Shown here: positions 1-64,000 of the stretch, piece by piece
Position numbering within the stretch: the stretch's first letter is position 1
How the letters are laid out: each line of letters starts with the position of its first letter
DNA from: Pseudeuparius sepicola
Taxonomy: Eukaryota > Arthropoda > Insecta > Coleoptera > Anthribidae
Reading direction: 5' to 3'
Assembly: GCA_963920635.1 (NCBI GenBank)
Contig: OY987299.1
Span: 63,346,692-63,410,691 of the forward strand
DNA length: 64,000 nt
Position numbers and translations under genes: made by a program
The notes under the pieces: generated by a model
Told to the model about the DNA's origin: nothing
Databases searched by the model: none
The model's input: only the letters and a program-made list of their open reading frames with translations

Positions 1-984
1 CATTTTTCCTCGATTTTAGTACGAAAAAAAATCTGTTGGCAACACTGCGCGCGGGCGACGAGTAGAGCGCGCCCGCGTGAAAGTGCGCGTCCGGGTTCGG
101 GTGACGACGCGCGCGAACGCAGGTGTGCGCGGGCGCACCTGCCGCGCGCGACCCCAATGCACAGGTGCCGCCCTCATGCCGGCCCGCGCGCGCCAACCGT
201 CAGCCGCCGCCAGGCAGCCAGGCCGCCTTGTGTTTTGTAACGGCCGCGTCGGCCGCGAGCCCGCGAGACTCCCACCGTTCCTTTTTATTTAATACAAGCA
301 GCGCAGATGCGAAGCTAATAACCCTGCGCGACGGTCAATCACTGCCATTTCCGGATTATAGCTCCCAAAATTGGCTTTGTTACTTAGGTATAATATAATT
401 ACGTCTGCAAATCTCAAGAAAAGAAAGTTTACTTAAGCGGACCGGGAGATTCTTTTATAATTAATTACTATCGATATTACCCTTGTTTATGGAATCCCCA
501 GTTAGCCAATGTGTGACAGAGTCATAACTAGAGTAACCCAAATATGCAACACGCATAATTTGCATATTTAGCACAATATTATAGGTATGCTTTTTTTTAA
601 ATATTTGCATATATCCTTAAAATATGGCATATTCAGCATAATTGAAAGAATTCAGGATAATTTAAATCTTTGGCAGGCGTTTCATTCCTTTTTGGAAACA
701 GGGGTTGGTGTCTATGTAGGTACCTGGTTTTCCCAAAATAATATAGGTAAATTATAATTTTATGGGCACTAATCCTGGTGATCTGAAAACGGATAAAGTA
801 GGTATTTATACCTATTTAATAAAGTGCAATTATTGAAAAGGACAGATTAAATTATAGATAGATAAATATTTATATACAAAGGATAATCCATTTCTGCATT
901 TTATTTCTGATTCTGCTTTTGAAGTGATCACCTCCGCCTCGATTTGTGTTTGTTTTGTGTTGGGAGTTGTACTTTACTAGTAAA
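1..984. other. Gene-free stretch, CpG-rich at its left end
   Basis: The first 300 bases are strikingly GC- and CpG-rich (repeated gcgcgc and cgcgcgc runs), unlike the AT-rich remainder. This could be the edge of a promoter or CpG island of a gene to the left, or a GC-rich repeat. Short open frames here have arginine- and alanine-rich translations typical of GC-rich noncoding DNA, and I do not call them genes. From 300 to 984 I see only AT-rich DNA and the possible left end of a hAT element near 529. Confidence 0.4.
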
Positions 985-2073
985 ATGCCCAAAGTCAATA
1001 TTGCGTCAGTGTGGATTACAAAGAACTATAAGAATAGATATGGGAAAAGTCTACTGTTCTGCGTGCGTTAAAATTGTAAGTACCTATAGTTTTTGAATAT
1101 TCAATATAGAGGGTGTCCCAATGGTGCAAAATCGTTCGAAAGTTAAATTCTTCTTGGGATATAAATAAAAAAAATAACACATATTATATCAACCGATTTC
1201 GCACCAATGTGACACTCAGGAATCACGACACTTTCGTTTAACATTTCTATCGAAGTTCCTACCTACGTATCTACTGATATTCAGTTTAATAATTCAATTT
1301 TTCTTTCATTGCAGATTCCATGCGATAAAAAATTCCAAGTAGACCAACATGTGAAAACTTCTACTCATATTGCCAAATTGAGTAATATGAAATCTGGAGA
1401 AAACTTCACTTTTTTCTCCAGAAGTATTGCAAATTTAATCTCCCAAGTGAAACAACACTACGCTCACTACATCTTTTATCCGAAGTTGATACATGTAACA
1501 TGCCTTGCTCATGCTTTAAGTAGGGTTGCTGAGGAGATTGGGAAACATTTTCCGCTAGTAAATAGTTTAATTTCCAACATGAAAAAAGCCTTCTTTAAAG
1601 CGCCTATAAGGGTTCAGTTCTACAAAGAACAACTACAAAACACTCCTCTTCCATCTCAACCTGTTATTACAAGATGGCAAATTATAGCTTTTTTCTAAAA
1701 CAATAACACAAATGGAGGAATCTAATTTGCCATTAACCCGAAGTGTAGAACTGGTAAAACAATCTGAGGTTGCTTTTCAAAATGTCACAGGTAAAATTGG
1801 GGACAAAATATTTCAAAAATTTAGAAATGTGATGGAAAAAAATAGTGGATTTCAGTTTCTTAGCCAAGTAGCAAATATTTTAAAGGGAGATTTTACCGAA
1901 TCCATCTAGGTATTTGGATCCTGTGATAGCAATTTTAAAAGCGCACCTCTTATACATCGGTTGATGTGGAAAGGAGTTTCTCCATTTATAAATTTTTATA
2001 TTCTGATAGAAGAAAAAAATTTTTAATTGAGAATTTTGAGCAACATTTAGTGGTTTATTGTTTTTACAACTAA
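985..2073 (+). pseudogene. hAT-superfamily transposase relic (CGGBP1/ZBED-like group)
   Basis: The first exon starts at ATG 985 and runs to a GTAAGT donor near 1075. An acceptor (ttgcag) at 1314 opens a second exon coding IPCDKKFQVDQHVKTSTHIA, the second half of a BED-type zinc finger. Next come LIHVTCLAHALSRVAEEI and a PVITRW motif, both typical of hAT transposases. The C-terminal stretch at about 1908-2073 contains SVDVERSFS, the hAT dimerisation-region signature. The reading frame is interrupted in exon 1, at 1696-1698 and again near 1907, and the central part is much shortened. It cannot encode a full transposase. Family assignment rests on recalled motifs of hAT elements that are abundant in hemipterans. 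Confidence 0.7.
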
Positions 2074-2216
2074 ATTTTAACCTGATTTTTATAATTTATA
2101 ATAAATGCATATTTATATTTAGTTCAATCGCCCTGTACGTAGAAAAGTTAAAATAAAATATTGTTTCTTTTACTATGTATACTTAAATGCATTTAGAAAT
2201 TTGTTTTTACATTATA

Positions 2217-2702
2217 CGGGACCTGCAGAAAGTTGGACACAAATATTTAATATTTTAAACACTGATTTCGATTAATTTAAATTTCTATCTGCTAATCGAA
2301 CAAAATTAAAGTTTAGTAGCAAATTCCTGTATTACACGATGATAAGTTGCGCTTGCGGTATTTTGTTTTTTTTTTAATACTCAGGGTGGTCGGAAAAAAT
2401 ACAAAAAAGTTAAATCTCTTTTATTTTGACTAGGTGGCTGTGACTTTAAATCTGACATCCACTTTTGATTCTGAACAACTTTTGTAAGTAACTTTGTACC
2501 GTATTTTAAAAATAAGGGTACTTTACTCCTGAGGTATTTTGACATTTTTGAATCTACCTCGTATCTAAAAAGAGATATTTAAATTTTGATATGTGCGTTT
2601 TGAGTTTGAAATGATGTGCCAACTTTTATCAAGAATAAAATTTTCTGAGAAATTAATAATAAGAAGGTTTTTCCTTTGTGTCCAAGTTTCTGCCGGTCAC
2701 TG
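2217..2702. mobile_element. 486-bp non-autonomous Tc1/mariner-type element (MITE)
   Basis: The ends are inverted repeats of about 28 bp. The left end begins CGGGACCTGCAGAAAG and the inverted right end begins CAGTGACCGGCAGAAA, after which both read TTGGACACAAA. Both sides are flanked by TA (2215-2216 and 2703-2704), the duplication of the Tc1/mariner superfamily. There is no coding capacity inside. It lies within the 3' part of the older hAT relic. Confidence 0.7.
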
Positions 2703-3936
2703 TATAATATGTTTATTTGTAAATGAAACAATGAATTTATATTTTTATATTATTTCTTAATTTGTATATTTTCAAAATTTTCCTGCATATTTTGACTGAC
2801 ACTATATTAAAGACACGAGCAGGACGTCATATTTCATTGTTGTTTGGCTGGGGTGGCGCTACTCGACGAAAAAAATGGCGACTTATTAAAGGTTATAGAG
2901 GGATATTTTGCTGTTATAGCTATGCCAGTTTCTGACATTTAGAATGTCCTATATTTTAAATATTCTGCTTTAGTACCATTTACGTTCTTTTTACGGTAAC
3001 GAATTTCCTTTGCGGTCAATATTTCGCAGTTTTGTCATATTAACAGAGCTTTTATAGGTAGATTTATTTGTTTGTGATAACATGAAATTTCCATGCTTAT
3101 GAAGAAAATTATGTACACAGACCATTACGTGAATTGCAGAAGAATAAACAATATTTTGGAATTACGTGATGATCTGTCCAATCAGTTGAAGAAGCGAGAA
3201 TTCTGGTTATTATATTTTGGAAGAGGATTTTGTAACGTATGCAAAAACTAAAATATCCCCAAAGCGGACCAATGGTTCACTATATACAGAAGAAACTGGA
3301 AAATATAATGGGTTCTATACTTACTTACACTATAGCTAGAGATGGACTTCATTTCAAACCAAAATATTTTAGCTTCTTTTCTAGACTCACTTTTCCTAAG
3401 AAATGTAAGGAAATATGTAATATAAACTTGTCAAAATAACATCGCAAACAATCATTTTATTTTATTATGGATATTCTCTCAGAGAAATAACCAAGGATAG
3501 AGGGAGTAAGAACAAAAAGTAAACAGAGCCAACATCTTTTTGAGTACTCCATTGTTTACAGCATTTCATTTCAAAATAAACGGGTTTAATAATCGGATTA
3601 AATGAAGGCACATCTCCCACATCGCTAAATTAACAAATGTAGATATTATTTTCTTTTATGTAACAATTTTAAATTAAAACTAAATTGCTCTGTAATTATA
3701 GTAGCTAATTACCACTTTAATAAAAACGTCAACAGATACCTTAAACCGCTCAACATGGCAACGCCGCCCTTGCCACCGCGTTCATTATTCAGCGGAGTTG
3801 TTTTGTGTTCGGCCAGCAAGTTAAGTTTTCCGATTGTTTACGTATGAATTTTAGCGTTTTCAATTGTTTTTTTGATTTTGTTAATTTATAGCCTTTTTAT
3901 TAGTATTTAGGATATACAATTGATCCATTGTATACA
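2703..3936. other. Gene-free AT-rich stretch
   Basis: No recognisable gene. Around 3745-3835 there is a short GC-richer patch (aacgccgcccttgccaccgc) just upstream of the THAP-like exon at 3937, which may be the remains of a promoter or 5' UTR. Confidence 0.3.
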
Positions 3937-4003
3937 ATGGAACGCAGAAAGTGTGTGGCGTGTGGCCAAATTTATATTTCTCAGGATATAACCTACCACA
4001 GGT
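3937..4003 (+). pseudogene. THAP-like first exon fragment
   Basis: ATG at 3937 opens a 22-codon frame with C-x2-C (KCVACGQ) and a final TYHR, followed at once by a GT (aggtagataa). This is the shape of the first exon of a THAP zinc-finger gene, which commonly splits after the ...YHRFP position. No following exon was found. A sister copy lies about 960 bp downstream (4897-4962). It may instead be a chance short frame. Confidence 0.3.
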
Positions 4004-4896
4004 AGATAAAGGTTGTACACACGGGCTTAATGTTTATTGATTTTGGTAAATTTGCATAAGACCTTGGTTGACTACAATACAAGTGTGTGTATTTTGATGC
4101 TGTTGCTCCCTCCATCCTTGGTTATTTCGCTGAGGATATTAGTTCGTTATAAAAGATATATTTGCAGGTTTTTGTTTTCTAAAGACAGGGCTTTGCGCAG
4201 GTCTTTAATTTAGTGTTGGTCCAGGTCAGTGTACGACATTGGCTAACTATAGAACATCCATAAACAAGGATATCTCAGAAAAATAAAAAACATAGAAATG
4301 GCATCTGTGGATTGAAATGTTTGTAAGGGGTAGCACTTTTTATACTCTATTATTTATTTACTAGTTAAAGTTTAACAGCGTTGCCAATAATTCATAATGA
4401 AAAACTTATTTCTCTGGTACCTAATAATTAAAATAATCTTCAAGATCAAATTGCAAATAATAGTTTTTCAACAGTGGTTTCCGTTGTATGTAGGGACTAG
4501 GGACATACCCAATCAGTTGCAAATACGTTTGCTTTGAAGTAAATAATGGTAGATAATATATGTTATTTATATATTGATGAGATAAAGTCTGCCTGACTAA
4601 TAGGTGAATCTAGTATTTATAATTATCTAGACACTTATTAGGCAGTATTTCTATACTACGTGTAGTACTTTAATCTGTGATACAACTAAGAAATCAATAA
4701 TATAGGTACTAGGTAGCTACAATTACCAATGCCAATCGCACAATCTGACAAACGCGCAAATCGGCCAAGAGTGTGCCTCTCCTTGTGTTTGACACAACTG
4801 GTGCTGTGTCTTTTAGAAGCAATTTTTCGCTGTTTTTAAGTGTTTCTTAAGTATTCGTCGGTTTAAAATGCTTATATAGACAATTAAGTTATACGT

Positions 4897-4962
4897 TATG
4901 GGCAAAAAAAGTGTATTGTTTGCAAATCAAGCAACTCTCCAAAGGAGGTTACATATCATGCG
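4897..4962 (+). pseudogene. Second THAP-like first exon fragment
   Basis: A frame reading KKCIVCKSSNSPKEVTYHA ends at a strong donor (gc|gtaagt). It resembles the fragment at 3937 (C-x2-C ... VTYH). Its only ATG is offset by one base within a run of seven A, so it is either frameshifted or misassembled there. No second exon with the THAP C-x2-H half is visible downstream. Confidence 0.3.
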
Positions 4963-5029
4963 TAAGTACATAGGCGTACCTAGTTCGGGGCACGGTAAAA
5001 GATACCTTTACCACCAGAGGGAAAATAAT

Positions 5030-5292
5030 TCTCAACATGGGTATCAAACGAAAGGGCTCGACGGGTAGAAAACAATAAGGTGAATGACGTCATAATAAAT
5101 CTAATGTGGCAGCCTCGATCCCCAAGACGGCGGATTGCCTAATTCTTCACAACATCCTCGACATGGGTATCAAATGAAAGGATTTGAAGAGTAGAAAACG
5201 ATAAGGTGACTGACGTCATACTAAATCCAATAGAGCTAATGCCCGATGCCCGAAGATGGCGGATTAAATTTCTTTACCATCCTTCTGAGATT
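5030..5292. repeat. Tandem duplication, about 127-bp unit
   Basis: Two adjacent diverged copies, starting near 5035 and 5160. Each contains acatgggtatcaaa, then gtagaaaac(a/g)ataaggtga and a tgacgtcat motif, and ends in a (g/t)ggcggatt segment. A third copy starts at about 5285 (attggaatcaaa) but fades out. Confidence 0.6.
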
Positions 5293-5333
5293 GGAATCAA
5301 ATAGGTACTAAAAAAGCACCAAATAAAATAAAT

Positions 5334-5612
5334 AATAAAAAACCTTTTTAAAAACAAAGCTTTTATTTAAGTAAGCCATTTACTAAAACGGATAAAATAA
5401 GTTTAGGTTTTCGTTAAGATAATTCAATGCCAAATTGCGACAAGCTTTTTTAAATCAAAAAGCTTGGTACCTACTTTTATGAACATCTCGCGCGACGAGC
5501 TTTTTGAAGTGTGACATTGAATTATCTTAATGAAAACCTAAACTTATTTTATCCGTTTTAGTTCATGGCTTAAATAAAAGCTTGTTTTTAAAAAGTTTTT
5601 ATTTTTTATTTT
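5334..5612. repeat. Hairpin-forming inverted repeat (MITE-like)
   Basis: Arms of about 105-110 bp (about 5334-5440 and 5500-5612) are inverted copies of each other. The outer part is cctttttaaaaacaaagctt against aagcttgtttttaaaaag. The inner part is aaaacggataaaataagttt against its complement. The spacer is about 60 bp. No gene is inside and no clear target duplication is visible. Confidence 0.7.
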
Positions 5613-6779
5613 TTTATATTGTGTTCGCCGACCAATCCCCAACTAGTAACTGTCAATAACATTGATAAGTTTGAATTTTAGAATTGACGCGTACTAGGTG
5701 TACCTGGGGTTATACTTCAATTTTTATAAAAAAAAAGAGATATAAAGGCAAATATATTTTTTCCTATTTTTATAACTATTTTAAAAAATAAGAGGTACGC
5801 CACTGCCTTGTAATCGTTAGCACCAGATCTGTCACCCGAACTGTAAACTTTATTTTTTTATTATGGGAACAAACTTGCCAATACAAAGCCAGTTCTATGT
5901 TTTTTATTTTTCTGAGAAGGATATTACCACAGATGATTAGTTAGGTTATCTGTGATATTAGGATATTACCTGCATTTGAAATTCACATTATTTAAGAAGG
6001 GGTTCGCTAAGCGCTTTCGCTGCCATCTGTCGATGTATAATTGAACTACGTGTTTCTAACCTGGACCCTGGACCCTGGACCCACGGTGTCAGTAAAGGCT
6101 GCCAGAAAACAGACGTTGTGTTCCAAGAAACTACAAATTTGCGCTCGATCATTTTGCGCAGAGGAATAGACAAATAAGGTGTGAGGCTAAAGCAAAATTT
6201 AATACAGTGTGAAGTGAAGCCGTTTTCCAGAAGAACATGACCAAAAATTTTGTGTTTAATTCCGTGCCCCCTCTTACTGCTGATTTATCCGCTGGACGCT
6301 AGGCTAGGAGCGGGCGCCCAGTGGCCCGGGCTCCTGCGGGGCCCGGTCCTGGTCTGCACATTTATATCGATACACATGCACGCATGCAAAAACATTGTAA
6401 CTGACAAAAGTCTAGTTTTCAGGAGAGAGGTCTGCAAATTTTGGCTAATAAAAATGCTACATAATATATTTTTAACTAATGGAAACTTTTTGTACTCTTT
6501 TCAATAAAAAATAGAAGGCTTATGAATGAGAATTACTATAGTCACTTTTTCGAACAAGCGTGTCTTTCTAGCTTTTTTGTAATTGCAATTCCAAAAATTT
6601 CAATAATTTTACGGTAAAAACATTGCAAAGACCTTTACAATATTTTTCCATAGTAGATACAATTTTAAATATTATAGAAGTTACATTGTATTTGATTATA
6701 AACAATTTCCGTGCAAAAACATTGTAACACCTTAGAATGTGTGGTTTTCTTAAAACAGATAATAGGTACCTATTCCTTT
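5613..6779. other. Gene-free stretch
   Basis: Mostly unassignable AT-rich DNA. There is a short triple repeat of ggaccct around 6062-6080. Open frames at about 6250-6507 are low-complexity and unsupported. Confidence 0.3.
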
Positions 6780-7012
6780 GATCCTATTTTATTTAACATA
6801 CACATGAAGAAATTGACACCCCAACTCCTCCTGGAACAGTCCTGTTTGAATTCTGCAAAAAAATGGCGCATCGTAATTGATTTTCGAAAATTAAATTGAA
6901 AAACTATAGACGATAAATTTCCATTACCAACTAGCACAAATATACTTGACACAATAGGCAAAGCTCACTACTTTACAACCCTCGATTTAGCAAACGGATA
7001 GCACCAAATGAT
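6780..7012 (+). pseudogene. Ty3/Gypsy reverse-transcriptase fragment
   Basis: The frame around 6865-7012 reads KWRIVIDFRKLN, then (after a stop) KTIDDKFPLPTSTNILDTIG and HYFTTLDLANG with a second stop. This is the conserved start of a Ty3/Gypsy (retroviral-type) reverse transcriptase, from the FRxLN motif to just past the first catalytic Asp (TLDL). The match stops abruptly near 7015, where a copy of the palindrome repeat unit begins. Two in-frame stops and the lack of RT motifs C-E make it a dead scrap. Confidence 0.75.
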
Positions 7013-7019
7013 ACACTAA

Positions 7020-7495
7020 AATCAAAGTCTAGAGAAAACTATAAGTCGGCGCACTCGGCCTTGTGTAAACAAACGTTTTCCCCCTGCCGTCTCCCGCTCC
7101 CTCGGCCCGTCATCGGAGTACGGCGATCGATATCTGATTTGATAAGAAAATAAGCTTATAGACCGGGAGATAGTGACAGATTTTTGGACGTGATTTTACT
7201 CAGTATGCCTTGCAAAGGGCATTATGTGGCACATATTCTCACAATAATAGGGTATGAATCAGAGAGTCATCCTGGGTTCTTCATGTGAAAAACTGAGTTT
7301 TCAATTATTCGAAAAATATGTGTTTTGATATGATTTTATACAGGCTGCCATGTGTTTTATAATGAAGTTCAAAATAGAAAATTCCTAGGAAAACCATAGG
7401 CATACCGTTAGGGTGGGTCCAAAGGGCTATTATTGCCACATGATCTTGTATTTTAATAATTAATTTTTCCACGTTTCTAAACAGGCTGCCAATAG
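7020..7495 (+). repeat. Stray copy of the palindrome repeat unit
   Basis: This stretch repeats the module found many times in the large palindrome: tctagagaaaactataagtc, the gcgcactcggcc patch, gaccgggagatagtgacag, the actcagtatgccttgc segment, and an end at acaggctgcca. It matches the unit at about 10615-11080 in the same orientation. It interrupts the Gypsy fragment at its left side. Confidence 0.75.
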
Positions 7496-7799
7496 ACGTA
7501 ACTAGGTCGTATTTTTAGGGGAGGCTGATCAGGACCGGCTCAAGATTTTGCGGGGCCGGGTGCCGCATGAAAATGCGGGGTCCCGACAAGGAATTATTTA
7601 ATCCATTAAGAAGAAATTTTTGAAAGTCGGTACGCTACTTACAATGGTATATTTTTTACATGTCATTCTGTAAAATAATGGTAGGCCGAGGCTACGAGTT
7701 TGGATCACTTCTGTGACGTATATTGGAATTAATTTCGAGTGATGGAGGGACAATTTTTGTGTCTTTATTTAAACAAGGGCATTTAAAATAATTCTAAAA

Positions 7800-8150
7800 A
7801 ATGCGCCGCAGGCAGGGATTCGACCAAAAACACAACTTCGGGGGTGGGAAGGGGTAGTTTTTTGTCAGGCAGTTTTTTATGCTTCTGAGACTCTTTTGAA
7901 CGTTCTTGTGAAAACGGCGAAAATCGGACCAGAAACAATGGAGTTATCAATTATTTCCCTAAAGGGATGCAGGGGGTAGTTTTGTCAGGTAAATTTTTTC
8001 AACCGCGGATTGGTGCGTCTGGGTAAACTTTGAACGTTCTGGCTGAAAATGGCGAGGATCCGACCAAAAACATTTCGGGGGTGGGAAGGGGTAGTTTTTT
8101 GTCAGGCAATTTTTTTACTTCTGAGATTTTCAGGGTGTAGTTTTCCCGGC
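7800..8150. repeat. Degenerate tandem repeat, about 250-bp period
   Basis: A block containing cgggggtgggaaggggtag, ttttttgtcaggca, cttctgaga and gaacgttct occurs at about 7810-7910. It recurs at about 8030-8130, with a weaker middle version between. No coding function is evident. Confidence 0.55.
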
Positions 8151-8239
8151 AATTTTAAGTAAGTATATGTACATCAATATGAATCTCAAAAATCCTTACC
8201 TACCAATTCCATCTTCCTTGCCTCTTTCTGTGAACATAT

Positions 8240-8545
8240 TATTTATATCACAGATGTATATAGCTTAGCTAAGCTATATAGGTCTGTGTTTATATACATA
8301 ATACATCTGCTTGTATGTAGATGTATTTTTATCCCTAAAATGGGCCGGATAGGCGACATTTGGCAACGACGAGTGGAAAGATGTAGAACTCAGCGACCTC
8401 TATGGGACGGTAGTGGAAATATTTGTACGAATTCCCACAAAGGATGCCAACTCCAGGGACTTGGCGTCCTTTTGGGTTCGCCTAAAAATATACGGCGAGG
8501 CACAGTCTGTAGCGAAGCTATATAGGTCTGTGTAGGTATACTAAA
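8240..8545. repeat. Palindromic motif agctatataggtctgtg, paired
   Basis: Around 8252-8290 a near-perfect palindrome contains cttagctaag flanked by tatata. The half-site gctatataggtctgtg recurs at about 8515-8532. The same half-site is tandemly repeated at 40068-40102. The stretch between has an open frame (8286-8525) but no recognisable protein. Confidence 0.5.
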
Positions 8546-8654
8546 ACTATATTATAATAATTATAAGTGAATAAATATTATTTTCTGAAACATTTTTTTT
8601 ATTTACCAATTTCCACCGATTTACACAAAAAATCAGCCAGGATTACTGACTTTT

Positions 8655-8850
8655 ATTAAACGTTATAATAACCGTCATAATTAGGTAAAATGATATTAAA
8701 AAATGACGTCTATTTAACGTCAGTCACTGACGTCATATTAACTGTGACTTATTCACGTCACTGGGACGTATTTTATACGTCATATAGGTCATAAAAATTA
8801 CCAAAAAAATACGTTAAAGTGACGTCAGTTTCCTACCTGGGCAGTAGCAT
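8655..8850. repeat. Cluster of TGACGTCA-like motifs
   Basis: At least six tgacgtca, gacgtc or acgtca motifs lie within 200 bp, and the right end reads cctacctgggc. A similar cluster with the end gctacctgggt lies at 45620-45770. Both resemble the subtermini of the element at 47275-49930, whose ends read CCCAGATAGCACA. They are probably short non-autonomous relatives. Confidence 0.45.
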
Positions 8851-11800
8851 ATTATTTTCGGCTCTAGCGTAAATAAACAAGTTTGATGCCTATTTGAAGG
8901 TTATAGCTACCAGTTACAGATTTGTGAGTTCTTGTTTTTGCTTCCAGGGCCCAGGGGCTTAAGCCCCCCCCCCAAAACAAAAGGTCTAGAACCGCCTATG
9001 CAGAGGTAGGGCGTCTAAAAATGATCACCCTGTACAGGGTATCCACGCTAAGTCTGCCAATACCCCATAACTTTTTTTTTTGTGATAGAAAAAAGTTTTA
9101 GTTAAAAGTTGTAGGGAATTTTATGCAGTTTTCAGGAGTGGTAAGGTTTATTACAGGGTGTTTCGCAAATGCGAGGCAAAATGGAACACGCTAAATATTT
9201 TGCATTTTTGAAATCTGCTCGTCACGGCAGTCAAAACGATACAAAACTTTGTATTATTATGTCTCAATATTTCGTTTTCAAATTTTATTATCTCGTGATA
9301 TCGTGATAAAGATAGACGAGCAATGCAGTAACAAAAAATATTTATTTTAACCAAGGTAATAAAATCCAAAAATGTTTGGGAGCTTTAAGATTTTCGTGAA
9401 ATCCTTGGGTACTTTTTATTAGGAGATTATTGAATATCAGTAAAATCTGAAAAAGCTCCTTAACATTTTGGAATTTTATTAGGTACGTTATTTTCTTGGC
9501 AAAAACAAATATTTTTTGTTATTGCATTGATCGTACCTATATCTTTATCACCACATCCACAACATACTTAGGGCATTTTTTGTGTGTAATTTACTAAAGT
9601 AGGCGACAAGTTTCTAAAAGTTTCCGTTTTCTCGATACAACAAGAAACAATAATATTTTTTAAATGGGAAATCTTAATTAAAAATCTTTAAATGGAAAAA
9701 CTTAAAATGTCCCAACTTAAAAATTGCAAATCACAGAAAATTGAGATCTTCACGAATGAATCCTACGCAACTATTGGCACCAAAAATGTTTGTAGGGAAA
9801 TGAAAAACATTCACAAATAAAAATGTTACAGGATGTCGTCATGGATCGGTTTTTTATAACTTTAGTTTCGTAACTTTTTTATTTGTTAATATTTTTCAAA
9901 GTGGGGATGTCAATTAGGTATCTCACACTTGCGCTGTTTTTGGATCATGCGTTTACTCGTAACTTTTTTGAGGTTATTTTTTTATTCCGCAGGTACATCA
10001 TTTTAGCAAAGTCTAGAGAATACTATAAGTCAGCTCACTTCTTTGTTCTCTCGGAGAAAACAACAATTTTTTGCGACTGGTCGTAAATCAGCCTCGAACC
10101 GCTCTCAGCTACATATAGACCGGGAGATAGTGACAGATTTTTGGACGTGATTTTACTCAGTATGCCTTGCAAAGGGTATTATGTGGCACATATTCTCACA
10201 ATAATAAGGTATGAATCAGAGAGTCATCCTGGGTTCTTCATATGGAAAAATGAGTTTTCATTTATTCGAAAAATATGCGTTTTGATATGATTTTAGTCAA
10301 GCTGCCATGTGTTTTATAATGAAGTTCAAAATAGAAAATTCCTGGGAAAACCATAGGCATACCGTTAGCGTGGGTTCAAAGGGCTATTATTGTCACATGA
10401 ACTTGTATTTTAATAATTAGTTTTTCCACGTTTCTGAACAGGCTGCAAGTGCTTGTTATGAAAATGCTGAATAAAGGATGGCATACCCTTTACGCTTGTC
10501 CAAGTACTGTTTAAATTGAATGTTATTTAATAATTTAAACGATTTATTCGATGTTAAGTGTACTTGGATATGCGCAAACGGTATGCCATCTTTTCTTCAG
10601 CAGTTTCATCAAACTCTAGAGAATACTATAAGTCGGCGCACTCGGCCTTGTGTAAACAAACGTTTCCCCCCTGCCCTCTCTCGCTCCCTCGACCCGCCGT
10701 CATCGGAGTACGGCGATCGATATCTTATTTAATAAGAAAATAAGTTTATAGACCGGGAGATAGTGACAGATTTTTGGACGTGATTTTACTCAGTATGCCT
10801 TGCAAAGGGCATTATGTGGCACATATTCTCACAATAATAAGGTATGAATCAGAGAGTCATCCTGGGTTCTTCATATGGAAAAATGAGTTTTCATTTATTC
10901 GAAAAATATGCGTTTTGATATGATTTTATACAGGCTGCCATGTTTTTTTATAATGAAGTTCAAATAGAAAATTCCTCGGAAAACCATAGGCATACCGTTA
11001 GGGTGGGCCCAAAGGGCTATTATTGCCACGTGATCTTGTATTTTAATAATTAATTTTTCCACGTTTCTGAACAGGCTGTCAATGAGAAGTATGCAAGTTC
11101 TTGTTATGAAACTGCTGAAGAAAAGATGGCATACCATTTGCGCATATCCAAGTACACTTTACATTGAATAAATCGTTTAAATTATTAAATAACATTCAAT
11201 TTAAACAGTACTTGGACAAGCGTAAAAGGTATGCCATCCTTTTTTCAGCATTTTCATAACAAGCACTTGCATACTTCTCCTTGGCAGCCTGTTAAGAAAC
11301 GTAGAAAAACTAATTATTATTAAAATACAAGTTCACGTGACAATAATAGCCCTTTCGACCCACGCTAACTGTATGCCTATGGTTTTCCGAGGAATTTTTT
11401 ATTTTGAACTTCATTATAAAACACATGGCAGCCTGACTAAAATCATATCAAAACGATTATTTTTCGAATAATAAACTCAGTTTTTCATATGAAGAACCCA
11501 GGATGACTCTCTGGTTCATACCTTATTATTGTGAGAATATGTGCCACATAATGCCCTTTGCAAGGCATACTGAGTAAAATCACGTTAAAAAATCTGTCAC
11601 TATCTCCCGGTCTATATGTAGCTGAGAGCGGTTCGAGGCTGATTTACGACCAGTCGCAAAAAATTGTTGTTTTCTCCGAGAGAACAAAGAAGTGAGCTGA
11701 CTTAAAGTATTCCCTAGACTTTGGTTTCATAACAAGAAGTTGCATACTTCTCATTGGCAGCCATAGACGTAACTAGGGGGGGGCTAGGGGGGGCTTAGCT

Positions 11801-12094
11801 CCCCCTACATTTCTATTAGCTCTCCCTAAAATTTAAAGGATGTCAGGATGTGCGAAGATATGCTTCTCGTAAACAGAATAGATCTAACATTCTGACAACG
11901 CAACGTTACGCATCACGGCGAACACCGCACGCCCCTTTTTAAATTCACCAGTTTCGACGAATCGCTTGCTCTTGCGGAATCTTGCGCCTTGTGCCCCCAC
12001 AAAATCCAACTGAAATTTAAATGAGCAAGCGAGAGCGAACACACCGTGCCTGCTGCCGAGAGAAAGAGAGACGAGACGGGCGTCGGAGAATGTA

Positions 12095-12996
12095 GGGGAG
12101 CGACGGCTAATGGCGCTCAGCGGACAATTGCGCTCTCTCATTTCAAACAGAATCCTTCCTTTAATCGGGTTTGTCTATAGAGCGCTATCTATATTAAAGT
12201 AGCGTAAGCATGTTGTGAACGCTCCATGTTGTTTTCAGACGAGATATTCGAGTGGTGAGAATAAACGGGTATTGTATAGCGCTGTTATAATTTGGCCTGC
12301 TATTTCAATAAAGGTTTGTAAAATCATTTTATATTATTTCTCAATTACTTAACTAGCAATAGTGTATGTCAGGCTTTCAGCTTGAAATGTTCAAAGCTAT
12401 TTTTCACACGATTAACTTTTTGAGGTTATGTCAATATCTTTATATTTTTTTGACGATTCGGGTAATTGCGCTCAGACTGAGCATCATTTGCAATGAATTT
12501 AGGAAGAATGAGCTTTGGTACAGATGTTCTTCATGTGGGCAGTGGGCCCATGCCAGCTGCACAGGAGTATATCGACCACATGGATATATGTACGATTTTT
12601 GCAAGCCTTGAATTTTGAAAAAAATACTAAAATATTTAGTTAAAGCAAAGTACCAAAATGGCTTTGTTTATGTTTGTTGTTAACTTTCCTACTTACCTAT
12701 GTATATTTTAAATAATACAATTTCATTTTCTATTTAATTAATCTGTTTTTATGATTTGTTGTTATTCTCTCGCCTGAGCGGCATTACCCTACCGGGTCAG
12801 GCAATGGCGTTCTTTTGATACTCTCAAAAAAATATAATTTCTCATTTACGTTCTGTTTTAAATACCAATTCATAAATAAATATAGTTACTATACATGCAA
12901 GTGAAATGTTTCGCGAAGACAGAATGAAAAAAGTAGTTTTTTTTTCCTAAGAATGTTAGTTTTTTCTTAGGTGAGCGCCATTAGCCGTCGCTCCCC
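12095..12996. mobile_element. 902-bp pogo/Tc1-mariner-like element, non-autonomous
   Basis: The left terminus (12095-12119) is the exact inverse of the right terminus (12972-12996). Both ends read GGGGAGCGACGGCTAATGGC inwards, giving 25-bp perfect TIRs. TA flanks each end (12093-12094 and 12997-12998). The other palindrome arm shows the empty site, gagaatgtacttttg, with a single TA. The interior contains one short coding remnant (12507-12611). The TA duplication and PHD remnant point to a pogo-type member of the Tc1/mariner superfamily. Confidence 0.85.
12507..12611 (+). pseudogene. PHD-type zinc finger remnant of a pogo-like transposase
   Basis: The frame reads ELWYRCSSCGQWAHASCTG, then a GYMYDFCK ending and a stop. 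The order W-x2-C-x2-C-x2-W-x-H-x2-C-T-G is the C-terminal PHD-like finger found on many pogo/Tc1-mariner transposases of arthropods. One expected Cys near the end is replaced (YMYDFC instead of the usual C-x2-C), and nothing of the DDE domain or helix-turn-helix remains. Confidence 0.55.
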
Positions 12997-13401
12997 TACT
13001 TTTGCTGTGCCAGACTCCAGACTTTTATTTTGTTATTCATCCAGTGTATTGTTGTTTCGTTATAATATGTACTATGTAAATAATCTTGCATCACAAAATA
13101 GCAGACATTCCCAACATTTTTTCTCTGGTTTCTACTCGGAAACCTTTACTTTTTCATAATGTTTTTTCTTAAATGGATTAAAAATGATTCAAAATTACCA
13201 GTAGATAGACCTATATACTCAAATTATTTTAAGAAGTCCTTACTGGGACTGTCAATTGGTAATTTCGATATCCTAAGTTGGCATCAATGCAGCAAAAAAT
13301 GCAACCGGGTCAGTAACGAGCCCATTTGCACTAATAACACGAAAAGTTACAAGAACAAGAACAACACAGATAACGGTAAAACTCACGAAACGTAGGAAAC
13401 C

Positions 13402-13585
13402 CGCGAGTTACGTTCCCACGAGAGGAAGCAAATCCAGAAATTAAGTGTAATATGATTGTGTATACTCAACACTTCTCTAATGTTATAAAAGATGTAAAAA
13501 CCCCAGATGTAACCAGTCTTGTACTCCGTTCTCTAATAAATTGTTTTTAAAAAGCAATTGCCTTGGTCTCGTATCGTAATTCGCG
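13402..13585 (+). mobile_element. Solo LTR (176 bp) with 4-bp target duplication
   Basis: Insert 13406-13581 is flanked by CGCG on both sides (13402-13405 and 13582-13585). It is absent from the mirrored position of the right arm, where cgcg occurs once. It begins AGTTACG and ends CGTAATT. It contains TATAAAA at 13484 and AATAAA at 13535, the spacing of a U3 promoter followed by an R/U5 polyadenylation signal. A 4-bp YRYR duplication and AGT...ATT ends fit a Gypsy/errantivirus-type LTR left after recombination. At 176 bp it is short for that group. Confidence 0.65.
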
Positions 13586-13790
13586 AATATTTTCATTGCC
13601 GAATGTTTGAACCAGTTTGAATGATCTGGAAAACCTTCACTGTCACTTTGACACACCGAAGCTAAATTTGCCTGAGTCCGCCCATAGACGCTGCCAAAAG
13701 CAGCTGATTATACCAAAATGAAAGTGTTTCCATGACGTTTGAAATTATTATTAAAATTAGTTGTAGACCTAGTTATTTTTATTTATAGCA

Positions 13791-14220
13791 GTATAATCGA
13801 GATTGCAATAGGGTTTTTATCTCATTATGTTCTTTTTTTTGTATCACTAGGGTAACTTTTCAGATCATAAATCAATGAGTGACGTCGTTAACTGGTTGAG
13901 GCGCATATACCTACCAATGTTATACCCGTGGTTAACAGAAAATTCCTTGGGATTTTGTGGAGAATGTCATCTTACAAAATCGGGACTTCTTACAGTAATC
14001 GGGGTATACATTATTTTTTGAAGCCTTAAAATTAACGTTTTTGGGTGTGGCACATCAAGGGTGGTACAGGGTGATCCAATCAGTAACGTATTTATAGAAG
14101 AGCGGGACCGAACCCATTTCGGAATTTGAAAATATTCACTCAAGCTTGTAAATTTGAAGATATTGGGATTTCCCAAGACTAATTTTATGTAATTTTTCTT
14201 CAAATTTTTTAAAAAATTTT
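13791..14220. other. Spacer at the centre of the giant palindrome
   Basis: About 430 bp of unique AT-rich DNA lies between the two arms, without a supported gene. It holds a ggtggtacagggtgatcc patch near 14062, similar to other acagggtg motifs in the window. Confidence 0.5.
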
Positions 14221-16746
14221 TATATAAATAAAAATAACTAGGTCTACAACTAATTTTAATAATAATTTCAAACGTCATGGAAACACTTTCATTTTGGTAT
14301 AATCAGCTGCTTTTGGCAGCGTCTATGGGCGGACTCAGGCAAATTTAGCTTCGGTGTGTCAAAGTGACAGTGAAGGTTTTCCAGATCATTCAAACTGATT
14401 CAAACATTCGGCAATGAAAATATTCGCGGGTTTCCTACGTTTCGTGAGTTTTACCGTTATCTGTGTTGTTCTTGTTCTTGTAACTTTTCGTGTTATTAGT
14501 GCAAACGGGCTCGTTACTGACCTGAACTTATGACCCGGTTGCATTTTTTGCTGCATTGATGCCAACTTAGGATATCGAAATTACCAATTGACAGTCCCAG
14601 TAAGGACTTCTTAAAATAATTTGAGTATATAGGTCTATCTACTGGTAATTTTGAATCATTTTTAATTCATTTAAGAAAAAACATTATGAAAAAGTAGAGG
14701 TTTCCGAGTAGAAACCAGAGAAAAAATGTTGGGAATGTCTGCTATTTTGTGATGCAAGATTATTTACATAGTACATATTATAACGAAACAACAATACACT
14801 GGATGAATAACAAAATAAAAGTCTGGAGTCTGGCACAGCAAAAGTACATTCTCCGACGCCCGTCTCGTCTCTCTTTCTCTCGGCAGCAGGCACGGTGTGT
14901 TCGCTCTCGCTTGCTCGTTTAAATTTCAGTTGGATTTTGTGGGGGCACAAGGCGCAAGATTCCGCAAGAGCAAGCGATTCGTCGAAACTGGTGAATTTAA
15001 AAAGGGGCGTGCGGTGTTCGCCGTGATGCGTAACGTTGCGTTGTCAGAATGTTAGATCTATTCCGTTTACGAGAAGCATATCTTCGCACATCCTGACATC
15101 CTTTAAATTTTAGGGAGAGCTAATAGAAATGTAGGGGGGGCTAAGCCCCCCCTAGCCCCCCCCTAGTTACGTCTATGGCTGCCAATGAGAAGTATGCAAC
15201 TTCTTGTTATGAAACCAAAGTCTAGGGAATACTTTAAGTCAGCTCACTTCTTTGTTCTCTCGGAGAAAACAACAATTTTTTGCGACTGGTCGTAAATCAG
15301 CCTCGAACCGCTCTCAGCTACATATAGACCGGGAGATAGTGACAGATTTTTGGACGTGATTTTACTCAGTATGCCTTGCATGGCACATATTCTCACAATA
15401 ATAAGGTATGAACCAGAGAGTCATCCTGGGTTCTTCATATGAAAAACTGAGTTTATTATTCGAAAAATATGCGTTTTGATATGATTTTAGTCAGGCTGCC
15501 ATGTGTTTTATAATGAAGTTCAAAATAAAAAATTCCTCGGAAAACCATAGGCATACAGTTAGCGTGGGTCGAAAGGGCTATTATTGTCACGTGAACTTGT
15601 ATTTTAATAATAATTAGTTTTTCTACGTTTCTTAACAGGCTGCCAAGGAGAAGTATGCAAGTGCTTGTTATGAAAATGCTGAAAAAAGGATGGCATACCT
15701 TTTACGCTTGTCCAAGTACTGTTTAAATTGAATGTTATTTAATAATTTAAACGATTTATTCGATGTAAAGTGTACTTGGATATGCGCAAATGGTATGCCA
15801 TCTTTTCTTCAGCACTTTCATAACAAGAACTTGCATACTTCTCATTGGCAGCCTGTTCAGAAACGTGGAAAAATTAATTATTAAAATACAAGATCACGTG
15901 GCAATAATAGCCCTTTGGACCCACCCTAACGGTATGCCTATGGTTTTCCGAGGAATTTTCTATTTGAACTTCATTATAAAAAAACATGGCAGCCTGTATA
16001 AAATCATATCAAAACGCATATTTTTCGAATAAATGAAAACTCATTTTTCCATATGAAGAACCCAGGATGACTCTCTGATTCATACCTTATTATTGTGAGA
16101 ATATGTGCCACATAATGCCCTTTGCAAGGCATACTGAGTAAAATCACGTCCAAAAATCTGTCACTATCTCCCGGTCTATAAACTTATTTTCTTATTAAAT
16201 AAGATATCGATCGCCGTACTCCGATGACGGCGGGTCGAGGGAGCGAGAGAGGGCAGGGGGGAAACGTTTGTTTACACAAGGCCGAGTGCGCCGACTTATA
16301 GTATTCTCTAGAGTTTGATGAAACTGCTGAAGAAAAGATGGCATACCGTTTGCGCATATCCAAGTACACTTAACATCGAATAAATCGTTTAAATTATTAA
16401 ATAACATTCAATTTAAACAGTACTTGGACAAGCGTAAAGGGTATGCCATCCTTTATTCAGCATTTTCATAACAAGCACTTGCAGCCTGTTCAGAAACGTG
16501 GAAAAACTAATTATTAAAATACAAGTTCATGTGACAATAATAGCCCTTTGAACCCACGCTAACGGTATGCCTATGGTTTTCCGAGGAATTTTCTATTTTG
16601 AACTTCATTATAAAACACATGGCAGCCTGACTAATATCATATCAAAACGCATATTTTTCGAATAATTGAAAACTCAGTTTTTCATATGAAGAACCCAGAT
16701 GACTCTCTGGTTCATATCTTATTATTGTGAGAATATGTGCCACATA

Positions 16747-16752
16747 ATGCCC
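16747..16752. repeat. Target-site duplication, left (ATGCCC)
   Basis: ATGCCC directly abuts the left AGTAGTG terminus. The uninterrupted copies of the target module elsewhere read cacataatgccctttgcaag, which shows where the split occurred. Confidence 0.95.
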
Positions 16753-16847
16753 AGTAGTGATGCAAAGCGGGTTCTGGGACAAAATGGCCGCCAAGGACGT
16801 TGTTGTTGCGAAGTCGCGATGGGGTGTTCAAGGTCGGCGTGGTTTCC

Positions 16848-17005
16848 GCGCAAGGTTTCTGGGAATCGCTTCAAGGTCAAGGGCGGGGTTTCCGAGAATC
16901 GCTTCAAGGTTAATTTCTGGGAATTGAAGGGGGTGTGGCTAGACTTCAAGGTTTCCGCGCTTCAAGGTTAATTTCTGGGAATCGCTTCAAGGTTGCTTCA
17001 AGGGG
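16848..17005. repeat. Subterminal cttcaaggt repeat array
   Basis: The core cttcaaggt, often in the larger unit tctgggaatcgcttcaaggt, recurs about seven times in 160 bp. The same array is present, inverted, in the right TIR (about 35340-35490). Position and duplication suggest a binding site for element proteins at the ends; this is inference. Confidence 0.7.
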
Positions 17006-17093
17006 GCTTAGAGGTCAAAGTGTGTGGCTTCTAGGAATTTTAGTGGGTGGGGTTTCAAAATCATTTCCTAGAATCCCCCACCCCTCTAGCTTT

Positions 17094-17136
17094 GATAAAA
17101 GACAGAGTTTGCTGTTTGGAGTTTCAGTAGCCGAAG
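17094..17136 (+). promoter_or_regulatory. Promoter of the TIR gene (left copy)
   Basis: GATAAAAG at 17094 is followed 32 nt later by a TTTCAGTAG initiator (A at 17126) and the ATG at 17137, leaving an 11-nt leader. The same promoter is present inverted in the right TIR. Confidence 0.6.
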
Positions 17137-17445
17137 ATGGCTTGCAGCAAAATGGATTTGGAAACCATCAACAAAGTTGGTTGCTTGTCTCAGAAACCGA
17201 CGGTAAAGTTAGTGGAATTGGGTGAAGGCGTGCCGATGAAAATTCTCTCTGGCAAGGTGGTGCAAACGACGTTCGGGGAGACCGTTTTGCTTGAGTTGGA
17301 GCATGGTGTCGTTTTCCTGCCAAACACGGAGGTGTTCAAGCCGTGCATCGAACATTTTTCCAGTGAAAAATACTCGCTGGTTTACAAAGGACAAGTGGAT
17401 ATGGGGAAAAACAAGGCCAATCAGTTTGAAATAGTGGAAAATTAA
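17137..17445 (+). CDS. TIR-encoded small protein, left copy
   Basis: A complete 102-aa frame from ATG 17137. It contains alternating hydrophobic strands with GKVVQTTFGETVLLELEHG and VVFLPNT, then YSLVYKGQ and NQFEIVE. That pattern fits a small beta-barrel, possibly an OB-fold, and is a common small protein of arthropod Polintons. Function is unknown; single-strand DNA binding is plausible but not shown. An identical copy is encoded in the right TIR (34896-35204). A diverged relative of similar size and pattern (FTFYTVLPQRF, FLMSLGPTEGRTTNFEF) sits inside the element at 24288-24599. It has no stops, in contrast to many interior genes. Confidence 0.75.
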   Translation: MACSKMDLETINKVGCLSQKPTVKLVELGEGVPMKILSGKVVQTTFGETVLLELEHGVVFLPNTEVFKPCIEHFSSEKYSLVYKGQVDMGKNKANQFEIVEN

Positions 17446-17575
17446 CATGGGGGAGTAACATGGGGGAATTAAAGTGGTAGAGTAACATGGAGGAATTAAA
17501 GTGGGGGAGTAACATGGGGGAATTAAAGTGGTGGAGTAACATGGAGGAATTAAAGTGGGGGATTAAAATGGAGAA
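17446..17575. repeat. Minisatellite after the TIR gene
   Basis: The units taacatgggggaattaaagtgg and taacatggaggaattaaagtgg alternate about six times, with ggtagag, gggggag or ggtggag linkers. The inverse is at about 34765-34905, with one variant unit (tacatgt). It lies just after the stop codon, in the presumed 3' UTR. Confidence 0.8.
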
Positions 17576-17700
17576 TTCTTCAAATAGAGTTGTAATTTGT
17601 GTTATAATCTTGTTTTAGTGATAAAACATGCTTAATAAAGAAATAGAATGTGTACTTCAAATAGTCTTGTAATTTGTGTTTTAATCTATATCATGTGAAT

Positions 17701-17895
17701 CCAAGGTCCCTAAAACTGAGGGCCCTTAAAAAAACTGAGGGCCCTTAAAAAAACTGAGGGCCCTTAAAGAAACTGAGGGCCCTTAAATAAACTGAGGGCC
17801 CTTAAAAAAACTGAGGGCCCTTAAAAAACTGAGGGCCCTTAAAAAACTGAGGGCCCTTAAAAAAACTGAGGGCCCTTAAAAACCTGAGAGCCCAC
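17701..17895. repeat. GGGCCC minisatellite, left side only
   Basis: About ten units of actgagggcccttaaaaaa, period about 20-23 bp, each centred on the palindrome aagggccctcagt or its complement. At the corresponding right-end place (34035-34070) there is a single degenerate unit next to the same ttctagaat sequence. The array therefore expanded only on the left. Confidence 0.85.
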
Positions 17896-18357
17896 AAGGA
17901 TTCTAGAATTAGAAAATCATTTCAAGGAAATGGACCCAGTGGAGTGTTGTAAATAAAACAAATAATTCGATTTCCAAATTTTTATTTGCTATGACAACGG
18001 TATGACTCACAACTGGATCAAGCGATCCATAATTCGATAGCAATGACAGTAACGTGCTCTGTTGTGAAATAACCCATTCATAAATAGCGGCTATGAGTCA
18101 TCAGTTGCAAGGCCTAAATTGAAAATATTTATGCTAAACGAAGGAGTTTTAAAATTCAGAGCGCAGGCATCGTGATCCAATGTTTGGCGGTGAATTAAAG
18201 CGGGTCTGCAATAAAGTCGTTTCAAAACAAAATTATACTGTACAGAATTTATATAAACACACTTTCCCGAGGTTCGTTTAAGTGAAATCTTAACGCGCTC
18301 GGATATAAATATTTGCAGTAAACAGTTGAATAAATTCAAGGAAAATAAATTGAAACT
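17896..18357. other. Left subterminal region without genes
   Basis: About 460 bp between the minisatellite and the first interior gene. The first 70 bp (ttctagaat, ggacccag, aaataaaac) recur inverted on the right side around 33950-34030, a faded extension of the TIR. No gene is supported. Confidence 0.5.
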
Positions 18358-18396
18358 TATAAATATATTTTCGTGCAAAGACCTGCATTCAGTCTA
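18358..18396 (+). promoter_or_regulatory. Promoter of the PLA2 gene
   Basis: TATAAATA at 18358 is followed 33 nt later by TCAGTC (A at 18391). The ATG at 18397 leaves a leader of only 6 nt. This decides the start: the frame is open upstream to 18373, but transcription probably begins after that point. Confidence 0.7.
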
Positions 18397-19170
18397 ATGT
18401 TATCATTCACAGGAGACGGTTTGGTTAATACCCTTATCAGTAATCTACCAGTTGAATTGCATGTTCCTGGATACCAATATTGCGGACCTGGAACTAAGCT
18501 AAACAAGAGATTAGCTAGGGGAGACCCTGGCATAAACCCTCTCGACGCTGCATGCAAGGAACACGACATAGAATATTCGAAATCTTCCTCTTTAGAGGAT
18601 CGACATAAAGCCGATCTAGTGTTAGAAAATAAAGCTTGGCAAAGAGTTAAGTCTAAGGACGCAAAACTAGGTGAAAAGGCAGCTGCTTGGTTTGTTACTA
18701 CAACAATGAAAACTAAACGCAAGTTAGGTATGGGTTTAAAAAAATCGTTCAAACGCGATATAGTGAAAAAGGTTGAAAAATCATTGAAAAAATCATTTAA
18801 CGGAAATCAACTTAATAATGAAAAAGGAATTAAGAAAACCACACTAGCTGCAATTAAAGCGGCACCTTTAGCAGTTAAAAAAGTAGGTGGAAAGAATAAA
18901 GTGCGAATCCCCAAAATAATTCCTTTTGAGGCGAGCGGTGGGTTTCTTCCTTTGATTCCAATCCTAGGTGCTTTGGGAGCTCTTGGATCGGTGGCAGGCG
19001 GTGCTAGCGCGATTGCTAAAACAGTTATCGCTGCGAAAGATATGCAGAAAAAGATGGAAGAACATAAACGTCATAACAAAGCGATGGAAGCAATCGGATC
19101 GGGGCTTTACTTGAGAAAAAACAAGCGAGGTTTTGGTTTATTTTTAAGGAAACAAAAAAACTCCCAGTGA
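18397..19170 (+). CDS. Phospholipase A2 virion protein with membrane-active segment
   Basis: A 257-aa frame, intact. Residues 28-32 (YCGPG) form the calcium loop. DAACKEHDIEY at 50-60 carries the catalytic His56-Asp57 pair and the paired Cys of the secreted/parvoviral-type PLA2 fold. A Lys-rich middle (about 108-170) follows, with repeated LKKSF. A Gly/Ala/Leu-rich hydrophobic stretch at about 182-213 (PLIPILGALGALGSVAGG) comes next, and a C-terminal GSGLYLRKNKRGFGLFLRK tail. In parvoviruses the PLA2 domain is exposed on virions and breaches endosomal membranes. The hydrophobic segment and tail recall the membrane-lytic minor proteins of adenovirus-like capsids (inference). It stands first in the structural gene block, before protease and capsid genes. 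Confidence 0.85.
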   Translation: MLSFTGDGLVNTLISNLPVELHVPGYQYCGPGTKLNKRLARGDPGINPLDAACKEHDIEYSKSSSLEDRHKADLVLENKAWQRVKSKDAKLGEKAAAWFVTTTMKTKRKLGMGLKKSFKRDIVKKVEKSLKKSFNGNQLNNEKGIKKTTLAAIKAAPLAVKKVGGKNKVRIPKIIPFEASGGFLPLIPILGALGALGSVAGGASAIAKTVIAAKDMQKKMEEHKRHNKAMEAIGSGLYLRKNKRGFGLFLRKQKNSQ

Positions 19171-19502
19171 AGCTACCCAAGAGACCATTAACTAACGTTG
19201 ACCTCGAAAAATTTGCCAGGAAATTAAAGTTGTTATATTTTAGAGGTGTATTCATGAGAGATGCACTTCCAAGCAAACCACATACGTATGAATCGGCAAT
19301 TATTAATTTAGATGTTAAAAACAATAGAGGCACTCACTGAAAAGATAATAATATTGTTGAATACTTTGATAGTTTCGGTAACTTAAAACCACCGAAGGAA
19401 CTTGTTAAATATTTAGGAAAAGTTAAGATTGTATATAATAACGATGCATATCAAAAATTTAATGACACTGTGGACACACTTTTGTCTCGAATTTCTTTAT
19501 AA
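19167..19502 (+). pseudogene. Adenain-like maturation protease, broken
   Basis: Starting at the overlap with the PLA2 stop, the frame reads KRPLTNVDLEKFARKLK, YFRGVFMRD and an NNRGTH motif. GTH supplies the catalytic His of adenovirus-type cysteine proteases (C48/C5 group). Directly after it is TGA (19338-19340) where Trp is expected. The frame then resumes with VEYFDSFGNLKPPKEL, which contains the catalytic Asp region. The CGH catalytic Cys (19469) lies in another frame. The gene therefore has at least one stop and one frameshift. No clear ATG was found. Its role would be cleavage of capsid precursors during virion maturation. Confidence 0.85.
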
Positions 19503-19532
19503 AAAGAGCTGACCGACTTAAAACTATTAGTC
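19498..19532 (+). promoter_or_regulatory. Promoter of the minor capsid gene
   Basis: TATAAAAA at 19498, then TTAGTC with its A at 19529 (31 nt), and ATG at 19533: a leader of 4 nt. Confidence 0.6.
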
Positions 19533-20237
19533 ATGTCTTTGTTATTCACGTTGAAAGGCTACAGCTCTGTGCTCTCGGTTGATTACAATAACCCAATTTA
19601 TTTAGACCCAACTTTACAATACGGCTTAGCATTGCTCGGGTTTTATTCATATAATACGATACCGAATATTGAGGCACCGAATAATAAATTTTATTTAATC
19701 GATCAAGCAAACGAACTGAAAGTTTTAGAAATACCCACAGGATCTTAGGAAATTGCTGCCATAGAGACAGCGATAATTAAAATTTTAAGAAATCTTAACG
19801 AAATACCTGATTTTTCATTGAAAGCCAATACTAATACTCTACAGTGTGAAATATACAGCGATAAATATACGATTGATTTTCGACCAAAAGACTCGATTGC
19901 CACATTGCTTGGTTATTCCAATCGTTTACTACCTCCACTAAGTGTCCACGCATCAGATTTACCGGTGAATATCGTCAAAACCAGAACAATACATATTGAC
20001 AGCAATTTAACCTCTGGAGCGTACTATAACAACAGACCTACTCATACTATTTACGAGTTTTCTCCTGAATGTAATCCGGGGGACGCCATAGACGAAACCC
20101 CCAGAAACCTACTTTACTTACCTGTCACTAAACGGGAAATAAATAATATAACCTTATCGATTTTGGATCAAAATTTTCAGTTAGTAAATTTCCGTGGAGA
20201 AGAAATAATTGTGAGATTAGAAGTAAAACCTTTGTAA
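19533..20237 (+). pseudogene. Penton-type minor capsid protein, one in-frame stop
   Basis: One frame of 235 codons interrupted by a single TAG at 19746-19748 (codon 72). Before the stop is SVDYNNPIYLDPTLQYGLAL and FYSYNTIPNI. After it come CEIYSDKYTIDF, LLGYSNRLL, VHASDLPVNI and VNFRGEEIIVRLEVKP. This series is the conserved core of the single-jelly-roll penton-like protein of arthropod Polintons, which would occupy the capsid vertices. Position between protease and major capsid gene agrees. The stop overlaps the next ATG (TAATG). Confidence 0.8.
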
Positions 20238-20434
20238 TGGGTCTAGTTTTCGGTGAGGGTCTCACATATAAAAGTGAGTTAAACCACTTTATAAACACAC
20301 TGTCACCTGAACCTCAGAAGCGTCAACATCGCAACCTGACACCTAAACCTAAAAGCATAAATATTTTAAAATCACTTGGATATAATGTCGTTGACACCAA
20401 ATGTATTCGACGTGTATCAAAGTCCAAAGTATGA
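20237..20434 (+). CDS. Small ORF linking penton and major capsid genes
   Basis: A 65-aa frame whose ATG overlaps the preceding stop as TAATG, an arrangement allowing reinitiation. It contains the segment RNLTPKPKSINILKSLGYNV; a short protein with a similar LTxxxxxFLKSLG motif is common next to capsid genes in arthropod Polintons (recalled, not searched). The frame runs 50 nt into the major capsid gene. TATAAAAG at 20267 lies inside it and may serve the downstream gene. Role unknown. Confidence 0.5.
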   Translation: MGLVFGEGLTYKSELNHFINTLSPEPQKRQHRNLTPKPKSINILKSLGYNVVDTKCIRRVSKSKV

Positions 20435-21611
20435 TGAGTCAATCCAACGCATAGAAAGCCGTACTTACTATCCTTTCATCAAGTCTTTTATGAATAATGA
20501 CATAATTGAAATAACAATTAACCAGGGAGATGCTTGGCTGTTAATGTACGATGCTGCAATTTTTATTAAAGGAGAAATAAAACCTACTCAAGGAGAAGGC
20601 ACTTGCGAATTAGTTAATAATGCAGCAGCTTTCTTCTTCGACTCTATATCTTACGAACTTAACGGACAAGAAGTAGATTCTGTGAGGGACCCCGGCATTT
20701 TAAGCAGTATCAGAGCGTATCTTTGCTACAACCCCACTGATGAAAAACACACCTCGAGTTGGTGGTACCCGGGGAAAAAAACCATTTTGAACAGAGACTC
20801 AACGTTCAGTTTTAGAGTTCCGCTTAAACACCTGTTTGGCATCTTTAACGATTACCAACATGCAATTTCTGGTAAACAAACAATACGGTTAACTAGAGCT
20901 CGAAATGACAAAAACTCTATATTGCTGGAACAAACACCTGGTACAACTCCAGATCTAACGGTTGAAGTAGTCATTACTAACATCGAGCTGAAAGTAAAAC
21001 ATATAATACCAAACGATAAAATTAAGTATAACTTATTGCAAGCCCTCAAGAGTAATAAACCCATCTTGATACCGTTTCGCAAATGGGAGTTACATGAATT
21101 ACCTAATCTGACCGTAAATGCAACCAAAGAAATATGGTCCGTTAAAACCTCTGCCACAGTAGAAAGCCCAAGGTTTGTTATTGTTGGCTTTCAGACCGAC
21201 CGCAAAGAAAATTCAAAAAAGGACCCGACATACTTTGATCATGTAGATATTTCCGACGTCCGCCTTATAATAAACGGTGAATACTTTCCGTTTGAACGCT
21301 TGCGGCAAGATTTCAATAGGGATTACTTGGAAGTTTACAATAATTACAGAGACTTCTACCCAAGCTTTATGAATACACGCGATAAGAGCCCACTACTTAA
21401 TTATGCTGACTTTAAAGATCGGGCGACGCTGTTCGTTATCGACTGCTCACATCGCAATGAAACAATTAAAATGAGCACTGTTGATGTTAAATTGGATATT
21501 GAGAGCTCTCAAGGATTTCCAGATAAGACTCATGCATATTGCATCATAATACATGACAGAGTCTTGGAGTATTTGCCCTTGAGCGAAACTGTAAGAAGCT
21601 ATATGATGTAA
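20385..21611 (+). CDS. Major capsid protein (double jelly roll)
   Basis: 408 aa from ATG 20385 (the frame is open a few codons further upstream, but without an ATG). N-terminal region with ESRTYYPFIKSF and NNDIIEITI; then FFFDSISYELNGQEVDSVRD, YCYNPTDE-like LCYNPTDEKH, and a C-terminal half with PRFVIVGFQTDRK, FDHVDISDVRLIINGEYFP and INxx-YADFKD-type elements. These are recurring motifs of the hexon-like major capsid protein of Polintons/adintoviruses, whose trimers build an icosahedral shell. The gene is uninterrupted, which is notable beside its broken neighbours. Confidence 0.85.
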   Translation: MSLTPNVFDVYQSPKYDESIQRIESRTYYPFIKSFMNNDIIEITINQGDAWLLMYDAAIFIKGEIKPTQGEGTCELVNNAAAFFFDSISYELNGQEVDSVRDPGILSSIRAYLCYNPTDEKHTSSWWYPGKKTILNRDSTFSFRVPLKHLFGIFNDYQHAISGKQTIRLTRARNDKNSILLEQTPGTTPDLTVEVVITNIELKVKHIIPNDKIKYNLLQALKSNKPILIPFRKWELHELPNLTVNATKEIWSVKTSATVESPRFVIVGFQTDRKENSKKDPTYFDHVDISDVRLIINGEYFPFERLRQDFNRDYLEVYNNYRDFYPSFMNTRDKSPLLNYADFKDRATLFVIDCSHRNETIKMSTVDVKLDIESSQGFPDKTHAYCIIIHDRVLEYLPLSETVRSYMM

Positions 21612-21623
21612 ACAGATCCCGGA

Positions 21624-21680
21624 TATAAATGTAGGGACATCAGCATCATACCAACAGTTTTATTCGAGAACTAAGTTAAG
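21624..21680 (+). promoter_or_regulatory. Promoter of the 21681 gene
   Basis: TATAAAT at 21624 with ACAGTTT (A at 21655) 31 nt downstream; ATG at 21681. Confidence 0.5.
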
Positions 21681-22163
21681 ATGAAAATTGCTGTAATAGA
21701 CATTCAAGGTTTCTCGGTGGAGAATGAGTTTTATCCCAAGGAATTGACAATTAAAATTAATGGGAAAATGATGCATATGGTTATAGCTCCCCCAAAAAGT
21801 TTTATGTCTCTTAGCAATTTAAATAAGAGGCACGTGCGAGTTATGGAAGAAAATTTTCTGGGGGTAAAATATTCAAGTGGACATGTTGAGTAGAACAAAT
21901 TGGTTGAAATACTGCAAACTACTCTACTAGACGTTCACATAGTTTACGTGAAGGGACATCAAAAAGAACGTTTTCTACGTGAAATAATCAACAATAAAGT
22001 GGTTGATGTGGGAAATTTGCAAAACAATTGGATAGAGGTGCCGCTATTTGAAAAAGACATTCCGATGTGTCTCCACCACAATGAAAATAAAAAATGGATA
22101 TGTAGCTTAAGAAATTGTGAAAAATTATATTCTTGGTTAGAAAAATACTTAATCGATTACTAA
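21681..22163 (+). pseudogene. Polinton protein starting MKIAVIDIQGF, one in-frame stop
   Basis: A 161-codon frame with a single TAG at 21891-21893. Motifs: KIAVIDIQGFSVENEFYPKE, VRVMEENFLGVKYSSGHVE before the stop, then VHIVYVKGHQKERFLREII and CLHHNENKKWICSLRNC. A related protein is widespread in arthropod Polintons. The VIDIQGF start and the later VYVKGxxK strand look like an RNase H-type or PIN-type nuclease fold with Asp at the first strand, but I cannot demonstrate an activity. AATAAA at about 22182 ends the transcript. Confidence 0.6.
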
Positions 22164-22216
22164 TATTTGTTTTTACTTAAATAAAGGTCTTTATTAGCAT
22201 TTTGTTGTTTGATTCC

Positions 22217-22258
22217 TATAAAAGAGAGAGAAAATTTGAGTGGGTCACACTTTCGAAA
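22217..22258 (+). promoter_or_regulatory. Promoter of the small membrane protein gene
   Basis: TATAAAAG at 22217, GTCACAC initiator (A at 22247, 30 nt) and ATG at 22259. Confidence 0.6.
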
Positions 22259-22678
22259 ATGATGTTGAGTGCAGAATACCTGTTACTTCATTCTCTGATT
22301 ATCAATAACATAATATACGTCTATAAACCGTATGACGTAAACGATGTTGCTATTTGTATGGATGATTCATTAAATTGCATTTCATTAACTCCAACACCTA
22401 CCACTGATGAAGTTGTAATGACAAATATACCAAGTAATATCAAACAGTATAAACTTCGAATGATATTTGAAAATGGTACGGTCGCTGACACAAAGTGGGT
22501 TACACCTATTTCTAAAACGTTAAATGAACAAGTTACAACAGGTCAATCCCTAGAAAGCGTGGTTTATTTTATTGCCACATGTTCCTCACTCTTGATTTTA
22601 AAATGGATGATTAAATTAATCCATAAGTTGGTAGAAAATCAGTGGATTAAAAAACTAACAACATTTGTGGAGCTATAG
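22259..22678 (+). CDS. Small putative membrane protein
   Basis: 139 aa from the first ATG (22259), although the frame is open from 22202. The N-terminus (YLLLHSLIINNIIYVY) is hydrophobic and could be a signal or anchor. A second hydrophobic helix near the C-terminus (VVYFIATCSSLLILKWMI) is followed by lysines. I do not recognise a family. It could be an envelope-associated or membrane-remodelling protein. AATAAA follows at about 22700. Confidence 0.55.
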   Translation: MMLSAEYLLLHSLIINNIIYVYKPYDVNDVAICMDDSLNCISLTPTPTTDEVVMTNIPSNIKQYKLRMIFENGTVADTKWVTPISKTLNEQVTTGQSLESVVYFIATCSSLLILKWMIKLIHKLVENQWIKKLTTFVEL

Positions 22679-23223
22679 TATTTGTGTAGTCTTAACACGT
22701 AATAAAGTTATGAAAATAAAAGTAATTTCATTTTTTGTCATCCAGTATTCTGACGGTCGTTGAAAATATCCCGTCTGTGTTTTGTAAACATCCTATGCAA
22801 AAAGGAGCCGACGTGTGAGATCATATCAACATTCTATGACCATCTGTGTTTTTTAAACATTCAACTGACGAGATGAAATTTTGTCTCAAAAACATTCTCA
22901 GGGTTAGCCATCTGCGTTTTGTATACATTGAAATCAGCGATTTTGCCGAGGAGCGGGAATTCTGGTTAGCTCCACCCACTTGCACATGCGCAGCAAGCCT
23001 TCAAGGAGATAAGCCCAGCCCCTTTGTGGGAATCACGCCTGCGCGTTTAGACGAGGAAAGCGAACGCACTATGTGGATTGGCTTTTCGACACACTCGATT
23101 GGGTCTTGGGAGTCCCCTCAAGAATAATGCAAGCTCGGTAAAATTTTACATTATATCTTTGCTCTCAACTAAAATTTTCTTCAGTTCTGTGACCAAGATT
23201 AGTAATTCGTGAAACTTGTCATC
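22679..23223. promoter_or_regulatory. Intergenic region with three spaced 18-bp repeats and a promoter
   Basis: Three imperfect copies of ctgtgttttgtaaacat start near 22774, 22843 and 22911, spaced 67-69 bp. Closer to the next gene, TATATCTT at 23152 and TCAGTT (A at 23183, 31 nt) form a promoter for the intron-containing gene. An open frame across 22846-23127 has no protein-like features and I do not call it. Confidence 0.5.
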
Positions 23224-24056
23224 ATGCAGTGCAGTGGGGCCAATATACTACAAGACATTATCATAACTGTAAGTTCAATGAAAAATATTATTTATCTTTA
23301 AACATTTTTATGTCTCATTTAATGATTTTTTAAATTATTCTCTCATTAAGTGATTTTTGGTTATTTGGAATATGAGAAAAAGACTATTCAAGAAAAAAGA
23401 AAAGACTTACTATTCATTTGCTCATAATTCAGTATTAATTTGAAAAGTCAAACAAAAATATATACTCAGATTTTTTCTCTTTGTTACAGCCATTGAACCA
23501 AAATAATGGTGATGTTGATTTATTTACCTTACTTGGAGGGCAACAAACCCAACCCGAACCCGCACCTCAACCATCTACTTCAAAGAATCCAACAAGGAGG
23601 GGCAAAGGCAAGGGGAAAAATATGTCCCTGTTGCAATCGGTGAGGGAGGATGACAACATAAGTGTCATCAGTGATGTGACTGTTGGAGGTAACGAAGAGT
23701 TCTTCAACACACAGCAAATCCGGGGGCAAAGTCCAACAAGCTATTTACACAAAGTTAGGGGACACGCAAACGTCTTCTGTAAAAGGAAGATCAGCGATAT
23801 AAAGGTGCAGAGAAATTCTCTCAAAGAGCAGCTAACCAAACTGGAAGCCAGGAAGAAAAATATTCTACAAAATATGGATAGATTAACGCGTGAAGAAACC
23901 CAAACCAATAGTCTCATGACAAAATTTAAAGAATTTTTTGATTTTGTTATGCAATTATATTTCCCTAATAAACGTATAATTTACCAATTTGATCATCATT
24001 TCTTAACCTACAACACATTAGTGACTAAGCAAAAAACAACATTTGATAATATCTGA
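23224..24056 (+). CDS. Intron-containing coiled-coil protein
   Basis: Exon 1 is 23224-23268 (15 codons from ATG), then GTAAGT at 23269. The acceptor tttgttacag ends at 23489, and exon 2 is 23490-24056, in phase 0. The product is about 203 aa: a Pro/Gln/Thr-rich region (about 35-55), a basic cluster TRRGKGKGKN, an acidic stretch (REDDNISVISDV), and a predicted coiled coil around KVQRNSLKEQLTKLEARKKN. It resembles a nucleic-acid-packaging or scaffold protein in composition, but I recognise no family. A second donor (aaaag|gtaagtat) lies just past the stop at about 24090, so the 3' part may be alternatively spliced. Confidence 0.65.
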
Positions 24057-24287
24057 AAGGAAGTGATAAGAAAAGAAAAGGTAAGTATACACTTTCATTT
24101 TCTACATGAAACAGGAAAAAAAACAACACTCACTTTTTAATAGTTTTTATTAAATTCAAATTAATATTAGCAATTTTCTTATTTATCTCGTACATTTCAA
24201 TCTCATGCTTTAAATCATCTAGAGATTTCAAATACATTTGAAGTTTCCTTCGATTGTACATACTCAACAGTCTAAGCTCGGAAGTTT

Positions 24288-24599
24288 TCATTCTTCAAGG
24301 GAAAATTCAAAATTCGTGGTTCTACCTTCTGTTGGCCCAAGGCTCATTAGAAACACCTTCTGTCCACACTCAATTCCCCTATTTAATTCTATAATTCGCT
24401 GCGTAGTGAATTTGTCTGTAAATCTTTGCGGTAGCACAGTGTAAAATGTAAAAAATTCCACAGAAACTCTTTCTGTATACTGTGTGCAAACTCTTCTAAA
24501 CGATAATACTTGAAGCTCTTGTCCAATTTCTATATGTCGAGCCTTCATGAATGGTTTAATCAACGATTTCTGATTTAGTTGATTAAAGAACGTCTCCAT
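24288..24599 (-). CDS. Small protein related to the TIR-encoded protein
   Basis: 103 aa from ATG at 24599. The pattern matches the TIR gene product: ARHIEIGQELQVLSFRRV, then VSVEFFTFYTVLPQRF and VFLMSLGPTEGRTTNFEF. The order (strand, G-x-Y/V-K/R-V, FLP or VLP, G-K/R-T-N, x-FE) is that of a small, possibly OB-fold, protein common in arthropod Polintons. It opposes its two + strand neighbours. A CCAGTG initiator lies 20 nt upstream of the ATG. An AATAAA on this strand at about 24150 ends it. Confidence 0.6.
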   Translation of the reverse strand: METFFNQLNQKSLIKPFMKARHIEIGQELQVLSFRRVCTQYTERVSVEFFTFYTVLPQRFTDKFTTQRIIELNRGIECGQKVFLMSLGPTEGRTTNFEFSLEE

Positions 24600-24682
24600 T
24601 TTAAGGTTCAAAACTCACTGGAGAAATAAATGAACTCGTTAATGTATTTCAACTTGAATAAAGCAGTGGGGGAATACTCTAC

Positions 24683-24743
24683 TATTTAAGTTATAACCTT
24701 CTCGGTTTTGTCTCATTGCTTTTTCATACTCACACATCTTAAG
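24683..24743 (+). promoter_or_regulatory. Promoter of the 95-aa ORF / PolB unit
   Basis: TATTTAAG at 24683 and TCTCATT (A at 24715, 32 nt), then ATG at 24744. On the other strand the same spot reads CTTAAATA, so it may act in both directions for the divergent gene at 24599. Confidence 0.5.
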
Positions 24744-25031
24744 ATGTCAACAGAAATTGGAATGGTAAGTGATGACATTATTAAAACGCTTGAAAAAGTG
24801 TTTACGCTTATTAATAATTCTGATGACGCTACTTTAGCACATTGGAAAAAAATAATAAATGTAAACATCCGGTTAGTTCATAAAGCATTGAAAAAGGCTG
24901 ACTGTAATCATGGCACTCGAATTAAATTGCAAACGAACTTGAGTCATTTGAAACGATTTAAAGTGTACTTAAAAAATTACAACACGTTGGAACAGGTCAA
25001 CGTAAGCGGGAAAGTAGAAGTGATAGGATAA
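24744..25031 (+). CDS. 95-aa ORF overlapping the PolB frame
   Basis: Starts at ATG 24744 with SDDIIKTLEKVFTLINNSDD, ATLAHWKKII, TRIKLQTNLSHLKRF and ends NVSGKVEVIG. Mainly helical, no recognised domain. Its last 70 nt overlap an open frame that leads without any ATG into the polymerase. The heptamer AAAAAAT at 24971-24977, in the right phase (A AAA AAT), lies inside the overlap and would shift ribosomes -1 into the PolB frame. It may be the true N-terminus of PolB, or a separate small protein. Confidence 0.5.
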   Translation: MSTEIGMVSDDIIKTLEKVFTLINNSDDATLAHWKKIINVNIRLVHKALKKADCNHGTRIKLQTNLSHLKRFKVYLKNYNTLEQVNVSGKVEVIG

Positions 25032-28000
25032 AGTGGGAGGATATAAAATCAATTTTTAATAATCGTATACGCACGGGTGTTATAATTAATTTAAAGCACA
25101 TAGATATTCTGCAGTTTTTTAAAGACGCGTTTTTTGTTTTTAAGACTCGCATTAATAGGATCTTAAGATCATTCAATATAATTAAAGTAAATGCTGTCTT
25201 TTGTGGTGAATTTATTAAAACGTCTGGAGATCAGGAGATACTTGAGAATAAGTATTTTAATACAAACAATGAAATAATCGATCAAGGAACACAGTTAAAA
25301 CAATGGTTTGAAAGCAACATTATTGAAAAAATTTTAGCTGCCATTGAGTCCTTCGAACATCAGGAGTCCGGTTGGACTCTTCACAGAATCTTAAGTTTGG
25401 AAGTTAACATAAACAAGGTAGAGATGGGAAACGGTGGTAGATCTTACATAAACCTTCCGGAATCAATACAATCTAAACACGCTTGTATTAACATTCAAAA
25501 TGACGATAATCTTTGTTTTGCTTGGAGTGTTGTATCAGCTCTATATCCACCTGTTGGAAGATCAAATCGTACATCCTCATACCCCCACCCTTCGACCGTT
25601 TTAAACCTAGGTAGCCTTGAATTTCCTGTAACTCTAAGCCAAATAGCAAAATTCGAAAACTGAATAATATATCGGTAAATGTGTATGTTCTAGAGTTAGT
25701 GTCAAATGAAGACAAATCAAGCTCTTTTAGAACTTCTCCGGCTCGCTTAACTAAAAACAAAATGGAAAAACATGCTAATTTACTTCTAGTTCAGGATACA
25801 TATTTTCCGAAAGTCGGTGAGCATGAAGCTCTCCCCATCGATGAATCATCAACCGAAATCAATTACCACTACTGTTGGGTTAAAAATTTATCGAGATTAA
25901 TAACATCCCAAACTAATAAACATAAAGGTAGGATGTTTGTTTGTGACAGATGTTTAAATTATTACTCATCCCAAGAAAAATTAAATGAACACATTGAATA
26001 TTGTCAAGATATAAACAACTGCAAAGTATCATTTCCGAAAAATAAGTATATTGAATTTAAAAATTATATCCATAAGGAAAAAGTGCCATTTATTATTTAT
26101 GCTGATTTTGAATCAATCCTAAAACCTTATGATGAATCTCAATGTTTAAAAACCGCTAGGTATCAAGAACATGAAGCGTTTAGCGCAGGCTACTATTTTA
26201 AATGTGATTATGACGATACATTATCTTTTTATAAGAGTTATCGTGGTATTGATTGCATGACTTGGTTTGCGAATGAAATGGAAAATATAGCACTCTCTGT
26301 TGCTTCAAAGTTAAAAAATAATGAGGCAATGAGTGACTCTATAAGTTTAAAAAATGCAACTGCTACGTGTCACATATGTGAAAAACCGTTTAATTCTAAC
26401 GATATAATAGTACGTGACCATGATCATATGACATCACGTTTTCGCGGATACGCACACCAAGCATGTAACTTAAATTACAGAAACTCCTTTGTAGTACCTA
26501 TAGTATTTCATAACTTTAGTGGGTACGACAGTCATTTTATTATAAGAGATCTCGCTAAAAAGCATAATGTGACATTGCTTCCAATAAACAAGGAAAAATA
26601 TATTAGTTTTACAGTTTCTGATACCGATACTGAAGTTAAATTTAGATTCATCGACTCCTTTAAATTTTTAGGCTTCTCTTTGGATACATTAGCATCGTCT
26701 CTCAATAAAGGGGACTTTATTAATACCCAAAATGAATTTAGTGACGTATCTTCGAACAATCTAGATCTGTTAACCAAAAAGGGGGTATTTTGTTATGATT
26801 ATATCGATGACATAAATAAACTTAATGAGAAGTGTTTACCACCAGTCGAGCAATTCTATAGCAAGTTAAACGATACTCACATTAGTCAAAGCGATTACAG
26901 ACATGCCCAGTTAGTTTGGGATAAATTTAATATTCAAAGTTTAGGTGAATATAGTGACCTATATCTCAAGACGGACATTATGTTACTTACCGATATCTTT
27001 CAGAACTTTAGGAAAACTTGTATAAAGAATTATGGCTTGGATCCGGCTTGGTACTACACTTTACCGGGATATACTTGGGACTGTATGCTTAAATATACTA
27101 GGTGTCGATTAGAAACCTTTCAAGATATTGATATATTAATGTTTTTTGAGAAAGGAGTGAGAGGGGGGATAAGCCAATGTTGTAATAGATATTCTGAAGC
27201 AAACAACAAATACATGAAAAATTATGATCCTAACAATCCTTCCAAATACTTACTTTATCTGGATGTAAACAATTTATACGGGTGGGCAATGGGGGAATCT
27301 CTTCCTTACGGCAACTTCCAATGGGTTGATACAAACATTAACGTGATGAATATTCCGGATAACAGTCCAGAAGGATACGTTTTAGAAGTCGATTTAGACT
27401 ATCCGGAAAATTTACATGACCCCCATAAAGACCTACCGTTTTGCGCAGAACATTCTAAACCATCAAATTCTAAACTTCCCAAGCTTATGACAACTCTCAA
27501 TTCAAAAGAAAAGTATGTTGTACACTACAGGGCTCTTAAACAAGCGTTAAGTCACGGTTTAACTTTAAAAAAGATTCATAGGGTTTTAAAATTTAGTCAG
27601 TCTGCCTGGCTAGCTCCTTACATTAAATTTAATACAGAATTGAGGACAAAAGCTAAGTTTAATTTTGAAAAAACAGTAATTAAATTGATGGTTAATGCTG
27701 TATACGGTAAGACCATGGAAAATATTCGCAAACATAGAAATGTAAAATTAGTTAGGAAATGGGAAGGTAGGTATGGAGCTAAGAATTTAATTGCTAGCCC
27801 GGCTTTTAACAGCCGATTAATTTTTGATACAGATTTAGTTGCAATTGAACTGAATAAAACTGAAATTGTTTTTACAAAGCCTCTGTACATCGGGATGGCT
27901 ATACTCGATATCTCAAAGACGTGTGTTTATAATTTTCATTATGATTACATGTTGCAAAAATATTCAACTGACCAGTGTAAACTACTTTATACGGACACCG

Positions 28001-28485
28001 ATAGCTTACTTTATGAATTAAAATGTGATGACGTGTACGATGAAGTCATAAAGCGAGACTTGCATCGTTTTGACACAAGTGATTATTCAGTTGCTAATCA
28101 ATATAATGTACCACTTGTAAATAAAAAAGTACCAGGTCTTATGAAAGATGAACCTAATGGAAAAATAATGACTCACTTTGTTGGCCTTAGGTCAAAAATG
28201 TACACGTTTCTGATTGAAGGTGAGCAATGTATTAAAAAATCAAAGGGGATTAAGTATGGTGTTGTTAAGAATTATTTAACTTTCGATGATTATGTAAATT
28301 GCCTATTTAAGAAAAAAGAAAAGACCGCTACCCAATGCACTATTCGTTCATTTGCTCATAATGTTTTCAGTATTAAACAAAACAAAATTGCACTCAGCCC
28401 TTTTGATGATAAGCGATACTTAATTAATAACCACCCAATACTTCATGTATTCCATGTAGCACCAAGAATTTATTCAAAGATGTGA
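24962..28485 (+). pseudogene. polB: Protein-primed family B DNA polymerase, frameshifted
   Basis: The frame opens at 24962 with no ATG and runs to a stop at 25661-25663 (WEDIKSIF, VNAVFCGEF, SGWTLHRILSLEVNINK, CFAWSVVSALYP). The main part continues in another frame from about 25657 to 28485, so there is a one-base frame change near 25,655. In the 934-codon main part: a C2H2-like finger at about 82-105; ExoI YADFESI (139); an HNH/endonuclease VII-like CHICEKPF...RDHDH at about 229-262; ExoII NFSGYDSHF (277); ExoIII LKTDIMLLTDI (429); polymerase motif A YLDVNNLYGWAM (526), motif B KLMVNAVYGKTMEN (667) and motif C YTDTDS (769). All catalytic residues are present. It would replicate the linear genome from a terminal protein primer. 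Confidence 0.93.
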
Positions 28486-28535
28486 CAAAACACATTCCTT
28501 CGCATTATTTTAGTCCTAAGTAAGTGTATTAGGGT

Positions 28536-28550
28536 AATAAAAGATTTATT
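28536..28550. terminator. Two-way polyadenylation signal
   Basis: AATAAA (28536-28541) serves PolB, and TTTATT (28545-28550, AATAAA on the other strand) could serve leftward transcripts. The two signals overlap in a 15-bp near-palindrome between convergent genes. Confidence 0.6.
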
Positions 28551-28569
28551 ATGTTTGTGTGTTTTTTAT

Positions 28570-29247
28570 TTAATAAAACCTCCTCCTATACAAATCAGCT
28601 AATACAAACTCCTCGTTGAATGAGAGAAGCTCAAAAACACAGTATACATTAATATTATCTGATAGAGTACATAGGAATTTTATAATATCTATAGTATTTA
28701 TATTATAGTTATATTTTAATAACAAATCATTAACTTCATCTAACATGTTATAATAAAAATCCAATAAGTTATATTTTAATATTAAATTAATTTTTGAAGT
28801 TATTTTACAATCAATTGTAAGCAATTCCATTACATCGTTAGCAGTGAAATAAAAATTAATATCACCTTTAGAAAGCACAATCATCAAATAGTTGACACCT
28901 GGGTACATGCTCAATTTCAAATTGGAGCTGAATTCTTTTGGTGGTATTGCAACATCTTCACCCAATCTTTCAAGGATTTTGTTTAATTCCACTGTAAACT
29001 GGAACCATTCAAAACAGTCCATGGATATAGGATTTGACGGATCCAGCAGGTTTATAATTTGCACTGCTGGTTTGAAGAATCGTAGGGGGCTGAGTCCACA
29101 GTTTACCACATACAGATTTTCCGGCTTGAGCACAAATTGTGTACTTAGCAACAGCTGCTTTTCATTGTGGACCGCTTCATCATAACCATTCAAAATACGA
29201 TTGCCCTCGTTATGTTCGCTGCTAGTACTGTACCCCGATTCACTCAT
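28570..29247 (-). CDS. Unknown 225-aa Polinton protein
   Basis: Intact frame from ATG 29247, which begins 4 nt after the integrase stop. Ser/Glu-rich start (SGYSTSSEHNEG), then FVLKPENLYVVNCGLSPLRF, ISMDCFEWFQFTVELNKILERL and MYPGVNYLMIVLSKG. The C-terminal half is rich in Leu, Asn and Tyr and probably helical. No recognised domain. It is last in the leftward gene series. Confidence 0.6.
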   Translation of the reverse strand: MSESGYSTSSEHNEGNRILNGYDEAVHNEKQLLLSTQFVLKPENLYVVNCGLSPLRFFKPAVQIINLLDPSNPISMDCFEWFQFTVELNKILERLGEDVAIPPKEFSSNLKLSMYPGVNYLMIVLSKGDINFYFTANDVMELLTIDCKITSKINLILKYNLLDFYYNMLDEVNDLLLKYNYNINTIDIIKFLCTLSDNINVYCVFELLSFNEEFVLADLYRRRFY

Positions 29248-29251
29248 GGTG

Positions 29252-30195
29252 TCAAACTACATCTGTGGCCCTTATCCAGGAGTCATGTGTTTTATCGAAA
29301 CCCAACCAGCGAATCAACACTTTATCCCCCCTCCTTCTTAAAACTTTCTCCACAAGGTAAACATTTGGATTTGCAGCTTTTTGCAATTCCTCGCTGTAAA
29401 AGCCACCCTTTATCGGGTTCCCCTGCACATCTTCAAGCAAATAAGTTATGGGTGTGGTTTTTTGAATTTTAGCAATTTTAAATAATTCCTTGCTCCAATT
29501 AGGTGTGTAGCCTTTCTCAAAAACATGCTTGGCTTTGCTGATGCGAACCATATCGCCCTTTTTGAACTTTGATATTTTAAAAACTGTAGGATAGCTGAAG
29601 GTTTTAAGTAAAGCAGCCTCGTTACTTTTATTTACATCTTTTGGCCTCATTCCAGTAGTTCTATGTCTTCTGTTATTGTATTTATCAACAATTGTAGATA
29701 ATATATCAATCCACTTATATGTACCATTTAGGCTAAAGTATTTAAATAATTGTTCCTTTAACGTACGTATAACCCTCTCCACTATTGCTGCTTTTGTTAT
29801 GCTAAGGTACTATAATGATTAATTTTAAACTTTTTCATTAGATTTTGAAAATGGGAGTTGTAGAATTCTTTTCCATGATCACTTTGCAAGTTTCGTGGGT
29901 GTCGTTGAGAGTTTTTCAGTATTTTATCAAAGGCCTTTGCCACTTCTTCACCAGTCTTAGATTTAAGGGCTTCACACCAAACGTACTTGGAAAAACAGTC
30001 AATTACTACAAGAATAAACTTAAATTTGTTATTGTGAGCTCTATATTGATCTAACTGGGCGAGGTCAACCTGCCAGAGGTCATCCAATCCTTTAATAATG
30101 GTCCGACGACGAGGGTATTTTTTCAATGCTCGTCTGTGTAATTCGTTCACAATTTGAATCTTTTCTTTACTATGCTTTGTTTTCGTTGCTTTCAT
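29252..30195 (-). pseudogene. Retroviral-type integrase with chromodomain, frameshifted
   Basis: The first part (30195-29797) has PRRRTIIKGLDDLWQVDLAQL with the first catalytic Asp, FILVVIDCFSKYVW and LQSDHGKEFYN with the second Asp. The second part (29782-29252), one base out of frame, has the catalytic Glu in AAIVER, then YNNRRHRTTGMRP and KFKKGDMVRISK (SH3-like end). A C-terminal chromodomain (VYLVEKVLRRRGDKVLIRWL, DSWI) completes it. The break is near 29,790-29,800, between the second Asp and the Glu, so neither half is active alone. This enzyme makes the 6-bp target duplications; the chromodomain may steer insertion to chromatin. It overlaps the upstream gene by 26 nt. Confidence 0.92.
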
Positions 30196-30475
30196 TATGT
30201 TTTTGATATTCCAAAACCCTTATTCTATACAAAATTTCACGCAGTTGTTTTTCTTGAATTTCAATATGTGAATGTAAGCCTTTTTTTATTTCAGAAAGTG
30301 AATCATCGACGTATTTTTTGTTAGTTGCGTCACCTAATGCTTTCGGAGTCTTAAGATTGCTGATTTTTAAATTTCTCGCATCTATATGACCTTCAGGAGT
30401 AAAAGTTAAACCGCCTGTGTAAACACTTGGCCGTGAATAAATTCTTGAATACTGACCGAACTTATTAATACTCAT
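30170..30475 (-). CDS. Fibre-like small protein (DATNKKYVD motif)
   Basis: 101 aa from ATG 30475. It contains LTFTPEGHIDARNLKISNLK, then GDATNKKYVDDSLSEIKKGL and a C-terminal coiled coil (IEIQEKQLREILYRIRVLEY). The 'L-x-x-x-K-x-P-x-x-x-x-DA-x-NKKYVD' module is well known from phage tail-fibre proteins, where it marks the shaft-to-head joint, and recurs in arthropod Polintons. A vertex fibre or spike role is inferred. Promoter: TATAAATAC at 30517-30509 (- strand), CCAGTC with A at 30484, 9-nt leader. Confidence 0.6.
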   Translation of the reverse strand: MSINKFGQYSRIYSRPSVYTGGLTFTPEGHIDARNLKISNLKTPKALGDATNKKYVDDSLSEIKKGLHSHIEIQEKQLREILYRIRVLEYQKHNESNENKA

Positions 30476-30517
30476 GTTGTGACTGGTGATAACCTTGTAA
30501 TTGCGCTTGTATTTATA

Positions 30518-31362
30518 TTAAGAAATGATGTGAGCCTCTTTTAATTCTGTCTCTATAGCGGTTATTTCATTATCGTGAGAGGTGTTTCCAGCATTTTTAG
30601 AAGCAATAAGAAGCATTAATCTATCCACTAATTCATTCACATCATCCCAATAAATATACTCGATTGGTTTTTTATTGTAAATTAAATGCATACCAGTACC
30701 CGAACGTGTTTTTGGCTTAGCTGGAGATTTTCCTGGTATGAAAATTGGCCTAATAATGTTAAAATACTTTTTGCGCTTTTTAATTTACCTCTGGTATCAA
30801 GATGCGCCCCAGTTAATTTTAAAATCTCGATATATTTTGCAAAATCTTGGTCTGTGTATTTTGGATCATTATAAAAAATCAAATCGTATAGTCCTGATGT
30901 TCCCTCAAAATTCTTTCCCTTAACAATTATATCTCCACTACTATCAAAATCAATATTTTTACCGGCTAGCAAAAATTTTGATTGAGATGCATCATAAACG
31001 GGGCCATATACTTTATCAATTTTCTTTGAATTATCATGGTAGTCTTGTATATATTGTTTTGCTATATTAGGATATGAAACATCTTCAGGCTCACTATTTT
31101 GTTCATCAGAATCGAAAAAATCAACCTCCTTTTTGAACTCTGGGCTTTCCGGCTCCTCTTTTTTATATTTTTTTGCGAAGTTAGGTAGTTTGATTTTGCT
31201 CAGAGATTGCGTAACTGGTGAGAACATTTTTTTAATCGATTCGTCTTCTTCAATTTTACCTAATTTGAGTGCCACATACTTTTTTCTAACAGCGCGAGCG
31301 AGCTCACTGACTTTCTTCGCACGTTGCATTTTAAATAATTGATCTTGCGTTGTTGATGGCAT
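30518..31362 (-). pseudogene. DUF8207-like Polinton protein, frameshifted near its end
   Basis: Frame 31362-30682 begins with a basic coiled region (KVSELARAVRKKY), an acidic linker (FFDSDEQNSEPEDVSYPN) and then NIDFDSSGDIIVKGKNF and GTSGLYDLIFYNDPKYTDQD. The last motif is the hallmark of a recurrent Polinton protein I know as DUF8207. Its usual end (KPIEYIYWDDVNELVDRL, NTSHDNEI) is present but in another frame down to 30518. The break lies near 30,785 beside an A-run. Function unknown; probably a virion or scaffold protein. TATATAAAG for this gene (31404-31396) lies inside the end of the ATPase gene. Confidence 0.75.
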
Positions 31363-31389
31363 GATTCAAAATTAGTTAATCTAGCTGAG

Positions 31390-32079
31390 TTACAGCTTTA
31401 TATACTTATTAAATCCATTTCTGTAACGCCCATTATTTAACTGAAAATCTTTTACAATAACTAAAGTACCGTAAGCATTATTCCAGCACTCGCTACACAT
31501 AACTTTAAATTGATCATAAGTTAAATCCGGAGACACGTGCTCATCAAAAACATGACGTAAGTTCATATCATCCTGTCGAAATAGTACAATAACATTACAG
31601 TTATCGCGGACCAGCTGTTTAGGTATTTTCGAGTAAGTCTGACAAAGATATATGACATCAACGCCTTTGTGCCGTCCCATCGAATAAAACTCACGTATCT
31701 TATCTTGCCGATCACAACTCACATCATCGAAAATAAAAACTGAATTTTCCAAGGCCTCGGATGGTGGAATGACATCATCATTAGCTTTAAATGGAAAATA
31801 TCCGATTTTAGGAACTTTTTTTAAGACATCCTGAAGTAACTAATATTTTGATTGATATAAACTTTTACTATAAACGTAAATATTCTCAAACTTCAAACTA
31901 TTCATGTTAAATATTAAACTTAAAAGGGTATTTGTTTTGCCACAGTTGCTAGGTCCTATGAAAGCAGCCCTAACGGACTCTGGAAACAGATTACCATGCT
32001 TAGATGTCTGTCTGATCCCTATATCTGCAACGTCTAAGTTGTCAATAGGGAGAGAGCTTTGTTGTTGTCTTATTTGCAT
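31390..32079 (-). pseudogene. FtsK/A32-like genome-packaging ATPase, one in-frame stop
   Basis: From ATG 32079: AAFIGPSNCGKTNTLLSLIF gives Walker A (GPSNCGKT). A single TAG at 31840-31842 interrupts the frame. After it come VFIFDDVSCD (Walker B) and VDVIYLCQTYSKIPKQLVRD, containing the sensor Gln, and VIVLFRQDDMNLRHVF. The order and length fit the A32-type ATPase of Polintons, which pumps the genome into the capsid. The stop separates Walker A from Walker B, so the gene would be inactive unless read through. Confidence 0.88.
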
Positions 32080-32206
32080 TTTGAACTCTTTTAAAATTAA
32101 TAAGACATTTGATGTCTATTTATACTTTCAAAGTTATCTTGTAAAAAAATCAGTGGAGGGACTATATATAACTTAGAATTCATTGTGGATATGCCTATTC
32201 GTAACT
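32080..32206. promoter_or_regulatory. Divergent promoter region
   Basis: 127 bp between the leftward ATPase gene and the rightward 32207 gene. TATATATAAC at 32163-32172 lies 30 nt before CTATTC (A at 32197) and ATG 32207. TATAAATAG on the - strand (32124-32116) faces the ATPase gene. Confidence 0.55.
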
Positions 32207-32924
32207 ATGAGTGACTTTCTTAATATTGACTTTGAAGCGTATCTCGCCTCACACAACGTGTTCTTTCAGCATTGCCGTGGTGATTCATTGACTTATATAC
32301 TACAAAAACAAGATTTTATTATCCCAAACGAGTGTTTTGAAAAAGTTGCCAAGCAAGAACTCCATGGAATTTGTACCTATCATTTAATGTTGGAAAAAAA
32401 AACAGCATATTGATAATTATGGGAGACAAATCATTAATATATGTGACGCAGAAAACATTGAACAAATAAATTATTTTACACTCGATGGACTTCTGAAGAA
32501 ACATGGTTTGGACTCTGGGCTCCAATATAAGATGTATATTCTCAACATATTAAGTGAAGAATACCTTTTAGAACAGTCGTATCCTACCAACAACTTAACT
32601 TTAAATTATAGGGATTTATTAATATGTATTGATGATTTTATTTGTGCGGCCGCTTATCTTGCAAGATATGAAAATTTGAGAGATTTTACAAAGGCACTAA
32701 ATGATATGAAATTAACCTATAAATTTCAACCTGTACATAATGAGCGTCATATGCTTATTTTGAAATGGCTACAAAAGAATATAAAAAAATATGAAGAGGA
32801 TTCAGAAGCCCTTTTAGGGTGGCAAAGCGGTCCCTGCTGTGGAAACTGGCCATCTGTGGAAATAAATGACTACAAAGCAACAATTTCGTTACTAAATAAC
32901 CTTGTAGATAATACTTCTGTTTAA
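32207..32924 (+). pseudogene. Unknown Polinton protein, frameshift in a poly-A run
   Basis: From ATG 32207 (SDFLNIDFEAYLASHNVFF, HCRGDSLTYILQKQDFI) the frame ends at 32411-32413. The rest (DLLICIDDFICAAAYLARYE, LILKWLQKNIKKYEED, LLGWQSGPCCGNWP) continues in another frame to 32924. The two meet at a run of nine A (32394-32402). That makes a slip in sequencing, or ribosomal or polymerase slippage, as likely as a true mutation. No domain recognised. AATAAA follows at 32928. Confidence 0.5.
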
Positions 32925-34721
32925 AATAAAACTACTTTTAACATACTTGTCTTATTTTGTTCCTTAAACAAGATACCCATTTATGTGCCTACCAAATTCA
33001 AATTATAGCGACTATGTCGGTATATTGGTTAAGCATGTTATTATTCATTCGATTGTGTCATATATTATTGCCTCTAAAATGTGTTTGTATTACTGTGACC
33101 CAACGTATGCATGAATTCAATAGCGGTGTTACGAACGTGAGCGTATAACCGAATATAAAACTCGATTGGTTACCGAGGTTCGGCTAAGTTAAAATCTGGA
33201 CTGCTTTTTAATTCAGATGTTTAAAACACTCGCCCATAGCCTGCAAATATTTAAATTGATATAAATTACACAACAGATGATTCATAAAGTGCCGCAAACT
33301 CTCGGTTATTCATATACAGAGACTGTTGCTTTAATTCAAGCTATATAATAACAAAATATAAGCTATGTGAGTCACTCTCGGATATTATAAGTTTATAAAA
33401 TAAAAAGCGATGTTGTGTAACTTGACACCAGTTAATTATATTATCGGTCGCGCGATAATTTCAATCCAGCGCCGCCTGGATATAATTACCACACGTAACT
33501 TGGATCTGCCGAGCGCAAATGTATATAGCTTATATAAACATTATTAGACCTTTTCACGGCGGGGACCGATGCATTGGAATCGAAGTTTGGCTTACTTAAT
33601 GACGCTACAGAAATATGAATGCTGACACATATTAACAGCAACAATTTTTGTTGTTGTCCAGCAACGGCTTTTACAAGGTCGAGATTGAAATGTGAGGACT
33701 TTGCATATATTACCACATCGTTTGAACGATTATGCCACCGTTGTTTAATTTACAGCAAATAAAGATAGTTTGAAGTTTCAGATATTCTGTGAGTCATTGT
33801 CCCATGCCGCGAGAACGTCGACCTGGGTCGTCCGATAATTGTTTGGACATGCGGTGTGATCGATGCTATAGAGCTACATGCTACACCACGTGGATCATTA
33901 TGCTACCAGTTTTGTTTTAGTTTGGAATAAAGTTTGGAATTCTTCGTTTTATTTACCAGTTTCGATGTAGTAACATAATACTGGGTCCTTTATTAAAAGA
34001 ATTAGGAGATATTTTCTACAGTAATTCTAGAATCTTTGTGGGTCCTCAGTTTTTGGTCCCTTACATCACAGATTTTTCTACAGCTTAAAACACAAAGCAA
34101 GAGTTTTTATTTTGATTGTAGTACAAAGTAATTCCCCGAACGCCATGCGGTCACCTTTTCCCCACCGCTGAATTCGCTCCGTCGCGTCGCAGAGAAACGT
34201 TCTGGTCGGTCGGCCGGAGTTGGGCTCGCTAGTCGCTTCCCGCGGCAGACGCTATGCGGCCGGCGGAGATGGTGCGTCATTCCCGCAGTATAGACATCGC
34301 AGCCCGTTAGCTGGGCACCGCGGCGTTTGGCAAGGTCTTGCCAAGCGTCACTGCTCTCGGTTGGGCGATAGTGTAAACATATCCCATGCGGCGATAATAT
34401 GTTTACGCTACCAATTTCGTTATTTAATTCATCTGGGTCGCTGCATTCAAGCGGTGGACTGTGCTCAACTTGTACATCAAGCGTGTGAGGTCGGGCTAGC
34501 GTCAACATATTATCGTCGCATGGGATATGTATACACTACCAGTTTTGTTTAATTACAGCAAATAAAGTTTGAGATTCTGAGGATGACGTATTTTACTACT
34601 ACGTTGCTCATAATAAAGTACTTGGTGATGTTCCTTTATTAAAATAATTATGAGATATTTTCTAACATTTAAAACACGTCACCATGATGTTTTTCTATTC
34701 CTTTATTAAATATTTTTTATG
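32925..34721. other. Right subterminal region without genes
   Basis: 1.8 kb with no supported gene. It holds three diverged direct repeats (about 33735-33790, 33890-34022, 34535-34664), each with an aataaagttt and most with a cctttattaaaa segment. It also holds a GC-rich patch (34130-34370), the inverted repeat described separately, and a faded TIR extension around 33950-34075. Open frames at 33486-33716 and 34107-34508 lack protein features. Confidence 0.5.
34371..34536. repeat. 38-bp inverted repeat with internal hairpins
   Basis: Arm 34371-34408 (gtgtaaacatatcccatgcg...) pairs with 34499-34536, with three mismatches over 38 bp and a 90-nt loop. Each arm is itself partly palindromic (aacatat...atatgtt), so alternative small hairpins or a cruciform are possible. 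Confidence 0.8.
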
Positions 34722-35589
34722 ACTAAAACAAGATTATAACACAAATTACAACTCTATTTGAAGAATTCTCCATTTTAATCCCCCACTTTAATTCCTCCAT
34801 GTTACTCCACCACTTTAATTCCCCCATGTTACTCCCCCACTTTAATTCCTACATGTTACTCTACCACTTTAATTCCCCCATGTTACTCCCCCATGTTAAT
34901 TTTCCACTATTTCAAACTGATTGGCCTTGTTTTTTCCCATATCCACTTGTCCTTTGTAAACCAGCGAGTATTTTTCACTGGAAAAATGTTCGATGCACGG
35001 CTTGAACACCTCCGTGTTTGGCAGGAAAACGACACCATGCTCCAACTCAAGCAAAACGGTCTCCCCGAACGTCGTTTGCACCACCTTGCCAGAGAGAATT
35101 TTCATCGGCACGCCTTCACCCAATTCCACTAACTTTACCGTCGGTTTCTGAGACAAGCAACCAACTTTGTTGATGGTTTCCAAATCCATTTTGCTGCAAG
35201 CCATCTTCGGCTACTGAAACTCCAAACAGCAAACTCTGTCTTTTATCAAAGCTAGAGGGGTGGGGGATTCTAGGAAATGATTTTGAAACCCCACCCACTA
35301 AAATTCATAGAAGCCACACACTTTGACCTCTAAGCCCCCTTGAAGCAACCTTGAAGCGATTCCCAGAAATTAACCTTGAAGCGCGGAAACCTTGAAGTCT
35401 AGCCACACCCCCTTCAATTCCCAGAAATTAACCTTGAAGCGATTCTCGGAAACCCCGCCCCTTGACCTTGAAGCGATTCCCAGAAACCTTGCGCGGAAAC
35501 CACGCCGACCTTGAACACCCCATCGCGACTTCGCAACAACGACGACCTTGGCGGCCATTTTGTCCCAGAACCCGCTTTGCATCACTACT
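34722..35589 (-). repeat. Polinton right TIR
   Basis: Inverse of the left TIR, including a second copy of the 102-aa gene and the two repeat arrays. The near identity of the two TIRs contrasts with the number of broken genes inside. That suggests either recent insertion of an already damaged copy, TIR homogenisation, or assembly errors in the interior. Confidence 0.92.
34896..35204 (-). CDS. TIR-encoded small protein, right copy
   Basis: Same 102-aa protein as at 17137-17445, encoded inward from the right TIR, with its own GATAAAAG and TTTCAGTAG promoter upstream (about 35247-35205). Two identical copies would double the gene dose and would be kept alike by TIR recombination. The gene and TIR may be co-maintained because the TIR must be intact for replication by protein-primed PolB. 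Confidence 0.75.
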   Translation of the reverse strand: MACSKMDLETINKVGCLSQKPTVKLVELGEGVPMKILSGKVVQTTFGETVLLELEHGVVFLPNTEVFKPCIEHFSSEKYSLVYKGQVDMGKNKANQFEIVEN

Positions 35590-35595
35590 ATGCCC
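35590..35595. repeat. Target-site duplication, right (ATGCCC)
   Basis: ATGCCC directly follows the right terminus and continues as tttgcaaggcatactgag, the other half of the target module. Confidence 0.95.
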
Positions 35596-36581
35596 TTTGC
35601 AAGGCATACTGAGTAAAATCACGTCCAAAAATCTGTCACTATCTCCCGGTCTATATGTAGCTGAGAGCGGTTCGAGGCTGATTTACGACCAGTCGCAAAA
35701 AATTGTTGTTTTCTCCGAGAGAACAAAGAAGTGAGCTGACTTATAGTATTCTCTAGACTTTGCTAAAATGATGTACCTGCGGAATAAAAAAATAACCTCA
35801 AAAAAGTTACGAGTAAACGCATGATCCAAAAACAGCGCAAGTGTGAGATACCTAATTGACATCCCCACTTTGAAAAATATTAACAAATAAAAAAGTTACG
35901 AAACTAAAGTTATAAAAAACCGATCCATGACGACATCCTGTAACATTTTTATTTGTGAATGTTTTTCATTTCCCTACAAACATTTTTGGTGCCAATAGTT
36001 GCGTAGGATTCATTCGTGAAGATCTCAATTTTCTGTGATTTGCAATTTTTAAGTTGGGACATTTTAAGTTTTTCCATTTAAAGATTTTTAATTAAGATTT
36101 CCCATTTAAAAAATATTATTGTTTCTTGTTGTATCGAGAAAACGGAAACTTTTAGAAACTTGTCGCCTACTTTAGTAAATTACACACAAAAAAATGTTGT
36201 GGATGTGGTGATAAAGATATAGGTACGATCAATGCAATAACAAAAAATATTTGTTTTTGCCAAGAAAATAACGTACCTAAGAAAATTCCAAAATGTTAAG
36301 GAGCTTTTTCAGATTTTACTGATATTCAATAATCTCCTAATAAAAAGTACCTAAGGATTTCACGAAAATCTTAAAGCTCCCAAACATTTTTGGATTTTAT
36401 TACCTTGGTTAAAATAAATATTTTTTGTTACTGCATTGCTCGTCTATCTTTATCACGATATCACGAGATAATAAAATTTGAAAACGAAATATTGAGACAT
36501 AATAATACAAAGTTTTGTATCGTTTTGATTGCCGTGACGAGCAGATTTCAAAAATGCAAAATATTTAGCGTGTTCCATTTT

Positions 36582-36960
36582 GGTTGATATTAAATTGAAG
36601 GCGATAAAAATAGCTAAATGAATTTAAGGAAATTGTCAGGCATAAAAGCTGACGAAGTCCGGCAACGTCGTTCGTGGCCTACGACTGACGCGCCACCTAA
36701 CGCCAGACAGCGTCAGTATGTTCAATTGAGGTTAAACTCCTTATAAAACGTAAACAATAAAACGAAAAACGATTACCAATTTCTAAGTAAAAAAGCCCAG
36801 TATTATTATCATGACTGTGATAAAAGTATCCAAAACAGGGACCAGATAAGGTGTACAATATGTATTCAGCTCAACTTGACTGCTTGTGTTGTTACTTCGA
36901 ATACTTCGTTGCTGTATTTACACTAGTGCATTGTGCCCCAGAAAACCCACTTTGTGCTTA
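36582..36960. other. Gene-free stretch before the P-element relic
   Basis: No gene recognised. The palindrome homology stops at 36581. The GC-richer patch at 36650-36720 could be the promoter of the THAP gene that follows. Confidence 0.35.
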
Positions 36961-39270
36961 GGTTTTGTGACGAAATGGCCCCGCAATTATTGCTGTGTTC
37001 GTGGATGTTCTAACAACACGAGGAATGTTGGGATAAGTTTTTTCAAAATACCTGCTGATGAAAACAGGTAGGTACCTATGTGTAGTTTGTCCCTACCTTG
37101 TTACCACATTATTATATCCTTAGGTATTATAAATTTTATGTCCTACATAGGTACTACCCCTTTTACTGGAGTATTACCTACCCCAGAAAACCCACAAATG
37201 GTTTCCTACTGATAATACCTACCTAACTATGGTTTTTAATTTTTTTTCAAGGTGTTATGCATGGACGAGAAAGTGTGGAAGGCAGTATTTGTTAGAAAAA
37301 ACACCCACACAGCTTTTTATTAATTATAAAGTTTGTTCAATGCACTTTGAAAATAGTATGTTTGCAAACCAGTCGAAGTCTGGGCTAAAGAAAACAGCAA
37401 TACCAACTGTGTTCTCATCATGTAAGTACCTTCATTGGTAATTATGGAAATTAGTGTATGCACCGCCCGATTTTCTTGACATTTTGACCCCATAATTACC
37501 CCTTCATTATTAGATAATAATATGTATTTTTTGCTGATACTTGTAATTTTGCTGCATTTAATTTTTTTTACTAGGTTATATCGATGAGGCTTCTTCACAG
37601 AGTCCTTCTGTGTCTGTATGCAGCAATTTGACTTTGTTAGAACCTCAACGAGAACTTGATCAACCAGTCTCGATCGCTCAACCTTTGGATCAACCAAGTA
37701 CACCCCATCTGTCACAGTCACCTATAGGCGATCTCCACAGCATTACCGAATTTTCAGTTGCATCAAAAGGTAATGATATATATTCACAAACTGTTATTAT
37801 AGTATACACACCCAAACTTATATGACATCACGCATTATTTGCGATAATTTTTTTGTCAAAAAAATTATATGTCATGGAAAGTCAAAAGTGTTTACTAACA
37901 AAAACAGTTAAATGTGAAAAACCCGACAATATAAATTGTAATAAATATTAAGTGATTCCATATTATAAGTTTGGGTGTGTGTACATATATTGTAATTTTT
38001 TGTATTACTTATTTTGTTATTGAATAATTCTATTTTTAGATGCTAGTCAACAAACTTCTCTTAGTTTGAGTGCACATAGTCCGAGAAAGCATTCATTAAA
38101 GTTACAAATAAAAAAACTCCAAAGAAAGTTGCATCCGAAGTTGGAGCAAGCTGTCGACAGTGCCGACACTGAAATAAATGACGAACAATTTCTTGCCATT
38201 TGTGAGAAAAAACTGTCTGCTTCAATGCTACTATTTGTAAGGCATTATTTAGAAAATCCCAAAAAAGATCCACAGTTATTTGATATCTTAAATTCCTCAA
38301 AAATATCAGGCAGTAATACAAGTACAATAGACCTTTCAAAGGAGCAGATCACCAAGTCGATTTTTTAAAGGAAATGTTTACATATTTTGAGAATATTAAA
38401 ATTTTAAAACAAAATATAGAGGTTACCAATAAAGTTAAATTTTTGAAAGGGTGGCAAATCACAATAAATTCATTTTTAGGTCTTTGGGAAAAATTTCATT
38501 GTTTAGAGTTTAGTTCCTTATACACTCGACGCTTAAATCAAGATTGTCTCGAAAATTTTTTCGGCACTATTAGGCAGCAAGGGGGAAATTGCTTGAATCC
38601 AACCCCCATCCAATGCGAAAGGGCTTTCAAAAAATCATTTTGTTTAAATTATTTCCAACACGCGGATGGGGCTAATTGTATTGAGGATTTTGATTCATTA
38701 TTGTCATACGTAACCACCGAACATACACAAATTTACAACAAAGTTGTTGTGGGAAATGCAAGATCTATTTTTTCTGATTTAAGTTCGGTGGCACCAGATT
38801 ATATTGATTTCGAACTACATGAATCAAATAGTATATCATATGTTTGTGGATATTTATTAAGAAAGTGCTTGGAACAACATTCATGTGAAGTTTGTATTAA
38901 ATATTGTAAACGTCATACATTAGGGGATACTGATTTGTTTACTTATTTTAAAGCATACAAATCAAGTGGTAACGAAACCTTTGGACATTTATTTTCACCT
39001 CCTGATAATTTCCTAAATTATATTAAAACTCTCGAAGTTAATTTTTGTACCCTCTTTCCAAAGTTTGCTTTAGAAGAAAATGTTGGTGTGAAATTAAAAA
39101 ATAAGCTGCAAAACATTTCATATCAACATCCATGCCCTAGTTTTAATCATGCCTATTTATTATCCCTTTATGTAAGATTTAGAATCTATTCTTCTTTAAA
39201 ATTTTTAAATCGTGATATTGTTTCTAATAAAACTAATAAAAATTATAAACTTCGAAATTTACATTTATAA
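36960..39270 (+). pseudogene. THAP/P-element-type transposase, internally deleted
   Basis: Exon 1 (ending 37067) and exon 2 (37252-37421) together encode a THAP zinc finger: CCVRGCSNNTRN, ISFFKIPADENR, TRKCGR, VCSMHFENS. Exon 3 (37575-37769) is Ser/Pro-rich. Exon 4 (38040-38368) has a coiled coil (LKLQIKKLQRKLHPKLEQ). All junctions are GT-AG and keep frame. The frame then breaks, and 38374-39270 encodes the P-element C-terminal part, including LNQDCLENFFGTIRQQGGN and an NPTPIQCERAFK motif. The RNase H-like catalytic core expected between exon 4 and this part is missing, and no clear starting ATG precedes the THAP. It is a deletion derivative. Confidence 0.8.
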
Positions 39271-40159
39271 GTGCTGCCAGGGGTCATTATTTTTAAAAAT
39301 TATGCTAAGTTGATAATGTATAGTGTGCATGTGCATAATATGTACGTAAGTAGTTTATAATATCTTTTGTATTTATAGGTATTATATTTTATATGTGCTA
39401 TTGTTTTTGAATTTTTTTTATAGATTTTAGTAATAAACATTTTTTATAAATAACCTTTTTTTACTACCAGTGATACGAAGGTCAACCAATTTTGCAAATA
39501 ATAATTGTTATGGATTTATATAAAAAAAAACAAATTAATTGCCAAGCTATGAGTTTGGACGCAAGTCGATTGAAATATTGTAATATTTCAACCACCCAAG
39601 TAGAATAGTTCACTTGAACCTAAATCATAGTTGTTTCTAATTAATATAGGTAAGTATAAAATAATAAAGAGGAAGTATTGTGAAATTTCCATGTACAATA
39701 AAAAAATGTATTTTTCTCTTTAGTAAAATATTAATATTTATATTTTTTTCATCAGTAAAATACCTACTTAAAATCACTTCTGGAGATTCAAATTTAACTA
39801 GATCTAATCCCAGAAAAACTTTACTATTCTAAAAATTAATTTTGCTATATAAAACACAAAATTTTCTATAGCCCGGACCTGGCCGTGCAATGGGCAAGTT
39901 CTACTCTGTCCAAACTACGGTGGGCGTGGCCAATGCGCAGATGTCAACGGCGGAGAGTTCATTTCCTATGCGCGAGAGGGGAAATTGGAACCGCGACATC
40001 AAAGGCGCCGAAAGCAAGTGCCACTTCTGATTCGTCCTTTTCTGGGGTTTTAGTATACCTACACAGACCTAAGCTATATAGGTCTGTGGCTATATAGGTC
40101 TGTGATACCTACTATATATATAAAATATAAACCTTACATATAACATTATAAAATTGTTC
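39271..40159. other. Gene-free stretch with short tandem motif
   Basis: AT-rich 3' flank of the P-element relic. There is a GC-rich patch at 39870-40030 without a recognisable protein. At 40068-40102 the half-palindrome ctatataggtctgtg is tandemly repeated; it is shared with 8240-8545. Confidence 0.4.
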
Positions 40160-42180
40160 TTAATCCTTTTGCAAATTGAACTCGTGAAGCAGCGGAAAAG
40201 AAACAAATTTTCGGGTTGCAACAGATTTTTTTATCAAAGGAAATACCATGCACTTAGCAACAAAATCAGTTAAATTATATAAGTTAATTTCTGACAACAA
40301 ATCGACTACATTAATTTGTAAATTTCTAGAGTCAAATGGATATAAATATAATGACTGGTATTCTATAAACTCTCTTCCAATTAAAGTACATTTATTATTT
40401 ATACAAACAATATTCCCTATTTGAACGACTTTGTTGTGAACAGTAAGGAAATAACAGTTAGCAAGGGAACGCGACTTTGTTGAAAGCTGGGTATCATGTA
40501 TTATCACTTTTTTATATTGTTGACAAGTATTTGTAAGTCTTGGTATTAAAGGGCCTTCATTATGTTCGATAGAATATGTGATATTATTTTTATTTTGTGA
40601 TGAATGTATGACATTTAACTCTTTTAGTCGACGAAATAGTTGTTTTAGAGGATTTTTTGGAGATCTAACCAAAGTTTTTAATTTACCTAAACAATTTTCA
40701 AAGGGAAAGGCGCAAAACTTATTTAGGGTCCCGAATTTCCTTACATCATCTATAAGATGTATTAAAATATGAACATTATATATGAGATATTCAAGACCAT
40801 ATATTTGTTTACAGTGCACAACAAATTTTTTGATCAAAATTTCTGCTAAATCACCACCAACATTTTTTAAATGCCTTTCACTTAGCATAATGCAAAATGT
40901 TCTGTATTGAGTAGCTTTCCAATGTGCAATATCAGAAAGGCTTTCAATTTTTCTATTAAATTCGGTAGGAAAATAAGAACACAAACTTGACAGGTAATTA
41001 TTAATGATAGTAATTTTTCTATTATTTAAACGAACATCATATATTTTCCCACTAATCCAACTCATTAAGAGTTTTTTCATAACACCAAGGCAAATGCAAT
41101 GCATATAGTCTATTGGGAAACAATTAACCATATCGATATTTAACTTTAACAATGGAGATGTACCTAAATGGTGATCTTCATCTATTTGATTTCTAAAAGT
41201 TTGGTCAGATCTTTTTGGCGCTGTTATTGTACGATAAATCATACGTCCATTGAAATATTCACCTGATTCGGTACATCGATCACAAGACGAATATCCGCTG
41301 TGGCTCTTTATAGATTTTATGAAAGCTTTCGCTGGAGCGTCACATACAAAACTGTGAATTTGGATCTTGTACCTTTTACCGTTGAGAATCAGACCAAATT
41401 CTAGTAATGAAGCTAACTCTTTAACGAAATCTTCAAAGTAGGCTTCAAGAGGTTTAGGTTTAGACTTCCCATAAAAAATACCGATAGCAAAAGGCTTGGA
41501 ATTAAAATTCTTAACTAATCCTAGAATCGGCCAAATTTGCTTATTTTGAATTATTAAACAATGGCAAGCCATCTATATTAAATGATAATATCAATAATTC
41601 ATCATTACTATCACGATTCAGGAGCAAACTTTGCGAAATAACAATATTAAGATTTTCAACGAGTCCTATATGAACATACTCCCCATTATCTAATTTTTAA
41701 AACGACTTGCAGGTGCAGCAACTGGTGTATTCAATAATGTTCTGCCATCTAAAGGCAATTCTGAATGGTACGGAGACAAAATATGTAAAAGATCTGATAT
41801 TGCAGAAAGTGGTATTTTACTATTGCGAAGAGCCCAGTTTCTAAGTTGGATACTTAAATTATTATCATTAATATTTACTTCAGACTCAATATCAGAATCA
41901 TCCTTTTCTATTGGTTCATCTACAATTTGTGGTAAATGTTGTGTCCCGAAAGTTGTTAGGGAAGAATTTTTTAATGAATTAGATTCATTTAAGGAAGTAA
42001 AAGTCACATTATTTGGTGCATTATTCAGTTCGATTGAATTATCGTAAGAAGTATTGCTCGAAGTATTGTTAGGGTTCAAAACATAATTTGTTTTTGTCTT
42101 ACATTCTGCTAAGTTTTGCACGGATCTCTTTTTTATATTTAAACTTACTAAAATTAGTGTCTTTCGACATATTGCTCATA
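40160..42180 (-). pseudogene. Transposase of a two-gene DNA transposon (Transposase_21/CMC-like)
   Basis: Main frame 41572-40160 (470 codons): SFVCDAPAKAFIKSIKSHSG, SCDRCTESGEYFNGR, EDHHLGTSPL and VNCFPIDYMHCICLGVMKKL. This is the D...C-x2-C...DYMH signature of the transposase_21-like proteins that I associate with the CMC (EnSpm/CACTA, Chapaev) group. The N-terminal part lies upstream in three pieces: 42180 to about 42105, 42121-41690 (LRNWALRNSKIPLSAISDLL) and about 41690-41540 (LDNGEYVHIGLVENLNI). They are joined by one-base frame changes at A-rich runs. A few base errors would explain all three, so the gene may be less damaged than it looks. Confidence 0.65.
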
Positions 42181-42309
42181 TTACTAAAATCAACTTAAAA
42201 AAACATATCTCTACATCTAAAGCAAATCTCACTTTGCATTATTAAAACAAGAAGCCAATCCTTTTTATAATTACATATATGAAAATGCTTTTGGCACAAT
42301 AGTCATCAT

Positions 42310-44418
42310 CTATTGGTTAAAGTGCAACTCACGGCTTTCGTTCCTATTTTGTGCTTTTTGGTGTTCCTTAGATTTGAATTTTAATCTCTTTGCAGCATGT
42401 TTTAACCAGATTTTAATTGCTGCTTCTACTTGGACAGTTGTACATTCACAACTAGACTTCACTGCATCTGAAAAATATTAAGAAAAATAAATTTTAACAA
42501 TATCATGTATGTAGATATTGGTTAAATATACATATTTTAAGAAAGTCAAATCATTATAATCGTACGGTATACCATTTGGTGATACACATTCACACAATAT
42601 ATCCGTTTCGTAACTATTACATGTAGAAAAAAAATACTGTACAACTTGAGCGGAATGATCATATTGGATACCTACCTACTATGCAAATGCATAACTTTAA
42701 TTCCACAAAAGCCTGATTTTTTTATTTCTGCGATAGAAATTGAACGTTACTGCAAATGCATCATTCAAAGTTTCTTTTAATATTCTATTTGTTTTGGTAT
42801 TAACATTATTTCCTCCCAAAGATGAATAATACGGTACCTGAAATAAACGATAAATTTAGACACTTGACAATAAAATTTGTTACAATAACTTCACTTGCTC
42901 TCTCTCTCTACTAATCTAGACAACTTTGATAATATTAATTTGTTCTGATTTTTTACTTCCAAAATATTTTCCAAAATCACTTGGAACGCTGAAAGTAATT
43001 ATGTGTTAGTAATAATTATAGTATAGGTATTTGCAGGTCAGGCTTTTGTAAACAGATTTTACTAACCTGATTTTTCTGATAGCGACACTCTTGGTTGTGA
43101 ATTCGAATAAACAACAGGGTTTGAAACTGGGGTTTGTAGAAAATTCGCCAGTGGAGTTTCTTCATCTGAGATACCAATGTAACTGTTGCGATCATTGGTG
43201 GTTGAAACTATGAATAAAATGAAAAGGTATACTGAAACTACTTAGTATACAGTGATAAATGTATATGTGTATGTGTATATTACATCAAAAAAGAGGAATT
43301 CACCAAAAATATTGGTTGTATTTGCAAAAAAATAACACTAGTAATTTATAGTGCAACGCACTAGGTACTAGTGCACTAGAATGACAGTATTTTAACGAGG
43401 CCAAAGGCCATGTCAAAATATCATTCGGGTAGGCTAAAGGCACTTTTACAAGACTTGCATACAATATTTTTTAATACAACTATTTTAAGCATATATAAAA
43501 GCAAGCGGAAATCATTCTAAAGTACATACCTACACCCTAATATTAATTTAAATAAACCTCGAAATGAACAGGTACTTTGCGCACTGATTTGAAACAATGA
43601 AACAATGCTTTAATGTCTACTTTTGTTATCGGTTGTAGAAAAATCAATTCTAACCTACATTTGGTTTTTATATCTGTTATATTTTTATAAGTACCTAGTC
43701 GAGTACCTAGTGCTTTACAGACACATACACTGGAGGTAATAAAAATGAAAGAAAACAAAACTTTACCTTTGCACAATGTTGTCCTCACAGGTGATGGTGG
43801 GGGCAATTGGCGGTATTTATTACATTCTTCTTCATCATCATCGCTAGATTCTAACAACTTCCTTGGTTTAAATCTCTTCCTCTTTTTTGTGATATCCTCA
43901 GCTAAATCGTCATCATATTCTGTCTGCAGATCTGAAGTCTCTTCGGTTTTTTTAAGTTTAGAAAAAGCCTGATTGTAGTCATCTAAGAAAGATTAAAAAG
44001 TATTTTAACTATACCTACATATTTGGTCAGATTAAGCAAATGCTTAAGAATACAAACATCAAAATTTTGGGTTTTCGATCAGCGCATGATCATTTGAAAA
44101 TGTGTGCATGCTTTTACAATAATCGTCATTGGTCTAATACAGTTCTGTTTTAGGGTAACTCATTTACAACCCATTGGTACATAATATTATATAATGATAA
44201 CTTAAAAACATACCGGTTTCATAAAAAATCCTTTTTATTCTATATAATCTCCAGGTTTCTGTATTGATATCTTCTGCTTTTTTAACGGAACGTATAAATT
44301 GAAACTGTTCTTTGTAAGGAGGCCAAAATACCTCACGCTTTCTTGGGGTAAGCCATTTTTTATTAACAATGCTGACGCCTCCACCCTGTTCAGGGGAAAA
44401 TTCAATTACTGCGTACAT
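42310..44418 (-). CDS. Multi-exon accessory gene of the same transposon (DUF4806-like)
   Basis: Exon 1 44418-44214 (MYAVIEFSPEQGGG, KKWLTPRKREVFWPPYK). Exon 2 43982-43767 (acidic/Lys-rich, KKRKRFKPRKLLESSDDDEE). Exon 3 43208-43070. Exon 4 is 42988 to about 42911, exon 5 is 42837 to about 42751, and exon 6 42467-42310 (VEAAIKIWLKHAAKRLKFKS, then stop). The first three junctions are clean GT-AG and keep frame; later ones are less certain. The N-terminal 'MYAV-x-F...W...WP' module and helical C-terminus match a protein family I recall as DUF4806, often next to this type of transposase. It lies upstream of the transposase on the same strand. It may still be intact. Confidence 0.5.
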
Positions 44419-44538
44419 TCTAGAAAATAACGAGGAAAATAAGTAGATAACTATATCTAGTAATAAAACATATGCTGTTAAAATATTGAGGATTGAGAGT
44501 AGGTATTTAGGTACCTATACGTTTGTTCGCAAAACTAA

Positions 44539-44725
44539 AGCCCCGTTTTCACGGGTCGACCTGAATCTAACGAGTAGGTTTACACGTATATACCTACCAA
44601 AGTGCGTTTTAATACAATATCAATACTGTAGTCGAACGACCATGTCGAAAGAATGTATAACACTTTCGATTTTTAGTCGAACTATTATAGTCGTTCGACT
44701 CAGGTCGACCCGTGAAAACGCGGCT
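44539..44725. mobile_element. 187-bp MITE with TAA duplication
   Basis: The ends are inverted: AGCCCCGTTTTCACGGGTCG at the left against the inverse of TCGACCCGTGAAAACGCGGC plus T at the right. TAA flanks both sides (44536-44538 and 44726-44728). Ends AGCC...GGCT and a TAA duplication suggest a PIF/Harbinger-type MITE. The open frame across it is fortuitous. Confidence 0.75.
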
Positions 44726-45312
44726 TAAGTGAAAAAAGTTGTTTTAAATCGCTTGTACCAGAGTCACTGCTTGTACTTACAAGATAGATGTTGGCTAGCC
44801 TACTGAGATGCCAATGCCACAGAAGTCCACGCGAACGCCGATCAAAAGTTGTTTGTTTCGTAGTTTAATTTCTGCTGGTTTCTGTCTCGTTTATATAATT
44901 CGTTTAAAGCCCTTGCTACTCGACGGTGCGAGGGAAAATCCAGGAAAATAAACAGCCAAACACTCAACAAATTTATTCTAAAAGACAGGTTAGGTCATGC
45001 ACAATGCACATGCTTGGCGCGCGGTCGCCGCGCAGGCCCGAACCACAGACAGAAAGCGGCGACGGTAGATCGCACCAATGAGCTGCGACGCTACTGCACA
45101 TGCGCCTGTGTGTGTTCCTGGGCGGGAAATTATAAAATGCAATAGGTACATTTACATTCACGTCTCGTTATATAACAGTGATTTTGTTATAGAACAATAA
45201 AGGAATAATAATAAATAATTAAAAATAAATTACTTTAAGAGATGTACGTATTTTATATTTATTTATTGTTTTATATTCTGTATTGTAATTTACAAAATAT
45301 TTTTTATTTTAA

Positions 45313-45468
45313 AGCCTGGTTCATGCAGCTTCTTTATCTTTTAATTTTACTTTATCTTTAAGAAATAACCAATGGCATTTGTCCCTTGATTTGAACTGAC
45401 CAATGACATTTAATATTTCTTAAAGATAAAGAAAAATTAAAAGATAAAGAAGCTGTATGAACCAGGCT
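45313..45468. mobile_element. 156-bp MITE with TAA duplication
   Basis: AGCCTGGTTCATGCAGCTTC at the left pairs with GAAGCTGTATGAACCAGGCT at the right. The hairpin extends about 55 bp per arm (tttatctttt, ttaaagataaag). TAA occurs at 45310-45312 and 45469-45471. Same AGCC...GGCT/TAA plan as 44539-44725, with different interior. Confidence 0.8.
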
Positions 45469-47274
45469 TAAATTTTTATATTTTAAAAATAAGCAATATA
45501 TTGCTATAGTTTATAGTAAAATGAGTAAACATCTTGTGCCTATAATATGTGCAATAAATAAATATGTAATTTTAAAAGAGTAAAAATAAAATTGTGAGCC
45601 CGATACTCACCGAGCCATAAAAATGACGTCATTAATACATCACAAAATATTCGTTAAAATGACGTCTCGAAACTAACGTACCAAGTACGTCATTTTTTCG
45701 TACAATGACGTACCCGGTCATGAAATCACCTTTTTTTCACGGCATTCTAACGTCAGTCTGCTACCTGGGTGTGAATAGGATTATACAGGGTGATTTATTC
45801 ATAACTACATTAATTTTAACAGTTGGTAGGGAAAAATGCTCTGAATGCGAAATCGCAATTATAAAAATTCAAACTTTTTTTTTAAGCCGGAATTATTTTT
45901 TTTAAACCGCATTTTTACCTATTTGGCTCTCTATTTACGGCTGCCACTGGATTGCTTTCAGGGCGCATGAGGCATCGGACGACGCTTGCCGTTGTGTGCG
46001 TCAACATTGTTGCCAGATGCACGCAACTTTCGTAAATTTAAAGGAATGTTTTCAGTACATAATTATTTGTATTGTACGCGAATGTTCCGCCAAATGCTTG
46101 CGTAAATTATGGACAAATCCTAGCGCTTACCTCTTGTAACGGTTAGTTTTGCCCTGAGACACCTTAAGGAATAAATGCCAACGAGAAAAATAAATTAAAC
46201 GACTGATTACGTGACCTTTTGATTTTTGGATGCTTTATAAAGTAGGTACCTATTCAACTAGGGGGCTTACATGATTTCGTGGACCTCGACACCACTGAAG
46301 ACGATTTTTTTCTCGATAAAATGAACTTCACTCACTTTCGCTTGGGGCGCTAATAATATTTCCGCTCACTAGTTCACTGATAATCCTTTTTACTACACCA
46401 AGACGCTCCTAGAGTAGTGAGTGTTCTGCTTCCTCTGAAATAAGAACGTCAAAATTAGCCAACATCTCTGGGATACAGTTGCTTACTTTCCGCTTAAGTT
46501 GGTTACCATCACCAACGACACACTTCTCATTCCTTTATTTCTAGTTATGTTTGCTTTTCATTGTTACTAGGGATCCATATTTGCAATAGAGTCGTCGCCG
46601 TGAGGGTGGTCCTCCTCTGTGACATTGGTTCAGTCGTAAGTACTTGAATCTTTCTAATTTCCACCTTTCAATCTTTACAGCTTTTTCTAGTTTCTTTTCC
46701 TGCCTTTAGGTATGTTACCGGGTATAGCCTGATGTGTAACCGAGTCTTAGTATTATTTCTGGGCGAGTTAGGGATGATGGGTTGTTAAAAGTCCTTAACT
46801 TTCTTGACTTCTGTTTGTCACAACCCTTGTCGTGCAGTCGTTGGTAGGAGTAGGAGGATGTGTGTAGCCCGAACTCCGCAAAAGGAGCCTGGCGATTGCC
46901 CGTGGATGAGAATTTCCGGCACGCGGCGCGTTGGTGTTTGCGGCGTAGATCCTTGCCTTCCTCCATCGACGTCCTTGCCAAGTTTCTGCAGAGTGCACTG
47001 TGAATTTCCTTTCGTTTCTCGCACTCCGCCTCACTAGTCGCACATAATAGGTACGCATTATAAATAGTTTGCAAATACGTTTGGGCCTCTTGGGTCTTTT
47101 TGTGATGTTATTGTTTCCCGTATTTCACAATGCACATTCTCCGTATTTTGGTTTGGATATTTTTAAAGGTTATGTCCCATGTCGCATTCATTGACACTAC
47201 TTCGTTCGTAGAAAGCATTCCCGTAATGAAACGTCGTGGTGGTTTCGTACTTAGTTTCGCTACCTGCCGATATC
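45469..47274. other. Gene-free stretch with TGACGTCA cluster
   Basis: At 45620-45770 several tgacgtc/acgtca motifs end in gctacctgggt, like 8655-8850. The remainder has no supported gene. Overlapping GC-rich frames at 46715-47074 on both strands have no recognisable domain. Confidence 0.4.
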
Positions 47275-49930
47275 CCAGATAGCACATGACGTCTTTAAGA
47301 CGTCCATATTAAAACCTATAATAGTCTGAACGTCTTAAGCTTCAAAAAAGATATCTTAAAGACGTCTGTTGTTGGATGTCCTTAAGATGTCATATTTTGA
47401 AATCTTAAAGACGTCTTAAATACATATTGGCATTGGCCAACCATCAATATATTTTCTATTAATTAAGACATTATCTTTGATGAGATTAACACTAGAAATT
47501 AATAAATTATATTATATTTTTATTTATACATAGGTAATTAGTACCTAGCTACCTATACTAAAATATAAATTTTATATTATAAAAAACATAAAAATAATAA
47601 TAATTTCTGATTCCATCAGTTTTTTCCGAAAAGCGGCTCATGCGAAAGGAAATAGAAAGAAGACCTTATCTGTCATCTCTCACTCCAAAAGCGGCTTTTT
47701 TACGTGACCACAATCGCCACAGTCGCATGAGCCTGTGCCAACGATTGGCATCTTCTATTTTTTTACAGCTTTTCTATGTGCGCATGCGCCGAAAGCTAGC
47801 ACCAATCCCTTCTTTTTCTGTTTTAGTTCTATGTTTGTGCGCCGACGCGAGGCGGCCGGGCGGCGGCCATCATTGTTATTAAAACAAATGTCAAGTCACG
47901 ACCGTCGTTTTCTGCTGGTTTTTCTTGCCGATTTGCCGTTGATGAAAGTAGCTTTTCGTTTAAATATTAGCTGTGCTGTGCGTGAAAATCTATATCGGAG
48001 TTGATGTTTAGAAAGGTAAGGATAAATAACTACAGTACAATAGGTAATATCTGTCCTGCAAATTTTCGAAAGGATGTAACGCAGAGTTTGGTTGCAGGAA
48101 AACGGGCCTCCGATGCTCCAGAATCTGCATGAAATTGTATGGGACGGTCAGGTACAAATGCTGCCGAGGAAGATGATATGGATAATTGTGACGGAGATAT
48201 CGATGTTAGTCTTGAACGCCCTGTGACGTCGGACAAATAATGTACCGATGCAGACGATGAAAGCGATGACGGAGAAATTGAGGCAGACATTTGAACAGTA
48301 GATTAGACCTCCTGGGGACACCACTTAAAAAAACGCGTCATTTACTCTACCGCCAGGTGGGGTGGAAAAGAGTGATTTTATGTCAATAATACTCACTAAA
48401 ATAATACTAATCGTAGGTACTTTGCCACAGCTGTTTACATTGAAAAGCTGTTATACTTGTAACAAGTTAACAGCTTGTGCACCTGGAATGCTGACAAATA
48501 TTTATAACATGTAGAAACATTGATTATGGCATATGATTTCCATAACTTTTCCACAAGAATCAAAAAGGACTCCACTTTGAATGGTCGTAGCATCGTAACG
48601 GTTCACATTAGAGACAAACGGTAAGGAACTTTTTTGTAGCAAATTTATTCTGGATTATTTTTTATAAAAGGTATTTTGTTGATAAAGTTAATGGTTTGGG
48701 AGATATTTGCAAAAAACGAAAAATGGTACTTTCTTAGGGCCAGAAGGGCCAACGCCGACTTCGCTCGAGGGGGCAAACTTGGGAGAGTAATATCTGGGTC
48801 CAAATAAAGCGATTAAAGCAATTTCCAGCTTTCCACTAATTATTTCCTTATTGAACTACTTGTCGCCTGGCCTATATGTATAGTTGTAGCAATATTTCTG
48901 AGTGTTATACAGAGTTAAGAATTATAATAATTTTTCTTGGTTTTTGAAAAGTAAAAGTGTTGTAGGTATTGATGCTCTCAATAATATCGATAATTGACGT
49001 TTCGAAAGCATCAACATTATCGATATTTTTTCAGTATCAATAATACCTCGATTCAGTTATTTGGAGCTTTCATAGCTGTCAAAAACTTGCATAATATATT
49101 AATTTCCAGGCTATTGTCCCTTCGCCTGTGGAATCTACTCTTCCAGACATTTCATTGGTCGACGTTACAAGCATCTTCAGGCTCCACTTGTATGATTCTT
49201 GGTTTCATGTTTCACAGAAGATGTTAGCAACTATGACCAGCGAAACGTCCGAAAGGATATGGCATAACTGCTTGAAATTGGTAATTCACATGCAATATAT
49301 TATTATTTTGCTGCAGATGCTGCAGAGAAAGCTAATATAAGCCAAAATAGAAGTGACGTAGAAGTGGCGATTCAAGTGTGGCTTAAGAGAGCCAGTGATA
49401 GAAGTATTTTAAGAAAAAATATTAATGCTTAAATATTTTAACTAGCCATATATATAAGTATATAATAATATAAGAAAAGGTAATATAAACAAAAATCCTA
49501 ATAACTTTTTTATTTCTGCAAAATTTCCTTAAAATATGGGATTACCCACTTAATAATCGATGAATTGTAAGAGGTTAATACTATAATTTTTACTACAATT
49601 TTTACTAAAAACCTAATAAGCGATTTAAATTAAATCTCAAAGTATATTTTTTACTACATATTATATTTATAATTAGAATTTTTAATAAGTAAACATCATA
49701 AACATCCCAATTACATCTGGAATTAACGTCTTTTAGATGTAGATTTTAGGTCGTTTTAGACCTAAAAAAGGATTTTGAAAGATGTCTTAAAGACATCTTT
49801 AGTTTTCACACAAGCTGTAACTAAGACGTCTTTAAGACGTATGTAAGGCGTCAATAGATGTCTTTAAGACAGGTAATGTCTGACGAAGACGTCTTTAAGA
49901 CTTCTTTAAGATGTCTCTGTGCTATCTGGG
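47275..49930 (+). mobile_element. 2.66-kb DNA transposon with GACGTC palindromic subtermini
   Basis: Left end CCCAGATAGCACA (47275-47287) and right end TGTGCTATCTGGG (49918-49930) are perfect 13-bp inverted repeats. Directly inside each end is a 150-210-bp zone crowded with variants of the palindrome GACGTCTTTAAGACGTC (about five per side). The interior holds a GC-rich promoter-like patch (47800-47870) and the last exon of an accessory gene like that at 42310-44418. This links the element to the same two-gene transposon group. No transposase frame is left. The target duplication is not clear. Confidence 0.7.
49330..49431 (+). pseudogene. C-terminal remnant of the DUF4806-like accessory gene
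   Basis: The frame reads NRSDVEVAIQVWLKRASDRS and stops shortly after. It parallels the exon 6 end VEAAIKIWLKHAAKR of the 42310-44418 gene (pattern VE-x-AI-x2-WLK-x-A-x2-R). Upstream exons are only faint (about 49120-49200). Confidence 0.5.
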
Positions 49931-52859
49931 TAGGTGGCGCGCTGAGCCTGGATTTCTTTTTCCAACTTCTAAATAGTTCCGCGGTAGCTTGACTGACATT
50001 CTGCAGGCATTCTCCATGAAGGATCATTATTAGGTATGTCTATCATTTCCGTATTTGTCTAGAGAACCGTTTTGGTAAAAAAGCAAAGAGTACCGAATAT
50101 ACCTACAGAATGTAGACAACGCTGGTTTCTGTAGTACGTGCTGCCATCTATTAGAAAGGTTCGCTAGTTACCGTGTCATAAAGCGCGCTGTAGACTTTCG
50201 GTTTTGAACACACAGAGGGTGACTGAGAGCTCTACCACAGATTCGGCGACGTTAATACCAACGAGATGGCGCCATATACAATAGAAACCGGCAGCAGATC
50301 CTCTTGACAATGACAAGTTTGGCGTAATAAATAATAGTTGTGGAATGCGGATGGAACGCCCCCGTTGTTTTTAATAAAACTTTTGTCTTAAATCTCAAAA
50401 TCTATCGAATTTCAGAAACAGTTTCAGTCTTTTGTGGTTTCAGTATTTTCCACCCTCTGTAGACACTGAGTGCGTGTGATTATGAAGGCCTCTTGTATTG
50501 TTATTATGTGAAAAGTGTAGTGATAAGGGTCTCTCGAGTTAGATGCTGAACACCAAGGTGTGCTAACACCCTGTTATTGTCATATCAAACTAGGTAAATA
50601 ATTCATAAACTGAATATTTTTTCGTAATTAAATTATAAATAAATAATGGCAACGTCGCGGCCGGTGCCATGTGCTTCAGCATAACGTCGTAGCCACATGC
50701 GTTCAGGTGCGCCTCGTTACTCGGGATTTGGGATAAATTGCCCCATTATTTAAACATGCAGCAAAAAATATTTTTGTTATATTATTGTTTGCGTTTTCGG
50801 CATATGTTCCTTCCCGATGACGTGGTTAAAATTAATGTATTTATGAATAAATCACCCGAACACACCAGACTCATGTGGTTTATTTGCCTCGGCCGGAGGC
50901 CTCGGCAACTAAATTCATAGGCTCCCAAAATTTTGTTATACGCTTTTTACAATAATTCTTCAGAACGCTTTTTGCAAATTTTCCATAATTTTTGAAATCA
51001 TAATGTTCGAAAAAGTTGGCTTAGAAATTGATATCGTAGGAACAAGTATTGTTTATTTGAAAATTTTGTCATATCATTCATTCATTTAGGGACTAGGCCG
51101 AAAAAGAAGAATTTTATGGACTTAAATGAGTCCGTAAAATAGCTAGGTATTTTTCGGATCGTACGACAAAAAAAATATTACTTACTTTTTTTAGCCATTG
51201 CAATATTTCTGCGGTACGGCTCCTCATTTTCTTGAAGTAGATTTGTACAATTTGCTCTTAAATTTCTGCAACTTGTATCTACCGACTGTTAACTTGCACC
51301 ACAGTTTACATAAATATGTGACTCAATTAAAATGACGAAATCTAGCAACTGAGAGTTACTACGCAAAATTATTCAAAACTGTTATATTTTACAGCGGCAA
51401 AACCTAGTAACTAAGGCTTACTAGGTTTGGGTGTAGCCTCGCATCATAATGTTACCTATTTCAAACCGTTTCAGAAAATAGTAATTCAACTTGCTTGATT
51501 TTCATACAGGAATAAATAGATTAAACCACAGTTACTAAGGATTTAAAAGTATATGTATCCCTGGTTATATAAATCTTAGGATAACAAAAATACTATTTCC
51601 AGGTAGATCTTTTTACAAGGATGTCATTTATGCATACAACGACGTTAAAACCTAGTAACTATAGTTGCTAGGTTTTCACAAAGCAAGGGAGAAATAATTC
51701 GGATCCCATTTCATTAGAAGATGTTTCTTTTAAACATATATTTCGTTTGACAAAGGCACTACTAGATAGGACCAATGACCCGGTAGCTTTACACTCCCAT
51801 TTAAAGTTTTTTTTACTACTAACCTGATAAATCACCATTATTTACCTCATTCCTCTATAATGAGAAGTAATATTTCTCTACCTAGGTAAATAATGATAAT
51901 AAAAAAATACCTAGGTAAATAATGAAACATTTTCTATACCTATGACATTTAAAAATTATTTTCATTTTGTCAGCTTGACAACTGAACTCCCAGGCTAAAT
52001 CTATTCAAATAATATGTAAAATATGGCAATATTTCAATGTTAGTAGTAAAAAAAATTCTATATAAACGACTTCGCAAATGGCAACGAAGACAAAATAATA
52101 GTAATTGCCCCCGTCCCCCGCACAAGCATGTGGTTGCTTCTGGGGTACTCCTAGTTTGGAGTATTGTGAGGGTGAGAATTATTATTATTATTTCGGTTGA
52201 GAAGGCCATTATTTACCTCGCATATTATACGCGCCTCAGGATATAAAAATGCTCGGTAAATAATGGCTCACTTCTCAACCTAAGTGTATAATATACCTAC
52301 CAAAAAGGGTTATAGGACAAAGCTAGAATTTGTCAATATCACAAAAGATGACTGTCTCAGTTTGCATATATGAAGTAACAAATGCTATTGTATCTGTATT
52401 GGGGCAAGAATGGATACGATTTTCGACAACTGCTGGAGAAAAAAAATGCAATTAAAAAGGAATTCATGGAAAATTCAAATTTCCCTGCACTTATCGGTCA
52501 CAGAGCAATTTTGGCACCAACATATGAAGAACACTATTATTACATAAACAGTAAACAGTTCAAATAGTAAGTTAATGTTTTTTATACATAGTTACTTAGC
52601 TAGATACGGGTCCGCCATTGCACTTTTGCGACAAAAAAGTCAACAAAAACCGAAAACCCTAGAAAAATCAAAGCTGATTCCCGTATAGCTGTGCAAGCGC
52701 ATCTTTAAAAATTATATTAAAGATCCGCGAGTTGAAGACCTTTTATATACTTTATATAGATATTAATAATAAATTTATTCGTTTAATTTACAGATTTGTG
52801 CTCCTAACTTACGAAATGCTCGATTTTTTTATTGTTAAAATAATTGCTCTTTATCTAAG
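49931..52859. other. Gene-free stretch with small AT-rich repeats
   Basis: No supported gene. From 51830 to 52270 the motif cattatttacct or its inverse aggtaaataatg recurs at least five times, two of them as cctaggtaaataatg, suggesting a small inverted element. Aactaaggcttactaggttt-type motifs recur at 51400-51680. Confidence 0.4.
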
Positions 52860-53696
52860 CGACACCTCTCTGCCTATCGAATTCTGAAGCGAATATCGGT
52901 TACGTATCGTCACAGATGTCGATAGAAAAGTGCAGCACAGGCTGCCCACTCGTATCTCTTTTGACGATAAGTAGAATTCGATAGTGCACGGAATCCCGCT
53001 GCTGGGCTGGACTGGCAAGTAGAAAATCGGCAATTGCACCACTGATTACCAGACAGAACAGAGTTGCCAGGTTGCGCTTTGCCAGAGATCATCGTAATTG
53101 GTCTCTAAATGATTGAAAACAAGTTTTATTCAAGGATGAAACTAGGGTGAGCCTAAAATCTCCGGACGGTCGCGAACGAGTCTGGCGGAGACCAGGAGAA
53201 AGATTCGTGCAATGCAATATCCCTCCAAAGATTCCATTTGTCCGGACATGAATCCCATATAACATCTCTAGGACATGCTTAAAAGATACATATGAAGTGA
53301 TATATATACCTGCACTTACCAACCTGAGAGAACTCGAAAATGCAGTTTTTACAGAGTGGGAAAACATTAAACAGGACATGATTCAAAATTTGATTAGAAG
53401 CGTGCCTAGGCGTATAAATGCAGTAATTAGATGTAGAGGAGGTAACACACGCTATTAATATTACAATACTTCCAACCATTTAATAATTGTTATTCCCTTT
53501 TCCCAACTAATTTTAAGGACTGTTAATTTTCTTTCAGTTAAATTGCACAATTGGCATTTTTCGTATAATAGGTACTTTCAAACTAACTAAATAATGCAAT
53601 TTGTTGCTTTTCATTTAGTTTCCATTAGGTTATTTCAAAAAAATGAAATTTTTGTGGGAATTTATTATGTTGGTGCGTTAATTTTGCCCAGGAGTG
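52860..53696 (+). pseudogene. Tc1-like transposase relic
   Basis: Frames in the + direction give ARNPAAGLDWQVENRQLHH, then the DDE region around SLKSPDGRERVWRRPGERF and a jump to LKDTYEVIYIPALTNLRELE and SVPRRINAVIRCRGGNTRY, the characteristic Tc1 C-terminus. The stretch containing the second Asp and the final Glu is deleted, and there are several frame changes. The right terminus ends ...ttttgcccaggagtg at 53696, followed by TA, a typical Tc1 end. The matching left terminus was not found. Confidence 0.75.
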
Positions 53697-53929
53697 TATT
53701 ATGTAAAGTCTAGTCTTCTGTCTTTCTCCGAAATATAATGTTCTATAACTTTTTCGTTAAAATTGCTGATATTCTCAAATTTTAAAACAGTAAACAGGGA
53801 AAACAAAACAGTCCACTTAATTTGTCACATCCACATATCCACTTGTTCTTATGGAATACCTAGGTACCTATATTTCTAGGAAAGTGTGACATAAAATTGC
53901 GACCTGCAGCTGGCAACAATACACTGCAA

Positions 53930-55070
53930 CTATAAACTCTAAGAAGTTCTTTTCGTGGGACTGGTCAGGCTGCGATAAGATCGCTAAAGACTTTAAATCT
54001 CTGAAGTCTGCTCTAGTTTTGCTTCAGATTGAAATTAAAGAAATGAAAAGTCAAATTAGTTCTGCTAATATATCGAACTCAATATCAGATGAGTCATTCG
54101 AAGATATTATACATGAGTTGGAAGAGCGCACTATTCGTAAAAAAATATAATAATTGTTGGCCTTCAGGAACAGTACCCCTCAATGTCAAAAGATATCTGA
54201 AGAAAAGGCAGAGGTGAAAAACATCTTATCACTAGTTGCTCCACAGATCCGGACTGACAGTAGGTATCTCCGTACATCGTCTGGGTAAATTCATTCCTTA
54301 TAATAATCGATCTCGCCTGCTCAAACTTACTTTGGATGACGTAGTTCTTGTCAGGGAGATGTTATCCAACTCCAAGGTTTTAAAGAACTCAAGTCAATTT
54401 CGGCACATATTTCTGTCCTCTGATAGGACACAACCACAGTATTATCGGGATGCGAAGAAGCAACTCGATGAGCGCCTAAAAAACGGAGAGCCTAATTTAG
54501 GTATTAACAAATTAGGTACGTTAAGGGACACTTTAAACTAGGTGGGACATCCAATTGCGAGTCAATTGTTTACTGTTACCAGAATTTTAGAGGCCTGAAC
54601 CCTGAACTCCAAGACACACAATTTCCTGAATGCTGTTGCTTCCGAAGACTATGAGATCATTGCAGCTTCAGAAACGTGGTTACAGGATTCCGTCATCAAT
54701 CTTTATCGTTGCGACAGGGATCTTGTTTTAACCGGTACATGGAAGGGCTGCGGAGATTTTTGGGCGTTAAGCGTGAATAGGTATATGGTCCAGTCACTTG
54801 ATTTTTCGGTTTTGAGAAGTGAAGTTCCTCTTGATATTGTTGGCTATAAATTGATTGTAAACTCGTTTGTTTGTTATATAGTTGTTGTTTATATTCCACC
54901 CTCCGTGTCTTTTTATGACCTTGAAGGTTTCATTGATTTTTATGTTCCTTGATTCTGTACTTGATAGCAGTAAGATTATTGTTTTGGGAGATTTTAATGT
55001 GCCCGAATTTTTTAATAACAACTTCTCCAATTCTAAATGTAATTTAATTAAACCAGGGACTCTTTAAAGT
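53930..55070 (+). pseudogene. Non-LTR retrotransposon (LINE) fragment: ORF1 end and ORF2 endonuclease start
   Basis: 53985-54540 carries a coiled coil (LLQIEIKEMKSQISSANISN, IIHELEERTIRKK) and an RRM-like ORF1 segment ending NSSQFRHIFLSSDRTQPQYY and KKQLDERLKNGEPNLGINKL. From about 54575, YCYQNFRGLNPELQDTQF, IIAASETWLQDSVINLYR, VVVYIPPSVSFYDLEGF and VLGDFNVPEF form the start of an apurinic-type endonuclease domain. This is a CR1/Jockey/L2-style order. Several stops and frame changes are present, and the reverse transcriptase is absent. Confidence 0.75.
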
Positions 55071-55840
55071 AATGGGACCCAGCACAGCATTATACTTTCC
55101 AAAGTGAGGCCTATTCTTTCCTCATTCTAATATTATCAGTGCAGTGCAGAATATGGCAACTGTCAAATTAAATAAATTTATTTTAAGTTTAAATTGATTT
55201 CCAGCAATAATTTCCACGAATTTACGTAGGTAATAAGTATGGTAAGTCAGTGCCGATTTTGCTCATTTAAGAATTTGTCGCTATTGCACCTTCTTACCAG
55301 GTTCCTCAATCCAATTGTAATATTTATACTTGAACTTTCTTCCCTTGTTGAATGTATCTACGTCTAGCCAAAGAAATTTCACAGATTTCGGGATGGACTA
55401 ATAAGATTAGGTCTAGTCGTTCTAATCATCTAGTCTTTCTGGGTTTTCGTTATAAAATTTTTGTAATTTTATTTATCTCCCAAGGTACCTCACAAACTTA
55501 AAATAAACTTGTAGTAGTAGATAAAACCTCTTTAAAAAAGACCTGAAGCTACCTGCTTAATAATTTAAAATTTAGGAAATACGATTTTTGTTTTGAACTA
55601 CCTGCTTATACGTAATGCCCACGTAATGGGAATTGTAGGATTACTAAAGGTGATACAGGAAAAATCTGGTTGCAATTAATTATTGGTACTACTACAGGCG
55701 GCCGCATTACCATTAATTGACACATCCAGGGACTCTTTAAAATAAGGGAACCCAGCATTATACTTTCCAAAGTGAGGCCTTCTTTCCCCATTCTAATAGT
55801 ATCAGTGATGCCAAGTATGCCATTTTATTGGAGAATCTAT
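55060..55840. repeat. Direct repeat pair: agggactctttaaa blocks
   Basis: The block from aaaccagggactctttaaa through atactttccaaagtgaggcc to attctaat occurs at 55052-55125 and again at about 55728-55802. An inverted weaker copy lies at 56195-56260 (cctaggtcc...ttaaaaagtcc type). Each copy is followed, at different distance, by cagaatatggcaactgtcaa (55148, 55936). Confidence 0.6.
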
Positions 55841-56390
55841 GAATATAACAGGTACTTTGATTGTTAGTAAAAATTAATAATGGTTTCCATGATTTCTAAA
55901 AATTAGACTTGACAATGTTGTGTCTACATTATTTACAGAATATGGCAACTGTCAAATGAAACAAATTTATTGTATAGTTGAAATTCTTTAATTGTCACAT
56001 CTGAGTATCTGGAAGTTATAAAACTTAAAAATTGTGAATTATGATGGGAAATTTTTTGCCTCCTTTAGAATCTATGGCACTATCTATCACATAAAACCTG
56101 ATGGCAGTTGGACACTGACATATATAACATAACCTTGTACCAGCCCACTTATGTGGTCTCCTTGGAGTCTACAGAAAACAAACTTCCCCTCAAGGCTTCA
56201 CTTTTCCTATGCGATAGACTGTGACATGCTAGGTCCCCTTATTTTAAAAAGTCCTAGAATTAAACAATTCGCTGAAATATGTAGGTAAACTGTTGCAATT
56301 TAATGGTGTCCTAAACTGTAATAGTCGTTTGTTATATTATATTGATTGTAAAGTAACTAAGAATTCAGTTCCTATAGTCCCAGAAGATCT

Positions 56391-57457
56391 ACAGGGCGTT
56401 TCTAAATTATGGTGCCAATATAATATGACAGGTAGAAAATGTAATTTTGAACGAAAAGTTTCCTATAAAGTGAAAGTTACAGGATGATAAAAATACAGTT
56501 TGAAAAACATTTTTTTTTTACAAAAATTACTATAGCAGTTATGCAATTAAGTTAAACTTGGCACAGTCTATTAGTCGCTGAAGTGCAACAGTTACGTGAA
56601 AAAACAATTTATTCAAATCGCCCAGAGCCGGAGGGGCAGGATAGCTCAATGGGTTTATTATACTCAAAACTTTTTTGAGGTCATCTTTTTGGTTCATCAT
56701 TTTAGTGCATCTTTTCATTTTGAAACAAAAGTGTAGGTACTTTTTTCCATTACGATAGAATCAACTGTTTGGGTTGAAATTGGCAAAATGTGCCCCAAAA
56801 CACCTGTTGTCTCCAAAGTTCGAAAAATAAAATTATCTGCTACCTCATTTAAATGTTACAGATGAATTGTACGTTTGTAAGTGTCAAAATTTTGTCGAGC
56901 TCAATCCGTTCCATTTTGAAAGCAAACAATTTTTGATACATTGTTCATAGGGAATTTTTTGTCACTTTATATGGTACATTTATTCTGTAATATTTGAAAG
57001 CGATAGATGAAAATGTTTTTTTTTTGAACTTTCAACATGTGTTTTGGGGCACATTTTGCGAATTTCAGCGCAAACGGTTGATTTTATCGTAATAAAACAA
57101 GAGTACGCTTTTGTTGCAAAATAAAAAGGTGCACTAAAATGATGAACCTGCAAGACCAAAAAGATAACCCCAAAAAAGTTATGAGTATAAAACCGATTGC
57201 CTCTGGGCGATGGGAATAAATTGTTTTTAAAGAAAGAAAATTGTTGCACTTCATCGACTAAAGGACTGCACCAAGTTTCATTTAAATTGCATAACTTCTG
57301 TAGAAGTTTTTGCGAAAAATATGTTTTTGAAACTGTAGCCGTATAACCCTGTAACTTTTTATAATGCATTTTCCCACGTTTATAAAAAAACGTTTGTTCA
57401 AAATGACATTTTCTACCTATCGTATTACGTTGGCACCATAATTTAGGAACACCCAGT
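56391..57457. repeat. Foldback element with about 430-bp arms
   Basis: acagggcgtttctaaattat at the left mirrors ataatttaggaacacccagt at the right. The homology continues inward through gacaggtagaaaatg, cgcccagagcc, ttttttgaggtc and caaaatgtgccccaaaacac, to a spacer of about 170 bp (56830-56995). The arms differ by many substitutions. Frames inside (56980-57369) are mirrored noncoding sequence. Confidence 0.75.
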
Positions 57458-58002
57458 ATATCATCCTTGTTAACAAGCGCCTACCGGCCCTGCCGGACCA
57501 TAGGCCTTGTTATGGTTCCCGCTCCTGTGTAGTAATACGTGTACTTATGCTGTCGTCTACAGGACGCAGTTTTCGATATTTCGAGCCCAAATTGGGAGTA
57601 CGGCCGCCCGAGCTCATGGGCAACAACCCTATTGAAGGGCGTCCGAATCGAGAGAGCCGTTCGGCCCCCGGAATTTTTTTCCCGTTTTTTTCGGGAAAAA
57701 TGGCTAGTGATTGGAAGGGGGAGCGCCGGTCGAGTTCAATTTTCGCGTGGGGCCGCCGACGGATACGGGCCTCTCGCCTGCCAAAGCGCCCCCCGATCGA
57801 AAAAGTCGTTCGGCCATTTGAGCCCGATTATTGTAAACATCGACTGACATTTGGTATTGTTTAAGTGTGGAGAATTTCCAAATTTCGTAGCGATTTGAGA
57901 CTTTGGGGGCTCAATATTTTAGAAAACCCCACGGGACACCAACTATGCCTTATAGGGCTGTATCTTTTGAATCGTTGAAATTTTCACAGAGTGTGTATGG
58001 CA
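57458..58002. other. GC-rich stretch without a recognised gene
   Basis: 57480-57840 is unusually GC-rich with two overlapping frames of about 100 codons (57539-57847 and 57547-57864). Both are rich in Arg, Pro and Gly with no recognisable domain. It leads into the tRNA-like sequence and may be the body of a composite retroposon; this is speculation. Confidence 0.35.
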
Positions 58003-58075
58003 GCTATAACAACGAATAAGCGTGCTGGGCTCATAACCCAGAGATCCGGCATTCGAAACCCCGCTCTGGGGCAAA
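58003..58075 (+). pseudogene. Initiator tRNA-Met-like sequence
   Basis: The central part (aagcgtgctgggctcataac, then ccagag) copies the D-arm edge, anticodon stem and CAT anticodon loop of eukaryotic initiator tRNA-Met. ggcattcgaaacc is a B-box-like T arm, and a T-run (acttttttat) follows as a pol III terminator. The acceptor ends do not pair and the A box is degenerate. I read it as a tRNA pseudogene or the tRNA-derived part of a SINE, not a working tRNA. Confidence 0.55.
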
Positions 58076-58233
58076 CTTTTTTATTTCTTTTTTTTATATT
58101 TTTTACTAAAGTATTTTTTAAAAATATGTAGTGTTAAATATTGTACGGTGGTACGGAACCCTTGGTGTGCGATTTCGACTCGCACTTGGACGATTTTTAA
58201 CTTTATACCTATACTTACTTGTGTATATTGTTA

Positions 58234-58765
58234 TACAAGAAAAAGTGATAACGGGCATAAGCACTCAATGTTAGAAACAAAAAAAAAACTAGTAACCGCA
58301 TACACGTGTTTCATATTATTTAGAAATCATCAGTACGGTGTAACATCAACCAAATCAAAAAGAGAGGAATGATTTGGGAAGCAACAAAAGCAACAAAAGT
58401 CCAGGCAGGAGCCAACAGCACATTTGCAGCTTCAATTAGCACATCCCCAATTCGGAGCTTGTACTAATATCGCCACGGAGGCTTCTAAAGCGACCTGCGT
58501 GGAAATCTTCATAGCCCAAGATACAATGACAACAAAGATGTTAAATTGTGAGTGTAAATGTAAATCCTGGCCTGGACTTCATTTGTTGCTTCCCAACTCA
58601 TTCCTATCTTTTTGATTTGGTTGATGTTACACCGTAATGATGATTGCCAAATAGTATGAAACACGTGTATGCGGTTACTAGTTTTTTTTTTGTTTTCTAA
58701 CATTGAGTGCTTATACCCATTATCACTTTTTCTTGTATTTACATTTACACTCACAATTTTACATC
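58234..58765. repeat. Nested inverted repeats
   Basis: Outer pair: about 58234-58410 mirrors 58575-58745 (aaaaagtgataacgggcata, catacacgtgtttcatatt, caaatcaaaaagag). A second pair, gtgagtgtaaatgtaaat at 58547 and atttacatttacactcac at 58737, encloses only the right half. Two events are therefore superimposed. Confidence 0.75.
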
Positions 58766-60203
58766 TTTGTTATCTTATATTGTTCTAGATAGTTGCAGTA
58801 TTTGGCATTGCAGGAGCATGCCGCAGCGACGAGTTACAGAAATTACCAATAAATTATATTAACGACATGGATTCTATCATAACTGTGAAAATTCCCGATA
58901 GCAAGACAAACAAACCCCGATCATTGTGTAATAAACGGTTAAATTAGAAGTTTTAATTTTGTAGAAATGTATCGCAAAAATGCATCCCTTCGTCCCCAAT
59001 CTACCAGTCACACTAGATTCTTTATAAGATATTATAACGGAAAATGCTCCGTTCAACCTGTTGGTATAAATAATTTTAGTAAAATTTCAATTTAAAAGTA
59101 CCAGTACCGGAAATTTCACAACAATTCGACTTCACAGGCAATGAAGAAAACAAAATTCAAAAAAATACCTACTTGAAATGAAGTTTGTCCATCAGTTACC
59201 TAGACTGCGTCTCGAGCTGAAAACTTCATGCCTCTTGCAACAAATATGCACTTTTTGCACTATTTACACAAACTAAGTATAATAGAATTGTGTTTTCGCA
59301 TAGCAAAAAGAGAAACTTTTTCCGGGTATATTATATCCTTAGTTTTTGAAATGAAAAAACCAGCTTAAAACCAGGATGATGCAGTTTTCTCTGGAGAAGT
59401 TAAGAAGGGCCACTCGAGAAAATCTTGACAAATATGCATTTTTCTGAGAACTTTATTTGAAAAAAAAAAGCTTTTTTGATGAGCTAACTTTGCGTAAAAA
59501 CACACTTGAAATCCATAGCCTACTTTCCGAGATATTTTTCAAAATCCCGAAAATCGCCGAAATTTCTTCGGCATGTAACTTTTTTGTTTCAAGAGTTACC
59601 AAAAAAAAATCTTAATGAAATTTGTTTGCTTTAAAGCTAGTTTATCAGAATTTTGAAAAAAACCATGGTTTGTTGTGTGCTCTCTTTACACTTTTTTTTA
59701 TTTATAGCATACTAGAAAATTTTAAAAATGTGAAAAATGTGCAAGATACCGATACCTCACAAGAAATTTCCAAGATTTCCAATGTAGGCCATCGATCTCA
59801 AATGTTACACAAAGTTACCCTATCAAAAAATCAATCAAATCAATCATTTATTTCAAATAAAGTTCTCAGAAAAATAAATGCAAGATTTATTGGGGGATTT
59901 GTTGGATGAAAATTGTTATTTGTAAAACAGGCGTTAATAAATGGAGTATTGTGTATAGGCCCTTGTAAGCCTGCCGTGGTTTCAGCACGGCCACAACTGG
60001 GCACTCCTCGAGTTGGTGGCGCCCCGAGGTCTGTACTTGTTTAATGGTGGAGTTCGATAATGCTGTTCGCCATATAAATAACTTTCGGGTTAATTTTCGT
60101 AAAATTAACTATGTTTTATTATACGATTGTATCTGTTCATGAGAATATTAACTTGTGTTGGGATTCATTTTATGGGATGTTGAATAATACCTATCCCTAG
60201 TGC
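58766..60203. other. Gene-free AT-rich stretch
   Basis: No gene recognised. At 59971-59990 ctgccgtggtttcagcacgg forms a small hairpin, and ctcgagttggtggcgccccgag follows at 60008; these may be the 3' end of a retroposon. Confidence 0.35.
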
Positions 60204-60440
60204 TTGGGTGCCTACAAAAACAAAAGACGCCGTCGTTTTCCCTACTGGTTTACCGAAGAAATTATCTCGCACATCTATCTTAAGGAAAAGGCTCTCGGAA
60301 TGTACAAATCATATAAAACCCACTACTATAGGCAGAGAGTTGAAGATTTGAGACGGTCAATTAAGGCTCGTATTATTAGTATTGCATATAAAACCCATAT
60401 ACAGAATTCTGAGCAACACATTAATGCTGATCTGATGGTA
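60204..60440 (+). pseudogene. LINE ORF2 fragment (between endonuclease and reverse transcriptase)
   Basis: The frame reads KNKRRRRFPYWFTEEIISHI, LKEKALGMYKSYKTHYYRQR and DLRRSIKARI. The pattern '+-x-x-PxWF...L...K...Y...F/V-x-x-LRR-x-x-K' is the linker preceding the reverse transcriptase in CR1/Jockey-like LINEs. It could come from the same family as 53930-55070. Confidence 0.6.
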
Positions 60441-60475
60441 ATAATTTTTACACTAATGCTGAAGATACCGTGGAA

Positions 60476-60775
60476 TAATTAAAAAATTGATCGACTTACC
60501 GGAAAGGATGATCAATTTTAATTATTCGGGCGTCGTAGTCCTTCTATGATCTTTGGTAGGTAACACTTTTATGTGAGTCACGCACACGGTTTAAAGAAAA
60601 AACACCAGCCGGGCCCCTATAAACCCGATGTAATCAGTTCATTTTTGAGCGAGCTAACAATCGCCGAGGATCAAGGGAGGGCTGGGTTATTATAGATCAT
60701 AGAAGGACTACGACGCTCGAATAATTAAAATTGATCATCCTTTCAGGTAAGTCGATCAATTTTTTAATTATTCGT
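60476..60775. repeat. Inverted repeat with about 79-bp arms
   Basis: aattaaaaaattgatcgact at 60476 mirrors the sequence ending at about 60770. Both arms contain gatgatcaattttaattatt, then gtcgtagtccttctatgatc or its inverse. A partial third copy (cgtcgcgtctccgtccttct) follows the right arm. Spacer about 140 bp. Confidence 0.75.
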
Positions 60776-61457
60776 CGCGTCTCCGTCCTTCTATGATCTT
60801 TTGCAGATGTTTAAAGAAATTTAAGGCGATTTTCGGAACAGTGATCCATAAGTATACAGGGTTAACTATGACTTAGTACAAAAATTTTTACCACGTGCGC
60901 AGGGTGGCTTAAGAAAACATAGAAAAATATTTTTAGATTTTTTTTACGATCTTTAAAAAAACGGGTAAAGACCCCTATTTTCCCTGTAAATCCCCGCCTT
61001 TAATGACGTCATCCAATTTGGCTTCTGAAGGTACTGACAGCTGAAGTGATTTTCCGCGGTGTTGCCGTTGATTTAGGAACGGTGAAAATACCTTTTTACT
61101 CAAACAAATTTAAAAAATACATAAATAACAATCGATTTGAATCTGTACAGATGCAGCGCTATTAGATTCCCCTTACCTTAGCTCGTATCCGGACCGGCTC
61201 CTACTCTCGCGGAAAGCTCATTACCGCGACACCACAAGCCGTCTCCCTTAATACCCCCGGAGCTCCTCTGATGAATTCTTGTCCACCATCTAACCTCTTC
61301 TGAAGCATAGATAAAGGATTTATTGTTCTGAAGCCTCGGCGGTATGAATTAAGCGACGTATCGGCCCGGTCGAGTCTATGAAACGTTTTTTCGACTGCTC
61401 CGCGTTGCCCCGTTCGTCATTTCATAACTTCCTAGCTAGGCAACTAACTGTACATAC
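60776..61457. other. Gene-free stretch
   Basis: No gene or strong repeat recognised. Confidence 0.35.
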
Positions 61458-62439
61458 AAGGTTTGTTCCAACAGGGCCAATAACCGCGCTCAAGCACGTT
61501 CAGCGCATGCGCACTACCCCACTGGCTGTTCCAACTGAATTATGTACCTACCGACACGGGACGATACACGCACTGTTCCAGCCGATTTATGGATCATTTG
61601 TGTATCGTCCTTGTACGATAAAAACGGTGCCTGGTCTAAAGCAATAACCGCGTGTACTGACATGCGCAGTGTATGGTCGTGTGACAGAGATAAACATTAA
61701 CATCATATTTTTGTTTTTACGTAGATAGGTTTAAATCGATGGCTGGGATCGTGTTTTTTATTTCTTGTTGGTTTTTGGCTTGTTGGGTAGGGCGGGGAAT
61801 CGTTGAACAATTTTTCCGTTCCATCTGAAATTTTCTTTGGGATCATTTGTTCCAACTCGAATTTACGTACCGTCACAGAACTGTACATGAACTAGATGAT
61901 AACCCTTAAAGAACGCATGCGCTAGTTTTGCACCGTTCATGTGCGATCCCAAAGAAAATTTCAGATGGAACGGATTGTGAATCAAATCGACCAAATCACG
62001 TTTTGCGACCGCACCTAACCTGCGTGTTTAATATGTGGCTAACCGAATGTTCGGTGGGCTAACCTCACTCTTCACTCTAAAAAATTATTGTTCAACGATT
62101 CCCCGCCCTACCCAACAAGCCAAAAACCAACAAGAAATAAAAAACACGATCCCAGCCATCGATTTAAAACCATCTACGTAAAAACAAAAATATGAGGTTA
62201 TTGTTTATCTCTGTCACATGACTACATTGCGCATGTCAGTACAACGCGGTTATTGCTTTAGACCAGGCACCGTTTTTATCGTACAAGGACGATACACAAA
62301 TGATCCATAAATCGGCTGGAACAGTGCGTGTATCGTCCCGTGTCGGTAGGTACATAATTCAGTTGGAACAGCCAGCGGGGTAGTGCGCATGCGCTGAACG
62401 TGCTTGAGCACGGTTATTGGCCCTGTTGGAACAAACCTT
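61458..62439. mobile_element. Foldback/MITE-like element with about 350-bp inverted arms
   Basis: Left arm 61458 to about 61811 (AAGGTTTGTTCCAACAGGG at the end) mirrors about 62094-62439. A smaller inverted pair lies in the spacer: ccgttccatctgaaattttc at 61818 against its inverse near 61970. No target duplication is obvious (flanks tac and ttc). Frames at 61378-61647 and 62250-62444 are the same sequence in mirrored arms and are not genes. Confidence 0.75.
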
Positions 62440-62546
62440 TTCAAGTTTGGCTAGTAGCCGACGGAGGGCATTTGCGAATGTAACATGGCGTTATTTCCCA
62501 GTTTTGTCTTGATTTTCGCGGCAAATCGTTCAGCGTCTTTGTGAAA

Positions 62547-63864
62547 ATGCCGGAGTATTCGAACGCCGAGTTAACGGACATGGTTATAATGTACGGGAGA
62601 TGCGATGAAAGTGCACATCGAGCTGCAGCAGAATACCGTATTCGTTTTCCTAACAGGGCAAATATGCCTAACCCACGTACTTTCGTGAACATTGTACAAC
62701 GTATGCGAAACACTGGTGTTTTGCAAGCTCGAAGGGGTGGGCCTGGAGGGCAAATGAACATGGACGATGTTGAGTCAGTGCTTGATTTGGTGGAAGAGCA
62801 ACCTTCCATAAGCACTACAGCTATTGCAAGGAGATTGGGAATATCTCAGAACAAGGCAAGTAAAATAAAACCAATAAAACTGACTTCTACCAAAGACTAT
62901 CCCATGTGATGGGATTGTCTTTGCTTGCACCTAATACCTACATAAAATTTAAAATGTAACAATACAATTATTTACAGGCATGGAGGATTCTAAGGGAAAA
63001 CGGCCTTCACCCTTATCACATACAAAAGGTCCAAGCATTAGAAGCAAATGATTTTCCGGTGAGAATGACCTACTGCACTTGGCTACGTGATCGAATCGCC
63101 CAAGACCCAAACTTTGTTTTCAACATTCTTTGGACAGACGAATGCTGCTTCACACGTGCTGGGGTTTTAAACACGTATGTAAATTTTTACTTACTTATAG
63201 CTTTCTCTCCTCCATATTATCTTTTTTATTTATTATAAAATTGGCTATGTCAATCCTAACGCCTTCGCCAAAATTGTGAATATTTCTAATTTTTGTTTTT
63301 TTTTTTAGACACAACAGCCATATTTGGTCCGATGAGAACCCACATGCTGTTCGGCGGTTTAATTTCCAACGTCGGTTTTCCATCAATGTTTGGGCTGGAG
63401 TTTATGGAGATCGATTAATTGGACCATACATTCTACCGGAAAATTTAAACGCTGAACGATACTTGTATTTTCTGACAAATGTTTTGTTTGATAATTTGCC
63501 ACTACAAGTACTGCATGACATGTGGTTTATGCACGATGGTGCACCAGCCCATTTTGCGAGACCTGTTCGTGCACTTTTAGACGACCAATGCCCCAACCGT
63601 TGGATCGGAAGAGGAGGGCCCATTGCATGGCCGCCGCGATCACCAGACTTGAATCCAATGGATTTTTGTATTTGGGGATTCATGAAGGCGATTGTGTACG
63701 AGCAGGAAATCGACAACGAGCAGCAGTTACGTGAACGAATTGAAGGTGCAGCTGTTCAAATCCGGAATAATCATGGACTTTTTGCACGTATCCGGACTTC
63801 TTTAGTTAACCGAGTGAATTTGTGCATCGAAGTTAACGGCGGCCTCTTTGAACAGCTACTGTAG
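62547..63864 (+). CDS. DD41D mariner-like transposase, three exons, apparently intact
   Basis: Exon 1 62547-62855 (103 codons from ATG), exon 2 62978-63174, exon 3 63309-63864; the sum is 354 codons including the stop. Intron 1 uses a GC donor (aag|gcaagt) and tttacag acceptor; intron 2 is GT-AG. The N-terminal helix-turn-helix region includes NAELTDMVIMYGRCDESAHR and TTAIARRLGISQNK. Catalytic residues: first Asp in ILWTDECCF, second in FMHDGAPAHF, third in SPDLNPMDFCIWG, with 41 residues between the last two. That makes a DD41D member of the IS630-Tc1-mariner superfamily (rosa/Visitor-type spacing). No stops or frameshifts. TIRs not located. Confidence 0.8.
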
Positions 63865-64000
63865 TGCTTTGCATGTGCATTTGTGCAATGTGTGCTAGTG
63901 CAGTTGTGATTTTTCGGTTACCCTTCGGGGTTTTCCTGACGGAGGGGATCTACCTCGTCGTGGTCGTCAGGCTGAGTACCTCGCTTCAAACAAAAGGAAT
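63865..64000. other. 3' flank of the transposase with hairpins
   Basis: acccttcggggt forms a small stem. cctgacgg and cgtcagg enclose a possible larger stem-loop at 63935-63972. No polyadenylation signal or transposon end is visible before the window stops. Confidence 0.35.

What the first reader, a model, noticed from the sequence alone, without database searches (positions are those of the whole stretch)
16753..35589. Complete 18.8-kb adintovirus-like Polinton with exact ends and empty target
Both termini, the 6-bp ATGCCC duplication, two TIRs of about 867 bp and a near-full Polinton/adintovirus gene set including a PLA2 virion protein are all visible. The uninterrupted target module occurs elsewhere in the window. 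This is the most complete virus-like system here and may be an undescribed lineage.
Basis: partly seen in the sequence, partly recalled or inferred. Interest (0 to 1): 0.9.

Follow-up and report, generated by a model that had tools for sequence, protein, structure and literature searches.

The report
Decayed beetle-type Polinton with gene-bearing ends
This is one copy of a large virus-like mobile element (a Polinton) in an insect genome: its ends and insertion scar are intact but several of its genes are broken, and it belongs to a family of many copies that carry an unusual small gene inside both ends.

Summary
Window 16753-35589 (18,837 bp) has AGTAGT...ACTACT ends, inverted repeats of 896/897 bp (98.8%) and a 6-bp ATGCCC duplication. 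Uninterrupted copies of the target lie elsewhere in the window. It is a Polinton/Maverick: MCP, PLA2, PolB, integrase and A32-type ATPase were matched. "Complete" is true of its structure only: candidate protease, candidate minor capsid, PolB, integrase, ATPase and one more ORF are interrupted. The MCP falls among proteins whose named members are from beetles. PLA2 genes are already published for insect Mavericks (PMC5803895).

The family adds more. Of 11 pairs of ends tested in the 769-Mb genome, 9 have perfect, different 6-bp duplications. Each inverted repeat encodes a conserved 102-aa protein predicted to be OB-fold-like; its top, weak, Foldseek hit is the PRD1 single-strand binding protein P12. 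The outermost ~330 bp differ by about 30% between two subfamilies whose sequence further in differs by about 1-2%, which points to swapping of terminal (origin) modules. Whether it is an adintovirus could not be tested.

The parts
16747..16752 (.). left target-site duplication ATGCCC
35590..35595 (.). right target-site duplication ATGCCC
16753..17648 (+). left terminal inverted repeat (896 bp), begins AGTAGT
34693..35589 (-). right terminal inverted repeat (897 bp), ends ACTACT
16753..17082 (+). outer terminal module (about 330 bp) that differs strongly between subfamilies; mirrored at about 35260-35589
17137..17445 (+). TIR-encoded ORF, 102 aa, predicted OB-fold-like
34896..35204 (-). second copy of the TIR-encoded ORF, 102 aa
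17440..17577 (+). 27-bp minisatellite inside the TIR (mirror 34764-34901)
17712..17893 (+). 19-bp tandem array (9.7 copies) just inside the left TIR only
18397..19170 (+). parvovirus-type phospholipase A2 protein, 257 aa, open
   Evidence: PF08398 E 3.5e-12
19131..19502 (+). candidate adenain-type protease, interrupted by in-frame stops; assigned by position and recalled motif context, no significant Pfam match
19503..20237 (+). candidate minor capsid (penton) gene, interrupted by an in-frame stop at 19746-19748; assigned by recalled likeness, no Pfam match
20385..21611 (+). double jelly-roll major capsid protein, 408 aa, open
   Evidence: PF21738 E 1.2e-70
21675..22163 (+). ORF of unknown function, interrupted by an in-frame stop at 21891-21893
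22259..22678 (+). ORF of 139 aa, no significant family match
23622..24056 (+). ORF of 144 aa, possible coiled coil (Pfam matches below cut-off only)
24962..25663 (+). probable N-terminal piece of PolB, in another frame from the main ORF (frame break near 25.62-25.66 kb); assigned by recalled likeness, no Pfam match
25762..28485 (+). family B DNA polymerase, 907 aa open; zinc finger and endonuclease VII-like matches below Pfam cut-off
   Evidence: PF03175 E 1.4e-23 on 26500-28482
28570..29247 (-). ORF of 225 aa, no family match
29252..30219 (-). retroviral-type integrase in two frames (frame break at 29797-29809)
   Evidence: rve PF00665 E 2.4e-14; weak Chromo E 0.039, below cut-off
30170..30475 (-). 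ORF of 101 aa, fibre-like by eye, no significant Pfam match
30682..31362 (-). ORF of 226 aa, no significant Pfam match
31390..32115 (-). A32-type packaging ATPase, interrupted by an in-frame stop at 31840-31842
   Evidence: PF04665 E 6.8e-06 (above cut-off) and 0.011 (below) on the two pieces
32388..32924 (+). ORF of 178 aa, no family match
9177..13316 (-). inverted duplicate of the filled locus without the element (ATACCC in place of ATGCCC at the site; about 0.9 kb extra)
11359..11723 (+). another uninterrupted target copy with one ATGCCC at the site

Best explanation
An integrated, partly decayed copy of an insect Polinton/Maverick from a large, recently amplified family. Steps shown here: integrase-type insertion with a 6-bp duplication into one arm of an inverted host duplication; a gene set of virion and replication genes; loss of several reading frames; many sister copies. 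Steps inferred: the linear genome is copied from its ends by a protein-primed PolB, the TIR-encoded OB-fold-like protein coats displaced single strands, capsid genes (with PLA2 for passage through membranes) allow packaging and entry, and the integrase inserts new copies. The two TIRs are kept alike by replication, which would also let a foreign terminal module acquired at one end spread to the other.
For: Ends, TIRs and duplication. AGTAGT...ACTACT plus a 6-bp duplication is a published Maverick signature (PMC8097293, passages). Families: MCP PF21738 E 1.2e-70, PLA2 PF08398, rve, A32 ATPase, PolB PF03175. MCP kin: 357 proteins at E <= 0.001, 120 listed; all 35 listed rows that bear an organism name are of genera that I recall as beetles; tree of 110 rows. 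Family: 61 TIR matches with 40 of 541 candidates scored; 9 of 11 pairs with perfect duplications; 150 TIR-ORF rows (150 of 1017 candidates scored) give 57 convergent pairs within 50 kb, 45 of an estimated 15-21 kb and 12 of 19,575-19,579 bp. MCP DNA is 99-100% identical over the matched parts in 3 of 4 pieces fetched from sister copies.
Against: Protease and minor capsid were assigned by position and recalled likeness only. At least six genes are interrupted, so this copy cannot be taken as autonomous. No expression, excision or particle data. Two of 11 tested pairs lack a perfect duplication. One of four fetched pieces held no MCP match (L072) and one (L070) lacks about 0.2 kb of the gene. 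Four viral-contig scans found no relative. MCP, PolB and integrase copies in the genome could not be surveyed because the tool stayed busy.
Confidence: 0.94

Rival explanations
1. A recently endogenised exogenous adintovirus, and not a resident transposon family.
For: Virion genes including PLA2; an MCP with relatives in many unnamed assemblies; TIR divergence of about 0.6-1.1% points to a young insertion.
Against: Many paired copies of differing TIR identity sit in the same genome, as expected of a resident family; scans of viral contigs with MCP, PolB and TIR ORF gave no relative. The two readings are not exclusive.
Confidence: 0.2
2. The sharp divergence of the outer TIR reflects very fast or episodic local evolution (slippage, mutation at replication ends, diversifying selection), not swapping of terminal modules.
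For: The outer region is rich in insertions and deletions, and a graded series exists: the main C clade differs less from A than B does (30-bp windows 0.67-1.00 identical over bases 1-330), and L028 differs from B by 10.9% and from A by 31%. The interior of the main C clade was not measured.
Against: A uniform fast rate predicts a steady ratio of outer to inner divergence; it is about 1.3 within B (2.1 against 1.58%, 15 pairs), about 4 for B-L028 (10.9 against 2.65%, 6 pairs) and about 19 for A-B (29.6 against 1.53%, 12 pairs). Non-coding DNA at 900-1640 is not fast (A-B 2.1, B-B 1.4%).
Confidence: 0.3
3. The TIR ORF is a chance open frame carried along by TIR conservation.
For: No significant Pfam match; dN/dS within the genome is only moderately low (median 0.34 over the 205 of 406 pairs with dS > 0.05, maximum 0.95).
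Against: Nine homologues of 99-102 aa exist in unnamed assemblies at 41-49% identity over 94-95% of the length. 147 of 150 genome copies listed have no stop. Median DNA identity is 98-99% in the ORF and 47-83% in the flanking TIR stretches over 26 loci.
Confidence: 0.06

Closest known systems
Insect Mavericks Sf Maverick 1 and 2 of Spodoptera frugiperda (PMC5803895; passages and section 11 part 1 seen)
   Same: PLA2-bearing CAP of about 258 aa, A32-type ATPase, rve integrase with chromodomain, PolB with an endonuclease VII-like stretch, a ~404-aa ORF of MCP size and a ~158-aa ORF.
   Different: No TIR-encoded gene in the part that I read; there eight small ORFs run in tandem, while here genes lie in opposed blocks. 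Sequence identity to those elements was not measured here.
Vertebrate Mavericks (PMC8097293; passages seen)
   Same: (AGT)2//(ACT)2 ends, 6-bp target duplications, mostly degraded copies, large amplification in a few genomes.
   Different: Here an insect genome (inferred), a PLA2 gene and a TIR-encoded ORF; I did not check that paper for these genes beyond the passages.
Adintoviruses (Starrett et al. 2021, not held, recalled; Drosophila-associated adintoviruses in PMC8363768, passages seen)
   Same: PolB, integrase, capsid and packaging ATPase together; a protease too if the broken candidate here is one.
   Different: The Drosophila-associated ones are 13-15 kb assemblies; sequence relation was not testable here.
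PRD1 single-strand binding protein P12 (PDB 9gfq, 9i86), for the TIR ORF only
   Same: Top Foldseek match (9gfq, E 0.012, probability 0.96), from a phage whose genome PMC8276246 (passages) treats as protein-primed.

Membership tests
Polinton/Maverick | AGT-type ends, long TIRs and 6-bp target duplication | tested here: met
   signature as in PMC8097293 (passages)
Polinton/Maverick | family B DNA polymerase of the organellar/viral type | tested here: met
   PF03175 E 1.4e-23; frame break in its N-terminal part
Polinton/Maverick | retroviral-type integrase | tested here: met
   PF00665 E 2.4e-14 on one piece; gene frame-broken
Polinton/Maverick | A32-type packaging ATPase | tested here: met
   PF04665 E 6.8e-06, above its cut-off; in-frame stop
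Polinton/Maverick | double jelly-roll major capsid protein | tested here: met
   PF21738 E 1.2e-70
Polinton/Maverick | minor capsid (penton) protein | tested here: inconclusive
   candidate ORF before MCP; no Pfam match
Polinton/Maverick | adenain-type cysteine protease | tested here: inconclusive
   broken candidate by motif context; no significant Pfam match
Adintoviridae | hallmark proteins closer to adintovirus references than to other Polintons | not testable with these tools
   no named adintovirus reference at hand; paper not held
OB-fold single-strand DNA-binding protein (TIR ORF) | OB-fold | tested here: inconclusive
OB-fold single-strand DNA-binding protein (TIR ORF) | binds single-stranded DNA | not testable with these tools
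   needs a binding assay

The most novel reading that the evidence does not exclude
This Polinton family encodes its own OB-fold single-strand DNA-binding protein inside both terminal repeats (two copies per genome). Its lineages exchange the outermost ~330 bp, the presumed protein-primed origin, as a module that ends about 50 bp before that gene, with the change copied to both ends. That would supply a replication protein that I know of in no Polinton and a natural record of origin swapping.
Probability: 0.32. Interest if true: 0.72.

Novelty: new variant of a known kind. Interest (0 to 1): 0.5.

Why it matters
An ordinary Polinton copy would matter little. The family matters because many copies in one genome make it possible to ask how these elements replicate. 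A conserved gene inside the repeats is a candidate for a strand-protecting protein; [quoted passage not shown] The mosaic ends give a direct test of how two inverted ends are kept identical and how origins change.

Tried and rejected
A first model of the TIR ORF from two sequences (pLDDT 53.6) gave structure matches of E 0.24 or more only; it was replaced by the ten-sequence model.

A first check of target duplications read the minus-strand loci the wrong way round and showed none, not even this element's; one search reads them correctly. In one search the right end of C1:96872868-96891179 was shifted by 3 bases because its match began at base 4; it lacks the last bases and a duplication. The 11 pairs are those with both ends among the loci L009-L038; other pairs were not tested.

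Idea rejected: that the TIR ORF alone is exchanged between lineages. PLA2 and non-coding DNA inside the element are about as alike as the ORF, so it is the outer module that stands out.

Idea rejected: that the host is Sitophilus oryzae because of its genome size (PMC8576890, passages). Near-identical named MCPs would be expected and none was listed, though records of the window's own genome may be left out.

No match: Rfam at gathering scores; viral contigs with MCP, MCP alignment, TIR ORF alignment and PolB; phages with PolB; solved structures by sequence with PolB, MCP and TIR-ORF profile. PHROGs with five proteins gave weak matches, the best to endonuclease VII families in PolB. PolB scanned as the whole 907-aa ORF missed PF03175; the 661-aa part matched it.

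Rows dropped: 11 of the 120 listed MCP hits by length before the tree, P0004 (68% identity, partial) among them; the tree is the quick method with SH-aLRT only. Of 30 TIR loci, the 9 whose fetched flank gives a PLA2 match were used. There L010 distorts the PLA2 column (A-A 11%, A-B mean 6.3%), its PLA2 match ending at residue 119; against L009 alone the six B loci differ by 1.1-2.0% in PLA2. Outer distances depend on the alignment: 24-25% over bases 1-384 pairwise, 30% over 1-330 in the multiple alignment, where the single A-A pair shows 4.2%. Terminus types go by the first bases: L028 has C-like first bases but groups with B in the outer tree, and L025/L029 have B-like first bases but group elsewhere.

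Print searches on TIR genes, single-strand binding proteins and terminal recombination in Polintons listed 20 of 47, 12 of 82, 15 of 53 and 12 of 39 papers; none of those listed reports these by title or by the start of its abstract. Full texts were not read for this, and most subscription journals are not held. PMC11071308, PMC11071296 and PMC3671162 were seen as passages; other listed papers only in listings.

Full report
What is there. The element spans 16753-35589 (18,837 bp). The left junction reads ATGCCC|AGTAGTGATG and the right CATCACTACT|ATGCCC. The inverted repeats align over 897 columns at 98.8%, with ten substitutions and one indel, five of the substitutions crowded in the innermost ~30 bp.

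Target. The element sits in an array of related inverted host repeats. The joined host flank matches six uninterrupted places in the window. Four hold one ATGCCC at the site and one holds ATACCC; in the sixth neither string was found. The longest empty match lies in an inverted duplicate at 9177-13316, which differs from about 3.2 kb of host DNA around the element by 25 mismatches plus gaps and holds about 0.9 kb more. The simplest order is duplication first, then insertion into one arm. A TIR divergence of 0.6-1.1% fits a young insertion, of the order of a million generations if an insect mutation rate is assumed (recalled rate, inference).

Genes. Plus strand: TIR ORF, PLA2 protein, candidate protease, candidate minor capsid, MCP, several unknown ORFs, PolB and, near the right end, another unknown ORF. 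Minus strand, from the right: the second TIR ORF, ATPase, unknown ORF, short fibre-like ORF, integrase, unknown ORF. Pfam supports PLA2 (3.5e-12), MCP (1.2e-70), rve (2.4e-14), A32 ATPase (6.8e-06) and PolB (1.4e-23 on its C-terminal part). Protease and minor capsid rest on position and recalled likeness, with no significant Pfam match.

Decay. In-frame stops interrupt the candidate protease, the candidate minor capsid, the ORF at 21675-22163 and the ATPase; frame breaks interrupt PolB in its N-terminal part and the integrase. MCP, PLA2 and both TIR ORFs are open. This copy is structurally complete but cannot be called functionally complete. Sequencing error as the cause of some breaks is not excluded.

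Relatives. The MCP search returned 357 proteins and listed the best 120. The four best are unnamed assembly proteins at 78, 66, 64 and 68% identity (the last partial), and all 35 listed rows with an organism name are of genera that I recall as beetles. In a quick tree of 110 rows (109 of the 120 listed plus this one; P0004 dropped by length) the MCP groups with the first three at an SH-aLRT of 100 for the four. So it is a branch within known beetle-type Polintons.

Family in the host genome. The window lies in a 769-Mb genome in 16 contigs. A TIR search scored 40 of 541 candidates and gave 61 matches. Of 11 pairs with both ends fetched, this one included, 9 have perfect 6-bp duplications, all of different sequence; by their first 14 bases all 11 have the same kind of terminus at both ends, one right end being incomplete. 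The TIR-ORF search scored 150 of 1017 candidates: 147 of the 150 rows without stops, all at 89-100% identity. These rows make 57 convergent pairs within 50 kb, 45 of an estimated 15-21 kb, and 12 pairs of 19,575-19,579 bp (lengths assume the same distance from ORF to terminus as here). The equal lengths suggest a very recent burst (inference). Counts are lower bounds, since only part of the candidates was scored.

Terminal modules. Most termini fall into three kinds by their first 16 bases, with a few variants that do not match the outer tree. In the nine loci whose flank gives a PLA2 match, the outer 330 bp differ by 29.6% between A and B (12 pairs) and by 2.1% within B (15 pairs). The next segment, 331-690, differs by 1.53 and 1.58%, and non-coding 900-1640 by 2.1 and 1.4%; the minisatellite between them varies in length. 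PLA2 differs by 1.1-2.0% between L009 and the six B loci. A direct A-B outer alignment has identity 0.70, against 0.43 on average and 0.49 at most for 20 letter shuffles, so the modules are homologous. MCP DNA is 99.05% (L071) and 99.3-99.7% (L070, with about 0.2 kb of the gene missing) identical in two type-B copies and 100% in a type-A copy (L069); the fourth piece held no match. A boundary near base 330 with equal inner distances points to exchange of the terminal module, followed by spread to the other end. Against this, the series is graded: L028 differs from B by 10.9%, and the main C clade stands nearer to A than B does. But the ratio of outer to inner divergence runs from about 1.3 to 19, which a steady fast rate does not explain. 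The interior of the main C clade was not measured.

Mechanism. Shown: insertion with 6-bp duplication, gene content, decay, many copies, mosaic termini. Inferred: protein-primed copying from the ends, strand coating by the TIR-encoded protein, packaging, PLA2-aided entry as proposed for Polintons in PMC4642659 (passage), and re-integration.

Verdict. What may be new is the gene inside the repeats and the swapping of termini.

Noticed in passing
36577-37000: A repeat of about 424 bp with 39 further matches at 98-100% identity on many contigs (40 of 1398 candidates scored): probably a young non-autonomous transposon.
   Followed up: no
38317-39270: ORF of 317 aa matching P-element/THAP-type transposase domains (PF21789 E 8.8e-11; Tnp_P_element_C below cut-off).
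   Followed up: no
63280-63864: ORF with a DDE_3 match just under its cut-off (E 4.4e-06), perhaps a Tc1/mariner-like remnant.
   Followed up: no
7021-16752: Nested inverted-repeat array of host repeats at about 85-99% identity, several arms carrying the same target site.
   Followed up: partly
34369-34538: A 42-bp inverted repeat (93%) with 86 bp between its arms next to the right TIR, possibly a small nested insertion.
   Followed up: no
17712-17893: A 19-bp tandem array lies just inside the left TIR boundary only, so the element is asymmetric there.
   Followed up: no
L012 and L010 (C11:37905934-37924483): The copy nearest to this one by its ends lies in the opposite gene orientation, and its PLA2 match stops at residue 119.
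   Followed up: no
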